DNA from: Rufibacter ruber | GTDB lineage: Bacteria > Bacteroidota > Bacteroidia > Cytophagales > Hymenobacteraceae | Direction: 5' to 3' | Length of the DNA stretch: 64,000 nucleotides | NCBI RefSeq assembly: GCF_001647275.1 | Contig: NZ_LRMM01000010.1 | Coordinates: 1 to 64,000, forward strand | Shown: piece after piece, positions 1 through 64,000 of the stretch | Layout of the letters: every line of letters starts with the position of its first letter | Position numbering within the stretch: the stretch's first letter is position 1 | Notes under the pieces: generated by a model | What the model was told of the DNA's origin: nothing | What the model saw: only the letters and a program-made list of their open reading frames with translations | The model's database searches: none | Program-made: the position numbers and the translations under genes

Positions 1-624
1 CCCTCGGGGCCGGGGGCGGAAGCCGTAGTAGTTTTCACACACCGCTAACAGTGCTTCTGCCCTTTTTTATCCTTCTACCTTAAAATGTCCGAAGTATTGC
101 AGAAAAACAGGCCTAAAACGGCGTCTGTCTTTTCTCTAGCAGTAAGAGTAGCCTTCGCTCAGACCATGCCGCTTACCCGTGCCCGTTACCCTTTAAAGTT
201 CTATTAAAAAGGGCGCTCTTCCAGATTGGTAATTCCGGAGCAAATATGGAAGGGGGGATTGGCAACCCTAGGGCTCTGCAACTCTGGCGGCAGGGCGGCC
301 GTTTCCAGATCTGCAGGTGCCAGAATTGAGGATTGCAAACCCATCAAAGCTGGCAACGTCATGGCCCTGCCACTCAAACGGGGAAACAAAACCCGCGCAA
401 CTAGATGTGGGGCTTCAATAGAAAAAGCATACATGTAGGACTACACGCCTCACCCAGTACATCTCCTTTGGCATTAACCATATTGCACCACAACCCCTTC
501 CACCCTCACCTAAAGACAATATCAACCCAGACACAACCTGCACCGGCGGTTCTAAGTATGCCCTTGCAACAGCTTTCTCACAACAGCCTAAACATCTTGG
601 CCGCTTTTTGCTTATACTTAGAAT
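1..624. other. Intergenic region upstream of the type III PKS
   Basis: No gene could be supported here. An open frame on the plus strand runs from the window edge to a TAA at 46-48 and could be the last 15 codons of a gene outside the window; this is only a possibility. Two related blocks, GGATTGGCAACCC (256-268) and GGATTGCAAACCC (330-342), and complementary pairs such as 279-288 with 319-328 and 290-296 with 364-370 suggest some secondary structure. I could not match it to tmRNA, RNase P, SRP RNA or a riboswitch class that I know. Confidence 0.4.
101..121. repeat. HP40 half copy (right arm only)
   Basis: The sequence AGAAAAACAGGCCTAAAACGG matches the loop and right arm of the HP40 palindrome found throughout the window. 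The left arm is missing, so this is a remnant or partial copy. Confidence 0.45.
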
Positions 625-1734
625 ATGAAGAGTTACCTCTGCGCCATTGGCACGGCCAACCCCCCGCATGCTTACCCTCAGCTACAGATTGCTGATTTCA
701 TGGCGCAGGCGCTCCAGCTGGAGGAGCAGGAGACCAGAAAACTGAAAGCCCTTTACCGCGTCTCTGGCATTGAACAGCGCCACACCGTGCTGCCAGACTA
801 CGGCAGAGAGAACGGCAACTATGACTTCTACCCCAATACCCCGGGGCTGGAGCCTTTCCCCACGGTGGGGCAGCGCATGCAGGTGTTTCAGGAGACGGCG
901 CTTCCGCTCTCAGTGGCCGCGGCGCAGGACTGCCTGCGCCAACTGCCCCAGGTCCCTGTTGACAGTATCACCCATTTGATCACCGTAAGCTGCACCGGCA
1001 TGTACGCCCCGGGGCTGGACATTGAACTGGTGCAGGCGCTGGGGCTGTCTGCGCAGGTACAGCGCACGTGCGTCTATTTCATGGGCTGCTACGCCGCGTT
1101 TAACGCCCTAAAAGCCGCCGATGCCATTTGCCGCGCAGATGCCCACGCCCGCGTGCTCATTGTCTGCACTGAACTCTGCACCCTGCACTTTCAGAAGCGC
1201 CCTGAAAGCGACCATCTGGTCTCCAACGCCCTGTTTGCTGATGGCTCTGCCGCCGTGCTGGTGAGCGCGCAGCCGCTGTCTGACCTCACGCTCCGGGTAG
1301 AGGCGTTTCACTGTGACCTGGCCCCCTCTGGCCAGAAAGAGATGGCATGGCATATCAATGATTTCGGGTTTGAGATGACGCTCTCTTCGTATGTGCCCGC
1401 CCTGATCAAACAGGGCATTGGGCAGCTCACGCAAAAGCTGCTGCAGAAACTCAACCTCAGCCTGGAGGAGGTGCCCCATTTTGCCATTCACCCCGGCGGA
1501 AGGAAGATTCTGGAAGTGATAGAGCACGCGCTCCACCTGACCAGAGAAGACAACCGCCACGCCTATGCCGTACTCCGCCAGTTCGGCAACATGTCTTCGG
1601 CCACGGTGCTGTTTGTGCTCAAGAGCCTCTGGCAGGAGCTGCAGCCCCAGCAGCAGAACGAGCCCATTCTCAGTTTTGCCTTCGGCCCCGGCCTTACCTT
1701 AGAATCTATGTTACTCACCGTGCACCATGTTTAG
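625..1734 (+). CDS. Type III polyketide synthase (chalcone/stilbene synthase family)
   Basis: A 369-residue ketosynthase of the homodimeric chalcone synthase-like family, which extends an acyl-CoA starter with malonyl-CoA without an acyl carrier protein. The family catalytic triad is visible: Cys155 in the motif YFMGCYAAFNAL, His289 in AIHPGG and Asn322 in GNMSSATVLFVL; the C-terminal FGPGLTLE loop is also present. Length is normal. The ATG at 625 is the first in frame and fits the family N-terminus (CAIGTANPP). The next gene is on the other strand, so within this window the enzyme has no partner methyltransferase or oxidoreductase. The starter unit and product cannot be told from sequence. 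Confidence 0.93.
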   Translation: MKSYLCAIGTANPPHAYPQLQIADFMAQALQLEEQETRKLKALYRVSGIEQRHTVLPDYGRENGNYDFYPNTPGLEPFPTVGQRMQVFQETALPLSVAAAQDCLRQLPQVPVDSITHLITVSCTGMYAPGLDIELVQALGLSAQVQRTCVYFMGCYAAFNALKAADAICRADAHARVLIVCTELCTLHFQKRPESDHLVSNALFADGSAAVLVSAQPLSDLTLRVEAFHCDLAPSGQKEMAWHINDFGFEMTLSSYVPALIKQGIGQLTQKLLQKLNLSLEEVPHFAIHPGGRKILEVIEHALHLTREDNRHAYAVLRQFGNMSSATVLFVLKSLWQELQPQQQNEPILSFAFGPGLTLESMLLTVHHV

Positions 1735-1921
1735 GGAGCGTTCTACCCAGCCAAACAGATAATTAAAATGGTGAAAAAATTCCCCTTTTTCCTAGTAGTT
1801 TCAATACCCTTGGATAGTTCCTAAAATATTTAATCCTGATAGTGAATAAATAATTATGCCAATCTGACGTAAGATAGCTTACGTCTTATGCTTTTCAACA
1901 GCAAGGCTTCAAAATAGAATT

Positions 1922-3421
1922 CTATGCCTTAGCTCTAGCTTTGGAAAGGCCGTGTAACATCTTTAGAATCAATTCCCAAAGGTGTTCATATGGTATTATC
2001 TCCGTTTCAGCATAGGCATCACCAGGAGTGGGGATACGCTGCAGTTTTTGATACAGGTAATAACTTTTCTTGGAAGTCTCCCAGGGGTCAAAATCTGTTC
2101 TCACCATCACTCCTAATAACCGGAAGAAAGTGCGGCTCCTGTCACTGAAACTATCTTTAAAGTGATTATGGGCATATTTTTTTAAAGCCTCCATCCGGTA
2201 CTCAAGAGTTTCTATTTCATGTTTCTCCAAATAATACATCACCTGGAGAATGAGAATGGCAACATTAAACCCTTCTTTATCTTTACTATAGCTAGGTGCA
2301 TTCTGTACAAGTTCCTGTAGTTTAAACGGCTTTTTCTTTAATGGATCAACAAAGTGGACATATGCTTCAAACAAATACCACCTTTCCTGAGCCATTTTAT
2401 TGATTTTATTGAAGAAAGGATTGCTTAGAATTTTTTCCAGCAGATAATGAGCTTCTGTATAACGTTTAGAGTGAAGCGCCAGAAGCAGATAATTTTCCAT
2501 AAAGGCAAACCAGTTGTTACTAGAAGGGTTAAAAGCTTCTTCGTATGATTTGGCTAATTGCAAACCTTTTTCTAATTTCTTTGCCCTTAAGTGCGCATAT
2601 ACTTGTATATATTTATTAAACCGATGATCAAAGCGTTGTGGATGTATTTTTTCAGTTTTTAACAGATCCTCAGAATTGTCACTAAGTTCTACAATACTCT
2701 GGAAATTTCCTTTCAGTTCCTGGGCCCAAATAGATAGCCTATAATAATTGTCAAACGTATCATAAGTTTGTGCATTGATCCAAAGGGAATGCATTTCCTC
2801 CAAAATGACATCAATTCTATCTAGATACTTCTTTCGGGCAGCCACAGAAGAATTTAATTCTAAAGTAGATTCCAAAATTAATTTTTCAGATTCCTGATCC
2901 GCCAACATACAAGCACTGATTTTCTTTAACTGTGATGATGCTTTAGCAAATTCTTTCTTTTTACCTAAATTAACATAGATATGCAACAAGGATCTAAGTG
3001 CCAGGTAAGCCACATCATTAAAACTATATTCTTCTGAGGTGCCTAATACTTGTTTTAGCAACGGAAGAGCAACTTCATAAGCACCTGAGTTGACTAAAAT
3101 CCTAGCTTGATATAATTTTGCAAAACACTCCTGTTCTACCGCGTGAGACGCTTTAAAACTTTGGCCCTGAAATTCAAGGAAGAAAAGCTGGTTTAAAAGC
3201 TTTTTTCTGAGCCTGGACTTAACCATTTTCAATCCACTGGCCGAAGGTGAATCAGGATATAAATACTTCAATGCCTCACTTTCAGAGGATACAAGACCCT
3301 TTATCAATGCGTCAAAGAGGAGCCATTCTTTGGTAGGTTTTTGCCGTTTAAAATCAACCAAAGAATCTTCGGCAATACCTCTTTTATGAATAATTTGGGC
3401 TAACTTCTTTAATTCTTCCAT
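1922..3421 (-). CDS. Helical-repeat (TPR-like) cytoplasmic protein of unknown function
   Basis: I do not recognise a named family. The 499-residue product has no signal peptide and no membrane segment. It is almost wholly alpha-helical, with many amphipathic helices of the kind seen in TPR/SEL1 solenoids (for example around residues 100-200 and 290-420). A basic patch MVKSRLRKKLLNQL lies near residue 70. The base composition is AT-richer than the PKS next to it, like the transporter genes on the other side. It is divergent from the Ser/Thr-rich peptide gene at 3712 with 290 bp between them, so a shared control region is possible. A role as a peptide-sensing or scaffold protein is speculation. 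Confidence 0.7.
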   Translation of the reverse strand: MEELKKLAQIIHKRGIAEDSLVDFKRQKPTKEWLLFDALIKGLVSSESEALKYLYPDSPSASGLKMVKSRLRKKLLNQLFFLEFQGQSFKASHAVEQECFAKLYQARILVNSGAYEVALPLLKQVLGTSEEYSFNDVAYLALRSLLHIYVNLGKKKEFAKASSQLKKISACMLADQESEKLILESTLELNSSVAARKKYLDRIDVILEEMHSLWINAQTYDTFDNYYRLSIWAQELKGNFQSIVELSDNSEDLLKTEKIHPQRFDHRFNKYIQVYAHLRAKKLEKGLQLAKSYEEAFNPSSNNWFAFMENYLLLALHSKRYTEAHYLLEKILSNPFFNKINKMAQERWYLFEAYVHFVDPLKKKPFKLQELVQNAPSYSKDKEGFNVAILILQVMYYLEKHEIETLEYRMEALKKYAHNHFKDSFSDRSRTFFRLLGVMVRTDFDPWETSKKSYYLYQKLQRIPTPGDAYAETEIIPYEHLWELILKMLHGLSKARAKA

Positions 3422-3661
3422 TATAACATTTCATGACCCTTCTCAGTATCTAACTGTTGCACAGAAACAAATTGTGTTTGTACCTTGTGCCGCTAAAGCT
3501 ATGAATCTTTTTTTCTAGCGTTTTGTTACCTACAAAGTAAATTTTGCGAATATTTAATCTAATAACAAACTAACTAAGGGCTTTTTAGGCTTTTTCCTTC
3601 ATTTTATTATAATATTTAAATATATAATACTAGTTACGTATTAGAGCATAGTTTCCTTTTC

Positions 3662-3687
3662 TTTGGCTCCTCTACCCACCATCTTTG
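3662..3687 (+). promoter_or_regulatory. Possible promoter of the 71-residue peptide gene
   Basis: TTTG at 3662-3665 and CATCTTTG at 3680-3687 resemble the Bacteroidota -33 TTTG and -7 TAnnTTTG boxes. One base is off in the -7 box and the 14-bp spacer is shorter than usual, so the call is weak. Confidence 0.3.
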
Positions 3688-3711
3688 TACTATACAAAAA
3701 CATAAAACGCC

Positions 3712-3927
3712 ATGATAGAATTAATACTTGCTCTGCTCCTTCAGCTTTCCACCCTTGCTTCTGGAAACAATTCTAACACTACAGCTACAAGCCAATCAAC
3801 AAGCAGTGCCTCTGCTACTACTCTAAGTTCCACCAGCACCACTACTTCTTCTACTACTAGTGGCTCTTCTAATGATGCTGGCACTACAAATTATGGCGGT
3901 GTTGGTAACTGGGATACAAAAGACTAA
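3712..3927 (+). CDS. Small Ser/Thr-rich peptide with hydrophobic N-terminus
   Basis: A 71-residue product. Residues 2-17 (IELILALLLQLSTLAS) are hydrophobic and could be a short signal sequence or leader. Residues 18-59 are mostly Ser, Thr, Asn and Ala, and Ser plus Thr make up about half of the whole peptide. The tail is GGVGNWDTKD. There is no Cys. It has its own strong terminator just downstream and a promoter-like site upstream, which supports it being a real transcript. It precedes a peptide-transport operon by 118 bp. A secreted or modified peptide is plausible, but no known precursor family was recognised. Confidence 0.6.
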   Translation: MIELILALLLQLSTLASGNNSNTTATSQSTSSASATTLSSTSTTTSSTTSGSSNDAGTTNYGGVGNWDTKD

Positions 3928-3932
3928 TTAAA

Positions 3933-3966
3933 AAAGAAATGGTACCCCCACCATTTCTTTTTATTC
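3933..3966 (+). terminator. Rho-independent terminator after the 71-residue peptide gene
   Basis: An 11-bp perfect stem AAAGAAATGGT / ACCATTTCTTT (3933-3943 with 3950-3960) has a 6-nt loop and is followed by TTATTC. It lies 6 bp after the stop codon and separates the peptide gene from the transporter genes. Confidence 0.75.
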
Positions 3967-4009
3967 TTCACATACGGTAGCAACCTAAGGGTTATTGAGT
4001 CAAGTTTAG

Positions 4010-4017
4010 TAATATTG
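4010..4017 (+). promoter_or_regulatory. Possible -7 box of the peptide transporter operon
   Basis: TAATATTG matches TAnnTTTG in seven of eight positions and lies 28 bp before the lipoprotein start at 4046. The same octamer occurs at 8388-8395 upstream of the 86-residue peptide gene. No clear -33 box was found. Confidence 0.3.
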
Positions 4018-4045
4018 GGAGGGTCTTCACCAGAACCGCCCCCTT

Positions 4046-5773
4046 ATGAGAAAACTTGCCTTTTATACCTCGTGGTTGCTTTTGTATTTTGTAACCTCCT
4101 GCGGAAACTCTACTAACAACAACCCAGCCGTAAGAATAAGATTGGCACAGGACCCTGAGTCGCTGCATCCCATTAACTACGCAAATGCCTATTCGTTGCA
4201 ACTCTTAAACCTTATATATCAGAGTCTGCTAACGGTTAATCTAAAAGATCATTCTGCCCAACCTCTATTAGTTGAGGCTCTTCCTACCGTAGAGGTTCAA
4301 GACTCTCTCTCTTACTTCAGATTTAAAATCAGACCTGAAGCTAAATGGGATAACGGCAATCCTGTCACGGGCCTTGATGTGGCGTTTTCTCTGAAAGTGC
4401 TACAGAGCCCTGCGTTAGAAAATGACAGGTGGCGGGCACAATATCATTTTATAAAAGATATAAAAGTAGATCAGCAGGACCCTCATTCCTTCACCATCAT
4501 CTGCTCTGGGTATGCTCCCGAGATGCGAATAATGGTGGGGGATTTTTTTGTTCTTCCTCAATATAGGTTTGATCCTCAAAATATTCTCACCTCCTTTTCA
4601 TTGCCGTTCATAAGAGACCGTTTTGATTCTCTGGCGCGCACAACCACTTTTAAATCTTTTTCTAACGCCTTACAAAACCCTACCTTGAGCCGGGATACAG
4701 CCGGGGTAAAAGGAAGCGGGCCTTATAAACTCATAAGCTGGTCAAGCGGGCAACACGTATTACTCCAAAGGAAAAATAATTGGTGGGGCGATCAGGTAAA
4801 CCCTATTCCCACTCCCCTTATAGCCAGACCTGACCAGCTACTATTTCAAATTATTCCTGATGACGCCGCTGCAACCTTGGCTTTGAAAGCTGGCCAGTTA
4901 GACTTAATGGACAATATCCCTCTTGTTGCTTACCAGGAAATGAAACGGGACAGAGACATGAAAGAGAAAATACAGTTTTTCTCGCCTGCTACCTATGACC
5001 TGGTTTTTTTAGGAATGAACGGGGCCTCTCCTGTTCTTGAAGACAAAAAAACAAGAAGGGCCATTGCCCACCTCTTTGACATACCTCAAATAATAAAAAC
5101 TCTTCAAGGGGGGTATGCAACGGCTACAATAGGAGTTGTACACCCCACTGTGAACGCTTTCTACCATCATCAGTTACAACCAATACCTTATAATACCTCT
5201 AAAGCGGTACAGCTTCTAAAAGCTGCAGGCTGGAAAAAAAAGCCTTCTGGATGGACAAAGCATAAAGGTGGGCGTGAAATAAAACTTGCGCTGGAATTAA
5301 TACACCGGGCAGGGAATTCTGACTTTGAGAATATGGGACTACTGCTGCAACAAGCCGCTCGGTCTATTGGCGTACCTATTTCCATAGGCACTTTAGAAAG
5401 CAGCCAAATTAGCGAAAGGTTAAACCAAGGTAATTTTCAGTTGTATTTCAGAACCTTAACCACAAGCCCCTTTTCCTATAACTTACTGCCTCTGCTTCAT
5501 ACCTCCAGCGCAAAAGAGGGGGGCGCGAATGTCACTCATTTCGGGAATAAGGAGACAGACCGTCTATTGGAGAGAATTGCAAAAACAGAAAGCCCCGCTG
5601 AACAAGGAGAACTTCTAAAACAACTCCAAGAGCGCATGCAGGAAGAAAGCAATTTTGTCTTCCTCTATTTCCTGCAGAATAAAATTGCCATCTCAAAAAG
5701 AATAGACTCAGTGGTAGTGTCCAGTATTAAACCTAACTATGACCTCAGTAAGTTAATCATCAAGAAGGAGTAG
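4046..5773 (+). CDS. Peptide ABC transporter substrate-binding lipoprotein (SBP family 5, DppA/OppA-like)
   Basis: A 575-residue extracytoplasmic binding protein. A lipoprotein signal peptide is visible, with lipobox FVTSC and lipidated Cys19. The family 5 fold is shown by the N-terminal RIRLAQDPESLHPINYANA stretch, the KWDNGNPVTGLDVAFSLK motif and the central GSGPYKLISW motif. Length is typical. The gene starts a tight run with two permeases (3 bp to the next start), so the three probably form one transport unit on the cytoplasmic membrane. No ATPase gene follows, so one must be supplied from elsewhere if the system is active. Base composition is AT-richer than most of the window. Confidence 0.88.
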   Translation: MRKLAFYTSWLLLYFVTSCGNSTNNNPAVRIRLAQDPESLHPINYANAYSLQLLNLIYQSLLTVNLKDHSAQPLLVEALPTVEVQDSLSYFRFKIRPEAKWDNGNPVTGLDVAFSLKVLQSPALENDRWRAQYHFIKDIKVDQQDPHSFTIICSGYAPEMRIMVGDFFVLPQYRFDPQNILTSFSLPFIRDRFDSLARTTTFKSFSNALQNPTLSRDTAGVKGSGPYKLISWSSGQHVLLQRKNNWWGDQVNPIPTPLIARPDQLLFQIIPDDAAATLALKAGQLDLMDNIPLVAYQEMKRDRDMKEKIQFFSPATYDLVFLGMNGASPVLEDKKTRRAIAHLFDIPQIIKTLQGGYATATIGVVHPTVNAFYHHQLQPIPYNTSKAVQLLKAAGWKKKPSGWTKHKGGREIKLALELIHRAGNSDFENMGLLLQQAARSIGVPISIGTLESSQISERLNQGNFQLYFRTLTTSPFSYNLLPLLHTSSAKEGGANVTHFGNKETDRLLERIAKTESPAEQGELLKQLQERMQEESNFVFLYFLQNKIAISKRIDSVVVSSIKPNYDLSKLIIKKE

Positions 5774-5776
5774 CAA

Positions 5777-7156
5777 ATGGTCTGGAGTACGTTTTTCCGG
5801 AAATCACTAAGCTTACCATTTTCTTTATGGGCAATGGCCACCGTCATTTTCTTACTGAGCAGGATAATTCCCAATATCTATACTCCTGCGGGAATGACAG
5901 AGGCAGATACGACCATTTATGGCACAACCAATGGAGATGTCAGGGCAAAGGTGATTCAGGAGTACCGGCAAAGAATGGGGCTTGATCTCCCGGTTTTCTA
6001 TTTCACTATTTCACCTACAGCAGTAGGCACAGTATTAAATCAGTATTCTAAGGAAACGCTGGAGGAGCAACCCTGGCTTTCACAATACATAAAATGGTAC
6101 AACAAGGAAACGGTTGGTGAATTCTTGAAGTCCTGGAGAGAATGGAACTCAACTGAAAAAACATTTGGAAAGGAAGCGCTGCTACAGGCGAGAGCAGCTT
6201 TGTTAGGACATTCAGAAAGTCAAAGTTCAGAAAGTAAGAAGTTTTATGGATTACGTTTTGAGCATGTTTTAGCAAAAACAGGCCATAAACAGCCTTATCC
6301 CTCATTACGTAACTTAAAAAATTCCTGGTCCAAAATGGTTGCCAGTAAGGCAGCTTTCAGTGGATTAATTCCTGTCTTCCATTGGCATGGAGCCAATTCC
6401 CAATACCACCGCTGGCTCACAGGGCTTTTGATCGGAAACCTGGGTACATCTGTCAAGGATTTCAGACCAGTGCAGGAGAAACTGACGGAGGCACTGAAAA
6501 CGACCATCCCCATTAGCTTTTTTGGTTTATTTCTGGCAGGTTTTCTATCCTATGCCACCGGAGTACTGCTTACGCTCTACGCGGAGAGCTTTGGCAGCAA
6601 GTTCCTCAAAGCAGTCCTGTATCTGTTAGATTCCATTCCTGCCTTTCTTCTGACCTTGGTTCTTTTTGCCGCTTTTGTTCTAGCAGGAGGCACTCTTTCT
6701 TCCCCAGTGATGGCCGCTTCTGAATCTCTGTGGGCATCTTTTTTTACTAACAGCACCTTATTGTTGGCTGGTGTCAGTATAGCACTTATTCTGATACCGC
6801 ATCTCTCTATCCAAATCTACCAAAGCTTTTCCCAGGAGATGTCAAAGCCTTACCTCTTAACTGCCAAAGCAAAAGGTGTAAATAAGATTAAAATGATCAA
6901 TCGCCACGCCTGGCCCAATGCCTTGATGCCTGTTATAACCTTACTGAGTGAAGTTGTCATTGGCCTTTTGGCAGGTGTTCTTATTGTAGAAATCACTTTT
7001 TCGTTGCCTGGAATTGGAAGCCTATTGACGCACTCAGTTTTGAATAGAGATTATCCGGTTTTAATAGGTGTGACCCTCTTTCTTCTAGCGTTTAGAACAG
7101 TGGTTGTGTGGCTAACCGATGTGGCGCATAGTTGGGCTGACCCAAGAGTACGGTAA
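5777..7156 (+). CDS. DppB-type ABC transporter permease with a large periplasmic insert
   Basis: A 459-residue inner membrane protein of the binding-protein-dependent permease family. The DppB landmarks are RRxxGLDLP-like (RQRMGLDLPVFY, near residue 70), LIGNLGTSVKDFRPVQE and the C-terminal EAA loop (TAKAKGVNKIKMINRHAWPNA) before the last helices. Usual DppB proteins are about 310-340 residues. Here about 130-140 extra, mostly polar residues lie between the GLDLP motif and the GNLGTS motif, in the region expected to face the periplasm. It follows the binding protein by 3 bp and precedes the second permease by 2 bp. Confidence 0.87.
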   Translation: MVWSTFFRKSLSLPFSLWAMATVIFLLSRIIPNIYTPAGMTEADTTIYGTTNGDVRAKVIQEYRQRMGLDLPVFYFTISPTAVGTVLNQYSKETLEEQPWLSQYIKWYNKETVGEFLKSWREWNSTEKTFGKEALLQARAALLGHSESQSSESKKFYGLRFEHVLAKTGHKQPYPSLRNLKNSWSKMVASKAAFSGLIPVFHWHGANSQYHRWLTGLLIGNLGTSVKDFRPVQEKLTEALKTTIPISFFGLFLAGFLSYATGVLLTLYAESFGSKFLKAVLYLLDSIPAFLLTLVLFAAFVLAGGTLSSPVMAASESLWASFFTNSTLLLAGVSIALILIPHLSIQIYQSFSQEMSKPYLLTAKAKGVNKIKMINRHAWPNALMPVITLLSEVVIGLLAGVLIVEITFSLPGIGSLLTHSVLNRDYPVLIGVTLFLLAFRTVVVWLTDVAHSWADPRVR

Positions 7157-7158
7157 AA

Positions 7159-8217
7159 ATGGATCTAAAAGCCTCCTTACTTCCCTTTAAGAAAGGGAGA
7201 TATATCCCCCAGACTATATGGGCTCTGTTGTGGCAATTCGCGTTTTTTATAATTGCATGCCTCGCTTATATTTTTGATGAGGACAGTGTCACCTCTAACC
7301 TACAGGAGACTTATTTACCACCTTTTGTTTCTAATGCCCATGTATTGGGTACAGATCATTTAGGCAGGGATGTCCTTTCTAGCCTTTTACTTAGCTGTAA
7401 GACAGCCTGGTGGCTGACCTTTCCGCCTCTTCTGTTGGCGAACATACTTGGGGTATCGCTAGGGGCAGCCGCCGCCACACTAGGCAATCACCATCTAAAA
7501 TGTACAATTGCCTCGCTGGTAAGGTGGTTTTTATTTTCCTTTCTGGTCTGGTACAGCTGGGAGCTGCAACGGCAGCAATTGCTATCACCCTTACTGTCTG
7601 CAGAATTCTCTAATTACAGTTTTCTGCTGTCCCTGTTAGTGTCTTGGGTGCTGTCTTATGTACTTTACAAAATCCTTTTGCTGCTTCCTTTGTTCCGAAA
7701 GAAGAGTACGATTCCCGTTGACTCATGCTTTCAGAAGATCTCTGACCTGTGGTCAACCTTGCCTAAGCTTCTGCTTATTGTATTACTATCTGTTTTTGCC
7801 GCCCCTTCTTTGGCTTCAATGGTAGTTTGGATTAGCCTTTCGTATTGGGTCTATCCGGGTAGACTCACCAGAACGGCCTTACTTTCTCTCCGGCAGGAAC
7901 CTTATATAGAAGCGGCCATAGCGTTAGGCACCCCACCATTACCACTTTTTAGAAGGCACCTGTGGCCAACTTTGAAAGGTTCATTGCTCGTCAATTTCTG
8001 TTTTACGGCCTCCGGTCTACTAGGGGTTGGCGCCACTCTTTCCTTTCTTGGCATTGGCCTGCCTTCGGCTGTTCCCTCATGGGGAAAAATGCTCTCAGTG
8101 GCCCGTTTATCACTGGAGGCGTGGTGGCTTTTTGCATTTCCGGCTGTATTCCTGCTCCTCAGTGTCTTGTCTTTACAAGTGATTGGCAGCAGACTTTCTT
8201 TCAAAAGAAGGGACTAA
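7159..8217 (+). CDS. DppC-type ABC transporter permease with extra membrane segments
   Basis: A 352-residue permease. The DppC hallmark LGTDHLGRDVLSSLL lies near residue 62. The EAA loop (EPYIEAAIALGTPPLPLFRRHLWP) and the C-terminal FLGIGLPSAVPSWGKML motif are present. About 70-80 residues with two extra hydrophobic segments (around residues 115-180) are inserted between the first conserved helices and the EAA loop. With the preceding permease it should form the membrane pair of a peptide importer or exporter. No ATP-binding subunit is encoded in this run. Confidence 0.85.
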   Translation: MDLKASLLPFKKGRYIPQTIWALLWQFAFFIIACLAYIFDEDSVTSNLQETYLPPFVSNAHVLGTDHLGRDVLSSLLLSCKTAWWLTFPPLLLANILGVSLGAAAATLGNHHLKCTIASLVRWFLFSFLVWYSWELQRQQLLSPLLSAEFSNYSFLLSLLVSWVLSYVLYKILLLLPLFRKKSTIPVDSCFQKISDLWSTLPKLLLIVLLSVFAAPSLASMVVWISLSYWVYPGRLTRTALLSLRQEPYIEAAIALGTPPLPLFRRHLWPTLKGSLLVNFCFTASGLLGVGATLSFLGIGLPSAVPSWGKMLSVARLSLEAWWLFAFPAVFLLLSVLSLQVIGSRLSFKRRD

Positions 8218-8387
8218 TTTTGTTACAAATCTCACTTTGTTAGTCTACATTTTAAATTTACCATATCCTAAAGGTTCAATATTCGACTAATAAAAGCCTT
8301 TTTAAGCCCTTCATGATCAATTCTACCTTATTTTTTCCTTGTTACGTTAAGCCACAAAGTTTCCTATTTTTTCATCACCATCTGCCG

Positions 8388-8395
8388 TAATATTG
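8388..8395 (+). promoter_or_regulatory. Possible -7 box of the 86-residue peptide gene
   Basis: TAATATTG is one base off TAnnTTTG and lies 23 bp before the ATG at 8419. It is identical to the octamer before the transporter operon at 4010-4017. No convincing -33 box was seen. Confidence 0.3.
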
Positions 8396-8418
8396 TATCA
8401 ACAATAAAGACAAAGAAG

Positions 8419-8679
8419 ATGAAGGTACAGCAACAAAGCCTGCCCACTAGTTTGGGCAGTCAGTACCAGCCAGCCATGAGTTATAATTTAATAAGCCATC
8501 CTGGCGGACAAACTACCTTTTGCACGCCACAACAGGTAGAAGATTCATCATTGGCTTGGTCAACTACCTATGTAGACTTTATGCCATCTGAATTTGTTGG
8601 CGGATTTAAGACAGAGAGCTTTTTCATAAGCACCTATGATTTTGAATCCCTTACCGGTCACCCCGGAATTAGATATTGA
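8419..8679 (+). CDS. Small peptide of unknown function (86 residues)
   Basis: The product starts MKVQQQSLPTSLGSQ and has no signal peptide. It has one Cys (TTFCTPQQ) and an aromatic- and Ser-rich C-terminal half with motifs such as FVGGFKTESFF and STYDFESLTG. I do not recognise a family. It sits 201 bp after the second permease, has a promoter-like octamer, and is followed by a strong terminator, so it looks like a real short transcript. With the 71-residue peptide it brackets the transporter genes. A transported, signalling or ribosomally made and modified peptide is possible but unproven. Confidence 0.6.
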   Translation: MKVQQQSLPTSLGSQYQPAMSYNLISHPGGQTTFCTPQQVEDSSLAWSTTYVDFMPSEFVGGFKTESFFISTYDFESLTGHPGIRY

Positions 8680-8753
8680 TATTTGGTTGTCTTCCGTAGC
8701 CCCCCATGCGGAAGTTAGTTTACTTGTTTTAGTTTTTTGTTGTTTGTCTGTCT

Positions 8754-8790
8754 GCCTGCCGACTTGTCACCGGCAGGCATTTTTTTTTGA
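8754..8790 (+). terminator. Rho-independent terminator after the 86-residue peptide gene
   Basis: Stem GCCTGCCG / CGGCAGGC with a 9-nt loop (8754-8778), followed by AT and then eight to nine T. It is 75 bp after the stop codon. Confidence 0.85.
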
Positions 8791-9138
8791 TAGCTCCCGC
8801 TTCTTTTAAGTGTCTCAAGCAAATGGGGCTCTGATTAAATCAGCTTCTGCGAGGACCTGTTCAAACCTCTTCCTTGCTGGTTCCTGACAAAAATATAATC
8901 CCGTACTTTGCTAAGCTAAAAGGAAGCTTCAATCATAGACAAGAAGAGGGGCTACCAGGTAGATTCAACAACTACAGCGCCTACCTACTTCACATGTAAT
9001 TCACTTCTTCCAAAAACTAAAACTCATGGTACATGTGTCTGACAATGCCCAATTGTGCGATAGCGGGAATACCCTCTGATTCTATTATTTGGAATTAATT
9101 ATTGCCCGCTTTATAACCTTCAAGCTGCTGCTGGAACG

Positions 9139-9178
9139 CTGTTTTGGAGCTGTTTTCCTGAAAACAGGCCAAAAACAG
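9139..9178. repeat. HP40 palindrome copy
   Basis: Left arm CTGTTTTGGAGCTG, right arm CAGGCCAAAAACAG, centre TTTTCCTGAAAA. Three arm mismatches make it one of the more degenerate full-length copies. Confidence 0.8.
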
Positions 9179-9373
9179 AACTAGTGGTTTGATAGGTAAA
9201 TTTGAAATCAGGTAGTGGCAGCAGATAGTATTACTGGCGAAGAAGGGATCTATGCTCAATGACTCCTGAGCTCACGTGTGGTAACCGTATTAGGGCTAGA
9301 GAGACAGAACTTAAGAAGGTCTTATATCATCTCTGGCGCAAGCCTCTCTTTTACCTATGGGTGTGGTAACTTT

Positions 9374-9413
9374 CTGTTTTCGGGCTGTTTTTCAAAAAGT
9401 AGCCCAGAAACAG
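9374..9413. repeat. HP40 palindrome copy
   Basis: Left arm CTGTTTTCGGGCTG is the consensus. The right arm is TAGCCCAGAAACAG after an A-rich centre with AAAAAG, a right-arm variant shared with copies near 14976 and 28212. Confidence 0.85.
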
Positions 9414-9498
9414 AATTACAGGCAAAGCCTTCGCTGGCTATCTTTTGATAAAGCTGAACATGAGACTCTATATAGCATCAAAAAAACTAAAGGCAAAA

Positions 9499-9540
9499 AA
9501 AGAAGTCCCTCCAGTTTAAAACTGAAGGGACTTCTTTTTA
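9499..9540 (-). terminator. Terminator of the tRNA-Ser gene
   Basis: Read on the minus strand, a long stem (AGAAGTCCCT with AGGGACTTCT) encloses a second self-complementary part and ends in a T run. It begins 8 bp after the tRNA 3' end. It is also close to symmetric and could act on both strands. Confidence 0.75.
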
Positions 9541-9547
9541 AATGGAG

Positions 9548-9634
9548 CGGAGAGGGAGGGATTCGAACCCTCGATACCGTTACCAGTATACACACTTTCC
9601 AGGCGTGCTCGTTCGACCACTCTGACACCTCTCC
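9548..9634 (-). tRNA. tRNA-Ser (anticodon GGA)
   Basis: Read on the minus strand the 87-nt sequence has acceptor arms GGAGAGG and CCTCTCC, the anticodon loop CTGGAAA giving anticodon GGA, a long class II variable arm, and the T-arm GGTTCGAATCC. The discriminator base is G. The 3' CCA is not encoded (CTCC follows). It is a single gene with its own terminator. Confidence 0.95.
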
Positions 9635-9706
9635 GTGTTCACCTGTTTGGGAATGCGAAATAACGCAGAATAGATTTCTTTTACAAATAATAAAGCAAAA
9701 TTGAGG

Positions 9707-10780
9707 CTACTTTCTCGCCTTCATTTCTCCCCGCAGGTTCTGCTGCAGTAATTGAGCTGTTTTTTCTACACTTACATTTTGAGCCAGTACAAACATGAGC
9801 TTTGTGAGGGCAGCCTCTGTGCTGATATCGGCGCCGCCAATCACACCCATATCTTTCAGGTACTTGCTGGTTTCATATTCTCCTTGCCTCACCTCCCCTT
9901 CCTCACACTGGGAAACATTTAAAATAGTGATGCCACGGTGCACAGCGTCTTTCAGCAAATCTAAAAACCAGGGGTAGGTAGGGGCATTTCCGGCACCAAA
10001 CGTCTCCAATACAAGTCCTTTCAAGCCCTCAGAATTAAGGATAGCCTTCACAATGGCGGGAGTGATTCCTGGGAAAAGCTTCAAAACACCCACTCTGCTC
10101 TCTAAATCACCGTAAACGCGCAAGGGTTCTGCCGGGGGCGGCAGAATCATAGAGGGATTGAACTCTATATCAATGCCCGCCTGCGCCAACGGCGGATATT
10201 TACCGGAGTGAAAAGCATTGAAATGACGGCTTTCCACCTTCGTAGACCGGTTGCCACGCAATAAAACTGTGTTGAAGAAAATACAGACCTCTGGCACCAA
10301 AGGCCTCCCCATGCGCTGGGCTGAGGCAATCTCTAAGGCCGTTATCAAGTTACGGCGGGCATCAGTCCGCATTCTGCCAATAGGCACCTGGGCACCGGTG
10401 AAGATGACCGGTTTCCCCAGGTTCTCCAACAGAAAGCTAAGGGCAGAGGCACTGTAAGCCATGGTGTCAGTGCCGTGCAGAATAACGAACCCGTCATACT
10501 CATGGTAGTTCACCTGGATAAGCTGCGCCAGTTTCACCCAGTGCTCCACCCCCACATTAGAGGAGTCAATGGGTGGGTCAAGGCTTAACACGGTCAGCAT
10601 CACTTTGAACTGCCGCATCTCAGGCACCCGGTGTATCACTTCACTGAAATCAAACGGCACCAGCGATTCATCCTGCTTGTCAGAAACCATCCCGATGGTC
10701 CCTCCGGTATAGATGAGCAAGATAGAGGCCTCTGGGTGGCGGGGGGCGGCCGTGTTTATGTCAACCTTTAAAAACTTCAT
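9707..10780 (-). CDS. ansA: Type I (cytoplasmic) L-asparaginase
   Basis: Hydrolyses L-asparagine to aspartate and ammonia in the cytoplasm. The 357-residue product has the family nucleophile motif TGGTIG (Thr28 if started at 10780) and the second active-site motif HGTDT (Thr104, Asp105), with a later GAGNAP loop. No signal peptide is present, which fits type I. An upstream ATG at 10792 overlaps the tatD stop by 8 bp. The ATG at 10780 gives the usual family start MKFLKV. The gene is co-directional with tatD and almost touches it, so the two are likely co-transcribed. Confidence 0.92.
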   Translation of the reverse strand: MKFLKVDINTAAPRHPEASILLIYTGGTIGMVSDKQDESLVPFDFSEVIHRVPEMRQFKVMLTVLSLDPPIDSSNVGVEHWVKLAQLIQVNYHEYDGFVILHGTDTMAYSASALSFLLENLGKPVIFTGAQVPIGRMRTDARRNLITALEIASAQRMGRPLVPEVCIFFNTVLLRGNRSTKVESRHFNAFHSGKYPPLAQAGIDIEFNPSMILPPPAEPLRVYGDLESRVGVLKLFPGITPAIVKAILNSEGLKGLVLETFGAGNAPTYPWFLDLLKDAVHRGITILNVSQCEEGEVRQGEYETSKYLKDMGVIGGADISTEAALTKLMFVLAQNVSVEKTAQLLQQNLRGEMKARK

Positions 10781-10784
10781 TGTC

Positions 10785-11546
10785 TCAGGCAAATAAGTCT
10801 AGCGCATTGGCCGTAGTTGCCGTTGCCACCTCTTCTACTGTCATTGATTTGATTTCTGCTATGCGCTGGGCCACGTAGGGCAGGTAGGCCGGTTCATTTC
10901 GTTTGCCACGCCTGGGCACCGGTGCCAGATACGGGCTGTCGGTTTCCAGCACCAGGTGTTTCAGGTCAATTTGCTGTAACACCGGCTCCAGTCCGCCATT
11001 CTTAAACGTACTCACCCCGCCAATCCCGAGCAGGAAATTTACCCCCAGCACAGCCTGTGCCTCTTCTACCGTGCCTGAGAAGCAGTGAAAAATACCTCTC
11101 AGGGTGCCGTCTTGCTGCTCCTGCACAATTTCTAAGGTCTCTTGAAAGGCGTCTCTGGTGTGCAGAATGATGGGGCGCTGGTATTTCTTAGCCCAGCCAC
11201 ACTGCACCCGCAACGCCTCCCGCTGCTGGTCAAGTAATGATTTATCCCAGTAAAGGTCCAGGCCCGCCTCCCCTATTCCCTTAAAACTGCGGGTTTCCAG
11301 CCATTTTTCTATCACTGCCAGGTCTTTTTCAAACTCCTGCTTCACATAACACGGGTGCAGCCCTATCATGGCATGGCACCACGCATGCTTTTCCTCTACC
11401 TGCAACATGGCGTCAATGGAAGCCACATTAATATTGGGCATATAAACTTGTGTCACCTGGGCCGCTTGTGCCCGCTGCAGCATCTCCTCCCGGTCTTCAT
11501 CAAACTCTGGGGAGAAGACATGGGCGTGTGTATCTATAAAGGTCAT
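10785..11546 (-). CDS. tatD: TatD family metal-dependent hydrolase
   Basis: A 253-residue TIM-barrel hydrolase of the TatD DNase family. The metal-binding motif DTHAH lies at residues 5-9. GEAGLDLYWD, ILHTRDA, FHCFSGT and the C-terminal ETDSPYLAP with a following RRGKRNEP are all present. Members act as 3'-5' exonucleases or phosphodiesterases. Length is typical. It starts a two-gene unit with ansA. A -7 box lies at 11607-11614, and an HP40 palindrome occupies the space between that box and the start codon. Confidence 0.93.
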   Translation of the reverse strand: MTFIDTHAHVFSPEFDEDREEMLQRAQAAQVTQVYMPNINVASIDAMLQVEEKHAWCHAMIGLHPCYVKQEFEKDLAVIEKWLETRSFKGIGEAGLDLYWDKSLLDQQREALRVQCGWAKKYQRPIILHTRDAFQETLEIVQEQQDGTLRGIFHCFSGTVEEAQAVLGVNFLLGIGGVSTFKNGGLEPVLQQIDLKHLVLETDSPYLAPVPRRGKRNEPAYLPYVAQRIAEIKSMTVEEVATATTANALDLFA

Positions 11547-11565
11547 TTACTTCAATAACGAACGT

Positions 11566-11607
11566 GCTGTTTTTGGCCTGTTTTTCAGAAAACAGCTCAG
11601 AAACAGC
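11566..11607. repeat. HP40 palindrome copy in the tatD leader
   Basis: Left arm GCTGTTTTTGGCCTG and right arm CAGCTCAGAAACAGC around a TTTTTCAGAAAA centre. Its right end touches the tatD -7 box at 11607-11614, so transcripts should begin inside the palindrome. Confidence 0.85.
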
Positions 11608-11614
11608 AAAGATA
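11607..11614 (-). promoter_or_regulatory. -7 promoter box of tatD-ansA
   Basis: TATCTTTG on the minus strand is a perfect TAnnTTTG box 61 bp before the tatD ATG. No clear -33 TTTG was found. Confidence 0.5.
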
Positions 11615-11635
11615 ATGCATTCTACCGGCAGAAGG

Positions 11636-12727
11636 TTAATATTGTCTGCCCTTCCATCTGATCTTGGTAGGAAGGAAGAAGTAAACAATTAAAACCAGCG
11701 AGGTAAAGAGCAGGTACAGCTCCAGGAGAAACAGATCCCTCCCCTGAACCTTCCAATGCACCCGCTGGCAACAGAAAGATACAAAAACCGACTGCAGCAG
11801 AAGCTTTGCTGCAAAGACACCCCCCCAGACGGCCCAACCCGCATGCAGGAAGAAAGGGACCCACACGGGATAATACGAGGAGTGAAAAATGAAGAGCAGC
11901 AGCATGTACCAGGGCAGTTTTACAGAACCCCGCATCCAGCGCCGCCGCTGGTTAAAAAAGTCATTCAGGTTTCCAATCGGTTTAGAAAGGGCTAGCGCCG
12001 AGGGGCTGTAAACATGGGCGGTCTGGAAACCGGCCGCGGTTATTTCCTTGTGCAGTTGCACATCTTCTGTAATAGAGAAAGGGATTCCCTCAAAACCACC
12101 TACCTGTTCATAGGCCTCCCGGGTCACCAGCATGTTATTCCCCATGGTAGAAACAGAGACGCCCCTGTCTGCCACCACCTGCATCAGCCCCAGATTATAG
12201 AGCCAGTCAAGTGCCTGAAGCCGCTCAAAGAGGGAATGGCCCTTAGTGGTGGTGATTCCCGTCACTATGCCTGTGGTAGGGGTAAGCCGTTGCAAAAGCG
12301 TATGCACCCACTGCGGCGGCACCTCAATGTCTGCATCAGTAATGAAAAAGAACTCAGAGGTAGCTCTTTTTGCCAACTGGGCCAACACATTGGCCTTTCC
12401 TTTGGTACCGGCCATGTCATAGGAGATGGGAACACAGGTGACGTACGGTTTGCCCAGGCTGTACTGCTCTACCAGAGAACGGGTGTTGTCTTGGGAGCGG
12501 TCATCGCCTACCAGTACTTCCAGCTTATCTTTGGGGTAAGCCAGCCGGTCAATGGCGGCCAGGCAGGTTAAGATATGCTCCTGTTCATTTCTGGCAGCAA
12601 TCAGAATACTTACTGGGGGGAATTCTTGCGCGGCAGAGCTTTCTGGGGGTGCCCTGAAGACCCAGAGCAGCAGCAACAGCAGAAAAACAAAAAGGTACAG
12701 CGTTAGAAAGCCAATAGAAAACAGCAT
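11636..12727 (-). CDS. Membrane-anchored glycosyltransferase, family 2
   Basis: A 363-residue processive-type GT-A glycosyltransferase. One N-terminal membrane helix (about residues 3-24) is followed by the catalytic domain with PVSILIAARNE, VGDDRSQD, TDADIEVP (DxD-type metal site) and the QRRRWMRGS motif that binds the growing chain. Two or three C-terminal membrane helices follow. The donor sugar is unknown. Only 3 bp separate it from the NodB-type deacetylase, so the pair probably work on one polysaccharide or glycolipid. Confidence 0.88.
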   Translation of the reverse strand: MLFSIGFLTLYLFVFLLLLLLWVFRAPPESSAAQEFPPVSILIAARNEQEHILTCLAAIDRLAYPKDKLEVLVGDDRSQDNTRSLVEQYSLGKPYVTCVPISYDMAGTKGKANVLAQLAKRATSEFFFITDADIEVPPQWVHTLLQRLTPTTGIVTGITTTKGHSLFERLQALDWLYNLGLMQVVADRGVSVSTMGNNMLVTREAYEQVGGFEGIPFSITEDVQLHKEITAAGFQTAHVYSPSALALSKPIGNLNDFFNQRRRWMRGSVKLPWYMLLLFIFHSSYYPVWVPFFLHAGWAVWGGVFAAKLLLQSVFVSFCCQRVHWKVQGRDLFLLELYLLFTSLVLIVYFFLPTKIRWKGRQY

Positions 12728-12730
12728 CTG

Positions 12731-13360
12731 CTACAGGGTTTTGAACGAGTAGCCCAGTGAGGTGAAGTGCTGCAGCAAGCGGGGCAATACATACCGCAGA
12801 TTCTTTTCTGCTTTCAGGCTATCATGCATCACTACTATAGAACCCGGCTTGATGGAGGCAATTGACCTGCTAAGGCATTCTTCTGCCGGCAAGGACGCGT
12901 CAAAATCATAGGTAAGGCTGCTCCACATCACCACTTGGTACTCAGGTTGAAGCTTACGCAGATGCGCGAAGGTGAGTTGGCCGTGGGGCGGCCTGAAGAG
13001 CTTCTCTGCTGCCGGGGCCCCTGCCCTTTCAAGGGCCTGTTGGCATTGCTGCACCTCCTGGCCATACGTCTCCACCCGGTTCTTCCAGGCCTGCACATGA
13101 TGATATGTGTGGTTTCCCACCCTGTGACCCGCAGCCAGTACTCTTTTTGCTATCTCAGGATACCGCTCCACATTGTCGCCCACCCAAAAAAAAGTGGCTT
13201 TTGCGTGATATTGGTCCAGCTGCCCCAGCACAAAGTCTGTCACCTCTGGAATGGGGCCATCATCAAAGGTGAGAAAAATGACCTTTTCCTGCACAGATTT
13301 CTTCCACCAGATCCTTGGGAAAAGCCACCTCAACAATGCCGGAGTCTGGTGAAACCTCAT
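12731..13360 (-). CDS. Polysaccharide deacetylase (NodB domain)
   Basis: A 209-residue carbohydrate esterase family 4 protein, which removes N-acetyl groups from polysaccharides such as chitin-like or peptidoglycan chains. The metal-binding motifs TFDDG (near residue 32) and HTYHH (near residue 83) and the later RPPHGQ motif are present. It has no clear signal peptide, although a few basic residues and a short hydrophobic stretch are at the N-terminus. It probably shares a transcript with the following glycosyltransferase. Confidence 0.88.
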   Translation of the reverse strand: MRFHQTPALLRWLFPRIWWKKSVQEKVIFLTFDDGPIPEVTDFVLGQLDQYHAKATFFWVGDNVERYPEIAKRVLAAGHRVGNHTYHHVQAWKNRVETYGQEVQQCQQALERAGAPAAEKLFRPPHGQLTFAHLRKLQPEYQVVMWSSLTYDFDASLPAEECLSRSIASIKPGSIVVMHDSLKAEKNLRYVLPRLLQHFTSLGYSFKTL

Positions 13361-13415
13361 TTCTTAGTTGTTGTTGTCTCTCAATCTGCTACAGAAGCAC
13401 TACGCCGTTCGGCAT

Positions 13416-13455
13416 CCTGTTTTCGGGCTGTTTTTCTGAAAACAGCGAAAACAGG
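13416..13455. repeat. HP40 palindrome copy
   Basis: Left arm is the consensus CTGTTTTCGGGCTG. The right arm is CAGCGAAAACAG, two bases short (CC lost). The copy at 18360 has the mirror-image loss in its left arm. Confidence 0.85.
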
Positions 13456-13470
13456 AAAGCAAAGAATGAA

Positions 13471-14700
13471 TTATTTAAACCGACATGAAAGGAGCGTGAT
13501 GTCATCATGGAACGAGTTGCCGCTGTTGTAGGCATTAATCTCCTGCAGCAACTGGGTATGGATGTTGCGGGAACTTACAAAGCGGCAGCATTGCAGAAAC
13601 TTGATGGTATTCTCTACGCCAAACTCATCCTCCTCCTGGTTAAAAACCTCGGTCAGGCCGTCTGTGTAGCAAAAGACGAATGACTGCGGCGGCACAGGCA
13701 CTTTGGTCACCTTCAAAAATGGGAGAACGTCAAAAATGCCCAGCATGGTACACCCTTCCTCCAACAGCTGATACGTGTTGTTTTCATAAAGAAGAATAGA
13801 GGCGTTGTGCCCGGCATTCACATAACTCAGCTCACGGGTGGTTCGGTTGTAAATGCCCAGAAAGCAGGTGATGAATTTCTCTGCCACCGCATTGCGGTAG
13901 ATGAGGTCATTCAGCTCAGAGACAATGGTGTCCAGGTTGGTGGTTTGCCGTAAAATGGTACGCAGGCCGGCCTGGAAGTTAGACATCAACAACGAGGCAG
14001 GCACTCCCTTGCCAGAAACATCTGCCACACAGAAAAGAAACTGGTCTTTGTCAATGGGGATGTAGTCATAGTAATCTCCGCCTATAGAAGAATGCGGAAT
14101 ATAGGTGGCATGTACAGAAACCTGCTGGTTGTTGGGCAGCGACTTGGGGAACAGCATGTTCTGCACTTCGCGCGCAATCTCCACTTCTTTTCTCACTGCT
14201 TCCTGGGCCAACCGCTGCCTTTCCAGCCTTCGGTTCTCCATGGCCACCAGAATGATGTTGCTCAGCGTCTGTACAAAGCTCAGGGCCCCCAGGGTGGTAT
14301 AATAGGCATGCACGTTCCCAATCATCACAAAGGCCAGTATCCTGCTATTGTGTATAATGGGTATGACGGTTTCAAAGTCATGCCACCGGCGGTCAATGTT
14401 GAGTTTTGACAGAGACGTGATTTCCCGCAGCTCTGCTATCTCCTGCGGAAGCGCAAGTTCCCTGAAGTTGTAGTCTGTGCCAAAACAGACCTTGCACTCC
14501 CATTGCTCGTCTAGCAGAAACAGCGAGAGGCGCCGTATGTTCAACTGGGCCAGCAGGGTGAAATGGTAAATCTTATAAAGAGCTTCTTCAGGCAGATTGT
14601 TATTGATAGCCTTTGTGATCTCCAGCAGAGCCGCCAATTCCAGCTTCTTCAGGTTCAACTCTTGCTCTACTGTGGGGAACTTCAATTCTGACATTGACAA
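13471..14700 (-). CDS. PP2C-type (SpoIIE/RsbU family) protein serine phosphatase with N-terminal sensor domain
   Basis: A 409-residue cytoplasmic signalling phosphatase. Residues about 20-170 form a GAF-like sensor domain, followed by a short coiled coil (RQRLAQEAVRKEVEIAREVQ) that leads into the catalytic domain. Metal-binding motifs IGGDYYDYI, VADVSGKGVPASLLM and CYTDGLTE are intact. Such proteins usually reverse the phosphorylation of an anti-sigma antagonist; no partner kinase or antagonist is encoded nearby. An alternative start lies two codons further in. Confidence 0.9.
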   Translation of the reverse strand: MSMSELKFPTVEQELNLKKLELAALLEITKAINNNLPEEALYKIYHFTLLAQLNIRRLSLFLLDEQWECKVCFGTDYNFRELALPQEIAELREITSLSKLNIDRRWHDFETVIPIIHNSRILAFVMIGNVHAYYTTLGALSFVQTLSNIILVAMENRRLERQRLAQEAVRKEVEIAREVQNMLFPKSLPNNQQVSVHATYIPHSSIGGDYYDYIPIDKDQFLFCVADVSGKGVPASLLMSNFQAGLRTILRQTTNLDTIVSELNDLIYRNAVAEKFITCFLGIYNRTTRELSYVNAGHNASILLYENNTYQLLEEGCTMLGIFDVLPFLKVTKVPVPPQSFVFCYTDGLTEVFNQEEDEFGVENTIKFLQCCRFVSSRNIHTQLLQEINAYNSGNSFHDDITLLSCRFK

Positions 14701-15148
14701 CTGCCGTTTTCTTGAATTTATCTTATCTGGGTGCTATAGCAAATCAAAAGGCAATTTAACTAAAAGACCCGGGATTGCTAAGAGTACTCACCTTCATCTG
14801 AAACACCTGAACTAAAAAAAAGTTATCTGATCAACCGCCCCTGCAGGAAAGGCCTGCCCTAAGTGTTTATTTTTGTTTAAATTTTTAGGCTGAACGGGCA
14901 AACAGGAAGGTTCTTAAAGTTATCTCATAAATGCCTGATCAGGGAGAAAGGTTCTGCGCAGGCAGGAACTTCTCTCTGTTTTTGGCTTGTTTTCCTGAAA
15001 GTAGGCTAAAAACAGAAAAACATGTTTCAAACCTTCTGCTTATGAAAGGCTACGTTTTACCAGGTCAGAGCCAGGGAGCAGCCAGCGGCAAGCAAAAAGA
15101 GAACTGATTCCTGCCGGGCATTGCCATCGCCAAGGCAATTAACAGCTG
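14701..15148. other. Intergenic region with one HP40 copy
   Basis: No coding frame was supported in these 448 bp. The HP40 at 14976 is the only named structure. The region separates the phosphatase from the small three-gene membrane/glycosyltransferase unit, all on the minus strand. Confidence 0.6.
14976..15015. repeat. HP40 palindrome copy
   Basis: Left arm CTGTTTTTGGCTTG, right arm TAGGCTAAAAACAG after GAAAG. The GTAG variant at the start of the right arm recurs in copies near 9374 and 28212. Confidence 0.8.
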
Positions 15149-15406
15149 TTATAAAGTATTGTGCGAAAGCAGGCCCGCTTTGGTGGCTAAGAAAAAATAC
15201 CGGTGCCCCTCTACCTCAAAATGTCCGGGGTCATACGGTACCTCTGTGTCCTGGTCTGGGAACAGGCACTTAACGTAATTCATACTGATGAGCCCTCTTA
15301 GCGCCTCCCGGAGTTCCCCCTCTGGCATCTCCAGCTTTTGCTGAAGTTCCTGAAAGGAAGTCACAAAGTAAAGCTCGTCTAAAATATCAAATTCCTGATC
15401 TGTCAT
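15149..15406 (-). CDS. Small conserved protein with winged-helix character
   Basis: An 85-residue protein. Residues 1-50 (FDILDELYFVTSFQELQQKL, then GELREALRGLISMNYVK) look like a winged-helix DNA-binding fold; this is an inference from the helix pattern. The remainder, with GHFEVEGHRYFFLATKAGLLSH, resembles the wing and a C-terminal tail. It overlaps the upstream glycosyltransferase stop by 4 bp (ATGA), so it is translationally coupled to it. I cannot name a family. Confidence 0.7.
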   Translation of the reverse strand: MTDQEFDILDELYFVTSFQELQQKLEMPEGELREALRGLISMNYVKCLFPDQDTEVPYDPGHFEVEGHRYFFLATKAGLLSHNTL

Positions 15407-16539
15407 GATGATTCGTGTTCACGCCCCTTCCACCGGTACCTTCCCTTTAAGCCAGATAAGGCGGTATACAGCACATACGGCACATAAACTACCTGTAGCA
15501 AAGGGATGAGCGAAAATAGCCTGTTTTTCTGAAAGAAGGGCAAAACTGAACTGAAAAGAAGCAGGTCTGGCCCCAGTTTCACTAGCAAGCAAAGGGCAAA
15601 AAACCACCAGCTCCAAATGTTTGCCACGGCCATAAAGAAGGCGAACCAAAGAAGTAGGTTGGCTCCCGCCACTAAGACTGCCAACACTTTAGGCCCCCAC
15701 GCTTCATAGTGCTGCCACTTGCTGGCCCACCGTACCCGCTGGTGAATAAATTGGCTCAGGCGGGAGGCGGGGGCGGTTTTCACAACTGCATTTTCCGCTT
15801 TTAAAAAAACAGCCCGCTTTGGGTACTTCTGCTGTATTTTGTGGAGCAGGAATTCGTCATCGCCTGAAGGCACGTGTTCATTCCCCTTAAAACCATTCAC
15901 TCCGTAAAAAGCGTCTTTTTCATACGCCAGGTTGGCCCCGTTGCACATGGTGGGCCTGCCCATCTGCAGGGTGGCAGCCCCTACTCCTATCAACGCTGAA
16001 AACTCCAGCGCCTGTAAATTCTGAAAGAGATTCTGGCAGGGTGACAATGCTACCGGGCCGCAGATGATCTTAGGGTTCTCCCGCTGCTTTAATTGGTTAA
16101 GCAGCGCCAGCCAGGAAGGGTGTAGCCTGCAATCGCCGTCAGTACAAGCAATCCACTCGCCTTTCGCTGCTTTGATTCCCGCCTCCACGGCGCCCTTTTT
16201 CTGCCTGACTCCCGGAAAAGAGGCCAGGTTCAGGACTGAAAGCCTCAATTGTGTCTGCTGCTGAAACTGCTCTACCTGCCGTACAGTGTCATCTTCTGAA
16301 TGGTCATCTACTACAATTACCTCAAAAGCTGATGCCGGATACTGCTGCCGTTCCAGATCTCCCAGGAGCTGTACAATATGGGTGGCCTCGTTTCTAACCG
16401 GAATAATGACAGAGAAGAAAACTGTGGGCACGTCCTGCCCCGTTTCCACTGTAGGGATTCTCCGCCAACTGATCCAGCAAACCACCAGGCACACGCCATA
16501 CGCCAGTACCACCAGCAAAGACAGTAGTTGCAGAATCAA
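15403..16539 (-). CDS. Glycosyltransferase family 2 with membrane segments
   Basis: A 378-residue GT-A enzyme. An N-terminal membrane helix (residues 2-24) is followed by FSVIIPVRNEATHI, VVDDHSEDDT, TDGDCRLHP (metal site), PSGDDEFLL and QRVRWASKWQHY, the normal order for a processive glycosyltransferase, and then by two or three C-terminal helices. The gene overlaps its neighbours by 4 bp at both ends, forming a three-gene operon with the membrane protein upstream and the small winged-helix-like protein downstream. Confidence 0.88.
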   Translation of the reverse strand: MILQLLSLLVVLAYGVCLVVCWISWRRIPTVETGQDVPTVFFSVIIPVRNEATHIVQLLGDLERQQYPASAFEVIVVDDHSEDDTVRQVEQFQQQTQLRLSVLNLASFPGVRQKKGAVEAGIKAAKGEWIACTDGDCRLHPSWLALLNQLKQRENPKIICGPVALSPCQNLFQNLQALEFSALIGVGAATLQMGRPTMCNGANLAYEKDAFYGVNGFKGNEHVPSGDDEFLLHKIQQKYPKRAVFLKAENAVVKTAPASRLSQFIHQRVRWASKWQHYEAWGPKVLAVLVAGANLLLWFAFFMAVANIWSWWFFALCLLVKLGPDLLLFSSVLPFFQKNRLFSLIPLLQVVYVPYVLYTALSGLKGRYRWKGREHESS

Positions 16540-17546
16540 CGGGTTCTGAAAAATTTAAGAGGTAACACAAAAACCAACCCTATGACACTGGGCAAGGCTA
16601 TATTGAGCGCCCACAGAGATAGGCTGGCCCCTAATACCAGCATTGTATCTTGCCCCATCAGTCCAAAAAAATGCATGGCACTGAGTTCACGCATCCCAAT
16701 GTCTGCCAAGGCGTTGATAGAGGGCACCAGCGACTTCATCAGAAACGTTCCGGCAACTCCCCAAATGTACTGCTCCATGCTAAGTTGTACCCCAAATGCC
16801 CACAACAACGCCACAAACTGGGTCATGAAAACCAGGTACCTCACCAGTGACAGCCAAAGCACCTGCACCAGCTCTTGCGCAGAATACTGCCCCACCACGG
16901 CAAAATAATGCACCCACCGCCTCAGGTATGGCACACGGTCCAGCAGAGAGACCGCCCATTTGAAACTGAACAGCAGGGCTAGCGCCCAGCTGTTCGCCAT
17001 CAGTAACCCCAGGGCAATAGACAACCCCAGCGGCGAGGCCAACGGCAGGTAATATTGGTAAATAAAATATGCCAGCGCAGCAGAACCAATGAAAACAGTG
17101 GCAAATAACTGGCAAAGCCTTCCCAGCAGAATGGCCCCTATGGCATCTGCCCGGTTCTGTTGTTGCATGGTGAGAATGCGGCCGGCATAGTCGCCCACGC
17201 GGTTGGGGGTGATAAAGCCGAGCGTAAGCCCCACCAGCACCGCCCGGTACGCCTTCAGAAAGGAGATTCTTTCAATTTTTGAGGAGAGATACTGCCATTT
17301 ATATGCTTCGGCGCCCCAGTTGACCGGCAGGAGCCCTGCCGCCAGCAGCACCGCCGGCCAGCCCCGGTGCCAAACCAGCTGTAAGGTCTGAACAGAAAAC
17401 GCCGTGTTGGTGCTGGCATCGTGCACAGCCTGACGCAGATAGTAAAGGGTTAAGGCAAATACGAACAATTTTCCCACCCACACCAAGATGCGTCTGGATA
17501 ACCGGATGTTGCCGGATTGTTCGTAATTTTGCACTTTATGATTCAT
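16536..17546 (-). CDS. Integral membrane protein of the lysylphosphatidylglycerol synthase TM-domain / UPF0104 family
   Basis: A 336-residue multi-pass protein with about seven to eight membrane helices. The motifs GLTLGFITPNRVGDYAGR and a C-terminal MKSLVPSINALADIGMRE match the UPF0104/LPG-synthase membrane domain. The soluble aminoacyl-transferase domain of MprF is absent. Its function is not established; its place in front of a glycosyltransferase suggests lipid or glycan flipping. The start at 17546 overlaps the 5' end of ruvC by 9 bp on the opposite strand, so a start further in is possible. Confidence 0.82.
   Translation of the reverse strand: MNHKVQNYEQSGNIRLSRRILVWVGKLFVFALTLYYLRQAVHDASTNTAFSVQTLQLVWHRGWPAVLLAAGLLPVNWGAEAYKWQYLSSKIERISFLKAYRAVLVGLTLGFITPNRVGDYAGRILTMQQQNRADAIGAILLGRLCQLFATVFIGSAALAYFIYQYYLPLASPLGLSIALGLLMANSWALALLFSFKWAVSLLDRVPYLRRWVHYFAVVGQYSAQELVQVLWLSLVRYLVFMTQFVALLWAFGVQLSMEQYIWGVAGTFLMKSLVPSINALADIGMRELSAMHFFGLMGQDTMLVLGASLSLWALNIALPSVIGLVFVLPLKFFRTR
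17524..17531 (+). promoter_or_regulatory. -7 promoter box of ruvC
   Basis: TAATTTTG is a perfect TAnnTTTG box whose last base is 7 bp before the ruvC ATG at 17538. The transcript would be leaderless or nearly so. The box lies inside the 5' end of the divergent membrane protein gene. Confidence 0.5.
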
Positions 17547-18110
17547 TCAACTGCGCCGCTTCCTAATAACAAATTAATTCTAGGGGTAGACCCGGGTACC
17601 AACGTGATGGGCTATGGCCTCATTGAGGTGAGCGGTTCTAAAATTACTGTGCTCCAGTACGGAGTTTTACACCTCAAGAGTTACACAAACCACGCCCTTA
17701 AGCTCAAGAAGATATTTGACGCCACTTTACGGCTCATCACCGAATACCTGCCTGATGAAATGGCCATTGAAGCACCCTTCTACGGCAGTAACGTACAGTC
17801 TATGCTAAAGTTGGGGCGGGCGCAGGGGGTTGCCATTGCCGCCGCCCTCTCCCGCGACATCCCGTACGTGGAATATGCGCCAAAGAAAATAAAACAATCA
17901 GTGACCGGCAACGGCAATGCCTCAAAAGAACAAGTGGCCGCCATGCTGCTCCAGATCCTGAAAATTAAAGAAGCCCCCAAGTTCCTTGATGCCACAGATG
18001 CGCTGGCCGTGGCCCTTTGCCACCATTATACCCAGGGCGGAAACCAAAAAGCCGGCGCTAAATCCTGGAAAGCCTTCCTAACCGAGAATCCTGACCGTTT
18101 GTCCAAGTAA
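17538..18110 (+). CDS. ruvC: Holliday junction resolvase RuvC
   Basis: Endonuclease subunit of the RuvABC branch-migration complex, which cuts Holliday junctions during recombination and repair. About 190 residues. The RNase H-like catalytic acids are visible in ILGVDPGT, AIEAPF and DATDALAVAL, together with the KQSVTGNGNASKEQV motif. The ATG at 17538 is preferred over a TTG at 17517, because a -7 box lies between them. The gene is divergent from the membrane protein gene, and their 5' ends overlap. Confidence 0.95.
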   Translation: MIHSTAPLPNNKLILGVDPGTNVMGYGLIEVSGSKITVLQYGVLHLKSYTNHALKLKKIFDATLRLITEYLPDEMAIEAPFYGSNVQSMLKLGRAQGVAIAAALSRDIPYVEYAPKKIKQSVTGNGNASKEQVAAMLLQILKIKEAPKFLDATDALAVALCHHYTQGGNQKAGAKSWKAFLTENPDRLSK

Positions 18111-18428
18111 CTGCACAGGGTAGCGCGCCAGGGAGTATTCTTTACTGGGGGCGCAGGTTTAATTTAGTTTTACGAGGCAAAATGCGTCTGGGTGGGGTTC
18201 TGCCTATGCGGTTGCAGAGCCACGTATTCCGGCGGCGAAGGCAACCTAAGGGGGAGAGAAAGGTTCAACTTCTGGCCTTTTACAGAGGGCATCATTTGCA
18301 TAAACCTCCTCTAACAACCAACCTTCTTATGGCCGCTGTCCCCTCTAAAACAAGTTTTCCTGTTTTCGCTGTTTTTGAGAAAACAGCCCGAAAACAGGAA
18401 TAACCACCAATATCAGCAGGCGGGAGTT
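18111..18428. other. Intergenic region between ruvC and the HIT gene
   Basis: These 318 bp lie between convergent genes. They hold one HP40 copy. No gene or clear terminator was found. Confidence 0.6.
18360..18397. repeat. HP40 palindrome copy
   Basis: The left arm CTGTTTTCGCTG lacks two bases (GG) of the consensus, and the right arm CAGCCCGAAAACAG is perfect. Flanks CC/GG extend the palindrome by two bases. Confidence 0.85.
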
Positions 18429-18821
18429 TTATAGCTCCTGTCTGATGCGCTGGGCAATTTCCTCCATTTGCGCGGCTTCAAACTTCTGTTTCGGGTTACC
18501 GAAGTTCATATCTGCCACCTGGTTGATGGGCACCAGGTGAATATGGGCATGCGGTACTTCTAAACCTACTACTGCCACGCCTACCTTTTTGCAAGGAATT
18601 GCCTTACCCACTGCCAGTGCCACTTTCTGCGCAAACTTGTGCAGGTCGGCCAAGGTCTCCGGGGCCAGGTCAAAAATATAGTCAACCGGCTCTTTGGGGA
18701 TTACCAGCGTGTGGCCTTCCACCAGAGGGAACACGTCCAGAAACGCCAGAAAACGATCATCTTCCAGAATCTTGTAGGCACTGATGTCGCCTCTTATGAT
18801 CTTAGAGAAAATGGTCTCCAT
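18429..18821 (-). CDS. HIT family nucleotide-binding protein (HinT-like)
   Basis: A 130-residue histidine triad hydrolase, acting on AMP-linked small molecules such as adenosine phosphoramidates. FSKIIRGDI and the catalytic motif HAHIHL (near residue 95) are present. Length is normal. It begins 3 bp after the greA stop codon, so it is co-transcribed with greA. Confidence 0.93.
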   Translation of the reverse strand: METIFSKIIRGDISAYKILEDDRFLAFLDVFPLVEGHTLVIPKEPVDYIFDLAPETLADLHKFAQKVALAVGKAIPCKKVGVAVVGLEVPHAHIHLVPINQVADMNFGNPKQKFEAAQMEEIAQRIRQEL

Positions 18822-18824
18822 GGC

Positions 18825-19298
18825 TTAGCGGGAAATATCCAGAACCTCAAAGCGTAACTTACCGGCAGGCACGGTGATCTCAGCCACTTCTCCTACTGAT
18901 TTCCCCAGCAGGCCTTTGCCAATGGGTGATTTGACTGAAATCTTACCGGCGGCCAGGTTCGCCTCCTCTTCGGCTACCAGGGTGTAGACCACCTCCATGT
19001 TATTGTTCAGGTTTTTGAGCTTTACTTTTGAGAGAATCAGCGCCTTAGACAGGTCCAGGTTTGACTCATCAATGATACGGGCATTGCCAATCACCTCCTC
19101 CAGTTTTGAAATTTTCAGCTCCAAATGGCCCTGGGCATCTTTGGCGGCGTCATATTCGGCGTTCTCACTCAAGTCACCTTTGTCACGTGCCTCAGCCAGC
19201 TGATGCGCCACTGCCGAACGGCCTTTTGTCTTCAGTTCATGTAACTCGTCTTTGAGCTTCTGCAGTCCTTCTGGGGTGTAGTAAGATACTGATGCCAT
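18825..19298 (-). CDS. greA: Transcription elongation factor GreA
   Basis: Stimulates RNA cleavage by backtracked RNA polymerase. The 157-residue product has the N-terminal coiled coil, with YTPEGLQKLKDELHELK at the start and DLSENAEYDAAKD at its tip carrying the acidic residues, followed by the FKBP-like C-terminal domain (SPIGKGLLGK). Length is normal. Its leader holds a terminator-like hairpin at 19323-19362 on the same strand, 25 bp before the start codon, which may attenuate transcription. The HIT gene follows in the same operon. Confidence 0.95.
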   Translation of the reverse strand: MASVSYYTPEGLQKLKDELHELKTKGRSAVAHQLAEARDKGDLSENAEYDAAKDAQGHLELKISKLEEVIGNARIIDESNLDLSKALILSKVKLKNLNNNMEVVYTLVAEEEANLAAGKISVKSPIGKGLLGKSVGEVAEITVPAGKLRFEVLDISR

Positions 19299-19322
19299 AG
19301 TTTTTTATGGGTTAGTACAATG

Positions 19323-19362
19323 AATAAAAAAGAAGAACGGCCTTCCGTTTGGAGACCGTTCT
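19323..19362 (-). terminator. Terminator-like hairpin in the greA leader
   Basis: Read on the minus strand: stem AGAACGG / CCGTTCT (19356-19362 with 19334-19340), an internal TCC/GGA pairing, then TCTTTTTTATT. No gene ends just upstream on this strand, so the hairpin sits in the greA 5' leader rather than after a gene. Confidence 0.65.
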
Positions 19363-19462
19363 TATGCTAAGGTAGTACATTTTTTCAGAACCAACAGCAA
19401 AGCCGCCAATATTTTGAAGGCAGAGGGTGGCTCTGAGGCTGCTGGTTCCATTCCCATAATTC

Positions 19463-19502
19463 CTGTTTTTAAGCTGTTTTCTTGAAAACACGTCAAAAAC
19501 AG
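19463..19502. repeat. HP40 palindrome copy upstream of ppx
   Basis: Left arm CTGTTTTTAAGCTG, right arm CACGTCAAAAACAG. It lies 33 bp before the -7 box of the ppx/gppA gene. Confidence 0.75.
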
Positions 19503-19535
19503 AACCCTTTTTTTACCACCTATATATTTAATGGC

Positions 19536-19543
19536 TATCTTTG
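19536..19543 (+). promoter_or_regulatory. -7 promoter box of the ppx/gppA gene
   Basis: TATCTTTG, a perfect TAnnTTTG box, 11 bp before the ATG at 19555. It overlaps a longer upstream reading frame, which argues for the start at 19555. Confidence 0.5.
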
Positions 19544-19554
19544 TTCTACTACCT

Positions 19555-20478
19555 ATGTCTGAATCAACTGAACCATTCATAAAGCTGGCCGCCATAGACA
19601 TTGGCTCTAACGCGGTGAGATGCCAGATTTCCAACGTCTTCAAGTTTGAGCACCACACCCTGTTTAAGCGGGTGGAGTACATTCGCTACCCCATGCGCCT
19701 GGGCGAAGATGTGTTTGCCACCGGCATCATCTCCAAGCCCAAAGCAGAGAAATTCATCACGTTTCTCAACGCCCTAAAACTACTGATGCAGGTACATGAG
19801 GTGCATGATTTCATGATCTGTGCCACCTCCGCCATGCGCTCTGCCCAGAACGCGCCAGACATCATTGCCGAAGTACAGCGGCGGCTGGGGTTACAGATTC
19901 AGGTGATTGACGGCACCACCGAGGCTGATTTGATTAACATGGTCATCAGGCAGCAGCTGGATGACCGCAACTACCTGCACATTGATGTTGGTGGCGGCAG
20001 CACTGAGTTCAACATCTATGTAAACCGGCTCAAAGTGGCGTCGCGCTCGTTTGAGCAAGGCTCCATCCGGCACATGCAGGGAGACGATTCACAGGAGATG
20101 TGGCTGGCCATGCAGAACTGGGTCACTGAGAATGCCAAGCTGCACCACGTCACCAGAGCCATAGGCACCGGCGGAAACATCAACAAGATTTATGACATGG
20201 CCCGTAAGTCTGTGGGCAAACCCATTTTCAGGAAACAGATTGAAGAAGTAGTGGAGCAGATTGCCTGCCTCTCTATGGAGGAACGGGTAAAAGTGCTGCT
20301 GCTGAACGCAGACCGCGCCGATGTGATTGTTCCCGCCGCAGAGATCTATCTTTCGGCAATGAAATGGGCACACGTTGAAAGCATGCTGGTCCCGCAGGTG
20401 GGGTTGAAAGACGGCATTCTGCAGATGTTGTTTGAACGCCACCAGGGTACCACCCAGCACCTGTTCAGGTCTGAGTAA
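19555..20478 (+). CDS. Exopolyphosphatase / guanosine pentaphosphatase family protein
   Basis: A 307-residue member of the Ppx/GppA branch of the ASKHA phosphotransferase fold, which hydrolyses polyphosphate or pppGpp. The motifs AAIDIGSNAVRC, ATSAMRSAQN, DGTTEADLI, HIDVGGGSTEFN and AIGTGGN are present in order. It is shorter than E. coli Ppx because the C-terminal HD-like domain is absent, as in many Bacteroidota homologues. The convergent neighbour is polyphosphate kinase. The two may set polyphosphate levels together. Confidence 0.9.
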   Translation: MSESTEPFIKLAAIDIGSNAVRCQISNVFKFEHHTLFKRVEYIRYPMRLGEDVFATGIISKPKAEKFITFLNALKLLMQVHEVHDFMICATSAMRSAQNAPDIIAEVQRRLGLQIQVIDGTTEADLINMVIRQQLDDRNYLHIDVGGGSTEFNIYVNRLKVASRSFEQGSIRHMQGDDSQEMWLAMQNWVTENAKLHHVTRAIGTGGNINKIYDMARKSVGKPIFRKQIEEVVEQIACLSMEERVKVLLLNADRADVIVPAAEIYLSAMKWAHVESMLVPQVGLKDGILQMLFERHQGTTQHLFRSE

Positions 20479-20485
20479 TCAAACC

Positions 20486-20524
20486 CGTTTTTGGGCTGTT
20501 TTTGGAAAAACAGCCCAAAAACAG
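20486..20524. repeat. HP40 palindrome copy between ppx and ppk
   Basis: Arms CGTTTTTGGGCTG and CAGCCCAAAAACAG. The T-A pair at arm position eight, where the consensus has C-G, is one of the compensated arm changes. It runs directly into the terminator at 20520. Confidence 0.88.
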
Positions 20525-20566
20525 CAATCCCTCCTGCGTAGACCGCAGGAGGGATTGCTGTTTTTA
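20520..20566. terminator. Bidirectional terminator between ppx and ppk1
   Basis: A near-perfect 18-bp stem (ACAGCAATCCCTCCTGCG with its complement) around a short loop, with a T run on the plus side and an A run on the other. It serves the convergent ppx and ppk1 genes. Confidence 0.88.
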
Positions 20567-20759
20567 GAGCATCTTAACAGGTAGCTTATGCGCTGCAAAC
20601 GGGCCTCAAAAAAACCTGACCTCACACCAGAGAGCCGCTTTGCTGCTCTAATAACGGGATAGAAAAATTTTGCGCCCCTTGTTCGCCTGCAAAAGCAAAA
20701 TGTAAACCAGCGCTTAGGAGTGAGTGCGCGGGTTAGTAAGATTGCTTTAGAAACAACTA

Positions 20760-22868
20760 TCAAAAAAGATTCACCTCTTCCCTCATTTCCAGGTCTACCT
20801 TGTAGAACTCACGGTGAATGTTGAACGAGGCCTCCCCCTCGGCAGGCTGACGCTTGATATAGGACCCGTCTTCGCGCATAATGTACGCATTCTGGTTGTC
20901 CATGAGGTTGTAGCGCAGAATATTGATGGCCTGCCGCTTGAGCTCATCATTTACAATATGGAACAGGGCCTCAATACGGCGTTCAAAACTCCGCACCATG
21001 ATATCGGCGCTGCCGCCCAGCACTGTGGGGTTCCCGTTGTTGTGGAAGTAGAAAAGGCGCGCATGCTCCAGGTATTCCCCCACAATAGAGCTCACCTGAA
21101 TATTCTCACTTAGCCCTTCCCGCCCCGGACGCAAACAGCAGATGCCGCGCACTATCAGCCGTATCTGCACCCCGGCCTGGGAGGCGTTGTAAAACTCGTC
21201 CATCACCTCTTTGTCTTCCAGGGAGTTGATCTTGATCACAATACCGGCCGGCAGCCCCTGGGCGGCATTGTGGGTTTCCCTCCTGATCAGTTCTATGAGC
21301 TGCTGGCGCATGTCTTTGGGCGCTGTGATCAGGTATTCATAGTTCTCCGGATATGAATGGCCGGTGATAACGTTGAAAAACTCAGACACGTCATGGGCAT
21401 ACACCTCATCTGTGGTCAGCAGGCTGATATCTGTGTACTGGCGGCTGGTCTGCTCATTGTAGTTCCCGCTGCCAATGTGAATATAGCGCGTCACCTTCTC
21501 CCCTTCCTTCCGGATGATCATCATCATCTTGGTGTGGGTTTTGTACTTGCTGATGCCGTAAATCACAAAGCAGCCCGCCTTCTCCAGCTTCTCCCCCTCC
21601 TTGATGTTGCGCTCCTCGTCAAACCGGGCCTTCACCTCAAAGAGGGCAGAGACGTGCTTCCCGTTTTCAGCGGCCTTGAGCAGGGCGGCTGTTACGCGGG
21701 AATTATCTGCTAACCGGTAAATAGTCTGCTTAATGCCCAACACATAGGGATCCTCAGCGGCTTTCTCCAGCAGGCTTACAATAGGTTCCATGCTGTTGTA
21801 CGGGTGGTGCAGCAGCACGTCATGGTCTTTGAGGAACTCAAACAGGTTCTCACTTGCCCCGCGCGGAAGACTGGGGGATGGCACCGGCGCGGGAGATTTT
21901 TTGATCTTGTTGCTGAACTGCGGGTGTTTGATGATCTGCCAAAGCCCTTTGAAATCCAGCAGCTGGTCAACAGAGAACACATTGGCATTGTCAATTGACC
22001 AGCGTTCCTTCAGGATCTTCATCATGTACCCAGACGGTGCCTGCTCTGTCTCCAGGCGCACCACCCGCCCCTTTTTACGGGTCTTGAGCTTCTGCTTCAC
22101 CTCCTGCACAAAGTCCTGGTCCATGTCATCGCTTTCCTCCAGGGTGAAATCTCCGTTTCGGGTAATCCTGAAGAGGTTCACTGAGTCAATCTCCACGTTC
22201 CGGAACAGCTTACCCATGTTGTGCCTGATCACTTCTTCAATGGGCACAAAGATGATCTTGTTCTTGCGCTGGATCTCATAGAACCGGGAAAGGTTGTTTG
22301 GGATCTGCACAAACGTAATGCGGCTCTGCTGCTTGGTCTCCTCAGTGGTTCTGGTCACCACGCCAAAGATGAGCAGCTGGTTCATCATCAGCGGGAAACC
22401 GTGGTAGCTGTCATACACCATGGGGGTGAGCAGCGGGTACACCGTGTGCATGAAGAAAGCCTCTGCTTTAGACTGCTCTGACTCTGTGAGCTCCCCCACC
22501 TTGCAGATATTGAAGCCCTGCTTCTCAAACTCCGGCCGCAGCTCCTCATAGGTCTGGTACTGGTCAGAGACAAACTTATGGGCAAAATCTAACAGCTTCT
22601 TCCGGAACGGCAGTTCCCGCAGCCCGGAGTAGTCAATGCGCTCCTTGCCGTAATCAATGTAGTTGTACAGGCTGCCCACCCTGATCATGAAGAACTCATC
22701 TGCATTTGACGCCGTAATGGCCAGAAACTTTAGCCGCTCAAACAGAGGCGTAGCGGGGTTGCGTACCAGGTCCAGAACCCGGTAGTTGAACCTTAGCCAG
22801 CTCAGGTCACGGCTTATGTAATTACTTCTCCGGATTTGCTCCGATGCCTTGATGGTAGTGTTATTCAT
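20760..22868 (-). CDS. ppk1: Polyphosphate kinase 1
   Basis: Makes inorganic polyphosphate reversibly from ATP. The 702-residue product has the four-domain PPK1 layout: N-domain (RDLSWLRFNYRVL), head domain, and two C-terminal phospholipase D-like domains. The autophosphorylated His lies in HPYNSMEPI-like and SKYKTHTKMMM contexts, and ALFEVKARFDEERNI and HIGSGNYNEQTSR are intact. Length is normal. It is convergent with the exopolyphosphatase-type gene. Confidence 0.95.
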   Translation of the reverse strand: MNNTTIKASEQIRRSNYISRDLSWLRFNYRVLDLVRNPATPLFERLKFLAITASNADEFFMIRVGSLYNYIDYGKERIDYSGLRELPFRKKLLDFAHKFVSDQYQTYEELRPEFEKQGFNICKVGELTESEQSKAEAFFMHTVYPLLTPMVYDSYHGFPLMMNQLLIFGVVTRTTEETKQQSRITFVQIPNNLSRFYEIQRKNKIIFVPIEEVIRHNMGKLFRNVEIDSVNLFRITRNGDFTLEESDDMDQDFVQEVKQKLKTRKKGRVVRLETEQAPSGYMMKILKERWSIDNANVFSVDQLLDFKGLWQIIKHPQFSNKIKKSPAPVPSPSLPRGASENLFEFLKDHDVLLHHPYNSMEPIVSLLEKAAEDPYVLGIKQTIYRLADNSRVTAALLKAAENGKHVSALFEVKARFDEERNIKEGEKLEKAGCFVIYGISKYKTHTKMMMIIRKEGEKVTRYIHIGSGNYNEQTSRQYTDISLLTTDEVYAHDVSEFFNVITGHSYPENYEYLITAPKDMRQQLIELIRRETHNAAQGLPAGIVIKINSLEDKEVMDEFYNASQAGVQIRLIVRGICCLRPGREGLSENIQVSSIVGEYLEHARLFYFHNNGNPTVLGGSADIMVRSFERRIEALFHIVNDELKRQAINILRYNLMDNQNAYIMREDGSYIKRQPAEGEASFNIHREFYKVDLEMREEVNLF

Positions 22869-22955
22869 AGGAGATGCTCAACCTCAACGGGGATATTCTC
22901 ACCTACTGGATATCCCCTTGCTAAGTTAACAGCTTTTTGTTGCCTGCCACAACTC

Positions 22956-22992
22956 AAAACAGAAAAGCCTGCGTCCTGCAGGCCTTTCTGTT
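22956..22992 (-). terminator. Probable gyrB terminator
   Basis: Stem CAGAAAAGCCTGC / GCAGGCCTTTCTG (22960-22972 with 22978-22990), with one mismatch and a 5-nt loop. The T tract on the minus strand is short. It lies between gyrB and ppk1, which run the same way. Confidence 0.6.
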
Positions 22993-23027
22993 AATGGTTT
23001 CTACTTACTAACGGTGCACATGGGTAT

Positions 23028-23067
23028 CTGTTTTAGCCCTGTTTTAGGAAAAACAGCCCGAAAACGG
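23028..23067. repeat. HP40 palindrome copy
   Basis: Left arm CTGTTTTAGCCCTG, right arm CAGCCCGAAAACGG, centre TTTTAGGAAAAA. The centre has four T and five A, the reverse of most copies on this strand. Confidence 0.82.
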
Positions 23068-23084
23068 AAAACAGCCAGTGTTAC

Positions 23085-25049
<1,965 letters not shown>

Positions 25050-25077
25050 CTAGTTTATTCGGTGGGTTATTAACATA

Positions 25078-25108
25078 CAAAAATACGCATTTTTATCTGC
25101 ATTTGCCA
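25078..25108 (-). promoter_or_regulatory. gyrB promoter
   Basis: On the minus strand TTG (25106-25108), a 20-bp spacer and TATTTTTG (25078-25085) match the Bacteroidota -33/-7 pattern. The -7 box is 28 bp before the gyrB ATG. Confidence 0.6.
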
Positions 25109-25207
25109 ATGATTTGCCTATTAATATAGCAGAAGCTGAATGATCCTGAGCCCTATTTCTCAGCCCTTCCTTTCCCTGTAGATACCTGTGTTTCTGACTT
25201 CCCCGTG

Positions 25208-25247
25208 CTGTTTCCGGGCTACTTTTTTGATTTCAGGGCAAAACCAG
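25208..25247. repeat. HP40 palindrome copy (degenerate)
   Basis: Left arm CTGTTTCCGGGCTA, right arm CAGGGCAAAACCAG, with a widened centre. This is the most degenerate of the full-length copies, between gyrB and the ROK kinase gene. Confidence 0.6.
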
Positions 25248-25627
25248 AATAAAAGCGGCCATTGTATAAGTTTAGGTGGGGCAACCTGCGGGGCGTGGGT
25301 ATTGGAAAGGCAGATGTCTTCCCCCTGCCCTACTCCCCAAGCCCCGGGCATCACCGGCTGCCCTCATAACTTTTTAACAGAAGAATGATTCCCCCAAACA
25401 TCAGTGCCAAATTCAGAATGGTGGTGAAAATCCGCTCTTTTTAAGCTGAGGCTGGGGGTTATTCCAGAAGTCTCGGGCAAAAAATGGGATTAAACGCGTA
25501 AGGTGGCGGGAATATTTTGGCGTTTCGCGGGTTTATTGTTAAGTTTCCACCTCGTAAAATCAATTGCTTCCGGGCATACCGCATTCCATGCGCAAACGCC
25601 TCATCGCACCAATCTGTACAAACACTC

Positions 25628-26593
25628 ATGAAGGACGTAATTTTAGGTATTGACATTGGGGGTACCAACACCAAGTTCGGTTTCTTAGACCGTGACGGCA
25701 TCAGCTTAACCCAGGGCGAGATTTCTACCGCTGAAGGGGAAACCGTGCATGACTTTCTCCGCCTCTTCTACCAGGAGGTGCAGGCCAAATTCAAAAAAAT
25801 AGAAGACGAGGCGCGTCTTATTGGCGTAGGCGTGGGTGCCCCTAACGGCAACTTCTACACCGGTACCATTGAAAACGCGCCCAACCTGAAGTGGCATGGC
25901 TCAGTACCGCTGGTAGAGCTGCTGCAGTCATATTTCAAACTGCCGGTTTTCCTGACCAATGATGCCAATGCAGCCGCCATTGGAGAAATGATCTACGGCG
26001 GGGCCAAGAACATGAAGAACTTTGTTGTGGTGACATTGGGCACTGGCCTGGGCAGCGGGATTGTGGTAAACGGAGAACTGGTGTATGGGGCAGACGGCAA
26101 CGCCGGCGAATTAGGCCATACCCTGGTGAACGTGAAGGGCTCTGGCCGCGTGTGCGGTTGCGGCCGCCGGGGTTGTTTAGAAACCTATGTTTCGGCCACC
26201 GGCATCAAGCGCACCGTTTATAAGTTCTTAGCTGATTATACAGATTACAGCGAACTGCGCGGCGTCAGCTTCAATGACCTCACCGCTGAGATGATCACCC
26301 AAGCCGCCAAACGTGGTGACAAGATTGCCATTGACTGTTTTGAGTACACAGGCAAGGTGCTAGGCATGAAATTAGCCGATACCGTAGCGCATTTGAGCCC
26401 AGAAGCCATCTTCCTGTTTGGCGGACTGGTACGGGCCGAGGAGTTGCTATTTGACCCGGTAAGATACCACCTGGAGAAGAACCTGTTAAGCATCTTCAAA
26501 GGAAAAGTAAAAATCCTTCCGTCAGGCCTTGGCCTAAACAATACCGCCGTAATGGGTGCCGCCGCTTTGGCCTGGAAAGAAATGGAACGCTAG
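25628..26593 (+). CDS. ROK family sugar kinase (glucokinase-like)
   Basis: Phosphorylates a hexose, most likely glucose, with ATP. The 321-residue product starts with the phosphate-binding motif GIDIGGTNTKFGFLD and has NDANAAAIGE, GTGLGSGIVVNGEL and the ROK zinc motif CGCGRRGCLETY. The ATG at 25628 is preferred to one at 25517, which would add 37 residues with no homology to the family. There is no helix-turn-helix, so it is a kinase and not a NagC/Mlc-type repressor. A strong terminator follows. Confidence 0.92.
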   Translation: MKDVILGIDIGGTNTKFGFLDRDGISLTQGEISTAEGETVHDFLRLFYQEVQAKFKKIEDEARLIGVGVGAPNGNFYTGTIENAPNLKWHGSVPLVELLQSYFKLPVFLTNDANAAAIGEMIYGGAKNMKNFVVVTLGTGLGSGIVVNGELVYGADGNAGELGHTLVNVKGSGRVCGCGRRGCLETYVSATGIKRTVYKFLADYTDYSELRGVSFNDLTAEMITQAAKRGDKIAIDCFEYTGKVLGMKLADTVAHLSPEAIFLFGGLVRAEELLFDPVRYHLEKNLLSIFKGKVKILPSGLGLNNTAVMGAAALAWKEMER

Positions 26594-26615
26594 TCTTTTC
26601 AAACTAATATTTCTG

Positions 26616-26652
26616 AAGCCCAGTTGTCACTACAACTGGGCTTTCTTTTTTA
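26616..26652 (+). terminator. Rho-independent terminator of the ROK kinase gene
   Basis: Perfect 12-bp stem AAGCCCAGTTGT / ACAACTGGGCTT with a 4-nt loop, followed by TCTTTTTT. Confidence 0.9.
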
Positions 26653-27156
26653 AGTCAGAAGCTGTTCAGAGTTTTTGAAACCGCGAGGCAATGGCTGCCG
26701 GGTAAGGTTTTTCACCAGCCAGTGGTTTCTGTTTTCGGGCTGTTTTTGTAAAAACAGCCCGAAAACAGAAACTTAAATCTTTGCCAAATGCCTTTCTGAG
26801 AAAAACCTAAACAGCTTCTCAATTTCATACCCATTAAACTGAGGATAGAACTGACTAAGAGCCTGTTTACATTTTTGTTTTGCAGCGGAAAATGGGGAGC
26901 GAAAGGTACTGGCGAAGCCATTTTTGAGCAGCGTAGCAGCGCTACGGTGAGAGGAAAAGGCAAAAACTGGTTCTTCTGAAACCACTTTGTAGTACAAAAG
27001 ATAAATAAAAACACGCCCTAAAGCCTTTTGAAGCAGTCTTTCTTTTCCACTCCACCTCCATCTCAATTATTGATTTTAACTATATCATCAGCACCTGGTT
27101 TACGCATCACCCAGGAAAACAAAAGTTGAAATAAGGTCTTAGATGCCCCTAGGTTG
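26653..27156. other. Intergenic region with HP40 inside possible inverted terminal repeats
   Basis: No gene was supported. A perfect HP40 lies at 26729. On either side are AGAAGCTGTTCAGAG (26657-26671) and CTAAACAGCTTCTC (26808-26821), which are imperfect inverted copies of each other. A related CTAAGAGCCTGTTTA follows at 26854-26868. A block at 26850-26885 read on the minus strand resembles 20691-20724. Open frames here carry repeat-derived sequence and look non-coding. Confidence 0.5.
26729..26768. repeat. HP40 palindrome copy (perfect consensus arms)
   Basis: Arms CTGTTTTCGGGCTG and CAGCCCGAAAACAG pair perfectly around TTTTTGTAAAAA. Flanking TT/AA extend the palindrome. Confidence 0.92.
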
Positions 27157-27164
27157 TATCTTTG
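27157..27164 (+). promoter_or_regulatory. -7 promoter box of the orphan ABC ATPase gene
   Basis: TATCTTTG, a perfect TAnnTTTG box, ends 5 bp before the ATG at 27170. A leaderless transcript is implied. This argues against a start at 27143, which would place the box inside the gene. Confidence 0.5.
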
Positions 27165-27169
27165 GGCCT

Positions 27170-28162
27170 ATGAGTTTTTTACAGGTCACTGGCATCAGTA
27201 AGCGGGAAGAGAAAGGATGGGTGGTGAAGGATGTTTCTTTTTCCCAGCGCGAGCACCAAAAAATTGCGATTGCCGGCGAAACCGGCTCCGGGAAAAGCAC
27301 CCTCCTCAAAATGGTAGCCGGGCTGGTTCAGCCAGATACAGGCAGCATCTTTTTTGAAAAGGAGAAGGTGTTTGGACCAGCAGAGCAGTTGGTGGCGGGA
27401 CACGAACGCATTGCCTATCTCTCCCAGCAGCATGAGCTGCCGGAATTTTTGCGGGTAGAACAGGTGCTGCGGTATGCCAATACCCTTGACGCGCAGGACG
27501 CCGAACAGCTATTTGAGGTGTGCCGCATTTCGCACTTGCTGAAGAGACGCACAGACCAGTTGTCTGGCGGGGAAAAACAGCGGATTGCGCTGGCCAGGCT
27601 CCTCCTCACCTCCCCTGGCCTGCTTCTGCTGGATGAGCCATTCTCTAACTTAGACCCCCTCCATAAGAACGTCTTGAAAACAACTATTCAGGAAGTGGGG
27701 GAAACCTTGGGCATTACCTGTATCCTGATTTCCCATGATCCGCAGGACACCCTCTCCTGGGCAGACCACCTGCTGATCATGCGCCAAGGCGAAATTATTC
27801 AGCAGGGCTCACCCCAGCAGGTATATTATGAGCCGAAAGATGAATACGTGGCCGGCCTTTTTGGGAAGTACAATCTGGTGCCAGCAGAACTCTTACAGGG
27901 TATAGTCTCAGATACACAAGCGAATTCCCTCTTCTTGCGGCCAGAACAGCTCACCATCCTGAGGGATGGCAGACCAGGCCTTAGAGGCACTATTGTGGGG
28001 AAAGTATTTTACGGGGCCTATTATGAAGTGGAAGTTCTTCTAAAAGGCGCCTCCCAGCCCATACTGGTTAGAACAGACAATGCGCAACTCTTGCCGGGAG
28101 CTGAGCTATTTCTTTCTCTTACTGCTGATTCGTTCTGGTTTTTATCATCAGATGTGGTGTAG
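27170..28162 (+). CDS. Orphan ABC transporter ATP-binding protein with TOBE domain (PotA/AfuC-like)
   Basis: A 330-residue ATPase. Walker A GETGSGKST, Q-loop, signature LSGGEKQRIALARLL, Walker B LLLLDEP and the switch His in LISHDP are all intact. The last 80 residues (FLRPEQLTIL onward) form a TOBE-type regulatory domain, as in the polyamine, Fe3+ and molybdate importer ATPases. No permease or binding protein gene is adjacent, so the substrate is unknown. The peptide permeases at 5.8-8.2 kb lack an ATPase but belong to a different subfamily. Confidence 0.88.
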   Translation: MSFLQVTGISKREEKGWVVKDVSFSQREHQKIAIAGETGSGKSTLLKMVAGLVQPDTGSIFFEKEKVFGPAEQLVAGHERIAYLSQQHELPEFLRVEQVLRYANTLDAQDAEQLFEVCRISHLLKRRTDQLSGGEKQRIALARLLLTSPGLLLLDEPFSNLDPLHKNVLKTTIQEVGETLGITCILISHDPQDTLSWADHLLIMRQGEIIQQGSPQQVYYEPKDEYVAGLFGKYNLVPAELLQGIVSDTQANSLFLRPEQLTILRDGRPGLRGTIVGKVFYGAYYEVEVLLKGASQPILVRTDNAQLLPGAELFLSLTADSFWFLSSDVV

Positions 28163-28211
28163 GGCTTTCTTTTCTAGTTCCTCCAGGAGGGTCCGTCTAT
28201 GACTTGGGCTT

Positions 28212-28250
28212 CTGTTTCTGGCCTGTTTTTGTGAAAGTAGGCCCAAAACG
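28212..28250. repeat. HP40 palindrome copy
   Basis: Left arm CTGTTTCTGGCCTG, right arm TAGGCCCAAAACG, centre with GTGAAAG. It is 50 bp after the ABC ATPase stop codon. Confidence 0.8.
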
Positions 28251-28414
28251 GGGCGCACGCTTATGCCAGCCCAAGTCTTTTAAAGAAGAAAACGGCAAAC
28301 GTTAAACAGCTTCTCAGTTTCCTAAAAGAAGTAACTTTTATAGAAAGACAGTCAGAGAAGATTTTCCATTGGTCCACTTCTAGTCTGGGGTAAACCATTC
28401 CGGTTTCCCCTGAT

Positions 28415-28472
28415 GGGCGTATTCTGTTTTTGGGCTGTTTTTCAAAAAACAGCCCCAAAACAGAATACGCCC
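28415..28472. repeat. HP40 palindrome copy with extended arms
   Basis: Core at 28424-28463 with arms CTGTTTTTGGGCTG and CAGCCCCAAAACAG. The flanks GGGCGTATT and AATACGCCC are also perfectly complementary, giving a 58-bp palindrome. These flanks are unique to this copy. Confidence 0.92.
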
Positions 28473-28535
28473 TCTGCGTGGCAAGAAACAGAATTTAGGT
28501 GTACCTTGCATCTCCAAAATTAGCTTATAACCAGC

Positions 28536-29072
28536 ATGATCCTCACTGACCGCCAGATACTGGAAGAAATAGAAAAAGGCACCATTTTGATAGAGCCGTA
28601 TGACCGTACCTGCCTGGGCACCAACTCCTATGACGTTCATCTTGGGAAATACCTGGCCTCTTATAAAGATGAAGTTCTTGATGCCCGCAAGCACAATCAG
28701 ATAGAAACGTTTGAAATCCCCGCCGAAGGGTTTGTGCTGGAGCCCGGCAAATTGTACCTGGGTGTTACCGAGGAATACACCGAAACCCATGCCCACGTCC
28801 CTTTTTTAGAGGGCAAATCAAGTGTGGGCCGGTTGGGCATAGACATTCATGCCACCGCCGGGAAAGGTGATGTAGGCTTCTGCAACCACTGGACCTTAGA
28901 GATCTCTGTCAGCCAGAAAGTGCGGGTTTACCACCAGATGCCTATTGGCCAGCTCATTTACTTTGAGGTTAAGGGCGGTATTGAAAACTACTACAACCAG
29001 AAAAGCAACGCCAAATACAATGACCGCACCGTGTACCCGGTTGAGTCTATGATGTGGAAGAACAACTTTTAA
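28536..29072 (+). CDS. dcd: dCTP deaminase
   Basis: Deaminates dCTP to dUTP for thymidylate synthesis. The 178-residue trimeric enzyme shows GTNSYDVHLG, FLEGKSSVGRLGI (substrate and active-site loop), HATAGKGDVGFCNHWTLE with the catalytic Glu, and a GQLIYFE strand. Length is normal. It stands alone between an ABC ATPase gene and a small secreted protein gene. Confidence 0.93.
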   Translation: MILTDRQILEEIEKGTILIEPYDRTCLGTNSYDVHLGKYLASYKDEVLDARKHNQIETFEIPAEGFVLEPGKLYLGVTEEYTETHAHVPFLEGKSSVGRLGIDIHATAGKGDVGFCNHWTLEISVSQKVRVYHQMPIGQLIYFEVKGGIENYYNQKSNAKYNDRTVYPVESMMWKNNF

Positions 29073-29291
29073 CGCAGTTTCCCTGTGCAAACAATCTTCA
29101 TTGCACCATTCTGTGAAGGCAGTTGCAACAGGGGAAGAATTTCAGGTAAAAGCTGCAAAGCGCTTTGCAGAAAGCAACAAAAGGCGCTTGCCCCCGTTCT
29201 TTTTTACAGGGTAGCCAACTATTTTCCCTTCAGTTTTGTTCTAAGATAGATGGCACGGATGTTGTGTAGTATAAACCAAAACCTGAAGACG

Positions 29292-29774
29292 ATGAAAAGA
29301 TTAGCATATGCATTGGTAGTGATGATGTTAGCTAGTGTGGTTTCTTTCGCCCAAAATACCGGAACCGCCGAGCAACGCGCCCAGAACCTTTCAGATAAAA
29401 TGATCAGAGAACTGCAGTTGAACAACTATCAGTCCCGTAAGATCAGACAGATAAACCTGGAAAAAGCCAGAAAAATGGTGGAGTTTGAGGCCAAGCACGC
29501 CAATGACAAAGCTGAACTGGAGAAATGTATCAATGGGGTGTGTAAGGAGCGGGACGTTGAGCTGGCCAATCTGCTGAGCACTGCCCAGTACTCCCAATAC
29601 TACAGCTCCCGCAAGTCTTTCAATAGTTTTGACCGCGAATATGCTGTAAAATTGCAGAAGCAGAACTCCAAGGTGGCCAAAACCCTGGTTGCCCAAGACA
29701 AGGAAGATGCGAAACGTTCTTTCCCTGCCGCCGAGGTGGCAGTGATCAAAGAGGCTTCTCCTTCTAAGAACTAA
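29292..29774 (+). CDS. Small secreted protein with helical, charged mature part
   Basis: A 160-residue product. The start at 29292 gives a clean signal peptide (MKRLAYALVVMMLASVVSFA, cleavage near residue 20), whereas an ATG at 29250 adds 14 residues before it. The mature part is rich in Lys, Glu and Gln and is helical. It resembles the Spy/LTXXQ-like periplasmic proteins common in Bacteroidota (LNNYQSRKIRQINLEKARKM), but I would not assign it to that family firmly. Two Cys lie in ECINGVCKERD-like context. Confidence 0.75.
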   Translation: MKRLAYALVVMMLASVVSFAQNTGTAEQRAQNLSDKMIRELQLNNYQSRKIRQINLEKARKMVEFEAKHANDKAELEKCINGVCKERDVELANLLSTAQYSQYYSSRKSFNSFDREYAVKLQKQNSKVAKTLVAQDKEDAKRSFPAAEVAVIKEASPSKN

Positions 29775-29790
29775 GACGCCAACTAATTTA

Positions 29791-29833
29791 TAAAAGCAGA
29801 AAGCCGCCCATTCAGGCGGCTTTCTGCTTTTAT
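29791..29833. terminator. Bidirectional terminator between the secreted protein gene and gldC
   Basis: An 18-bp perfect stem, TAAAAGCAGAAAGCCGCC with its complement, around a 6-nt loop. A and T runs at the ends fit termination on both strands of this convergent pair. Confidence 0.92.
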
Positions 29834-29852
29834 AGAAATCTGATCTGGTGAT

Positions 29853-30209
29853 TTAGGACTGGGGGTTCTGGGCTGCGTTTCTTTTTTGCTGTTCTTCTAC
29901 GTGTTGCATTAACTCCTGGCAAAGCGTACGCATTTTCTCAGCCATCACCTTGTCACTGGTGGCTGTCTCTAAACTCTGGGCCATAGCACCAAGGGTGTCA
30001 ATGTAGAAATACTTCATCTCATCTACCGGCATGTCTTTGGTCCAGAGGTCAATTTTCATGGTTCCAGAATCATTTCTGTCCCATAGGGCAATGTTGATGG
30101 CCTTAGCGAAATGGATATCAGTACCGGCATCGGTGGCGGTCCAACTGATGGCCTCTGGTACGCGTTGGTCATCCAGGGCAATACTAAAATGTATCTCTGA
30201 TTTTTTCAT
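29853..30209 (-). CDS. gldC: Gliding motility protein GldC
   Basis: A 118-residue soluble protein found across Bacteroidota and first linked to gliding motility in Flavobacterium, where it is not essential. The family pattern is clear: KKSEIHFSIALDDQRVPEAI at the start, then WTATDAG, ALWDRNDSGTMKIDLWTKDMPVDEM and a helical C-terminus. An ATG three codons earlier (30218) is possible. A -7 box lies at 30254-30261. No other gld gene is nearby, so motility itself cannot be inferred. Confidence 0.92.
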   Translation of the reverse strand: MKKSEIHFSIALDDQRVPEAISWTATDAGTDIHFAKAINIALWDRNDSGTMKIDLWTKDMPVDEMKYFYIDTLGAMAQSLETATSDKVMAEKMRTLCQELMQHVEEQQKRNAAQNPQS

Positions 30210-30253
30210 CTGCTTCATGTTCTTTCGCGCCGGGGCGCTGATTTCTGAAAGCG

Positions 30254-30261
30254 CAAAGGTA
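30254..30261 (-). promoter_or_regulatory. -7 promoter box of gldC
   Basis: TACCTTTG on the minus strand is a perfect TAnnTTTG box, 44 bp before the gldC start. No -33 box is obvious. Confidence 0.45.
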
Positions 30262-30400
30262 AACTGTTTTTCTCAGTTCTGGGAGAAAGTTGAAAAACTC
30301 CGGGCCCATAGCTATTTAAAAGTAGGCCTTTTAGCCATTTCCTAAATTCTATTAAAAACTATCTTTCATTTGAAGATTACTTATACTCAAGATACTATAC

Positions 30401-31199
30401 ATGAAACAACCAGGTTTAACTGTTCTTCTGGCTTTTACAGGTTTAACGGCCTAGAGCCAGACTGACACTGTATATTTAAACCAGTAGTACAAGGCTACAG
30501 CAGAAAAAGAGGGGGCTGTTTATTAAAGAGTTACCACCTATACAGGTTCAAAAAAAGAGAGGAGGCTCCAAAACACTTTTTATAGGTCAGGCCAAAAGTT
30601 TTATGAAGATGCTGCAGTCAAGGTGTCTAAAGACTTATATAAACAGCAAGGGCCTACCAGGTACTATTATAAAAATGGCCAGGTGAAAGAGGGACAACTC
30701 TATACCAGTGCAGAAGTCCAAATAAGCAAATGGCATGAGAACGGCCAGCTCTACTACAGGGGTGTAAAGAGGAACGGCAAGCCGGAAGGTGAGGCGGTTG
30801 GCTACTAACCCAGCTGAAAGTTGCTTAGGCGCGAAATATTCAGCAAAGGGGAGCTGGTGACAGGTGAATGTTTTGCTGAAGATGGTAAAACAACCATCCC
30901 ATATTATCCGCATTTTTCTTTTCCTGATTTTCCGGGAGGCCCAAGCACCCTCATGAAACTGGTGATGACCAGTTTTAAAATGCCGCAGGAAACCAGTAGA
31001 AGTAGGGTCGCAGGAACAACCGTCGTACATTTTATAGTTACAAAGGAAGGCAAGCTCCATTCTCCGTCAATTGTAAAGTATGTTCACCCAGATATTGACG
31101 AGGAGGTATTAAGAGTTGTGAACACGCTGCCCAATTTTGCTCCTGCTCTTGAAGAAGGGAATTGATGACACCTACTCCTTCCCTGTTAGGGTTAGATAA
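30401..31199 (+). pseudogene. Decayed TonB-family energy transducer with MORN-like repeats
   Basis: One reading frame from ATG 30401 encodes a signal peptide-like start (MKQPGLTVLLAFTGLTA), toxin-modulator/MORN-like repeats (YYYKNGQVKEGQLY, WHENGQLYYRGVKRNGKPEG) and a TonB C-terminal domain (VVHFIVTKEGKLHSPSIVK). Five in-frame stops break it: TAG 30452, TAG 30485, TAA 30524, TAA 30806 and TGA 30815. A one-base shift near 31155 restores the expected end (DDTYSFPVRVR, stop at 31197). The rest of the frame is intact. Pseudogene is the simplest reading. Confidence 0.8.
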
Positions 31200-31296
31200 G
31201 AGGCCTGCCTTAAAAAAATAGCTATACAACCAACAGATGAGCCATTCCTTTTGGTAGTACCCCGCTACTAAAAAACACGAATGGCGTGACCTAAAA

Positions 31297-31335
31297 AAGA
31301 AGCCTCCCCAGAGTCACTGGGGAGGCTTCTTTTCT
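31297..31335 (-). terminator. dnaN terminator
   Basis: Perfect 12-bp stem GAAGCCTCCCCA / TGGGGAGGCTTC with a 7-nt loop, followed on the minus strand by TTTTTTAG. It lies 20 bp after the dnaN stop codon and may also stop plus-strand transcripts. Confidence 0.9.
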
Positions 31336-31354
31336 TCTGGATGGAGAAGTAGTA

Positions 31355-32479
31355 CTATACGTAATTGTTCAGCATTACCGGCATTACCAGCATTAAGATG
31401 CTTTCCTCCTCATCTGTGTTGGCTGGCATTAAAAGACCGGCTCGGTTAGGGGTAGACAGTTCCAGCGTGATTTCGTCTGAGTCCATGTTGTTCAGCATCT
31501 CGGTCAGGAATTTCGCGTTGAAACCAATTTCCATGTCCTCGCCGTCATACTGGCACGTAAGACGTTCGCTGGCTTCGTTAGAGAAATCCAGATCTTCTGC
31601 AGAGATCTGTAGTTCACTGCCAGTAATTCTGAGACGGACCTGATGGGTGGTTTTGTTTGAGTAAATAGAGATACGCTTCACTGAGCTCAGGAAGTCATAC
31701 CGGTCAATGCTCAGTTTGTTAGGGTTCTGCACCGGAATCACGTTCTCATAGTCTGGGTAACGCTCATCAATCAGACGGCAGATCATTCTGATGTTGTCAA
31801 AGCTGAAGAAAGCGTTTGAGGTATTAAACTCAACCCGCACCGCCGTAGCCTCACTTGGCAAAGTAGACTTGAGCAGGTTGAATGCCTTTTTAGGAATGAT
31901 AATTGACGTAGCGTTTTCGCTGCCAATATCTTTGCGGCGGTAACGCAGCAGGCGGTGCCCGTCTGTGGCCACAAACGTGATGTTGTCGCTGTTCAACTGG
32001 ATGTAGATACCGGTCATGGCGGGCCGCAACTCATCATTGCTCACCGCAAAGATGGTTTTGGTGATGGCCCGGCTCAACACGTTTGAGGGAATCTCAATGG
32101 CGTTCCCGCCTCTCACCACCGGTACCTTAGGGAAATCAGTGGCATTCTCACCAGACAGCTTGTAACGTCCGTTTGAAGAGCTGATCTCTATGGTGTAAGT
32201 TTCTTCATCAATGGTAAACGTCACCGGCTGGTCAGGCAGGTTTTTCAGGGTATCTATCAAGATACGGGCCGGGGCGGCAATGCGTCCGTTCTCACGGGCC
32301 TCCACGTGTATCTCCGTAATCATGGATGTCTCCAAGTCGCTGGCGGTGATGGTGAGAACACCGTCGTTGATCTCAAACAGGAAGTTTTCCAGAATAGGCA
32401 CTACCGGGTTGTTGGCCACTACCCCGTTAATGCTGGTAAGCTGCTTGAGCAGCGCCGTAGAAGATACAATGAATTTCAT
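31355..32479 (-). CDS. dnaN: DNA polymerase III beta subunit (sliding clamp)
   Basis: Forms the dimeric ring that tethers the replicative polymerase to DNA. The 374-residue protein has the three repeated clamp domains, with MKFIVSSTALLKQLTSINGVV at the start, the central ATDGHRLLRYR motif, and a C-terminal MLVMPVMLN near the client-binding pocket. Length is normal. It is a monocistronic unit with a -7 box and its own terminator. dnaA, recF and gyrA are not adjacent, so this need not be the origin. Confidence 0.96.
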   Translation of the reverse strand: MKFIVSSTALLKQLTSINGVVANNPVVPILENFLFEINDGVLTITASDLETSMITEIHVEARENGRIAAPARILIDTLKNLPDQPVTFTIDEETYTIEISSSNGRYKLSGENATDFPKVPVVRGGNAIEIPSNVLSRAITKTIFAVSNDELRPAMTGIYIQLNSDNITFVATDGHRLLRYRRKDIGSENATSIIIPKKAFNLLKSTLPSEATAVRVEFNTSNAFFSFDNIRMICRLIDERYPDYENVIPVQNPNKLSIDRYDFLSSVKRISIYSNKTTHQVRLRITGSELQISAEDLDFSNEASERLTCQYDGEDMEIGFNAKFLTEMLNNMDSDEITLELSTPNRAGLLMPANTDEEESILMLVMPVMLNNYV

Positions 32480-32515
32480 GCGGTATAGTCGTTTAGCGAA
32501 AGGTCTTTAATAGGG

Positions 32516-32523
32516 CAAAGTTA
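32516..32523 (-). promoter_or_regulatory. -7 promoter box of dnaN
   Basis: TAACTTTG on the minus strand is a perfect TAnnTTTG box, 36 bp before the dnaN ATG. The -33 region shows no clear TTTG. Confidence 0.5.
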
Positions 32524-32915
32524 ACCAAAAAAGGATTTTTTCCTACCGCCACCGCCACCATTCTCCCCTTTTTTTGATCACCGGCAGCGAGGGCGGCTTT
32601 TCAGTTTTCACCGCAACTTCAGCTCTCCCGCCAGCTTTTAGTACCTGTTCCTGTTTTAGGGCTGTTTTTCAGAAAACAGCCCTAAAACAGGAGGTCTTCT
32701 TTAACAGGAACTTGAAGTATTCTGGTACAATAGACACCACAGCCCACAATGGGCATGCAGCACTGAGCCGCCCCCTTTCCTAAAGATGAAACGGAACACC
32801 AAACTATCTGGCCTGAAAGGGACCCTGCCGTCACTTCTAACCCTATAGACAAATGGATCTAGCCTTTCTAATTGAAAGGAACTTGCCAGTTGAAAGGAGC
32901 TTGCCAGTTTGCCTA
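32524..32915. other. Intergenic region between dnaN and a lipoprotein gene
   Basis: About 390 bp hold one HP40 with perfect arms and a near-duplicate GAAAGGAACTTGCCAGTT / GAAAGGAGCTTGCCAGTT at 32875-32909. No gene was supported. Confidence 0.55.
32651..32690. repeat. HP40 palindrome copy (perfect, T-A arm variant)
   Basis: Arms CTGTTTTAGGGCTG and CAGCCCTAAAACAG pair perfectly. Compared with the consensus, the C-G pair is replaced by A-T on both arms, a clear compensating change. TC/GA flanks extend it. Confidence 0.93.
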
Positions 32916-33686
32916 TTACCTGCGCGCCTTTTTCAGGAACCGTTGCTTAGAATCAGAAAAAGCACGTGCCGCGCTGGCCCTATCAGAGCTAGCAGCACTG
33001 GGGGAGAACTGGAACAACAGGTTAGGCTCAGCCAAGGTGATGAAAGATTGCTCATTAAATTGCGAAACCACCTCTAGAACACTGCCTGCCGCCTTTTTAT
33101 CAGCACTTAGAATATGAATTTCATCTGACAAAGAGAAGACTATTTTGGTATTCGTTTTCTGTACCAGCTGCTCTAACTGGGCTAAAGTGCCGCTTCCTTC
33201 AATAGAAACCAAAAATTCATTTGAAACACCCAGCCAGGCATCTACAGCCGGGTCTTCAGAGGGAGTAGAAAAGGTGGGATTGGCAAATAGAACGCTAGGG
33301 TGCTTCTCCAGCCGCTTCATCAGTTTAGTGGCGTCAAAGCAGGTGCTGTTTGGCTTTAGCCGAACAATGGTGAGCACCCCTGAGTATAAGAAGGTCTCCC
33401 CTTCAATGCTGTCCACCTGCGGGTGCAGTGATAAAAGCCACTTTTTTGCCTGTAGGGGCACGCCTTCAGCAAAACCCACCAGCACCAATTTGCCCCAGGC
33501 ATTCCCCAGGCTAACCCGGCCGTCATATTTATGGAAGTAGGAAAAGTCCTGGCAGCTGGCTTCCCGGCTTTCTGAAACCAAGGCAAGCGCCTGGGCCTCT
33601 TCTGAAGGATCTACTACTTCTTTTTCACAGGAAAACAGGAAGGGGAGCGCAAACAGTATAGAAATCTTGAATAGCAGTTTTTTCAT
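32916..33686 (-). CDS. Putative lipoprotein of unknown function
   Basis: A 256-residue product. The start at 33686 gives a lipoprotein signal MKKLLFKISILFALPFLFSC, with lipidated Cys20; an ATG at 33713 would add nine residues before it. The mature part contains two similar alpha/beta stretches (around residues 95-145 and 150-225) that resemble the subtilase propeptide (I9-like) fold. This is an inference from pattern only. The C-terminus is Ser- and basic-rich. I cannot name a family or role. Confidence 0.68.
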   Translation of the reverse strand: MKKLLFKISILFALPFLFSCEKEVVDPSEEAQALALVSESREASCQDFSYFHKYDGRVSLGNAWGKLVLVGFAEGVPLQAKKWLLSLHPQVDSIEGETFLYSGVLTIVRLKPNSTCFDATKLMKRLEKHPSVLFANPTFSTPSEDPAVDAWLGVSNEFLVSIEGSGTLAQLEQLVQKTNTKIVFSLSDEIHILSADKKAAGSVLEVVSQFNEQSFITLAEPNLLFQFSPSAASSDRASAARAFSDSKQRFLKKARR

Positions 33687-33808
33687 TGTAAGAGAAATTA
33701 AACAGAAAATCATCTCTTACGGAATTGGCTTAATTCAAGCCCATTATCTCCCCATATTTCTTAAAATAAATTTTGATAGCACAATACCAATATATCATCC
33801 GCTAAAAA

Positions 33809-35359
33809 TCAGTTTCTCTGCACCATCTCTCCGTTTTTAACCTCTAAGAACTGGCCTTGCATCTTGCTTACTTTCCCGTTAACCAGAATGGTGTCAAACC
33901 CTTCAGCCAGCTGAAATGGGTTTTCATAGGTAGCGGTAGCCTTTACTTTCTCTGGGGCAAAAACCAGTATATCAGCCTTCTTACCAACGGCAATCTCGCC
34001 CCTGTCTGTAAGGCCCAAGGTTTGTGCAGGCAGGGAGGTCATTTTACGGATGGCCTGCGGCAGGGTGAGCAGTTTCTGCTTGACCACGTATTCTTCAATG
34101 ATGAGCGGGAAGGAGCCGTAGCCGCGCGGGTGGCGCATGTCTGGGCCACCATCTGAGCAGATCATGGTGCTGGGGTCTGTGATAAACCGGGCCTGCAACT
34201 CCTGGTCCATCACAAAATACGCCGCTGAGGCCCCGCCGGGTTTGATGTCCTCTATGAGCACGTCTTCAAACGGCTTCTGCTTTTCCTGCGCCAGTTGGGC
34301 CAGCGTCTTGCCCGCAAACGGCCCAGAACCTAGCAGCGTCGCCTCGGGGCCGTTCCTCTTTAAGACGCGGTTACGCAGGTAGGTGGCCAATTCTTTCCGC
34401 CGTGCGGCGACCACCTGCCCGTAATCATGCGGCGGCAAGGCCCACTCCGGGAAGAGAATGCTGATGCCCGTGAACGAGGCCGTGTACGGGTACACATCTG
34501 CGGTGACGCGGATGCCCTGCTGCCGCGCCCGTTCCAGCTGCTGCAAAATTTGCTCGGCGCGTTCCTTGCCTTGGCCATACACCACTTTTATGTGCGACAC
34601 GTGCACCGGGCAATGCTGGCCTTGCATGAGCAGTTCCTCCAAAGAAGCCTCTACGGCGTTGTCATCTTCATTGCGCACGTGGCTGGTAATGAACTTGCCC
34701 TTCTCCCCTACCACTTTGGCCAGATACTCCATCTCATAAGCGGGCGCGTACAAACCGGGCAGGTATTCTAATCCGGTGGAAAGGCCAATGGCACCCAAAT
34801 CCAGTTGCTCCCGCAACAGCTGTCCCATTTTCTCCAACTGCGCCTGGGTGGGCAGGGAGTCATATTTAATGCCCGAAGCCATTCTGATGCTGCCATGCCC
34901 TACAAACGTGGCCATATTCACTTCTGACCCAGTGGCACCTACCCGTTGCAGCCAACTTTCCAGATCTTGGCTGGGGCTGTCGCCGTCGTTGCCCAGGGTA
35001 ATGGTAGTGGCACCCATGGCCAGGAAGTTCATGAAGCCTCTTTTGCCGGTGGGGTTGCCGTGGGCGTGGGTATCAATGAACCCGGGCGTGACTACTTTGC
35101 CTTTGGCGTCAATGGTTTTGGCAACCTGCACCAGGGTTTCGTCTACTTCACCAATAAAAGCAATGGAATCACCGCGCACCAGAATATCAGCGGTGTACCC
35201 TGCTTTGCCGGTTCCGTCCACCACCTGGCCGTTATCAATGAGAACGTCAAAACTTTTGCTGGAATTTGCCTGAAGAAACTTCTGAAATGGACTAACCTTG
35301 GGCGTGCAGCCTGCCAGCACCAACAGGCACAGAAAAGAGAAGAGGGAATTGCGAATCAT
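33809..35359 (-). CDS. N-acyl-D-amino acid deacylase / D-aminoacylase family amidohydrolase (lipoprotein)
   Basis: A 516-residue zinc-dependent amidohydrolase. The start at 35359 gives a lipoprotein signal with lipobox LAGC. The composite beta-sandwich/TIM-barrel layout is shown by ADILVRGDSIAFIG, the metal motif DTHAHG, the central HVRNEDDNAVE, HVSHIKVV, DVYPYTAS and CSDGGPDMRHPRGYGSF, and the final GEIAVGKKADILVF. Family members release D-amino acids from N-acyl forms or cleave D-configured peptides. The envelope location suggests scavenging of D-amino acid or peptidoglycan products. Confidence 0.88.
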   Translation of the reverse strand: MIRNSLFSFLCLLVLAGCTPKVSPFQKFLQANSSKSFDVLIDNGQVVDGTGKAGYTADILVRGDSIAFIGEVDETLVQVAKTIDAKGKVVTPGFIDTHAHGNPTGKRGFMNFLAMGATTITLGNDGDSPSQDLESWLQRVGATGSEVNMATFVGHGSIRMASGIKYDSLPTQAQLEKMGQLLREQLDLGAIGLSTGLEYLPGLYAPAYEMEYLAKVVGEKGKFITSHVRNEDDNAVEASLEELLMQGQHCPVHVSHIKVVYGQGKERAEQILQQLERARQQGIRVTADVYPYTASFTGISILFPEWALPPHDYGQVVAARRKELATYLRNRVLKRNGPEATLLGSGPFAGKTLAQLAQEKQKPFEDVLIEDIKPGGASAAYFVMDQELQARFITDPSTMICSDGGPDMRHPRGYGSFPLIIEEYVVKQKLLTLPQAIRKMTSLPAQTLGLTDRGEIAVGKKADILVFAPEKVKATATYENPFQLAEGFDTILVNGKVSKMQGQFLEVKNGEMVQRN

Positions 35360-35395
35360 AGCTGCAGTCATGGTCTGAAGCCGTAAATTACGCAT

Positions 35396-35875
35396 TGGCT
35401 CTCATTTACCAAACCGCCTCCTGGCTGCTCCGGTCTTTGTGTTTTTATCCTATTCCTGAAAAAGCAGATATGAAACAGAAAGAAAAAGGATGGGTAGATT
35501 AATTAAAAAGAGAGCCTGTTTAGCATTTCCAAAACTGAGCTTTAGATAGCTTCTGTACTGGCGCCAGCACCCGCTTGTGTCGCTGTTTTGGCTCTTCTTT
35601 TGCGAAAACAGGCCAGAAACAGAAGCAAACAACTTCAAAAGACTACCAAAAAGCAGACACTTGCGCCTATGATCAGAAAACACTAAACAGGCTCATAAAA
35701 TAGATTTAACACCTGGTTCTTTAAGATGAAAGATTAGGTGAAAGTTACTATCATTAGGTAAGACATTAATTTATTTATCAAACACAAGCAAAAGATATTC
35801 AGAACGTCCGGAATGATTTTTTTTATATATCTTTACTTAGCATAACCATTTTGGGCTGACTTTTAACATTACGCT
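35396..35875. other. Intergenic region with HP40 between inverted repeats
   Basis: No gene was supported. GAGCCTGTTTAG (35512-35523) and CTAAACAGGCTC (35683-35694) are perfect 12-bp inverted repeats 183 bp apart from end to end. The HP40 at 35583 lies between them. A partial -7 box TATCTTTA (35828-35835) precedes the next gene. Confidence 0.5.
35583..35622. repeat. HP40 palindrome copy
   Basis: Left arm CTGTTTTGGCTCTT, right arm CAGGCCAGAAACAG, centre CTTTTGCGAAAA. It is degenerate, but it is exactly 40 bp. Confidence 0.7.
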
Positions 35876-36535
35876 ATGCGGCTTATCTACTTGATGCTTT
35901 TTATGGCCTGGCTTTTTTCCATGACACCAGGAATTGCCCAAAATGTTCCAAGGCAATATGTAAATGATATGGCAAAGGTGCATGCCACGCACTCCTCCCG
36001 GCAGTTTCATATGAATACTACTGTTGGTGTTGGAATTAATCTTCCGGCTATCCTGCAGAAAATGGCCTATAACCCTGAGTCAGCCTACATCATTACTTTT
36101 AAAGACAGCACCCAGAAGCAAGTTCTCGCTAAGATAAATTTTGAGGACAAGAAGGTATTTCTAATGCCCGCTGTGTCAAAAGCAAAAAAAGACACATTAC
36201 AAAAGCCTATGCGTATTTACCCAAACCAAACATTGTCCATTTTAGCGGTTGATCCCGCTGGTGTTGCCTCTTCAGTAGGTATAGCCAATGATAGTTGTTG
36301 GCTTTTCACAAACATAAAAGGGAGGATCAATGCTTATTCTTATCTACCTAAACCATTTACAGGCAAAATAGGGGAAGATTTTTTTCAATTTATACAAAAA
36401 GATGGCGGCCCTATCCAACCTTTTTCTCCAGAATTACTAAAAGATTTGGTTTCTGACAATGAAAAATCAAAACTAAAATTAAATGTACTGAAATACTATG
36501 AGGCAATGGTAGTATACAATAAGGAAAAAAAGTAG
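35876..36535 (+). CDS. Secreted protein of unknown function
   Basis: A 219-residue product with a signal peptide (residues 1-22, MRLIYLMLFMAWLFSMTPGIA, cleavage after an Ala). The mature part alternates strand-like stretches (YIITFKDSTQKQVLAKINFEDKKVFLMPA) and ends in a basic tail. I do not recognise a family. Its base composition is AT-richer than the flanking genes. It stands alone between the D-aminoacylase and menE. Confidence 0.65.
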   Translation: MRLIYLMLFMAWLFSMTPGIAQNVPRQYVNDMAKVHATHSSRQFHMNTTVGVGINLPAILQKMAYNPESAYIITFKDSTQKQVLAKINFEDKKVFLMPAVSKAKKDTLQKPMRIYPNQTLSILAVDPAGVASSVGIANDSCWLFTNIKGRINAYSYLPKPFTGKIGEDFFQFIQKDGGPIQPFSPELLKDLVSDNEKSKLKLNVLKYYEAMVVYNKEKK

Positions 36536-36605
36536 TGCCGCGTTTATAGCTAAGGCTCTTATTACATAAGGCACTTACAAGATTTTAAATATACTTAAAA
36601 GGCAA

Positions 36606-37700
36606 TTACAACAATGCCATTCCGCCGCGGCGGTCAATTTTGCCGGTAGCCGTCTCAGGCAACCTTGGCAAGTAACCAAACTGCTTGGGAATCTCATATT
36701 TGCCCAGCTGTTCACTCAACATGCCTTTCAGGTTCTGCTCCTCCTCATCCGCAAGCGGACTTCCTTCCAACACAGCAATGAGCCGCTCGCCTAAACTTTC
36801 ATCTGGAAGGGCAGCGGCGAAGCACCGGCGGCTCATGCCGAGTTGGTGCAGCGCATCTTCCAACGCACTTTCCACCTTTTCCAGCTGCACCTTCACCCCG
36901 CCGGAGTTGATAGTATTATCGGCGCGGCCGAGCCATTTAAACGAATGCGCATCTATCATCTCCACGCGGTCATTGGTCACCAGCACCTCACCGCCGGTCA
37001 CATCAGCCATGATGGTGAGGCAGCCGCGTTCGTCCTGGCCGAGCGTCACTTCCGCCGGGGCGGTGTAGTAGTCTGTTCTCTCAGCGCCATTCAACCGCCG
37101 CACCGCTACGTGCGAAACCGTTTCGGTCATGCCATAGCTTTGGAACACGGGTACTTCCAGCGCCTGCACCGCCGCTTCCAGCTGTTTAGAGACTGGCGCG
37201 CCCCCAAGTAAAATGGCTTTCATGCGGTTCAGCAGCCCCACTTTCTCCGGCGTCTGCTCCAGAATGGTCTGCAGTTGCAGCGGCACCAGGGCCACAAAGT
37301 CAAACTCAGCCGCGGTGTCCACGCGCACCAGCGGGTTCCCCGATGGCTCTACGATGGTCATGTGCAGCTGCCCCACAAACCCGCGCACCAGCATCATCAT
37401 GCCGGCAATATACTCGGTGTTCAGGCAAACCAGCACCCGGTCTTCAGGTTGCAAATCAAACAGGCGAAGCGTGCGTTTGGCACTGGCTTCCATGCGGTCA
37501 CGGCTCAATTCCAGCCACTTGGGCGTGCCCGTGCTCCCCGACGTCTGAATAGCAAACTCCTGCACGCCCTGCAGCCAGTTTTTGCAGAACTCCAGCGTCT
37601 TGGCCTCATACCCGTCAATGGGAATGCTCTCCCGGAACGAGTAGTGCTGGATTTCGTCTAAGAAAAACTTCTTCTGGTTGAGCAGCAGGTGGTCTGGCAT
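36606..37700 (-). CDS. menE: o-Succinylbenzoate-CoA ligase (AMP-binding enzyme)
   Basis: Adds CoA to o-succinylbenzoate in menaquinone synthesis. The 364-residue enzyme has the ANL signature TSGSTGTPKWLEL, QSYGMTE, WLGRADNTINSGGVKVQLEKVE and the C-terminal lysine motif TGKIDRRG. It is shorter than the E. coli enzyme but near the usual Bacteroidota length. Assignment to MenE rests on the menB-menD-menF neighbours on the same strand. menC and menA, often nearby, are not in this window. Confidence 0.85.
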   Translation of the reverse strand: MPDHLLLNQKKFFLDEIQHYSFRESIPIDGYEAKTLEFCKNWLQGVQEFAIQTSGSTGTPKWLELSRDRMEASAKRTLRLFDLQPEDRVLVCLNTEYIAGMMMLVRGFVGQLHMTIVEPSGNPLVRVDTAAEFDFVALVPLQLQTILEQTPEKVGLLNRMKAILLGGAPVSKQLEAAVQALEVPVFQSYGMTETVSHVAVRRLNGAERTDYYTAPAEVTLGQDERGCLTIMADVTGGEVLVTNDRVEMIDAHSFKWLGRADNTINSGGVKVQLEKVESALEDALHQLGMSRRCFAAALPDESLGERLIAVLEGSPLADEEEQNLKGMLSEQLGKYEIPKQFGYLPRLPETATGKIDRRGGMALL

Positions 37701-37798
37701 AGGTGGGTATCAAGTAGTGCGTATCAAGTAGCAAGACAAACGAATAAATTCAATTGTCAAGTGCTATACGCAAAGAAACAGAAACCTGTAAAAGAAAG

Positions 37799-37840
37799 CG
37801 GAGCAGTTTTCAGGTTTTAGCCTAGAACTGCTCCGTTTTC
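37799..37840. terminator. Hairpin upstream of menE
   Basis: Perfect 10-bp stem CGGAGCAGTT / AACTGCTCCG around a 17-nt loop, with TTTTC on the plus side. Given the minus-strand genes around it, it would lie between menB and menE. Confidence 0.55.
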
Positions 37841-37856
37841 TAATTTCTAAACTTTA

Positions 37857-38042
37857 GGCATGCATTCCGTCCCCCTTTGAAGGCCCGGGATGACTAAGGC
37901 CGCTCTAGACCCTCTAACTTTAATCAAGCGGAATGGAAAATCAATTCTCGGAAATGCGTGGCACTGCACGAGTAAATCTGCACGAGTAATCATCCCCCTA
38001 CCCCCCCTTCAAAGGGGGACGGAATGCGTGCCTAATTTTCAA
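37857..38042. repeat. 186-bp intergenic element with 27-bp terminal inverted repeats
   Basis: GCATTCCGTCCCCCTTTGAA (from 37862) pairs with its complement ending at 38037. The perfect part is 22 bp, and with one mismatch the arms extend to 27 bp (37857-37883 and 38016-38042). The inner part carries a direct repeat TGCACGAGTAA (two copies near 37966-37988). No coding capacity. It looks like a small non-autonomous element or a large hairpin. Confidence 0.7.
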
Positions 38043-38121
38043 GAAAATGACTTCACAGGCTAATTGTGCTCTACTCAAACCAAAAGTCTTGCTACGTCGC
38101 GATACGCGATACACGATACAC

Positions 38122-38946
38122 TTAAGGGAACTTAGGATACTTAGAGAAATCCGGTTTGCGCTTCTCCAGGAATGCGTTTTTGCCTTCCTTGGCTTCGTCT
38201 GAAAGATAGTATAGCAAGGTAGCATCACCGGCCAGTTGCTGCACGCCGGCCTGACCGTCAAGTTCGGCGTTGAAAGAGGCTTTGAGCATGCGCAGGGCCA
38301 ACGGGCTTTTCTCCAGAATCTTCTGGCACCACTCCACCGTGGTTTCCTCCAATTGCTCCAGCGGCACCACTTTGTTCACCAGGCCCATGTCCAGGGCTTC
38401 CTGCGCGTTGTATTGGTCGCAGAGGTACCAGATCTCCCGTGCTTTCTTCTGGCCTACAATGCGGGCCAGGTAAGACGCCCCAAAACCACCGTCAAAGGAA
38501 CCTACTTTGGGTCCTGTCTGTCCGAAGCGGGCGTTCTCCGCGGCAATAGATAAGTCGCAGACCACGTGCAGCACGTGCCCGCCGCCAATGGCCCAGCCGG
38601 CCACCATGGCAATCACGGGCTTGGGGATGCGTCTGATTTGCATCTGCAGGTCCAGCACGTTCAGGCGCGGAACGGTGTCTTCACCCACGTAGCCGCCGTG
38701 GCCGCGCACGCTCTGGTCGCCGCCCGAACAGAAGGCTTTCCCGCCCTCGCCAGTCAGGATTATCACGCCAATGTCTGAGTTGTCGCGGCAGATGTTCATG
38801 GCGTCAATCATCTCGGCCACAGTGCGCGGCGTGAACGCGTTGTGCACCTGCGGACGGTTGATGCTGATCTTGGCGATGCCGTTGTAGAACTGGAACAGAA
38901 TCTCCTGGTATTCTTTGATGGTGCTCCAAGTGTAGTTGCTTTCCAT
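38122..38946 (-). CDS. menB: 1,4-Dihydroxy-2-naphthoyl-CoA synthase
   Basis: Closes the second ring of naphthoquinone in menaquinone synthesis. The 274-residue crotonase-fold enzyme has [42 protein letters not shown] (MenB-specific Gly-rich loop), [33 protein letters not shown] and the C-terminal [13 protein letters not shown] typical of MenB. Length is normal. Intergenic repeats separate it from menE and menD, so it may be transcribed on its own from the -7 box at 39042. Confidence 0.95.
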
Positions 38947-39041
38947 AACTTGTTTTTTATAAATCAGGCTCCCGCCCGAAATTTAACAGTTGGTTCTTCT
39001 GAGGAACGTACGAAACCGAACGGTTTTCCGCCGCCCCGGCG

Positions 39042-39049
39042 CAAAGGTA
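39042..39049 (-). promoter_or_regulatory. -7 promoter box of menB
   Basis: TACCTTTG on the minus strand is a perfect TAnnTTTG box, 95 bp before the menB start. No -33 box was identified. Confidence 0.4.
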
Positions 39050-39097
39050 TTGAACCCGGCGGTCATTTCGTAACTTGAAACCAGCAGCTGGGCATTT

Positions 39098-39137
39098 CTG
39101 TTTTCGGCCTCCTTTCTGAAAACGAGGCCAAAAACGG
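39098..39137. repeat. HP40 palindrome copy
   Basis: Left arm CTGTTTTCGGCCTC, right arm GAGGCCAAAAACGG, centre CTTTCTGAAAAC. The inner C-G end (CTC/GAG instead of CTG/CAG) has changed on both arms, which keeps the pairing. Confidence 0.85.
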
Positions 39138-39369
39138 GAATCAGGGGAACAGTTCCATGAAAGTAGTGCACCGTTCGTTCCTCCTGCGCTTCAATCCTAT
39201 TTCTGAACATTCACCACGCCTTCCCACTTTTTTTAGTCATTCTGAAAGGAACCGGTGGGCGAACTAGATGTCTTTTTATAATACGTTACTGCCGCTTGCC
39301 GCCAAGATTCTTCCAGAAGGACCAAGGGGAAAAGCCATGCCCCAAAGCGCAATTATCTGCTTTTGTCTG

Positions 39370-39594
39370 CGCTATTCGGGATTTGCAATCTTCCGCTATT
39401 CGGGATTTGCAATCCCGAATTTGATTACCTGCGGATTTGCAATCCGCGGCGCGTGCTGTTCAAAAGTGCCGAGACGGGGATTACAAATCCCCCAGTTATT
39501 TGCTTCCGGATTACAAATCCGGAAGAGCGTTTAGCAGAATATGGCGCGGAAGTTACTTCCGTGACTTACGGTTAGGAAGTGACTTCCGCGCCAT
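39370..39594. repeat. Cluster of five palindromes with variable arms
   Basis: Palindromes with core GGATTTGCAATCC or its TTACAAA variant: 39398-39420 (ATTCGGGATT arm), 39431-39447 (GCGGATT arm), 39476-39492 (GGGGATT arm), 39503-39525 (CTTCCGGATT arm). A longer hairpin at 39541-39594 has outer arms ATGGCGCGGAAGT / ACTTCCGCGCCAT. A 21-bp direct repeat occurs at 39370-39390 and 39394-39414. The arms differ between copies, yet each pairs perfectly with itself. No gene lies here. Confidence 0.85.
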
Positions 39595-39620
39595 AGTTGA
39601 AAAACCTAGTGAAACGGTTT

Positions 39621-39660
39621 CTGTTTTTGCCCTCATTTCTGGAAAAGAGGCCGAAAACGG
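39621..39660. repeat. HP40 palindrome copy next to menD
   Basis: Left arm CTGTTTTTGCCCTC, right arm GAGGCCGAAAACGG. The CTC/GAG inner end is shared with the copy at 39098. TTT/AAA flanks extend it. It lies 9 bp from the menD stop codon. Confidence 0.8.
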
Positions 39661-39669
39661 AAATCACCT

Positions 39670-41382
39670 TTATCCCAGCTTTATTCCCTGTACCGCTTTC
39701 CGGTACTCCGCAAAAATCTCGTAGTTCTCCGGGCTGCTGGTTTCTAGCTCTAAGAGTTGCGGCCCCGCCGATGGGTCAAAGAAACCGGTCAAAGCTTCTT
39801 GCAGTGAAACCGAGTCTGTCACTTTCAAATAACCCAGCCCCATGTCTTCGGCGGTTTTCTGGGCGGTTTGGCGTTGCTCGGTCTCAAAGAAGGGCCGTAA
39901 CTCAGGCTGACTTCTGGGTCCTTCAATCATTCTAAAGATGCCGCCGCCGTGGTTGTTGAGCACAACAATGCGCAGGTTCTGGGGCAGGTCATTGTGCCAG
40001 AGCGCGTTGCGGTCATACAGAAACGCCATGTCTCCCGTCACCAGCGTCACCAGTTTGTCGGTGCTCAACGCCGAGCCAACCGCGGTACTGGTGCTGCCGT
40101 CAATGCCGCTGGTGCCGCGGTTGGCAAAGACCTCCACGCCTGGGTTTTCGGCCACGCCGATGAGGTTGGCGTAGCGCACGCTCATGCTGTTGGCCAGGTG
40201 CAAAAGACTGTTCTGAGGCAGATTCCGCAACACCTGGTAACACGCGTTGAACTCTGAAAATGGGCTGTTTTCCTGAAAACGCATCAAAACCGACTTCGCG
40301 GTAGCGTTCAGTTCATGCCAGGCTTGGGTAAACGCGGGAGTTACTTGCAACCCTGTTTCCTGCTGCGTCAACTGCTCAAAAAACGTCTGCGGCTGCGTTC
40401 GGATGATGCGGGTGAGTTTCTGGAAGGTATCGGCTACCATGCCCGCCGGTTGCACGTGCCAATGGGCCATTCCCTGCTGCTGGCGCAAGAACAGTTTCAG
40501 GTTCTTGGAGATAAGTGATTTATGGAACGTAATGAGTAAATCTGGCTTGAGCGCCTCCTCGGTTTGCAGGTGTTTGGCTCCCAGAAACACGTCATGGTAG
40601 TTGATGGTTTCGCCATCGGCTTGCTGGTTGCTGATGGTGTCTGCCACAAACACAGCTCCGGTGGCGCGGCAGAAGTTCTGGATGACGGCGTGCAGCGCAT
40701 CGTCTTTCCTGCCTTGCCCGGCCACCACCAGCACGCGCTTGTATGTTTTCAATTCAGTTGCCAACTGTTGCCAAACCTCGGCCGGCAGGCCGAAAGCAGA
40801 AGGCAGTTCCTCTATGATTTTCACATCACTGGAAAACGCGAACACCTCCCCTTCCTCGGGGTAAAAAGGTTCGCGCAGCGGAATATTGAGATGCACGGGA
40901 CCTTCCGGAAAAGCGGTGGCTTCGTTAAAGGCTTCATTGATTAAACGGTTGGCGTGCCATTGGGAATCTGCGTGCGACGTATCTACCGGGAAATCCAGGC
41001 TGCGCTTCACGTGGCCGCCGTAGATGTGGCTCTGCCGGATGGTTTGGCCGTCCAGCTGGTCAATCCACTCGGGCGGTCTATCAGCGGTGAGCACCAACAG
41101 CGGAATGTTCTGGTAGAAAGCCTCGGCCACGGCGGGCGCGTAGTTGTAGGCGGCAGTGCCAGAGGTGCAGACCAGCACCACCGGCTTGCCCGTCTGCTGC
41201 GCGATGCCCAGCCCAATGAAGGCGGCGCTGCGTTCATCTGGCACCGTGCGTACCCGCAGTTGCGGGTGACGGGCAAAGGCCAGTGTGAGCGGTGCGCAGC
41301 GCGAGCCCGGCGAAAGCACCACGTCCTGCACACCTTTGCGGGCGCAGATTTCGGCTATGTCAATGACGGCTTGTAAAATCAT
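39670..41382 (-). CDS. menD: 2-Succinyl-5-enolpyruvyl-6-hydroxy-3-cyclohexene-1-carboxylate synthase
   Basis: Thiamin diphosphate enzyme that joins isochorismate and 2-oxoglutarate. The 570-residue protein has the three ThDP-enzyme domains: VVLSPGSRCAPLTLAF with the conserved Glu in DERSAAFIGLG, a middle domain, and GTSGIDGSTSTAVG with the ThDP motif GDMAFLYD to NNHGGGIF. Length is normal. It overlaps menF by 4 bp (ATGA), so the two are translationally coupled. A weak HP40-like stretch lies within it near 40262-40295. Confidence 0.95.
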   Translation of the reverse strand: MILQAVIDIAEICARKGVQDVVLSPGSRCAPLTLAFARHPQLRVRTVPDERSAAFIGLGIAQQTGKPVVLVCTSGTAAYNYAPAVAEAFYQNIPLLVLTADRPPEWIDQLDGQTIRQSHIYGGHVKRSLDFPVDTSHADSQWHANRLINEAFNEATAFPEGPVHLNIPLREPFYPEEGEVFAFSSDVKIIEELPSAFGLPAEVWQQLATELKTYKRVLVVAGQGRKDDALHAVIQNFCRATGAVFVADTISNQQADGETINYHDVFLGAKHLQTEEALKPDLLITFHKSLISKNLKLFLRQQQGMAHWHVQPAGMVADTFQKLTRIIRTQPQTFFEQLTQQETGLQVTPAFTQAWHELNATAKSVLMRFQENSPFSEFNACYQVLRNLPQNSLLHLANSMSVRYANLIGVAENPGVEVFANRGTSGIDGSTSTAVGSALSTDKLVTLVTGDMAFLYDRNALWHNDLPQNLRIVVLNNHGGGIFRMIEGPRSQPELRPFFETEQRQTAQKTAEDMGLGYLKVTDSVSLQEALTGFFDPSAGPQLLELETSSPENYEIFAEYRKAVQGIKLG

Positions 41383-42605
41383 GATTCAGAGGCTTGGAAA
41401 AGGCGCAGCACGGTCTGCATTTTGAGTTCGGTCTCCTGCCATTCTTTGGCGGGGTTGGAGTCAGCGGTCATGCCGGCGCCGGCGTAGGCGGTCACGGTCT
41501 CTTTCCTTACTTCCGCACAGCGGAGGTTCACAAACAGGTTGGTCTCCTGCCCCAGCTGTACCGGTCCCAGAAACCCGCTGTAGTACCGGCGGTCGTGCTG
41601 CTCCAGTTCATTTATCATTTTCAGGGCCGCGGCTTTGGGCATTCCGCCCACGGCGGAAGTGGGGTGCAACAGTTCCAGCATCTGGGAACCCAATTGCGGA
41701 AATCCAACTTCGTCCATGGCCGCACTATAATCGGTTTTGAGGTGCAGCAGATTTCCGGCGGCTATGGTTCTGGGCCCCGCCTCCACGTATTCGCGCAGCC
41801 GGAGGTGTTTGAAACAGCTGATGATGTAGCGCTGCACCAAGGCCTGTTCCTCAATTTCCTTCTGCCGCCAGATGGCATCGGCGGGCGTGAGGCCGTCGGT
41901 GATGGGTTGCGTTCCGGCCAAGGCCACCGTTCTGAACACGCGGTGGCGGTCAATCTGCACTAAAACCTCTGGCGTAGCGCCCAGCCACGTGCCAATGCCC
42001 GGAATGGCCACCAACGAGACGAAAGCCGTGGGGTACAGTTGGGTGAGGTGGTCAAAGGTCTGCAACAGGTCAAACCCCTCAAACAGCGGCAGCGTTTTGG
42101 TTCTGGACAGCACCACCTTCTCCAGACAGCCCGCCTGCATGGCACTCACCGCCGCGGCCACCGTCTGCTCAAACGCATCTCGCCTAATAGCGGAAACGGT
42201 GCCCTGCGGGTGCTGCGCCCAGTTCTGTAACGGCTGGCTTTCCTGTTTTTGGCCTGTTTTCGCCAAAACAGCCCGAAAACGCTCTGGCAAATCTATAGTG
42301 TTGACTTCTACGTTTTCATCGGCTTTGCCGCAGTAATAGATATCTGCGGGCAGGAAATTAATAGGAGATGTTGGGGAAACCTGGAACGGGTGGAAAGCAA
42401 ATCCTTTTCCCGGGCCTTCCAGCGGCGGCAAAGAATTCTCCGTTTCCTTGGCCACCAGTGCCTGTACGTGTTGCGTATTGGGCAGCCGCCAGAGAGCAGT
42501 GGGGAGTTCAGCTTGAGCGGCAGCTTTAAACAATGAAAAAGAAATCTCCTGCGGCGAAAGGCCGGCAGTGGATTGGTGGATTGAGGAAGAAATATTGTCG
42601 GGCAT
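41379..42605 (-). CDS. menF: Isochorismate synthase
   Basis: Converts chorismate to isochorismate, the first menaquinone-specific step. The 408-residue protein has an N-terminal variable part and a chorismate-binding domain from about residue 135 (GCLEKVVLSRTK, TWLGATPEVLV, LAGTQPI, LLHPTSAVGGMPK, YAGAGMTADSNPAKEW). Residues 109-122 (RFRAVLAKTGQKQE) are encoded by an HP40 palindrome at 42243-42281, in the linker just before the catalytic domain. The reading frame stays open through it. The gene leads the menF-menD pair. Confidence 0.93.
   Translation of the reverse strand: MPDNISSSIHQSTAGLSPQEISFSLFKAAAQAELPTALWRLPNTQHVQALVAKETENSLPPLEGPGKGFAFHPFQVSPTSPINFLPADIYYCGKADENVEVNTIDLPERFRAVLAKTGQKQESQPLQNWAQHPQGTVSAIRRDAFEQTVAAAVSAMQAGCLEKVVLSRTKTLPLFEGFDLLQTFDHLTQLYPTAFVSLVAIPGIGTWLGATPEVLVQIDRHRVFRTVALAGTQPITDGLTPADAIWRQKEIEEQALVQRYIISCFKHLRLREYVEAGPRTIAAGNLLHLKTDYSAAMDEVGFPQLGSQMLELLHPTSAVGGMPKAAALKMINELEQHDRRYYSGFLGPVQLGQETNLFVNLRCAEVRKETVTAYAGAGMTADSNPAKEWQETELKMQTVLRLFQASES
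42243..42281. repeat. HP40 palindrome copy inside menF
   Basis: Left arm CTGTTTTTGGCCTG, right arm CAGCCCGAAAACG, centre TTTTCGCCAAAA. It is the only convincing copy inside a gene. In the menF frame it encodes RFRAVLAKTGQKQE. Confidence 0.88.
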
Positions 42606-42682
42606 GGAATGTTAAGGTTGGCTCTGCTGCCCGTTTTGTTAGGCACATGCGCTTTGAAATTTTTAGTTTCTACGGCATCTAT

Positions 42683-43036
42683 TTACTGATGTACAATAAT
42701 TTCATCACGGGTCATTTCCACCAAATCATGGTGTTTTAATAATCTCTGCAGCAACGCAAGATTCTTCTCAAATAAAGCCAGCAGTCCTTGGTTCTTTAGG
42801 TTCCCTGTTTTCAAAAGGAGTAGCTTTGGCGGCTCTTTCTTAATGATATAGGATTTGAGAAAATCGGTGTCTTTGGTGATGACAATTCGCTCCTGCTCTT
42901 TTGCCAAACGGGCAATCAAGCCGTCTTTCGTAGCATTCTTTTCGGGTAAATCCAGCGTATGCACAGAATCAACTCCTTGATTCTTAAAGAACTCAGAAAG
43001 GCTTTTAGGCAGCTGAGCATCTACCAAAAACTTCAT
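42683..43036 (-). CDS. DUF5615 PIN-like protein, probable toxin
   Basis: A 117-residue protein starting MKFLVDAQLPKSLSEFF, the typical DUF5615 (Mut7-C-like PIN fold) start with an early catalytic Asp, and continuing with VDSVHTLDLP, ITKDTDFL and a C-terminal helix. Such proteins pair with DUF433 proteins and are regarded as VapC45-like toxins. It overlaps the DUF433 gene by 4 bp. The pair sits downstream of the thioesterase and upstream of menF on the same strand. Confidence 0.85.
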   Translation of the reverse strand: MKFLVDAQLPKSLSEFFKNQGVDSVHTLDLPEKNATKDGLIARLAKEQERIVITKDTDFLKSYIIKKEPPKLLLLKTGNLKNQGLLALFEKNLALLQRLLKHHDLVEMTRDEIIVHQ

Positions 43037-43269
43037 GAGGCAATGCGGTACACGCCCTTCACCTGCAACACTTTAGCGGCGTACTGCAGACACGCCAGAA
43101 AATCTTCCCGCTCCAAATCTGGGTAATCTTCCAATAGTTCTTCAATGGTCATGCCTGCGGCCAAGAGTTCCAGCATGTTCTCCACGGGGTAGCGCAATCC
43201 CCTGATGGTAGGCTTGCCGTGGCAGATGTCCGGGTCAATGGTAATGCGGTTAATCAGTTCTTCCTGCAT
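43033..43269 (-). CDS. DUF433 protein, probable antitoxin
   Basis: A 78-residue protein with the DUF433 pattern RITIDPDICHGKPTIRGLRYPVENMLELLAAGMTIEELLEDYPDL, which forms a helix-turn-helix-type DNA-binding domain. It is the upstream partner of the DUF5615 gene (4-bp overlap), the usual order for these antitoxin-toxin pairs. It may repress its own promoter. The role is inferred from family and arrangement. Confidence 0.87.
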   Translation of the reverse strand: MQEELINRITIDPDICHGKPTIRGLRYPVENMLELLAAGMTIEELLEDYPDLEREDFLACLQYAAKVLQVKGVYRIAS

Positions 43270-43302
43270 GAGCTAGGCTTAATATTGGTGCAACGCAAAA
43301 AT

Positions 43303-43728
43303 CTATTTCACTTTATCCAAAACGGCCATGGTAATGCGGCTAATACACACCAAATCGCCGGCCTCTGAGGTAATACGTATTTCCCAGACCTGGGTCTTGC
43401 GCCCCACATGCACGGCCGTGGCCTTGCCATAGACAAACCCGCTACGCACACTCTTGATGTGGTTGGCGTTGATTTCCAGCCCCACGCAGTACTGCTTCTC
43501 CAAATCCAGGAACATGGTGGCAGCTACACTCCCCAGTGTTTCGGCCAGGGCCACTGAGGCGCCGCCGTGCAACAGGCCCATGGGCTGATGCGTGCGGTGG
43601 TCAACGGGCATGCGGCCAATTAAATAATCATCGCCAATTTCTGTGTATTCCATCCCCAGGTGCTCTCCTAACGTATTCTTGTTCCAGGCGTTGAGTTGCT
43701 CCAGGGTGAGGTCGCGGCGTTTTTTCAT
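43303..43728 (-). CDS. Hotdog-fold thioesterase (PaaI/MenI-like)
   Basis: A 141-residue acyl-CoA thioesterase. The family motif MGLLHGGASVALAETLGS contains the His-Gly-Gly and active-site Glu; NANHIKSVRSGFV follows. E. coli MenI (YdiI), which hydrolyses 1,4-dihydroxy-2-naphthoyl-CoA, belongs here. The position upstream of menF-menD-menB-menE on the same strand makes this role likely. That part is an inference. It is divergent from the histidine phosphatase gene. Confidence 0.85.
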   Translation of the reverse strand: MKKRRDLTLEQLNAWNKNTLGEHLGMEYTEIGDDYLIGRMPVDHRTHQPMGLLHGGASVALAETLGSVAATMFLDLEKQYCVGLEINANHIKSVRSGFVYGKATAVHVGRKTQVWEIRITSEAGDLVCISRITMAVLDKVK

Positions 43729-43778
43729 GGGTAGTATTGGGAATAATGGCCTATCTTGGGCCGCAAATTAGCGTAAAA

Positions 43779-44393
43779 TTGAGCCTCAAAAAAATATACC
43801 TCATCCGGCACGGCCAAACCGACCTCAACCTGCAAGGGATTGTGCAAGGCAGCGGCGTAGACAGTTCCCTCAATGAAACCGGCCGCTGGCAGGCCGACAA
43901 ATTCTTCCAGGCGTACCAGCACGTGAAATTCGATAAAATCTACACCTCGGCGCTGCAGCGCAGCGTGCAGAGTGTGCAGCCATTCATTGACTTGGGCATT
44001 CCGTTTGAGCAGCACGCAGGGCTGAACGAAATCTGCTGGGGACACCGGGAGGGCACCAGAATCACCCCTGAGGAGGACGCCTATTACTATGAGATGCTGG
44101 AGCGCTGGAACCAGGGCGAAACCCACCTGCCCATTGAGGGCGGCGAAAGCCCGGAACAGGTGGCCGAGCGGCAGAAACCGGTGATGGAATTGATTCTGTC
44201 ACGGCCCGAGGAACAAACCATTCTTATCTGCATGCACGGCCGTGCCATGCGGGTGCTGCTGGCGTGGCTCCTGCACTACCCGCTCTACCAGATGGACCGC
44301 TTCACCCACCACAACCTCTGCCTCTATGAGCTGAACCACACGGGCACCATGTTTTGGGTGGAGAAGTTTGACGATGTCTCACATCTGGGCTGA
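43779..44393 (+). CDS. Histidine phosphatase (phosphoglycerate mutase-like)
   Basis: A 204-residue protein with the catalytic motif IYLIRHGQTDLN near the N-terminus, the second motif QEE-like acid in HAGLNEICWGHREG and the second His in ICMHGRAMRVLL. It acts on a small phosphorylated substrate that sequence cannot name (2-phosphoglycerate, alpha-ribazole phosphate or others). The TTG at 43779 gives the usual family start; an ATG at 43746 would add 11 residues and would cover a -7-like sequence at 43752. Confidence 0.85.
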   Translation: MSLKKIYLIRHGQTDLNLQGIVQGSGVDSSLNETGRWQADKFFQAYQHVKFDKIYTSALQRSVQSVQPFIDLGIPFEQHAGLNEICWGHREGTRITPEEDAYYYEMLERWNQGETHLPIEGGESPEQVAERQKPVMELILSRPEEQTILICMHGRAMRVLLAWLLHYPLYQMDRFTHHNLCLYELNHTGTMFWVEKFDDVSHLG

Positions 44394-44411
44394 GTTTCAG
44401 GAACAACTTTT

Positions 44412-44450
44412 CCGTTTTCGGCCTGTTTTTCTGAAAATAGCTCAAAAACG
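44412..44450. repeat. HP40 palindrome copy
   Basis: Left arm CCGTTTTCGGCCTG, right arm TAGCTCAAAAACG, centre TTTTTCTGAAAA. It is 18 bp after the histidine phosphatase gene and 25 bp before the next promoter. Confidence 0.82.
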
Positions 44451-44474
44451 ACTTTACATTCTCTTACCACCATA

Positions 44475-44506
44475 TTTGTATTAGAGCATTTTTGCCTCTA
44501 TTTTTG
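44475..44506 (+). promoter_or_regulatory. Promoter of the dihydrolipoamide acetyltransferase gene
   Basis: TTTG (44475-44478), a 20-bp spacer and TATTTTTG (44499-44506) match the Bacteroidota -33/-7 promoter. The start codon is 24 bp further on. Confidence 0.65.
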
Positions 44507-44530
44507 AAGCCTTAAAACTGAGCAAATACT

Positions 44531-46246
44531 ATGGCCGAAATCATTAGAATGCCCAAGATGAGCGACACCATGACCGAAGGGGTCATTGCCTCATGGTTGA
44601 AGAAAGTTGGTGATTCTGTGAAATCTGGGGACGTTCTTGCCGAGGTGGAAACCGACAAAGCCACCATGGAACTGGAGTCTTACGAAGACGGAACCTTGTT
44701 ATACATCGGGCCCAAAGACGGCGAGTCGGTGCCCGTTGACGGCGTGCTGGCCATCATTGGCAAGCAAGGCGAAGTTATTTCCGGCCTGTTGGCCGAAGTG
44801 AACGGCGGCGGCGCCCCTGCCCCCGCTGCTGAAGCCCCTCAACCAGCCGAGGCCCCTAAAGCCGAAGCCAAGCAGGAAGCCGCCCCTGCCGCCGCACCAT
44901 CGGCGCCTGCCGCTAAAGTGAACGCTGAACTGGTGAAAATGCCCAAAATGAGCGACACCATGCAGGAAGGAACCATTGTGGCGTGGCACAAGAAAGTGGG
45001 CGACAAAGTAAAATCCGGAGACCTGCTGGCCGAGGTGGAAACCGACAAAGCCACCATGGAGCTGGAATCTTATGAAGACGGAACCCTGCTGTACATTGGC
45101 GTAGAGGCCGGTGCCTCAGTGGCCGTAGACGGTGTGCTCTGCATCATTGGTGAAGCCGGGGCAGATTACCAGGCCTTATTGAACGGTGGCGGCAAAGCCG
45201 AAGACAAAGGAGCCAATGTTCTGTCTGGTTCTATTGAAGAAGTCACCCGCGCCGAAAACCATAAAACCGATGCCCAAACCCAATCTGGTGACGGTGTAAA
45301 CCAAGCCGCCGGTGGCCAGGTTCCAAGCCAAGGTTCAGGTGCTCCCGCTGGTTCAGAAAACCAAGGCCGTATTTTAGCCTCGCCGCTGGCGAAGAAAGTG
45401 GCCCAGGAAAAAGGCATCAGCTTAGCTCAGGTAAAAGGCTCTGGCGAGAACGGCCGTATTGTGCTGCGTGACGTGGAGAACTTCACCCCTGGCGCCGCCG
45501 CTCCTAAAGCTGCCCAACCCCAAGCTGCAGCCCCGGCTGCGCAAGCCGCTCCGGCTCAGTCTGGTGAAGCGTTCTCTGAGGTTCCGGTTACACAGATGCG
45601 CAAGGTGATTGCCCGCCGTCTGTCTGAGAGCTTGTTCACCGCGCCGCACTTCTACCTCACCATGGAAATTGACATGGACAAGGCCATGGAAGCGCGCACC
45701 GCCATGAACGAGGTGTCTCCGGTGAAAGTATCATTCAACGACATGGTCATCAAAGCCGCCGCCGCTGCCCTGAAAAAACACCCAGCCGTGAACTCTTCGT
45801 GGTTAGGCGACAAGATTCGCTACAACAACGTGGTGAACATTGGCGTGGCCGTAGCCGTGGAAGAAGGCCTGTTGGTACCGGTTGTTCGCAACGCCGACCA
45901 GAAATCACTTTCTACCATCTCTGCCGAAGTAAAAGACTTGGGTGGCAAAGCCAAGTCTAAGAAACTCCAGCCAAGTGATTGGGAAGGCAGCACGTTCACC
46001 ATCTCTAACCTGGGCATGTTCGGCATTGAGGAATTCACTGCCATCATCAACCCGCCAGATGCCTGTATTCTGGCCGTAGGCGGAATCAAGCAGACGCCAG
46101 TGGTGAAAAACGGGCAGATCCAGATTGGCAACGTGATGAAGGTAACATTATCGTGCGACCACCGCGTGGTAGACGGCGCCGTAGGTTCTGCGTTCCTGCA
46201 GACCCTGAAAGCGTTCCTGGAGAACCCGGTGACCATGCTGGTGTAA
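44531..46246 (+). CDS. Pyruvate dehydrogenase complex E2 (dihydrolipoamide acetyltransferase)
   Basis: Transfers acetyl groups to CoA in the pyruvate dehydrogenase complex. The 571-residue protein has two almost identical lipoyl domains, with lipoylated Lys43 and Lys173 in ETDKATMEL, joined by Ala/Pro/Glu-rich flexible linkers. An E3/E1-binding domain (ILASPLAKKVAQEKGISLAQ, near residue 280) and a C-terminal catalytic domain with the active-site His in DHRVVDGAVG follow. E1 and E3 genes are not next to it. A well-formed promoter precedes it. Confidence 0.94.
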   Translation: MAEIIRMPKMSDTMTEGVIASWLKKVGDSVKSGDVLAEVETDKATMELESYEDGTLLYIGPKDGESVPVDGVLAIIGKQGEVISGLLAEVNGGGAPAPAAEAPQPAEAPKAEAKQEAAPAAAPSAPAAKVNAELVKMPKMSDTMQEGTIVAWHKKVGDKVKSGDLLAEVETDKATMELESYEDGTLLYIGVEAGASVAVDGVLCIIGEAGADYQALLNGGGKAEDKGANVLSGSIEEVTRAENHKTDAQTQSGDGVNQAAGGQVPSQGSGAPAGSENQGRILASPLAKKVAQEKGISLAQVKGSGENGRIVLRDVENFTPGAAAPKAAQPQAAAPAAQAAPAQSGEAFSEVPVTQMRKVIARRLSESLFTAPHFYLTMEIDMDKAMEARTAMNEVSPVKVSFNDMVIKAAAAALKKHPAVNSSWLGDKIRYNNVVNIGVAVAVEEGLLVPVVRNADQKSLSTISAEVKDLGGKAKSKKLQPSDWEGSTFTISNLGMFGIEEFTAIINPPDACILAVGGIKQTPVVKNGQIQIGNVMKVTLSCDHRVVDGAVGSAFLQTLKAFLENPVTMLV

Positions 46247-46293
46247 TTAGTTGCTAGTTGTTTGTTCTTCGTTGTTAGACGGACTATAGATAA

Positions 46294-46335
46294 GCAAGAG
46301 CCGAGGGAGAAATCCTTCGGCTCTTGCTGTTTTAG
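46294..46335 (+). terminator. Terminator of the E2 gene
   Basis: Stem GCAAGAGCCGAGGG with CCTTCGGCTCTTGC (46294-46307 and 46314-46327, one G-T pair), then TGTTTT. The T tract is the start of the HP40 left arm that follows, so the two structures share sequence. Confidence 0.8.
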
Positions 46336-46365
46336 GCCTGTTTTCTGAAAAACAGGCTAAAAACG
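46327..46365. repeat. HP40 palindrome copy fused to a terminator
   Basis: Left arm CTGTTTTAGGCCTG, right arm CAGGCTAAAAACG, centre TTTTCTGAAAAA (reverse orientation of the usual centre). It begins inside the terminator stem. Confidence 0.85.
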
Positions 46366-46489
46366 CAAATAGCGGTGTCCCTTCTCCCGCTGGGAGAAGG
46401 TTAGGATGAGGGTGGTTCCAATTGCCAGAAGCAGGATTTTCGGGATTAGGTGAATTTTCAGGATTGGGTTAGAAGTTGGCTTAGACGCT

Positions 46490-46755
46490 CGCAGGTCCTC
46501 CGGACGCTACGAGGTCTTTTTGAAATGGCTGATTGTGCATTGTTGATGGTTAAGAATAAATGCGCTGGCGCGAGCTTGCAGCTCGTGCCTACCCGTGCTG
46601 CGAGTCTCCAGACTCGCCGGGAACCAAGAGTTGGGAATATGTGATAACAGGAGTCTGGAGACTCCAACCACCCATCGCACGAGTCTGGAGACTCGCGCCA
46701 GATAAGACGGAGCATAGACGCAATCTTTTCTTTGGCGCGGAAGCTACTTCCGTGC
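46490..46755. repeat. Second cluster of short palindromes with variable arms
   Basis: GTCCTCCGGAC (46494-46504); GGCGCGAGC / GCTCGTGCC around TTGCA (46567-46589); GCGAGTCTCCAGACTCGC (46600-46617); GGAGTCTGGAGACTCC (46650-46665); CGAGTCTGGAGACTCG (46680-46695); GGCGCGGAAG / CTTCCGTGCC (46733-46755). The AGTCTGGAGACT core is kept while the outer pairs change together. The last unit shares GCGGAAG / CTTCCG with the cluster near 39.55 kb. No gene lies here. Confidence 0.85.
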
Positions 46756-46844
46756 CTTTTCTCTGTTTGGCCTTTGCTATTCTAAAAGCAACGGACTTGC
46801 CCTCCTCCTCCCCTTTCCCTGAAGGGGAAGGAACGCCGCTGTTC

Positions 46845-46884
46845 CTGTTTTCGGGCTGTTTTCCTAAAAACAAGCCAGAAACAG
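46845..46884. repeat. HP40 palindrome copy
   Basis: Left arm CTGTTTTCGGGCTG (consensus), right arm AAGCCAGAAACAG. The flanks TGTTC/GAACA extend the palindrome to 46840-46889. It is 9 bp from the tsaD stop codon. Confidence 0.87.
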
Positions 46885-46893
46885 GAACATGCC

Positions 46894-47898
46894 TTATACT
46901 TTCAGCCTTGGGTCTGGGCTGGCGTACTGGTCAGTGAAGTCTCCGGCCAGGAATTGGTAATGGGCGGCCATGGCAATCATGGCGGCGTTGTCTGTGCAAT
47001 ATTGGAAAGCAGGCAGGTAGACGTTCCAGCCGTACCGTTTAGAGTAGTCTTGCAAGGTGGCCCTTAACCCAGAATTGGCAGAGACACCGCCGGCAATGGC
47101 AATTTCTTTTATGCCTTGCTCCTTGGCCGCCAGCACCAGTTTCTTCATCAGTGTCTGGATCAGGGCGCTTTGGATGCTGGCGCAAATGTCGGCCAGGTTA
47201 TGCTGCACAAACTCTGGGTCAGCGGCAGAATTCTTTTTTACAAAATTCAGGATGGAAGTCTTGATGCCACTGAAGGAGAAGTCATAGCCTTCCATGTTCA
47301 CAATGGGGAACTGGAAACGGTTTGGGTCTCCAGCCGCCGCTTTTTTGTCTAGCAGCGGGCCGCCCGGGTACGGCAGCCCCAGCAGTTTGGCAGATTTGTC
47401 AAAGGCTTCGCCCACGGCGTCATCTGTGGTCTGGCCCAGCACCTGCATGTCCAGATGGCTTCGCACCAGCACAATCTGGGTGTGTCCGCCGCTCACGGTG
47501 AGGCAGAGAAACGGGAAGGCTGGCCGGGGGGCTTCAATAAAATGCGCCAGGATATGCGCTTTCATGTGGTTCACCTCTATCAAAGGGATCTCCAGACCCA
47601 GCGCGAAAGATTTGGCAAACGAGCAACCCACCAAAAGCGCCCCCAGCAAACCCGGGCCGCGGGTAAATGCCACCGCATCTAACTCTGATTTTGCTATATT
47701 TGCTTTTTGCAGGGCCTGTGCAACTACGGGAATAATGTTCTGCTGGTGTGCCCTGGAGGCTAACTCTGGCACTACCCCGCCGTATTGCTCATGTATTGCC
47801 TGCGTGGCCACAATGTTTGACAGCACATGGCCGTTTTGAATGACAGACGCCGAGGTCTCATCACAAGATGATTCTATCGCTAATATTGTAGGGTTCAT
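46894..47898 (-). CDS. tsaD: tRNA threonylcarbamoyladenosine synthesis protein TsaD
   Basis: Catalytic subunit that transfers threonylcarbamoyl to A37 of ANN-decoding tRNAs. The 334-residue ASKHA protein has ILAIESSCDETSASV, the metal-binding HMKAHILAH, VSGGHT, PYPGGP and GGVSANSGLR motifs. The start at 47898 is the family start; an in-frame ATG at 47958 would add a hydrophobic 20-residue extension that overlaps the tamB gene. It is divergent from tamB with 6 bp between the chosen starts. Confidence 0.95.
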   Translation of the reverse strand: MNPTILAIESSCDETSASVIQNGHVLSNIVATQAIHEQYGGVVPELASRAHQQNIIPVVAQALQKANIAKSELDAVAFTRGPGLLGALLVGCSFAKSFALGLEIPLIEVNHMKAHILAHFIEAPRPAFPFLCLTVSGGHTQIVLVRSHLDMQVLGQTTDDAVGEAFDKSAKLLGLPYPGGPLLDKKAAAGDPNRFQFPIVNMEGYDFSFSGIKTSILNFVKKNSAADPEFVQHNLADICASIQSALIQTLMKKLVLAAKEQGIKEIAIAGGVSANSGLRATLQDYSKRYGWNVYLPAFQYCTDNAAMIAMAAHYQFLAGDFTDQYASPDPRLKV

Positions 47899-47904
47899 AA
47901 TCCG

Positions 47905-50900
47905 TTGGAGACGCCAAACCAAGAAGAGACGCAAGAAAAAAAGAAAAACTATCCGCAAGTTATAGCAAAAGCTCTGTTAAAAATAATTCTGGGCACGCTA
48001 ATCTTTGTGATGGTACTGGTGGGCGTGCTCTTCATGGCCCTCCGGATTCCTAGTGTCCAGACCCGGGTGGCCCAAAAAGCCGCTGAAATCATCTCTGAAA
48101 CCATTGACCACCAGGTGACTATTGGTGGGGTTGACATTAGGTTCTTCAAGAGCGTGGTACTGAACAAGGTACGCGTGCTGGACCGCCAGAAGAAAACCCT
48201 TTTCTATGTGGGGGAACTGGAGGCAGACATTGGCCACTTCAACCCTTTCTCCCCAGACAGCCTTTATATTTCCTCGCTCACCCTCACCCAACCAGAGGCC
48301 AACCTGATCCAGTACAAAGGTTCTGACACGCTCAACATGAGCACGTTCATCCGCTCCCTGGGCAAGCTCATAACCACAGACACCGCCCAGGCCAAGAACC
48401 CGTTCAAGTTCAAGATTGATGAATTGGTGCTCAAAAACGGTCATTTCACTTACCATGACTACAATGAGCCTTTTTCTGACTATGGAGTAGACTATGACCA
48501 TCTGGACCTGGAACGGATCAGTGGCAGGTTCTCTGAACTGGATATCAAAGGTGACACTTTGTACGGCCAAATCACCAACCTCACCACCCAGGACAAGCGC
48601 TCCGGCGCCTTCCTCAAAGAACTCGACACCCGCATGGTTTACGCCCCCACCTTCTGGGAATGGGGCAAACTGAACCTGCGGGTGAACAACAGCCATCTGG
48701 CCAACTTTGTACGGTTTGATTACCGGCGCTTCGGTAATTTTGTGCACTTCAATGACAGCATAGAAGTCACCGCCAACTTTGACAGCACCTATGTCACCTC
48801 AGATGACATCTCCATGTTTGCCGAGGTGCTCAAAGACTGGGACGAGAAGGTCCTGCTCTCTGGTAATGTAAAAGGCAAAACCAACAGCTTCAGAGCTCAG
48901 AACGTTGACATCAGATACGGAAAAAACACCCATATCAAAGGAGATATAAGTGCAGATGGCCTCCCAGATTTCAGGAACACCTTTGCTGACCTGCACCTGG
49001 AGGGCAGCACCCTCAATGCCCGTGATCTGAAACGGTATATTCCGCAACCCGCCTATGACATAGCCGCACGGGCGGGCACCATTCAACTGGAGGGAGACTT
49101 TACCGGTTTCTACAATGACTTTGTAGCCAACGGGGCATTTAAGACGCCGCTGGGAAATCTGCAGTCTGACATCAACCTGAAGTTTGACAAGCAGAACGCC
49201 AACCACTCCTCTTACAGCGGGTATGTAAAGACCGGCGGGTTTGACGTTGGTGGCCTCATTGGGGACAGAAGCATCATTAAACGGGTGGCGCTAGACGGCA
49301 GAGTGAAAGGCAGCGGATTCTCCTTTGAAACCGCTCACCTGCAACTGGATGCCACTATCAATGCCATTGACCTGTACAACTACAACTACCGTAACATTGT
49401 AGTAGACGCAGACCTGAGCCGGGAGACCTTCAACGGTGATTTGAGCATTAAGGACCCAAACCTTGCCCTCACCGCCCATGGCAAGGTCAACCTGCAGAAC
49501 AACAACCAGATTTTTAACCTGAGCGTGCAGTTGAAACGCGCCAACCTGAAAACATTAGGGCTCACTGATCAACAGATCTACCTGGAAACAGACGCAAAGG
49601 TAGACTTTACCGGTGTGAAACTGGATGAAATAAGCGGTACCGCCACCTTTGAAAACACTTTCCTGAGCTACCAGGACCAGAAAGTGGCCATTGACTCTCT
49701 GGAGGTGGTCTCCCATTTCCATGACGGCATCAGGGAACTGCATGTAGGCTCAGAGCTGCTGGCCTTGCGGGCAGGGGGGAATTTTCAATACAGTACCCTC
49801 TTTGCTGACCTCAAGACCCTCTATGAAGAGTACCGGCTGAACTTCAGGAATGACCCGGTGGCCCTGGCCAATTACTACCGCCGCAAACCGGCTACACCGC
49901 CCGCGCCGTATGAGGTGGAACTGGATGTGCTTTTCAGGAGGGTGAACCCCTTGCTGCACGCCTTCGCCCCTGAGGTTTCCCTTTCAGACTTCACCCACAT
50001 GGAAGGCTCCTTCAGAAACGGGCCAACCGCCATCCTCTCCCTGGTGGGCACGGTTGACACGGTGTACTACGGCAAAAACCAGTTCTACAAGAACCGGGTA
50101 GATTTCACATCGTCTAAGCTTTGGAACAGTGCAGATGTATTGGCCAACGCGGTGGTGACATCAGAACGGCAGAGGCTGAAAGGTGCCGGTGACACAGAAA
50201 ACCTGTACGTAGAAGGGGTGTGGAATGACCGCTTGATCAGTTTCTCCAGCAACATTGCCCAAACCGGCACCACCAACCGCGCCAACATCAGCGGAAATGT
50301 GGCGTTTCACCAGGATGATATTCAGATTGTCTTTAACCGCTCCAACATCAATGTGCTGGACCGCGTCTGGACCATCTCCCCCAACAACACCATTGTGTTT
50401 GAAGACGGTGACATCAACTTCAACAACATCATCTTCTCAAACGGGCCCCAAAGCATCACCCTCACCGGGGCGGTCTCCAGAAATCCGCAGCAGCTGCTGA
50501 CCGTTGCTATCCAGGATTTCCAGCTCGAAAACCTGAACCCTTTGCTGCCAGACAAGATCAACGGTCGCCTGAACGGGGAGCTGCTCCTCAGAGACCTCTA
50601 CCAGAACATCATCATGTCTTCGCGCATGACGGTAGATTCTTTCATGGTTGACAATCTTCTGATAGGAAACGTTACCGGCACCACCGCCTGGGACAATACC
50701 CGGGAACTCCTGAATGTAGACGTGGGAATTAGCCGCGACAACCAGAAAGTGCTGTCCCTCACCGGTACCTACAACCCAGACGGGGGGGCGCAGGAACTGG
50801 ATCTTATGGCGGTCATGGATGACGCCCAGATTAAAATTGTGGAGCCCCTGCTTAAAACCATCATGACAGATATGAGCGGTACCATGGCGGGCAGAGTTAG

Positions 50901-51621
50901 GATTTCTGGGAAACTCTCCGGGCCAATCCTGAAAGGTTCTGTGATGGTGACAGACGGTTCTTTTGTATTCAACTACCTCAAAACCAAGTACACGTTCTCA
51001 GACCGCGTCTACTTCAGTGAGAACGACATCTCCTTCCGGAATGTACGGCTGCGGGACATTTACAACAACACGGCCATTCTGAATGGCGGGGTCTTCCATG
51101 ACGGCTTCAGCAACATGGTGCTGGATCTGAAAGCCATCTTCACCCGCTTCATGGTACTGAACACCACCCGCGAAGACAACCCCATGTACTTTGGTACCGC
51201 CTTTGCCACGGGAGAGGTCACCGTGTTGGGGCCCACTTCAAACATGCGGGTAGACATCAAGGCTAAAAGTGAGAAAGACACCCAAATCTCTATTCCGTTA
51301 GACAACGCCACCTCACTGGAGCAGCAGAACTTTATCAGTTTCATCAATACCAACCCGGCCCTCAGAGACACAGCCGCCGCTACCGGGGTTGTTCCAGAGA
51401 AGAAAGGCCTTGATCTCTCAGGCATCAGGCTCAACTTTAACCTAGACATTGATGAAAACGCCTACCTGGAACTCATCTTTGATGAAAAAACAGGAGACAT
51501 CATCGCGGCCGCGGAAGGGGGAATATCAGGATGGACATTGATACCCGCGGTGAGTTCTCCATGTACGGCACCTATGAGATCATACAGGGCCGGTACAACT
51601 TCACCCTGCTGGGGCTGGTGA
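47905..51621 (+). CDS. tamB: TamB (DUF490) translocation/assembly protein, 5' part of a frameshifted gene
   Basis: TamB spans the periplasm and helps outer membrane assembly and lipid transport. This frame gives 1238 residues: a cytoplasmic start, one membrane anchor (about residues 28-52) and a long run of beta-strand repeats (AsmA-like start SVVLNKVRVLD, then repeats such as ITLTGAVSRNP). The true homology ends near residue 1200 at EKTGDII. The last 40 residues are out of frame and unlike the family. The rest continues in another frame at 51531. The start is a TTG at 47905 and is uncertain. Confidence 0.85.
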   Translation: METPNQEETQEKKKNYPQVIAKALLKIILGTLIFVMVLVGVLFMALRIPSVQTRVAQKAAEIISETIDHQVTIGGVDIRFFKSVVLNKVRVLDRQKKTLFYVGELEADIGHFNPFSPDSLYISSLTLTQPEANLIQYKGSDTLNMSTFIRSLGKLITTDTAQAKNPFKFKIDELVLKNGHFTYHDYNEPFSDYGVDYDHLDLERISGRFSELDIKGDTLYGQITNLTTQDKRSGAFLKELDTRMVYAPTFWEWGKLNLRVNNSHLANFVRFDYRRFGNFVHFNDSIEVTANFDSTYVTSDDISMFAEVLKDWDEKVLLSGNVKGKTNSFRAQNVDIRYGKNTHIKGDISADGLPDFRNTFADLHLEGSTLNARDLKRYIPQPAYDIAARAGTIQLEGDFTGFYNDFVANGAFKTPLGNLQSDINLKFDKQNANHSSYSGYVKTGGFDVGGLIGDRSIIKRVALDGRVKGSGFSFETAHLQLDATINAIDLYNYNYRNIVVDADLSRETFNGDLSIKDPNLALTAHGKVNLQNNNQIFNLSVQLKRANLKTLGLTDQQIYLETDAKVDFTGVKLDEISGTATFENTFLSYQDQKVAIDSLEVVSHFHDGIRELHVGSELLALRAGGNFQYSTLFADLKTLYEEYRLNFRNDPVALANYYRRKPATPPAPYEVELDVLFRRVNPLLHAFAPEVSLSDFTHMEGSFRNGPTAILSLVGTVDTVYYGKNQFYKNRVDFTSSKLWNSADVLANAVVTSERQRLKGAGDTENLYVEGVWNDRLISFSSNIAQTGTTNRANISGNVAFHQDDIQIVFNRSNINVLDRVWTISPNNTIVFEDGDINFNNIIFSNGPQSITLTGAVSRNPQQLLTVAIQDFQLENLNPLLPDKINGRLNGELLLRDLYQNIIMSSRMTVDSFMVDNLLIGNVTGTTAWDNTRELLNVDVGISRDNQKVLSLTGTYNPDGGAQELDLMAVMDDAQIKIVEPLLKTIMTDMSGTMAGRVRISGKLSGPILKGSVMVTDGSFVFNYLKTKYTFSDRVYFSENDISFRNVRLRDIYNNTAILNGGVFHDGFSNMVLDLKAIFTRFMVLNTTREDNPMYFGTAFATGEVTVLGPTSNMRVDIKAKSEKDTQISIPLDNATSLEQQNFISFINTNPALRDTAAATGVVPEKKGLDLSGIRLNFNLDIDENAYLELIFDEKTGDIIAAAEGGISGWTLIPAVSSPCTAPMRSYRAGTTSPCWGW

Positions 51622-52481
51622 ACAAAGAATTCAACATAAGGCCGGGGGGAACCGTGACCTGGAACGGAGACCCCCTGGAAGGTCTGCTCAACATCACGGC
51701 CACCTACACCCAGCGGGTGTCGTTAGAACCAATTCTGGCCTTGGGAGCTGCCCAAACACAGTCTGGGATTACCTGGGGCCGGTATCCGGTAACGGCGGTC
51801 ATGGATCTGGACGGCCCCCTCACCACGCCGCAGATCAGGCTGAACCTGGAGTTCAATGACACTCCCAGTCTGCTGGAAGACCAGATCACCAACTACCTGA
51901 ACACCATCAGGAATGACGAACAGGAACTAAACCGGCAGGTTTTCTCGCTCCTGGCCTTTAAACGCCTGTCGCCGCAGAACGAATTCCAGGTGGCCGTGGG
52001 CGATTTGGGCAGCAGCGTGGGGGAACTCTTCTCCAACCAGTTCAGCTACTGGCTTTCCCAGATAGACCCCAACCTGGAGGTTGACATTGGGGTGAGCGGC
52101 AGCGGTGATCAGGTGCTGGATGACATTCAATTGCGCCTCAGTTATACCTTTTTGGAGGGCCGTTTGCGCATTACCCGTGAAGGCAGCATCAACAACAACC
52201 AGGTGGGCAACAGCGGCAGAACCACCGCCATTGGCGACCTCTCTGGTGAGTTCTACCTGAGCAAGAGCGGCCAGCTGCGGTTACGGGTCACCCACCAGAC
52301 CACCCCGCGGGATTTTGAGGCCAACACCACCGCCACCAGACAAACCATTAGTGTGCTGCACCAGGCCAACTTTGACAACCTGGGGGAACTCTGGCGCAGC
52401 ATCTTCCCCAAGAAGATCAAGGAACCTGCCCGCCAGATTATTGACGAAGACGAGCGGGTACCAATTATCAACCCAAATTAA
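51531..52481 (+). CDS. tamB: TamB C-terminal part (DUF490 domain) after a frameshift
   Basis: The frame starting near 51505 continues the TamB domain, with DIDTRGEFSMYGTYEIIQG, then VNKEFNIRPGGTVTWNGDPLEG, and ends in the expected barrel-like C-terminus. Restoring one base at about 51504 (ATCATC-GCGG, giving IIRGRGRGNIRMD) joins it exactly to the upstream part. As drawn, translation from the ATG at 51531 would give a 316-residue fragment without a membrane anchor. It is either a sequencing error or a real mutation. Combined length would be about 1520 residues, normal for the family. Confidence 0.88.
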   Translation: MDIDTRGEFSMYGTYEIIQGRYNFTLLGLVNKEFNIRPGGTVTWNGDPLEGLLNITATYTQRVSLEPILALGAAQTQSGITWGRYPVTAVMDLDGPLTTPQIRLNLEFNDTPSLLEDQITNYLNTIRNDEQELNRQVFSLLAFKRLSPQNEFQVAVGDLGSSVGELFSNQFSYWLSQIDPNLEVDIGVSGSGDQVLDDIQLRLSYTFLEGRLRITREGSINNNQVGNSGRTTAIGDLSGEFYLSKSGQLRLRVTHQTTPRDFEANTTATRQTISVLHQANFDNLGELWRSIFPKKIKEPARQIIDEDERVPIINPN

Positions 52482-52483
52482 TT

Positions 52484-52535
52484 GCATTCCTGTTTTCGGC
52501 CTGTTTTTCAGAAAACAGCCCGAAAACAGGAATGC
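52484..52535. repeat. HP40 palindrome copy with extended arms, after tamB
   Basis: Core 52490-52529 with arms CTGTTTTCGGCCTG and CAGCCCGAAAACAG. The flanks GCATTC/GAATGC make the palindrome 52 bp. It starts 3 bp after the tamB stop codon. Confidence 0.92.
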
Positions 52536-52899
52536 TGGTTTCTAAGAGGAATTGAAGAACTGCGAACAACCATGTTGTTCAGTTGAGGCAAGCGCCAGAC
52601 GGTGCAGGTAAAAGCAGCTTTGGCGTTCGGGGCGGTTAAGGGAAATGGGCCATGCCAGGTTATATAATAGCCAGGGGAAGGCTCGGTAAGGCAGAGTAGC
52701 ATTGGCCTTCCTGTCAATATGATTTCGGCCCCATCTCCTGTTCCCAGCCTGCTGTAATACCAGTCCTTTTGCTTCGTTTATAAGGAACCGGTGTCTACAT
52801 CTGGCTTTGGCAGAAGGACTTCCCGGTTCTGTTTCTGACCTATTTTTCTGAAAACAGGCTAAAAACGCTCAGGGATCCGGTCTTGTTCTAAATAATTGC
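52536..52899. other. Intergenic region between tamB and ftsX
   Basis: Apart from the HP40 copy at 52829, no structure or gene was identified in these roughly 360 bp. Confidence 0.5.
52829..52867. repeat. HP40 palindrome copy upstream of ftsX
   Basis: Left arm CTGTTTCTGACCTA, right arm CAGGCTAAAAACG, centre TTTTTCTGAAAA. It ends 33 bp before the ftsX -7 box. Confidence 0.78.
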
Positions 52900-52907
52900 T
52901 ATTTTTG
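52900..52907 (+). promoter_or_regulatory. -7 promoter box of the ftsX operon
   Basis: TATTTTTG is a perfect TAnnTTTG box 15 bp before the ftsX ATG. A TTG at 52883-52885 is closer than usual for a -33 box. Confidence 0.5.
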
Positions 52908-52921
52908 CGAGCATACATCCT

Positions 52922-53821
52922 ATGGCAGCAAAACCGCTAAAACATACCCGTAAGAAGAAGCTGGGCAACTACCCGCACACCATGGTGATTTTCAGCATTA
53001 CGCTGGCGCTGTTTGTGATTGGTTTGTTTGGGTTACTGCTTATACATGCCGGTAAACTCTCTAATCTGGTAAAGGAGAACATGGAGGTGCAGGTGTACCT
53101 TGACCGTGACCTTACCCCCCTGGAAATAGAGAAGCTGAAAAAAACGCTGGCCCGCAAAGAATACATAGCCTACCAGGAGGGCAAAGCGCAGGTAACGTTT
53201 TTCTCAAAGGAAGACGGTGCCCGTGAATTCATAGAAGACAGTGGGGAGGATTTTTTGACCTTTCTGGGGGAGAACCCGTTGCGGGATGCCTTCATTTTGC
53301 GCATCAACCCTGAATTTGCCACTTCGGCCCAGCTCAAGAAAATAAAGCATGACCTGCAGAACACGGTGGGCGTGTATGAGGTGGAGTACGTAGAAAGTCT
53401 GATTGACTCCATTAACCAGAACCTGAGACGCCTGAGCATTGTGTTGCTCTCGTTTGCGGGCATTCTGGTACTGGTGGTCATCATTCTCATCAACAATACC
53501 ATCAAACTGGCATTGTTCTCCCAGCGGTTCCTGATCAGGAGCATGCAGCTGGTGGGGGCCACCTCCTTCTTCATTCAGAGGCCGTTCCTGAACCGGGCGG
53601 TTTTTCAGGGAATTATCAGCGGCCTGCTGGCCTCCCTGCTGCTGTTTGCCCTGCTCCAGTATGCGTACCATGAAATAAGTGAGCTGTACGTGCTGCGTGA
53701 TGAGCGGCAGATGGTGATTTTAATGGCGGCCCTGCTGGTGCTGGGTGGTTTACTGGGCTTTTTCAGCTCTTACCGCTCAGTAAAAAAATACCTGAGAGCT
53801 TCTTTAGACGATTTATACTAG
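52922..53821 (+). CDS. ftsX: Cell division protein FtsX (permease-like)
   Basis: Membrane partner of the ATPase FtsE; the complex activates peptidoglycan hydrolases at division. The 299-residue protein has a basic cytoplasmic start, one N-terminal helix (about residues 24-44), an extracytoplasmic domain, and three C-terminal helices with the FtsX/MacB motif (RRLSIVLLSFAGILVLV, then RFLIRSMQLVGATSFFI). ftsE is not adjacent. The gene leads a five-gene operon with DUF3098, uppP, truB and ribF. Confidence 0.93.
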   Translation: MAAKPLKHTRKKKLGNYPHTMVIFSITLALFVIGLFGLLLIHAGKLSNLVKENMEVQVYLDRDLTPLEIEKLKKTLARKEYIAYQEGKAQVTFFSKEDGAREFIEDSGEDFLTFLGENPLRDAFILRINPEFATSAQLKKIKHDLQNTVGVYEVEYVESLIDSINQNLRRLSIVLLSFAGILVLVVIILINNTIKLALFSQRFLIRSMQLVGATSFFIQRPFLNRAVFQGIISGLLASLLLFALLQYAYHEISELYVLRDERQMVILMAALLVLGGLLGFFSSYRSVKKYLRASLDDLY

Positions 53822-53836
53822 GATTAACAACACCCC

Positions 53837-54058
53837 ATGGATACTAAGAACACCAACCTTTTCTCCTTCGGAAAAAGAAATTACCAGATCATGCTGTTAG
53901 GTCTGCTGGTGATGGCCATTGGCTTTATCATCATGGCCCTTGACTCTGAACCTTACGGTTACGGTTTCCTGGGCCTTACGCTTGGCCCCCTTGTACTGGT
54001 GGTTGGGTTTATCATTCAATTCTTTGCCATTCTGGCCAAACCTAGAAAAGACGCTTAA
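53837..54058 (+). CDS. DUF3098 membrane protein
   Basis: A 73-residue protein with two membrane helices (about residues 16-36 and 45-67) in the DUF3098 family, which is found in Bacteroidota between ftsX and upp[16 protein letters not shown] at the start is typical. Its stop codon overlaps the uppP start (TAATG), so the two are translationally coupled. Function is unknown. Confidence 0.9.
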
Positions 54059-54900
54059 TGAGTATCTGGGAAGCCATTATCCTTGCCATTGTAGAAGGAT
54101 TGACAGAGTTTTTGCCGGTTTCTTCTACCGGCCACATGGTGATTGCCTCCAGCCTTATGGGGATCAGCGCCTTTGAATTTACTAAAATGTTTACCGTCAC
54201 CATTCAGTTTGGGGCTATTCTCTCAGTGGTGGTGCTGTACTGGAAGCGGTTCATCAACTCCTTTGATTTTTACAAGAAGCTGCTGGTAGCGGTGGTTCCG
54301 GCCTTGGCCATTGGTTTTGTGCTGAAAGATGTGGTAGACGCCATGCTGGAGCGTGTAGAGGTGGTGGCCATTAGCCTGGTGCTGGGGGGGATCATCCTGA
54401 TCTTCATTGACCGCTGGTTTAGGGAGAAGACCAACCCTGTAACCACCCCCAGTTATAAAAACGCACTGGTGATAGGCTTTTTTCAGTGCCTGGCCATGAT
54501 TCCCGGGGTTTCCAGGTCTGCCTCCTCTATCATTGGCGGCATGACGCAGAACATGACCAGAAAAGCGGCCGCCGAGTTTTCGTTCTTTATGGCAGTGCCC
54601 ACCATGCTGGCCGCAGCCGGTTACAAAGTGGTGACAGACCTCCTGCACCTTGAAATATCTGATCTGCTCACGTTTGACCTCCCCAAAATTGAGGCGGGTT
54701 TTAACGCCATTACCCCCCAGGAATGGCAGGCGCTTCTCATAGGCAATGTGGTGGCTTTCATTGTGGCCATGGCCGCCATCAAATTCTTTGTTGGCTTCCT
54801 GACGAAATACGGGTTTAAACTATTTGGGTACTACCGTATTATAGTGGGTCTGGTGATTTTAATGCTGTTGGCCTTTGGGGTAGACATTCAGGTAGTATAA
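54058..54900 (+). CDS. uppP: Undecaprenyl-diphosphatase (UppP/BacA)
   Basis: Recycles the carrier lipid undecaprenyl phosphate for peptidoglycan synthesis and gives bacitracin resistance when abundant. The 280-residue multi-pass protein has both signature motifs, [17 protein letters not shown] (near residue 10) and [14 protein letters not shown] (near residue 150). Length is normal. It is coupled to the DUF3098 gene before it and to truB after it through TAATG overlaps. Confidence 0.96.
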
Positions 54901-55613
54901 TGCAGGAAGAACGCAATTTTGATTTTGAGGCAGGGGCGGTCCTGTTGATCAACAAACCCCTCACCTGGACGTCTTTTGACGTGGTGAAGAAAACCAAGTT
55001 CACCCTGCGCATCAAAAAAATTGGCCACGCCGGCACGTTAGACCCCCTGGCCACCGGTCTCTTGATTCTCTGCACTGGCAAATTCACCAAACGCATTGAG
55101 GAGATTCAGGCACAGGAGAAGGAATACACCGGTAAAATGGTGCTGGGCCACACCACCCCTTCCTTTGATCTGGAAACCGAAATCGACTCTACCTCCCCCA
55201 CAGACCATCTCACAGAGCAGATGATCAGAGAAGCGGCGGCTTCGTTTGAAGGGGAGATTGATCAGGTGCCCCCTATTTACTCGGCGGTAAAAGTAAACGG
55301 GCAGCGCGCCTACACCATTGCCCGCAAGGGCGGCGAGGCCGAAATCAAAGCAAAGCGCATCACCATCAAGCAGTTTGCCATCACCTCTGTTGACGGCAAC
55401 CAGATTGCGTTTAAGGTAGTTTGCTCCAAAGGAACCTACATCAGGAGTTTAGCCCGGGACCTGGGCGGGAAACTAGGGTGCGGCGCTTACTTATCTGAGT
55501 TGGTGCGCACCCGTATTGGCGATTACAAATTAGAAGAGGCCATGAGCCTGGAACAAGTACAGGAACTCCGCGATAAACTTTTTGCCCAGCATGATCGTCA
55601 TCCGGGAGCTTAA
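54900..55613 (+). CDS. truB: tRNA pseudouridine(55) synthase TruB
   Basis: Makes pseudouridine at position 55 in the T loop of tRNAs. The 237-residue protein has the catalytic motif GHAGTLDPLATGLL with the active-site Asp, then EKEYTGKMVLG, PIYSAVKVNGQRAY and CSKGTYIRSLARDLG. The C-terminal PUA-like domain is absent, as usual in Bacteroidota. The 3' end overlaps ribF by 23 bp. Confidence 0.96.
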   Translation: MQEERNFDFEAGAVLLINKPLTWTSFDVVKKTKFTLRIKKIGHAGTLDPLATGLLILCTGKFTKRIEEIQAQEKEYTGKMVLGHTTPSFDLETEIDSTSPTDHLTEQMIREAAASFEGEIDQVPPIYSAVKVNGQRAYTIARKGGEAEIKAKRITIKQFAITSVDGNQIAFKVVCSKGTYIRSLARDLGGKLGCGAYLSELVRTRIGDYKLEEAMSLEQVQELRDKLFAQHDRHPGA

Positions 55614-56517
55614 CCAATTTCCTTTACTTGCGCATGCGGTGGTGACCTCTGGCACCTTTGACGGCGTACACGTGGGCCATCAGAAAATACTGGCCCGGCT
55701 TACTGAGAGTGCCCGCCAAAGCACCGGGCAGAGCGTGGTGATAACGTATTGGCCGCATCCGCGCACGGTCCTTAACCCTCATGATGACTCCCTGCGTCTG
55801 CTCTCCACCATTGAAGAGCGCATAGAGGCGCTGGAACAGTTTGGGGTAGACTATCTCCTGATACTCCCGTTCACCAGAGAATTTGCACAGCTCACGTCTG
55901 AGGAATACATCCAGCAGATACTGATCAACACACTGCACACCAAAAAACTGGTCATTGGCTATGACCACCGCTTCGGGAAAAACAGGGAAGGCGGGTTTGA
56001 TTACCTGCAGGCCAACGCCCGCCGGTACGGCTTTGAGGTGGAGGAGATTCCCAGGCAGGATATTGACGAGGTGGGCGTGAGCTCCAGTAAGATCAGAACC
56101 GCTTTGGAGAAAGGCGATGTAGAAACCGCCGCCCGCTATCTTGGTCGCCCCTATACCCTCTCAGGACGGGTGGTGGAAGGGAAAAAATTAGGCAGAACCC
56201 TGGGCTACCCCACCGCCAACCTGCAACCCCAGGACAAACTGAAACAGGTGCCGGCCATTGGTATTTACGCGGTCATGGTAAAAACCACATCTGGCAGCTT
56301 CAAAGGCATGCTCAGCATTGGCACCAACCCTACCGTGAACGGCTCTTCCCAGACCATTGAGGTCCATCTCTTTGATTTTGAGGGGGAGCTCTACGGCCAG
56401 GAAATCACCCTCTCCTTTATTGCCTACATGCGGCCTGAGGAGAAGTATGAGAACCTGGACCTACTGGTCCGGCAGCTGCACCAGGACAAAGCCACCGCCT
56501 TACAACTGTTAGGATAA
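55591..56517 (+). CDS. ribF: Bifunctional riboflavin kinase / FMN adenylyltransferase
   Basis: Converts riboflavin to FMN and FAD. The 308-residue protein has the N-terminal nucleotidyltransferase domain (TSGTFDGVHVGHQKIL, and the VGVSSSKIR motif) and the C-terminal riboflavin kinase domain (GRTLGYPTANL, GTNPTVNG). The ATG at 55591 is preferred to a TTG at 55582. It is the last gene of the ftsX operon and starts inside truB. Confidence 0.95.
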   Translation: MIVIRELNQFPLLAHAVVTSGTFDGVHVGHQKILARLTESARQSTGQSVVITYWPHPRTVLNPHDDSLRLLSTIEERIEALEQFGVDYLLILPFTREFAQLTSEEYIQQILINTLHTKKLVIGYDHRFGKNREGGFDYLQANARRYGFEVEEIPRQDIDEVGVSSSKIRTALEKGDVETAARYLGRPYTLSGRVVEGKKLGRTLGYPTANLQPQDKLKQVPAIGIYAVMVKTTSGSFKGMLSIGTNPTVNGSSQTIEVHLFDFEGELYGQEITLSFIAYMRPEEKYENLDLLVRQLHQDKATALQLLG

Positions 56518-56612
56518 TTCAGTCTTTTCCGTAACTTCACCACGGGCTTTCACGATAGAAAGGGGAAGAAGGCAGCCCAGATTAGGTTTGTCAGTTCTAA
56601 CGTTCCTGTTCT

Positions 56613-57017
56613 ATGTTCAAAAGCATACTCGCTGTGTTAGGCGGGGCAGCCGTAGGTGTCTTCACCATTGGTCTGGTCCAGTACCTTGGGCACCAGTGGT
56701 ACCCCACCCCCGGCAACCTTTCCCTGGATGACACGCAGGCAGTGGGCTCCTATCTTGCCACTGCCCCAACCGGCGCGCTCCTCCTGGTGCTGCTGGCCTA
56801 CGCCCTCGGTTCCTGGTTTGGCGGTATGGTGGGCGCCCGCTATGCCCCCGCAAAACCGGTGGTACATGCGCTGGCAGTAGGGCTGCTGCTCATGCTTTCA
56901 GGAATTGCCAATCTGCTGGTGATTCCGCACCCGCTCTGGTTTAGCATTGTTTCTTTGCTGGTGTACCTGCCCATGGCATTTTTTGGGGGCATGATGTCCT
57001 CCAGGAGAATTCCATAG
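56613..57017 (+). CDS. Small multi-pass membrane protein
   Basis: A 134-residue protein with four predicted helices (about residues 4-24, 52-75, 86-104 and 107-127). Small-residue patterns such as GGAAVGVFTIGLVQ and GSWFGGMVGARYA occur between them. I do not recognise a named family. It follows ribF by 95 bp and precedes the CoA-transferase genes. Confidence 0.75.
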   Translation: MFKSILAVLGGAAVGVFTIGLVQYLGHQWYPTPGNLSLDDTQAVGSYLATAPTGALLLVLLAYALGSWFGGMVGARYAPAKPVVHALAVGLLLMLSGIANLLVIPHPLWFSIVSLLVYLPMAFFGGMMSSRRIP

Positions 57018-57023
57018 GTATTC

Positions 57024-57062
57024 CTGTTTTCAGGCTGTTTTTCTGAAAACAGGTCTAAAACG
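57024..57062. repeat. HP40 palindrome copy
   Basis: Left arm CTGTTTTCAGGCTG, right arm CAGGTCTAAAACG, centre TTTTTCTGAAAA. It is 6 bp after the membrane protein gene. Confidence 0.82.
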
Positions 57063-57133
57063 CACATTCTGAGAAAACTGGGCCCTAGCTGCCCTTTCAA
57101 ATAAGATAACTTTCCATCTCTACTTAGAGTCAC

Positions 57134-57829
57134 ATGATCAACAAAGTAGTACAAGACGCCGCTGCCGCCTGCCATGACATCCCTTCTGGCGCCACCCTCA
57201 TGCTGGGGGGGTTTGGGCTCTGCGGAATTCCTGAGAACGCCATCCAAGAGCTCCTTCGGTTGGGGGTGAAAGACCTTACGTGCATCTCCAACAACGCCGG
57301 GGTAGATGATTTTGGGATTGGGCTGCTGCTGCAGAAACGGCAGGTTAAGAAAATGATCTCCAGCTACGTGGGTGAAAATGCCGAGTTTGAGCGCCAGCTG
57401 CTCTCCGGGGAGCTGGAGGTGGAGCTGATCCCGCAGGGAACGCTGGCCGAGCGCATCAGGGCCGGCGGCGCGGGCATTCCTGCCTTCTTCACTCCCGCCG
57501 GCTATGGCACTGAGGTGGGGGAAGGCAAGGAGAGCCGTGAGTTCAACGGCAAAATGTATCTCATGGAAACCTGGCTTAAGGCAGATTTCGCGCTGGTCAA
57601 GGCCTGGAAAGGAGACACGGCCGGCAACCTTATTTACAAAGGCACCGCCCGCAATTTTAACCCCATGATGGCCGCCGCCGGCAAAATCACCATTGCCGAA
57701 GTAGAGGAACTGGTTCCTGTGGGCGAGCTGGACCCCAACATGATCCATACCCCCGGCATTTACGTGCAGCGCATTTTCCAGGGGAAGGACTATGAGAAGC
57801 GCATTGAACAACGTACCATTCGGTCTTAA
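57134..57829 (+). CDS. scoA: 3-Oxoacid CoA-transferase subunit A
   Basis: Alpha subunit of succinyl-CoA:3-ketoacid CoA transferase, which moves CoA from succinyl-CoA to acetoacetate. The 231-residue protein has the family start [18 protein letters not shown], the [13 protein letters not shown] motif and [13 protein letters not shown]. The subunit B gene follows by 21 bp, giving the normal two-gene order. A partial -7 box (TAACTTTC, 57107-57114) lies upstream. Confidence 0.94.
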
Positions 57830-57850
57830 CTAGTACTCATTTTGAACAGT

Positions 57851-58510
57851 ATGCCTTTAGATAAACACGGAATAGCGAAACGCATAGCCCAGGAACTGGA
57901 AGACGGGTTTTATGTGAACCTGGGGATTGGAATTCCCACGTTAGTGGCCAATTATATACCCGAGGGAATGAATGTGGTGCTGCAGAGTGAGAATGGCCTG
58001 TTGGGCATGGGCCCCTTCCCTACTGACAGTGAGGTAGACCCAGACCTTATCAATGCCGGGAAGCAAACCGTGACCACCTTGCCCGGCTCTGCCCTTTTCA
58101 GCTCGGCAGAAAGCTTTGCCATGATCAGGGGCGAACATGTGCAGCTGACCGTGCTGGGCGCCATGGAAGTCTCTGAACGCGGAGACATTGCCAACTGGAA
58201 GATCCCGGGCAAAATGGTGAAAGGCATGGGCGGTGCCATGGATCTGGTGGCCTCTGCCAAGAACATCATTGTGGCCATGCAGCATACCTCAAAAGACGGT
58301 CAGTCAAAACTGCTCAAGACGTGCTCCCTGCCCATCACCGGTTTGCAGTGCGTTAAGAAAATAGTCACAGATCTGGCCGTACTGGAGGTGACAGCAGATG
58401 GCTTTAAGCTTCTGGAGAGGGCTCCGGGCGTAACGGTAGAACAGATTCTGGCCGCCACTGAAGGCCGTTTGCTGGTAGAAGGGGAGATTCCTGAAATTAA
58501 AATTGCCTGA
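57851..58510 (+). CDS. scoB: 3-Oxoacid CoA-transferase subunit B
   Basis: Beta subunit of the same enzyme. The 219-residue protein has [18 protein letters not shown], the catalytic Glu in [10 protein letters not shown], and the GGAMDL motif. The ATG at 57851 is preferred to a TTG at 57842. It pairs with scoA immediately upstream. Confidence 0.94.
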
Positions 58511-58867
58511 GAGTTGTTACCACTTCGGCGCAAGCCGTACCTCTAATTTTGTGTTTTTGACCTGTTTTTCAGAAAACAGGCCAAAAACAGCGTATAGATA
58601 CTTGTTCTTAAAACAAAAGTGCCAGCTTACCTTTGTGCTTAGAGCATGTTAAAATTGTCTTCTGCGCTTTAAAACGGCACCAGAATAACCTGGCTTTGCC
58701 AGAACCTTTTGCTTCTGTTTTAATGCCGGTGCAATAACTCTTTAAACAAGCTCTAACTTGCGGCGGAAAGCAGCAACCATCCTGGGAGGGGGCTGGGTAT
58801 AAAGATTTCCTCCTTTTTCACCTCTTCTGTGTTGGCTATGGCACAGAAAAGAAAAGCAACCAGCAAT
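58511..58867. other. Intergenic region with HP40 and an inverted repeat
   Basis: HP40 at 58551. Further on, TTAGAGCATGTTAAAA (58639-58654) and TTTAAACAAGCTCTAA (58741-58756) are imperfect inverted repeats with about 85 bp between them. No gene was supported. Confidence 0.5.
58551..58590. repeat. HP40 palindrome copy
   Basis: Left arm GTGTTTTTGACCTG, right arm CAGGCCAAAAACAG, centre TTTTTCAGAAAA. It is 40 bp after scoB. Confidence 0.87.
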
Positions 58868-60421
58868 ATGAGTGAGACAACTGAACACAAATTAATACTA
58901 AGACAACTTACCCAGGCAGATTATAAAGAGGTAAAGCAGATCATGGAAATGGTCTACACCAACCTGGGCGGCTCCTGGACCCAAAAAGAATTCAACTCCC
59001 TGCTCAAACGCTTCCCAGAGGGGCAGCTGTGTATTGAGGATAAAGGACGGGTGGTGGCAGCCGCCTTGAGCTTGATCGTTGATTATTCTGAATACGGCGA
59101 CAAGCACACCTATGAGCAGATTGTGGGCGGTGGCAAGTTTGACACCCATGACGCAGACGGCGACACCCTGTACGGCGTAGATGTGTTTGTGCACCCAGAC
59201 TACCGTAACCTGCGCCTGGGACGGCGTTTGTATGACGCCCGTAAGGAGCTCTGCGAAAACCTGAACCTGCGCGGCATCATCCTGGGCGGCCGCATACCCG
59301 GCTACAAGGAACATTCTGACAAGATGACGCCGGGCAAGTACATTGAGCAGGTGCGCAACAAGGAGATCTATGACCCTATCTTAACGTTCCAGCTGAGCAA
59401 CGGCTTTCACGTACGGAAGATTATCAAAGGCTACATGCCCCAGGATAAGGAGTCTAAAGCCTATGCCTCCTTGCTGGAATGGATCAACGTGTACTATGAA
59501 GAAAAGGAGACGCTGGTAGGCGGCACCAAGAAAGTGGTACGCATTGGGGTAATCCAGTGGCAGATGCGCCAAATGAACTCCCTGGAGGATTTTGAGCAGC
59601 AGATTGAGTTCTTCGTGGACACGGTAAGCTCTTACAAGGCAGACATGGTGCTGTTCCCTGAGTTCTTTAATGCCCCGCTCATGGCACTCACAGATGAGAC
59701 CACCCCGTCTGCGGCTATCAGAAAGTTAGCCGATTATACAGACGGCATACGGGAGCGCCTCATTCACCTGGCCCTCTCGTACAACATCAACATCATTGCG
59801 GGGAGTATGCCGGAGTACATAGACAACAAGCTCCACAATGTAAGCTACCTCTGCCGCCGCGATGGCACCTGGGACAAACAGTACAAGCTGCACGTTACAC
59901 CAGACGAGGCCCATTACTGGGGAATGCGCGGCGGAAATAAACTGAATGTATTTGACACCGACTTCGGGAAGATAGGGATTCTGATCTGCTATGACGTAGA
60001 GTTCCCGGAGCTGGCCCGTATGCTGTCTGACCAGGAGATGAAAATCCTGTTTGTTCCGTACCAGACAGATACCAAGAATGCGTACTTGCGGGTACGGCAC
60101 TGCGCCCAGGCCCGTGCCATTGAAAACGAATGCTATGTGGCTATCACCGGCAGCGTGGGCAACCTGCCCCGGGTAGAGAACATGGACATCCAATACTCGC
60201 AATCAGCGGTGTTTTCGCCCTCAGACGTTGCTTTCCCGCATGATGCCATCATTGCAGAGGCCACACCCAACACCGAGATGACCCTGATCGCCGACCTGGA
60301 CCTGGAGCTTCTGAAGGACCTGAACACCACCGGCAGCGTGCGTAACCTGCGTGACCGCCGGAAGGATCTCTACAACCTGAGCTGGCTGCACCAGAAAGAA
60401 GATGATTTAACTGAGATTTAG
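58868..60421 (+). CDS. GNAT-nitrilase fusion (acyltransferase plus carbon-nitrogen hydrolase)
   Basis: A 517-residue fusion. Residues about 10-200 form a GNAT N-acetyltransferase domain, with acetyl-CoA loop DVFVHPDYRNLRLGRRLYDA. Residues about 230-510 form a nitrilase-superfamily amidohydrolase with the catalytic triad in LFPEFFNAPLM (Glu), YKLHVTPDE (Lys) and ILICYDVEFPEL (Cys). This two-domain arrangement is a known family in bacteria, but its substrate is not known. Starts at 58829 and 58838 are possible; 58868 fits the GNAT start best. A strong hairpin follows. Confidence 0.9.
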   Translation: MSETTEHKLILRQLTQADYKEVKQIMEMVYTNLGGSWTQKEFNSLLKRFPEGQLCIEDKGRVVAAALSLIVDYSEYGDKHTYEQIVGGGKFDTHDADGDTLYGVDVFVHPDYRNLRLGRRLYDARKELCENLNLRGIILGGRIPGYKEHSDKMTPGKYIEQVRNKEIYDPILTFQLSNGFHVRKIIKGYMPQDKESKAYASLLEWINVYYEEKETLVGGTKKVVRIGVIQWQMRQMNSLEDFEQQIEFFVDTVSSYKADMVLFPEFFNAPLMALTDETTPSAAIRKLADYTDGIRERLIHLALSYNINIIAGSMPEYIDNKLHNVSYLCRRDGTWDKQYKLHVTPDEAHYWGMRGGNKLNVFDTDFGKIGILICYDVEFPELARMLSDQEMKILFVPYQTDTKNAYLRVRHCAQARAIENECYVAITGSVGNLPRVENMDIQYSQSAVFSPSDVAFPHDAIIAEATPNTEMTLIADLDLELLKDLNTTGSVRNLRDRRKDLYNLSWLHQKEDDLTEI

Positions 60422-60429
60422 AGAAAGTA

Positions 60430-60480
60430 GCTCAGAAACAGGAACGGCTGGCCACATGGCCAGCGTTCCTGTTTCTGAGC
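60430..60480. terminator. Long hairpin after the GNAT-nitrilase gene (HP40-related outer arms)
   Basis: GCTCAGAAACAGGAACG pairs with CGTTCCTGTTTCTGAGC, and the inner GCTGGCCA/TGGCCAGC closes the stem, except for one extra base. The outer arm CTCAGAAACAGG equals a common HP40 right arm, preceded by GAGAAAGTAG as in HP40 variants. It thus looks like an HP40 right arm joined to its own inverted copy. It may work as a terminator, although the T tract is poor. Confidence 0.75.
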
Positions 60481-60616
60481 GGTTCATTGCAAGAGGAGAC
60501 GTTGGGGAGCTTGTGGAGAGGGGTTTGTATTGCAGGTAAAGCTTAAGAACAAAGAACTAGGTGCTGGTGCATTAACTTCAATCTTTGGCCAAGGACTGTG
60601 ATTGTCTCTAAAGCTT

Positions 60617-60655
60617 CTGTTTTGGGGCTGTTTTTTTAAAAATAGACCAAAAACG
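60617..60655. repeat. HP40 palindrome copy
   Basis: Left arm CTGTTTTGGGGCTG, right arm TAGACCAAAAACG, centre TTTTTTTAAAAA. It is degenerate in the right arm. Confidence 0.72.
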
Positions 60656-60798
60656 GCAACACCAGCTCAACCTTTCCCACCTAAGTAAAACGGAAAAAGT
60701 AATACCAGGGAAGTTCTTTAGATTTTAAACCGGCAGACGTATTAGAAGGTACATCTCCTTTAACGAAAGCTTTTTGACCTGCTTAACAAAAGGCGCTG

Positions 60799-60838
60799 CT
60801 GTTTTCGGGCTATTTTTCTGAAAACAAGCCAGAAACAG
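60799..60838. repeat. HP40 palindrome copy
   Basis: Left arm CTGTTTTCGGGCTA, right arm CAAGCCAGAAACAG, centre TTTTTCTGAAAA. The flanks CG/CG extend the pairing. Confidence 0.85.
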
Positions 60839-60912
60839 CGTCGCCTGCCTAGCTCTTCGCCACTAGTTATAAACGTTAAACTGAAACGCCAACCACGGTG
60901 CCAGTTTTTTTC

Positions 60913-61836
60913 CTATATCAAACTTGCCTTGCTTCTTTTATGGTTGTCATACCAAAAGGCCAAAAGAAGGCCAATGAGGTAGCCTATGATACCTCCTATA
61001 ATCAGGTGTTCTTTTAAAACGGGCTTTGTTGGCTTTTGGATAGGAGCGAAACCTACTACTACCTGCACGATCTCCAAGGTTTTTAACCTTGACCGAAGGT
61101 ATTCCTGCTTTTCAACTAAATTCAAACCTGTCTCATACAAACCTGCCTGATCTACCAAGTCACCCTTCACCAGTTCGTTTACCGGCTGTTTAAGCCTTTT
61201 GAGAGAGATGGATGACTGTTTAGCACTGTCAAGGGACGCAATATCATATTCCAGTTTGGCAAGCACGCGTTCCATGTACTCCCTCTTTGCGCCGGTACTT
61301 TTGGTGAAAAAATCATTTTTGTTAAAATAATGCACGAGCCCTTTCTGGAGAGGAACAAAAATTGTCTGGTCATAGACTTCTGCTTCTATGCTGAAAGGTC
61401 CGCCATATATCACGGTATCTACCTCTTCTGAGAATTGATCCAGGTTAGAAAATTTGAGGGACTTGATGAAAGAGGCTTTGTCTTTGCTCATGTTAAGGTT
61501 GGCCGAAATCTCATCTAAATTCCCATCCATCACTAATTTGTTCATTCTTTCAACTTCCCCCTTGAAATAGTCATTTCTTATTTCAGCAGGCGCCAAGGTC
61601 ATGGTACTAATAAAATATTTCCGCTTTACCTGAAAAACCAGCTGCCCCGCCCCTATCCCAAGAAGGAGTGTAAGAACAAGCAGGAAAAAATAGTTAAAGT
61701 TGATAATGGCAGTACGTTTCAAGCCAGATAAAAGCCTGTGGTAAAGCTGGTTGAGCTTTCTCAAAACCAACCTGAGATCTATTTCATCTGAATAAACGGA
61801 AGCGGGCTTAGACGGCTCCCTAGTACTGTTGTCCAT
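60913..61836 (-). CDS. Wzz-family polysaccharide chain-length regulator
   Basis: A 307-residue inner membrane protein with two helices (about residues 48-68 and 275-295) enclosing a large, mostly helical periplasmic domain. This is the polysaccharide co-polymerase layout that controls O-antigen or capsule chain length. The Pro-rich segment PIQKPTKPVL just before the second helix is typical of the family. There is no tyrosine kinase domain. It is divergent from the flippase gene that begins 550 bp away. Confidence 0.85.
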   Translation of the reverse strand: MDNSTREPSKPASVYSDEIDLRLVLRKLNQLYHRLLSGLKRTAIINFNYFFLLVLTLLLGIGAGQLVFQVKRKYFISTMTLAPAEIRNDYFKGEVERMNKLVMDGNLDEISANLNMSKDKASFIKSLKFSNLDQFSEEVDTVIYGGPFSIEAEVYDQTIFVPLQKGLVHYFNKNDFFTKSTGAKREYMERVLAKLEYDIASLDSAKQSSISLKRLKQPVNELVKGDLVDQAGLYETGLNLVEKQEYLRSRLKTLEIVQVVVGFAPIQKPTKPVLKEHLIIGGIIGYLIGLLLAFWYDNHKRSKASLI

Positions 61837-62388
61837 AAAATGCTGAAGAAAACTAATGTAAAGATGAGGATTTTAAGAAAATGAACAAAAGTAAATGAAC
61901 TTGGGCCCATCTTTGGTTAGTGACAGGTACTGGTATTGCGCAGATTGACATTTGTGCTGAAAATCAATCTAGCGCCCACCTGCCTCTCTCCAATTTGCCA
62001 GCCAAAGCGCACCTAGGCTGCGCAAAAAGAGCTTAACCTAGACCTGACGCTGCTCTTTTTCGCCTGCAAAACCAAAAGCTGATCCTGCTTTAGCTGAATA
62101 GAAAAGTGGTTCTACCCCAGCTGACCAGGTCTAACAGAGAAATTTGACCATAGTCCCTGATACACTTTCCCCGGTACTTGGCTTTTGACCTCCTGAACAG
62201 CCGGCTACAGCAGATTGCTCCCCCCTGGCCCGCTCTCCCAGGGTGTACCCTTCCTGCTAAAGTTGCCCTGGCCCTTTGACGTTGCCTATTTGTTTGGTTA
62301 CTTTGTTACAGTAGAACCAACCTCTCTTTTTTATCATTAAGACCAATAGGCCTAGGTGCGGCTTTGATCTTGTGTCCCGTTTTCTCTA
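61837..62388. other. Divergent intergenic region of the polysaccharide locus
   Basis: These 552 bp separate divergent Wzz-like and flippase genes. There is a -7 box for the Wzz-like gene at 61886, and a possible hairpin AAAAAGAGC / GCTCTTTTT (62024-62032 with 62052-62060). No gene and no HP40 copy was seen. Confidence 0.5.
61886..61893 (-). promoter_or_regulatory. -7 promoter box of the Wzz-like gene
   Basis: TACTTTTG on the minus strand is a perfect TAnnTTTG box, 50 bp before the start codon. Confidence 0.5.
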
Positions 62389-63822
62389 ATGTTTTTAAAA
62401 GGAATTTACTGGGATTTTTTAGAAAAGGTCCTTAACCAGGGAATTGGTTTGATTGTTTCAATTATCCTGGCCCGCCTCCTGTCACCTGAAGACTTCGGTT
62501 TTCTGAGCATGGTCATGGTGATTGTAACCTTTGCAAATGCGTTTATGGACATGGGCTTTAGTACCGCTCTTGTGCAAAAGCAGGAAATCACGGAGGAGCA
62601 GTATTCCACAGTCTTCTACTTAAACCTAATGGTTGGCTTGCTGCTGTCTGTATTGATATTTGCAAGTTCAGGAATGGTTTCAGATTTCTATGGAGAGCCT
62701 TCCTTGGCTCCCTTGATTCAAGGAATCTCCCCGGTTTTTCTCCTCAATGCCTTTGCGTTAATACAGACCTCTAAACTCTTAAAAGCCATTGATTTAAAAC
62801 CCCTGGCCATTTACAGGGGCATAGCAGTGGCTGTATCTGGGGCAATAGGCATTGCCATGGCTTACCTGGGGTATGGAGTATGGAGCCTGGTGGCACAAAG
62901 CCTGCTCAATACAATAATTTTCACGCTGCTTCTATGGCTTTTCTCCCCCTGGCAGCCAACATGGACTTTCAACCTTTCTTCTGTGCGGGAGTTATGGGCT
63001 TTCGGTTCAAAAATCTTTCTGCCCACGGTGCTTGAGAATATCTTTAGCCGTTTAGATGTCTTTATCATTGGAAAGATTTTTAATGCTTCGTCACTGGGGT
63101 ATTATACACGGGCCCAATCCCTGAATAGCCTGGTGGTGCATTACAGTTCTGGGAGCATTACAAAAGTATTTTTCTCTGTAATTAGCAGGCATCAGCATGA
63201 TATAGGGAAAGTGGTCTCCGTTTATAAGAAATCCCTAGTAACGGTTTCCTTTTTAGCGTTTATCCTGTTAAGCATTTTATATGTTTCTGCAGACCATATC
63301 ATTCTTCTCCTGTTCACCTCAAAATGGAGTCAGTCTATTGTCTATTTCAGAATTATGCTGTTAGGGGGGTTTGCTTACCCGTTAAGCTCTATCATGGTGA
63401 ACCTTATCAGTGGCCGGGGAAATTCGTCAGCCTTTCTTAAACTAGACATGATAAAAAAATCAATTCTGCTTCTGGTTTTTATTATCGGGTTTCAGATGGG
63501 TATTACTGCTTATCTGTACGGGATGGTCATCTTTTACTTTATTTCGGTTTTAGTGAATATGTTGTTTGTGAGCAGAGATATCAGTCTGTCTATGGGCACA
63601 CAGGCCAGAATGATAGTTCCTTATTTCCTGCTGGCGTTTATCTCTGGTTTTGCGGCAATGCAGATTAAAACGTACCTTTTGCTACCCAGAATCTTATTGT
63701 TGGGGCTGGAGGCGTCTACCATCCTTTTTCTTTATATAGGGCTTAATTTGATTTTTAGAACGGAAGCGTCACTACTTATCAAAGAAAAATTTTCAAATAT
63801 TCTGAGCCAGAAAGGCAAGTAA
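62389..63822 (+). CDS. Polysaccharide flippase (Wzx/MOP superfamily)
   Basis: A 477-residue membrane protein with about 12-14 helices, of the MOP-superfamily lipopolysaccharide/oligosaccharide exporters. The start FLKGIYWDFLEKVLNQGIGLIVSIILARLLSPEDFGFLSMV carries the family hallmark (ARLLSPEDFG), followed by DMGFSTALVQ and SLGYYTRAQSL. It moves lipid-linked sugar units across the inner membrane. An in-frame stop just upstream fixes the ATG at 62389. The Wzz-like neighbour supports a Wzx/Wzy-type locus continuing past the window. Confidence 0.9.
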   Translation: MFLKGIYWDFLEKVLNQGIGLIVSIILARLLSPEDFGFLSMVMVIVTFANAFMDMGFSTALVQKQEITEEQYSTVFYLNLMVGLLLSVLIFASSGMVSDFYGEPSLAPLIQGISPVFLLNAFALIQTSKLLKAIDLKPLAIYRGIAVAVSGAIGIAMAYLGYGVWSLVAQSLLNTIIFTLLLWLFSPWQPTWTFNLSSVRELWAFGSKIFLPTVLENIFSRLDVFIIGKIFNASSLGYYTRAQSLNSLVVHYSSGSITKVFFSVISRHQHDIGKVVSVYKKSLVTVSFLAFILLSILYVSADHIILLLFTSKWSQSIVYFRIMLLGGFAYPLSSIMVNLISGRGNSSAFLKLDMIKKSILLLVFIIGFQMGITAYLYGMVIFYFISVLVNMLFVSRDISLSMGTQARMIVPYFLLAFISGFAAMQIKTYLLLPRILLLGLEASTILFLYIGLNLIFRTEASLLIKEKFSNILSQKGK

Positions 63823-63934
63823 CCTTAAACTAATTTACCTTTACATTCAATATCCTTCACCATTTGCTTCTTGTTCAAGCATTTTTGAAGTTCATTAAAA
63901 GAACCCTCTCCTAACACTGACTCTCCCCGCTAAG

Positions 63935-64000
63935 ATGCTACAAAAGATAAAAAGCCTTGCTTATAGGGTTATAACAGGTGTTTTACCAGCCAGAAGACAA
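63935..64000 (+). CDS. Start of a further gene (cut by the window edge)
   Basis: An ATG at 63935 opens a frame of 22 codons (MLQKIKSLAYRVITG and on) without a stop up to the window end. It follows the flippase by 112 bp on the same strand, so a polysaccharide gene is likely. Too little is visible to name it. Confidence 0.5.
   Translation, partial: MLQKIKSLAYRVITGVLPARRQ

Follow-up and report, generated by a model that had tools for sequence, protein, structure and literature searches.

The 64,000-nucleotide stretch of Rufibacter ruber DNA analysed here (the window) raises the question of why a 40-bp palindrome, HP40, recurs between its genes, and whether it acts as a mobile element, an RNA signal or a site read on the DNA itself. 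The 14-nt HP40 arm, allowing up to two mismatches, matches 29 times in the window; 100 shuffles gave 0.64 matches on average and never more than 3. A two-arm scan requiring at least 18 of the 28 arm letters gave 34 matches, of which 27 were retained, including 52829, kept with 18 arm letters because it looks copy-like by eye; the seven dropped, all with 18–19 letters, lie at 2828, 6253 (within an ORF), 19711, 34391, 39852, 46063 and 60933. The retained copies are given below without strand assignment; species counts include only gaps between matched neighbour genes, and G012 and G013 denote two Rufibacter relatives.

9139..9178: HP40 copy, 60.9 bits
9374..9413: HP40 copy
11567..11606: HP40 copy, 29 nt past the 11636-12727(-) stop; G012 and G013 have it at this position too
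13417..13454: HP40 copy, 38-bp variant, 16 nt past the ORF 13471-14700(-) stop; G012 and G013 also have a copy in this gap
14976..15015: HP40 copy; gap occupied in 10/15 species
18360..18397: HP40 copy, 38-bp variant, in the convergent gap after ruvC; occupied in 16/16 species
19463..19502: HP40 copy in a divergent gap; 13/16 species
20485..20524: HP40 copy where a Ppx/GppA-family gene and ppk converge, overlapping an ordinary terminator-like hairpin (20517-20565); 15/15 species
23028..23067: HP40 copy, 17 nt past the gyrB stop; gap scores in only 2/16 species
25208..25247: degraded HP40 copy in a divergent gap; 14/16 species
26729..26768: HP40 copy, perfect palindrome, complementary flanks of 4 bp
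28212..28251: HP40 copy
28424..28463: HP40 copy, copy-specific complementary flanks of 9 bp
32651..32690: HP40 copy, perfect palindrome
35583..35622: HP40 copy
39098..39137: HP40 copy
39621..39660: HP40 copy, 9 nt past a stop
42243..42282: HP40 copy within a menF-like coding sequence, codons 108-121
44412..44451: HP40 copy upstream of pdhC; 16/16 species
46327..46366: HP40 copy in the convergent gap after pdhC
46845..46884: HP40 copy, 9 nt past a stop, complementary flanks of 5 bp
52490..52529: HP40 copy, 8 nt past ORF 51531-52481, complementary flanks of 6 bp
52829..52868: HP40 copy
57024..57063: HP40 copy, 6 nt past a stop
58551..58590: HP40 copy, 40 nt past a stop
60617..60656: HP40 copy
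60799..60838: HP40 copy

Spacing is exactly 40 bp in 25 of these copies and 38 bp in two, in keeping with the near-constant core of 39–40 bp claimed in the earlier note, and it is 40 bp in 219 of the 234 copies found by PWM in 461 kb of the genome. That sample, window included, holds 222–234 copies, about one per 2 kb, and three Markov shuffles of it gave none with the same window-trained PWM; extrapolation from 222 copies suggests about 2,650 in the whole genome. The dense, dispersed palindrome family first described from the window is thus confirmed. All 27 copies had been taken as full ones; 25208 is badly degraded (about 20 bits) and was omitted from the window-trained model R1, for which the other 26 were used. 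The half copy reported at 101–121 is essentially the right arm of HP40 and part of a weak match at 51–121, while the hairpin at 60430–60480, thought to be related, has 17-bp arms and a 17-nt loop, and R1 did not match it even with E values up to 1 allowed. HP40 has a T-rich 5′ arm and four CTGTTTT-type half motifs in its 40 bp. Rfam at gathering score returned only tRNA from the window, leaving HP40 without an RNA-family match, and no described repeat family matching it was found in the open-licence literature. Some of the copies in other genera are paired, 70–86 bp apart, and the same pair type is seen in an integron-like array of G012.

Placement follows the genes closely. With a home-made gene caller, which overlooked ABC-transporter genes in the first 9 kb of the window, 208 of 213 placed copies in the genome sample fall outside genes, and in the window only 42243 is genic, as had been stated, the other 26 lying outside called genes. 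An in-frame insertion into menF was considered for this copy and set aside, a related peptide being kept in orthologs; PDB matches of the menF-like protein begin downstream of the HP40-encoded region, and no outgroup menF was present among the fetched loci. Among gaps of at least 100 bp, HP40 occupies 36/38 convergent, 99/141 co-directional and 13/38 divergent ones. Copies within 30 nt past a stop number 80 of 208, compared with a mean of 46.9 and a maximum of 65 in 1,000 uniform-placement draws, and those within 30 nt ahead of a start only 8, compared with a mean of 28.0 and a minimum of 16 under uniform placement.

HP40 is a resident extragenic palindrome family marking the genus Rufibacter. 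It is abundant in all 16 Rufibacter genomes, the counts in relatives being "at least" values, since R1 was trained on window copies and no more than 150, 112 or 32 matches were scored per genome, with both strands counted. The DNA examined per species was mostly 40–80 kb (300 kb for G012, 240 kb for G013). Elsewhere in the family, 13 of 188 genomes carry 1–7 matches; of 49 named loci outside the genus 29 were scanned, and among five HP40-bearing loci read for genes only one orthologous pair was held in common (G192 and G209). Carriage by phages was set aside after one exact pattern gave 0 matches among viral contigs, as was carriage by plasmids, in which one 40-nt blastn query found none.

Comparison of orthologous intergenic regions, which the earlier note had proposed, showed HP40 largely at the same positions across species. 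Between R. ruber (G000) and G012, 12 orthologous gaps are occupied in both, 2 in G000 alone, 1 in G012 alone and 14 in neither; the corresponding numbers with G013 are 15, 2, 1 and 16. At the pdhC site HP40 is found in 16/16 species, 18–23 nt past the upstream gene and 71–82 nt ahead of pdhC. HP40 identity reaches 0.56–0.67 at five of the six orthologous sites compared, with 0.23–0.40 in the flanks, for PWM-selected hits of exactly 40 bp (copies of 38–39 bp, such as that of G014 at the ruvC site, were left out, and the 38-bp ruvC copy of G000 was read out of register). The exception is the pdhC site, with flanks at 0.54–0.85 and a far right flank above HP40 (0.69).

Conservation within the palindrome is by far strongest in a two-fold skeleton, TT..TT..AA..AA, with TT at positions 5–6, TT(T) at 16–18, AA(A) at 23–25 and AA at 35–36, spanning about 30 bp end to end. 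The labels "homogeneous" and "decayed" for species were assigned post hoc, after the data were seen. In the five least homogeneous species, with detection masked at positions 5, 6, 16 and 17, T is present there at 0.93, 0.94, 0.84 and 0.97 (58 copies), against 0.64–0.76 at T4, T7, T13 and T15 and 0.89 at T18 in the same copies. Over eight columns and six orthologous sites, 40 of 48 skeleton cells are fully identical among PWM-selected hits. The remaining positions differ between species as dialects: of 29 G012 copies, 87% have C at position 14 and 75% have A at position 15, whereas G000 has G (81%) and T (82%) there. At shared positions, G012 copies match the G012 consensus at 32.3 of 38 letters, the G000 consensus at 27.0 and their G000 ortholog at 24.7 (10 pairs), any copy being expected to lie closer to a consensus than to one single copy. 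The contrast is weak for G013 (own consensus 31.9, G000 consensus 28.6; 12 pairs), and the G000 copies in that comparison fit both consensuses equally (29.9 and 30.2; 12 pairs). Orthologous copies exceed non-orthologous ones in mean identity by only 0.019, an excess that is positive in 64/117 species pairs, and within-species identity is not above between-species identity in 7/16 species.

Near-identical copies are in excess in some species. Pairs identical at 38 or more of 40 positions number 123 in G000 against a shuffled mean of 2.1 (maximum 9), and 275 in G012 against 4.5 (maximum 20). In G006, which has a tight consensus (within-species identity 0.751), near-identical pairs are not in excess. 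A mixture of intact and decayed copies can alternatively produce such near-identity. With regard to the arms, near-perfect copies (51/213 against about 20 in shuffles), covariation of positions 8 and 33 (z 6.7) and complementary flanks of at least 4 bp in 15 of the 51 near-perfect copies together indicate that pairing matters for a subset. HP40 insertion into pre-existing hairpins was weighed as the source of these flanks and set aside, although it may still have contributed. The closest relative is about 81% identical in aligned DNA, and ppk/gyrB, the sole gap aligned for this purpose, offered no clean empty site against which such an insertion, or the target-site duplication of a MITE, could be recognised.

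Taken together, the results point to a shared DNA-level job at gene ends rather than a currently jumping element. The explanation that we favour, and to which we give roughly an even chance, is a REP-like family that has become established at the 3′ ends of genes, probably bound as duplex by a putative protein and homogenised between fixed sites. HP40 would have spread by copying ahead of the Rufibacter radiation and would now be largely fixed, mostly right behind genes. A putative host protein would read the skeleton as double-stranded DNA, on roughly one helix face; recognition of the duplex rather than of a hairpin is suggested because complementarity is not above column shuffles (z >2) in 16/20 core column pairs. 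Its binding could be useful at the ends of transcription units as a boundary, a read-through roadblock or a control of supercoiling, roles that have been discussed for E. coli REP/BIME. Transfer from one existing site to another would keep the remaining sequence uniform, the simplest route being ectopic gene conversion that starts from breaks or stalls occurring at the palindrome; this process would also make the arms perfect again and lengthen them into the flanking DNA. The HP40-binding protein, the copying route and the benefit to the host are what we infer from these sequence patterns. Weighing against this explanation are the well-conserved flanks at the pdhC site, the subset of copies in which pairing matters, the tight consensus of G006 in the absence of surplus near-identical pairs, the weak G013 contrast and the seven species whose within-species identity is not the higher one.

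A different account places the function in RNA, with HP40 acting as a hairpin at the 3′ end of mRNAs that stops transcription, keeps 3′ exonucleases out or delays translation, its pairing being selected. E. coli REPs near stop codons are known for such roles. The strong 3′ bias and the avoidance of starts are consistent with it, as are the rarity of near-perfect copies (2/70) and the absence of extended ones (0/17) in divergent gaps, the 15–18 of 18 pairs retained at the convergent ruvC site in 12/15 species, the species-specific complementary flanks at that site in most species, a consensus fold of -20.9 kcal/mol as single-stranded DNA (z -10.6), and a terminator-like match overlapping HP40 at 20 gene ends. 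Like bidirectional intrinsic terminators, HP40 forms inverted repeats behind genes, and in some cases (loci L047 and L051) a longer hairpin with a T-tract behind it carries the HP40 copy at its tip. However, the 5′ arm is T-rich and a T-tract after the stem is usually absent: five T within 15 nt downstream occur in 1/27 window copies, and five A within 15 nt upstream in 0/27. Divergent gaps are occupied too. The earlier view that these are not simply terminators is supported. Complementarity no better than in shuffles for most column pairs also argues against this account, and at other orthologous sites many copies keep only 6–12 of 18 pairs while TT/AA persist. A separate terminator-like hairpin is similarly frequent with HP40 (44/145) and without it (16/72), by a detector that is weak per its antisense control (49/145 and 12/72). 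Ordinary A-stem-T hairpins were found beside HP40. We regard the RNA reading as unlikely, although it fares best among the alternatives.

Less likely again is the mobilisation of HP40, as a REP/MITE, by a RAYT of the genome or by another transposase, in which shared sites would reflect age and target preference and new copies would overwrite old ones. REP, BIME and REPIN elements are 20–40 bp high-copy palindromes between genes, and CGTC REPs lack a linked transposase (PMC3733652); REP copies lie partly near stop codons (PMC12306157). HP40 is likewise short, high-copy, extragenic and near stop codons. However, GTAG stands at the foot of 0/27 window copies and CGTC at that of 1/27 (60799), and HP40 is set apart by its dialects, four half motifs and genus-wide fixed positions, the last contrast being drawn from the HP40 side only. 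The R. ruber genome encodes three RAYTs above the NCBIfam cut-off, which carry the HuH, WQ and Y-x-H-[QT]-N-P motifs given for the Bacteroidetes TnpA-REP subclass 2.6 (RAYT group 5), with its "atypical secondary structures", in PMC6006769; one of the three has SHVH in place of NHxH. A PDB search with a RAYT gave a sole match at E 0.85.

In 27/30 RAYT loci an inverted repeat of some kind occurs in the 170 bp upstream or the 260 bp downstream. These hairpins are mostly short and unrelated to HP40 (for instance GGCGCGGAAGTTACTTCCGTGCC, inverted on both sides of one G000 RAYT), whereas a RAYT-mobilised REP would flank the RAYT gene as its cognate hairpin. In 45 genus RAYT loci, from 46 of the 53 matches in the genus (seven were not fetched), HP40 lies within 60 bp upstream in 7, of which 6 belong to one RAYT clade, so the flanking of RAYT genes by HP40 that the earlier note suggested looking for was mostly not seen. 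The HP40-bearing gap upstream of a RAYT is orthologous between G000 and G013. Near-identical copies in several species speak for transposition, as do HP40 copies 26–39 bp upstream of one clade's RAYTs in six species and 67–69 bp downstream in 4/6 loci of another clade, three of these four probably being one locus because a second copy is shared at 604–612 bp. Further in its favour, a RAYT clade of seven entries is present in G004, G005, G007, G010, G012 and G013 and absent from the five least homogeneous species as far as their loci were fetched (all but one match of G014 and two of G015). A Y1_Tnp match occurs in 14/15 genus relatives and is missing from G006 (a single contig), which also shows no excess of near-identical copies, though it is HP40-rich. 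Against mobilisation, for which the transposases covered were RAYT and other Y1_Tnp types, many HP40 positions are fixed genus-wide, no RAYT clade among the examined genus loci is common to all homogeneous species, and RAYTs are present in G003 and G008, where near-identical pairs are absent. Among other same-family genomes, RAYTs occur in 15/21, yet an HP40 match is absent in 19/21. The orphan subclass-1.2-like TnpA P0005 was rejected as a partner, only 3/16 genus genomes having it. Of the REP/MITE-like family proposed at the outset, the REP-like, dispersed, genome-wide character and the existence of RAYT genes therefore stand, while mobilisation by RAYT is unsupported; an ancestral or indirect RAYT role in HP40 history may be envisaged.

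Quite improbable is a role in self-recognition, with HP40 as a DNA uptake sequence or similar tag propagated through biased transformation. It would explain dialects at fixed sites, and the species dialects, orthologous positions included, recall those of the genome-wide Neisseriaceae DUS as reported in PMC3630211. Unlike DUS, HP40 occurs between genes as a unit of 40 bp, and its arms are seldom alone: 18 single arms against 430 in palindromes, with 12–14 in controls, or 5–9 (0–2 of them coding) against 0–5 in controls at stricter thresholds. Only 6 of the 18 are coding. A four-part palindrome of 40 bp far exceeds the length of known uptake signals. Neutral relics of a single ancient burst, to which old shared positions and low PWM scores in five species would correspond, are the least probable source and already disfavoured by column-specific conservation in decayed species with detection masked and by dialects that differ between species.

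The reading of HP40 as a duplex-bound, REP-like family could be carried further, tentatively and with doubt prevailing: it might be a genus-specific chromosomal boundary system, in which a putative protein recognises the 30-bp skeleton as duplex at almost all convergent gene pairs, insulating transcription units or organising the nucleoid, with a single, shifting dialect per genome maintained by inter-site conversion that co-evolves with the protein. REP-like repeats are usually viewed as mobile or selfish DNA tied to RAYT. In contrast to that view, HP40 is largely fixed across the genus with a conserved core, yet has been rewritten in some species. It thereby makes two old questions directly testable: do bacterial palindrome families evolve via in-place gene conversion, and do they serve a conserved purpose where genes end? 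As some 2,650 sites are expected per genome and the skeleton is clear, a binding factor, should one exist, ought to be within reach of a simple pull-down.

The HP40 palindrome is real and lies far above chance. Its 14-nt arm matched 29 times in the window against 0.64 expected, and the 27 copies described in the earlier note were borne out with only small corrections. Enrichment beyond the window was also observed, with 234 copies identified by a two-arm PWM scan in 461 kb of the R. ruber genome (G000) and none in three shuffles of this sample. The 40-bp spacing was exact in 219 of the 234, and a stricter counting threshold gave 222 copies; if the sample is representative, the latter count extrapolates to about 2,650 copies per 5.50 Mb. 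Positions 1-9100 of the window are unlike the remainder, showing lower GC (about 0.41-0.48), oligopeptide-type ABC transporter genes and a near absence of HP40. A perfect hairpin at 60430-60480 (17-bp arms, 17-nt loop) did not match the HP40 model.

A covariance model built from the window copies and run against relatives, a check proposed in the earlier note, returned at least 77-112 scored matches in each of the 16 genomes of the genus Rufibacter, and 2 matches apiece in 2 of 21 other genomes of the family; 22 additional genomes from the order gave no match. When 204 genomes of the family were scanned, all 16 genus genomes held at least 27-32 matches and 13 of the 188 others held 1-7. Among named loci of Hymenobacteraceae (~20 kb each), all nine from Rufibacter, Sabulibacter ruber included, carried 4-10 copies, and none was found in the 29 scanned of 49 others (17 Pontibacter, 8 Hymenobacter, 4 others). 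Neither an exact-pattern search of viral contigs nor a blastn search of plasmids gave a match. Outside Rufibacter, the few copies in the family include some that stand in pairs, separated by 70-86 bp, in another genus (g3; loci L199, L200 and L203). Similar pairs, about 75 bp apart, occur in an array in one Rufibacter genome (G012, locus L207, 3001-4600), which also holds three long repeats resembling, by eye, integron attC sites, and which we take to be integron-like.

The sites themselves are largely conserved. With gyrB and pdhC as anchors of 20-kb stretches, at least five species could be compared at each of ten gaps. HP40 was present in all 16 species both in the convergent ruvC gap and in the gap before pdhC, where every species has it 18-23 nt downstream of the preceding gene and 71-82 nt ahead of pdhC. 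Other gaps were occupied in 15/15, 14/16, 13/16 and 10/15 species, and the sparsely occupied ones in 5/12, 2/16 (ppk/gyrB), 2/15 and 0/12, the last being only about 32 bp long. The presence/absence comparison of orthologous intergenic regions, also suggested earlier, was concordant with G000 in 26 of 29 gaps for G012 and 31 of 34 for a second species, G013. Since the aligned DNA of the relatives is only about 75-81% identical to that of G000, the sites are old.

Placement was related to gene ends, using a home-made gene caller (349 genes in the 461 kb of G000). Among gaps of at least 100 bp, HP40 occupied 36/38 convergent, 99/141 co-directional and 13/38 divergent ones. The 30 nt following a stop held 80 of the 208 intergenic copies, where uniform placement gave a mean of 46.9 and a maximum of 65; the 30 nt preceding a start held 8, for which uniform placement gave a mean of 28.0 and a minimum of 16. 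Only 5 of 213 copies were intragenic by this gene calling. One of them lies at 42243-42282 in a menF-like gene; the peptide it specifies has a recognisable counterpart across the genus, loosely of the F-W-A-x-x-Q-K-T-x-Q-K-Q type in the orthologs, and this copy may be a palindrome turned coding sequence.

The main rival explanation is that HP40 acts at the 3' ends of mRNAs, as an RNA hairpin. Folding is strong for the perfect consensus and weak for two degraded copies. Across 213 copies, 16 of 20 core column pairs showed no covariation beyond shuffles, yet near-perfect copies were in excess (51 against about 20 expected). Copy-specific complementary flanks of at least 4 bp, with run counts compared with permuted flanks, accompanied 15 of these 51 and 2 of the 162 other copies. 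At the ruvC gap (18360-18397 and orthologs), arms and 6-bp flanks changed together between most species, possibly a natural record of quasipalindrome correction. These observations together indicate that some of the sites retain or regain pairing, and it is this perfectly paired subset that the RNA hairpin explains better. It does not explain the poorly paired majority, which bear the skeleton of TT at columns 5-6 and 16-17 and AA at columns 24-25 and 35-36. At six orthologous sites compared in 10-16 species, 40 of 48 skeleton cells were fully identical and the remainder 73-87%, with flank identity of 0.23-0.40 at five sites and 0.54-0.85 at the pdhC site. Because copies had been selected by PWM, detection was repeated with columns 5, 6, 16 and 17 masked; in the resulting 58 copies from the five least homogeneous species (G002, G003, G008, G014 and G015), T reached 0.93, 0.94, 0.84 and 0.97 at these columns and only 0.64-0.76 at columns 4, 7, 13 and 15. 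The skeleton, unlike pairing, is general across HP40 copies. Its successive steps are 11, 8 and 11 bp apart, which would place all four dinucleotides on roughly one helix face.

The remaining positions form species-specific dialects. Overall, identity was higher within than between species by 0.0546 (permuted maximum 0.0048); the within-species excess was clear in G000, G004, G005, G006, G012 and G013 (identity 0.70-0.755), slight in G007, G009 and G010, and absent in G001, G002, G003, G008, G011, G014 and G015 (0.53-0.58). For instance, CTGTTTT of G000 corresponds to CTCATTT in G012, also at shared positions; the contrast between G000 and G013 is weak. Orthologous copies were barely more similar than non-orthologous ones (mean excess 0.019, positive in 64 of 117 species pairs), with site memory retained in some pairs such as G003-G014 (0.775 vs 0.584). 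G000 and G012 had far more near-identical copies (at least 38/40) than pair-wise column shuffles did, and G013 had a mild excess (20 vs a mean of 1.8 and maximum of 10). At the 34/40 level, G004 (9 vs maximum 3) and G005 (24 vs maximum 14) showed an excess; G003, G006 and G008 showed none over shuffles. We interpret the near-identical copies as the product of copying among fixed sites in some of the species; part of the excess could stem from intact and decayed copies occurring side by side.

The suggestion that a RAYT mobilises the family was not supported. G000 does encode three RAYTs, with motifs of Bacteroidetes TnpA-REP subclass 2.6, but the repeats around RAYT genes are mostly short hairpins other than HP40, and no Y1_Tnp match was found in G006. 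A passage of PMC6006769 describes subclass 2.6 as lacking GTAG and having 'atypical' structures with copies elsewhere in the genome, a description that the short hairpins could satisfy. HP40 does lie 26-39 bp upstream of the RAYTs of one clade in six species, in a gap orthologous between G000 and G013, and in another clade 4 of 6 loci carry it 67-69 bp downstream. An orphan TnpA of G000 (L005, 1489-1929), with a Y---Q--HH signature, resembles subclass 1.2 and is confined to 3 of the 16 Rufibacter genomes. By eye, hairpins like the RAYT-flanking ones (GGCGCGGAAGTTACTTCC, CGAGTCTCCAGACTC and CGGGATTTGCAATCCCG types) stand in the window at 39540-39595, 46595-46671 and probably 39374-39420, the first two being inverted doublets of REPIN-like appearance.

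On the best reading, HP40 is a REP-like family that has settled at its sites; its skeleton would be recognised as duplex DNA at gene ends by a putative host protein, and the remaining sequence would be homogenised through transfer between existing sites. Gene conversion is reportedly a long-standing proposal for REPs, to judge from a 1988 title by Higgins et al. For the copies nearest stops, a fair model is offered by the E. coli REPs, which in a passage of PMC12306157 stall ribosomes when within 15 nt of the stop; its main text does not mention Rufibacter or Hymenobacter. Searches of the open-licence literature yielded no description of the HP40 sequence and none of similar repeats from Rufibacter. 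HP40 is a variant of a known REP-like kind of repeat, and what is surprising in it is the near-complete occupancy of convergent gaps and the existence of dialects at fixed positions.
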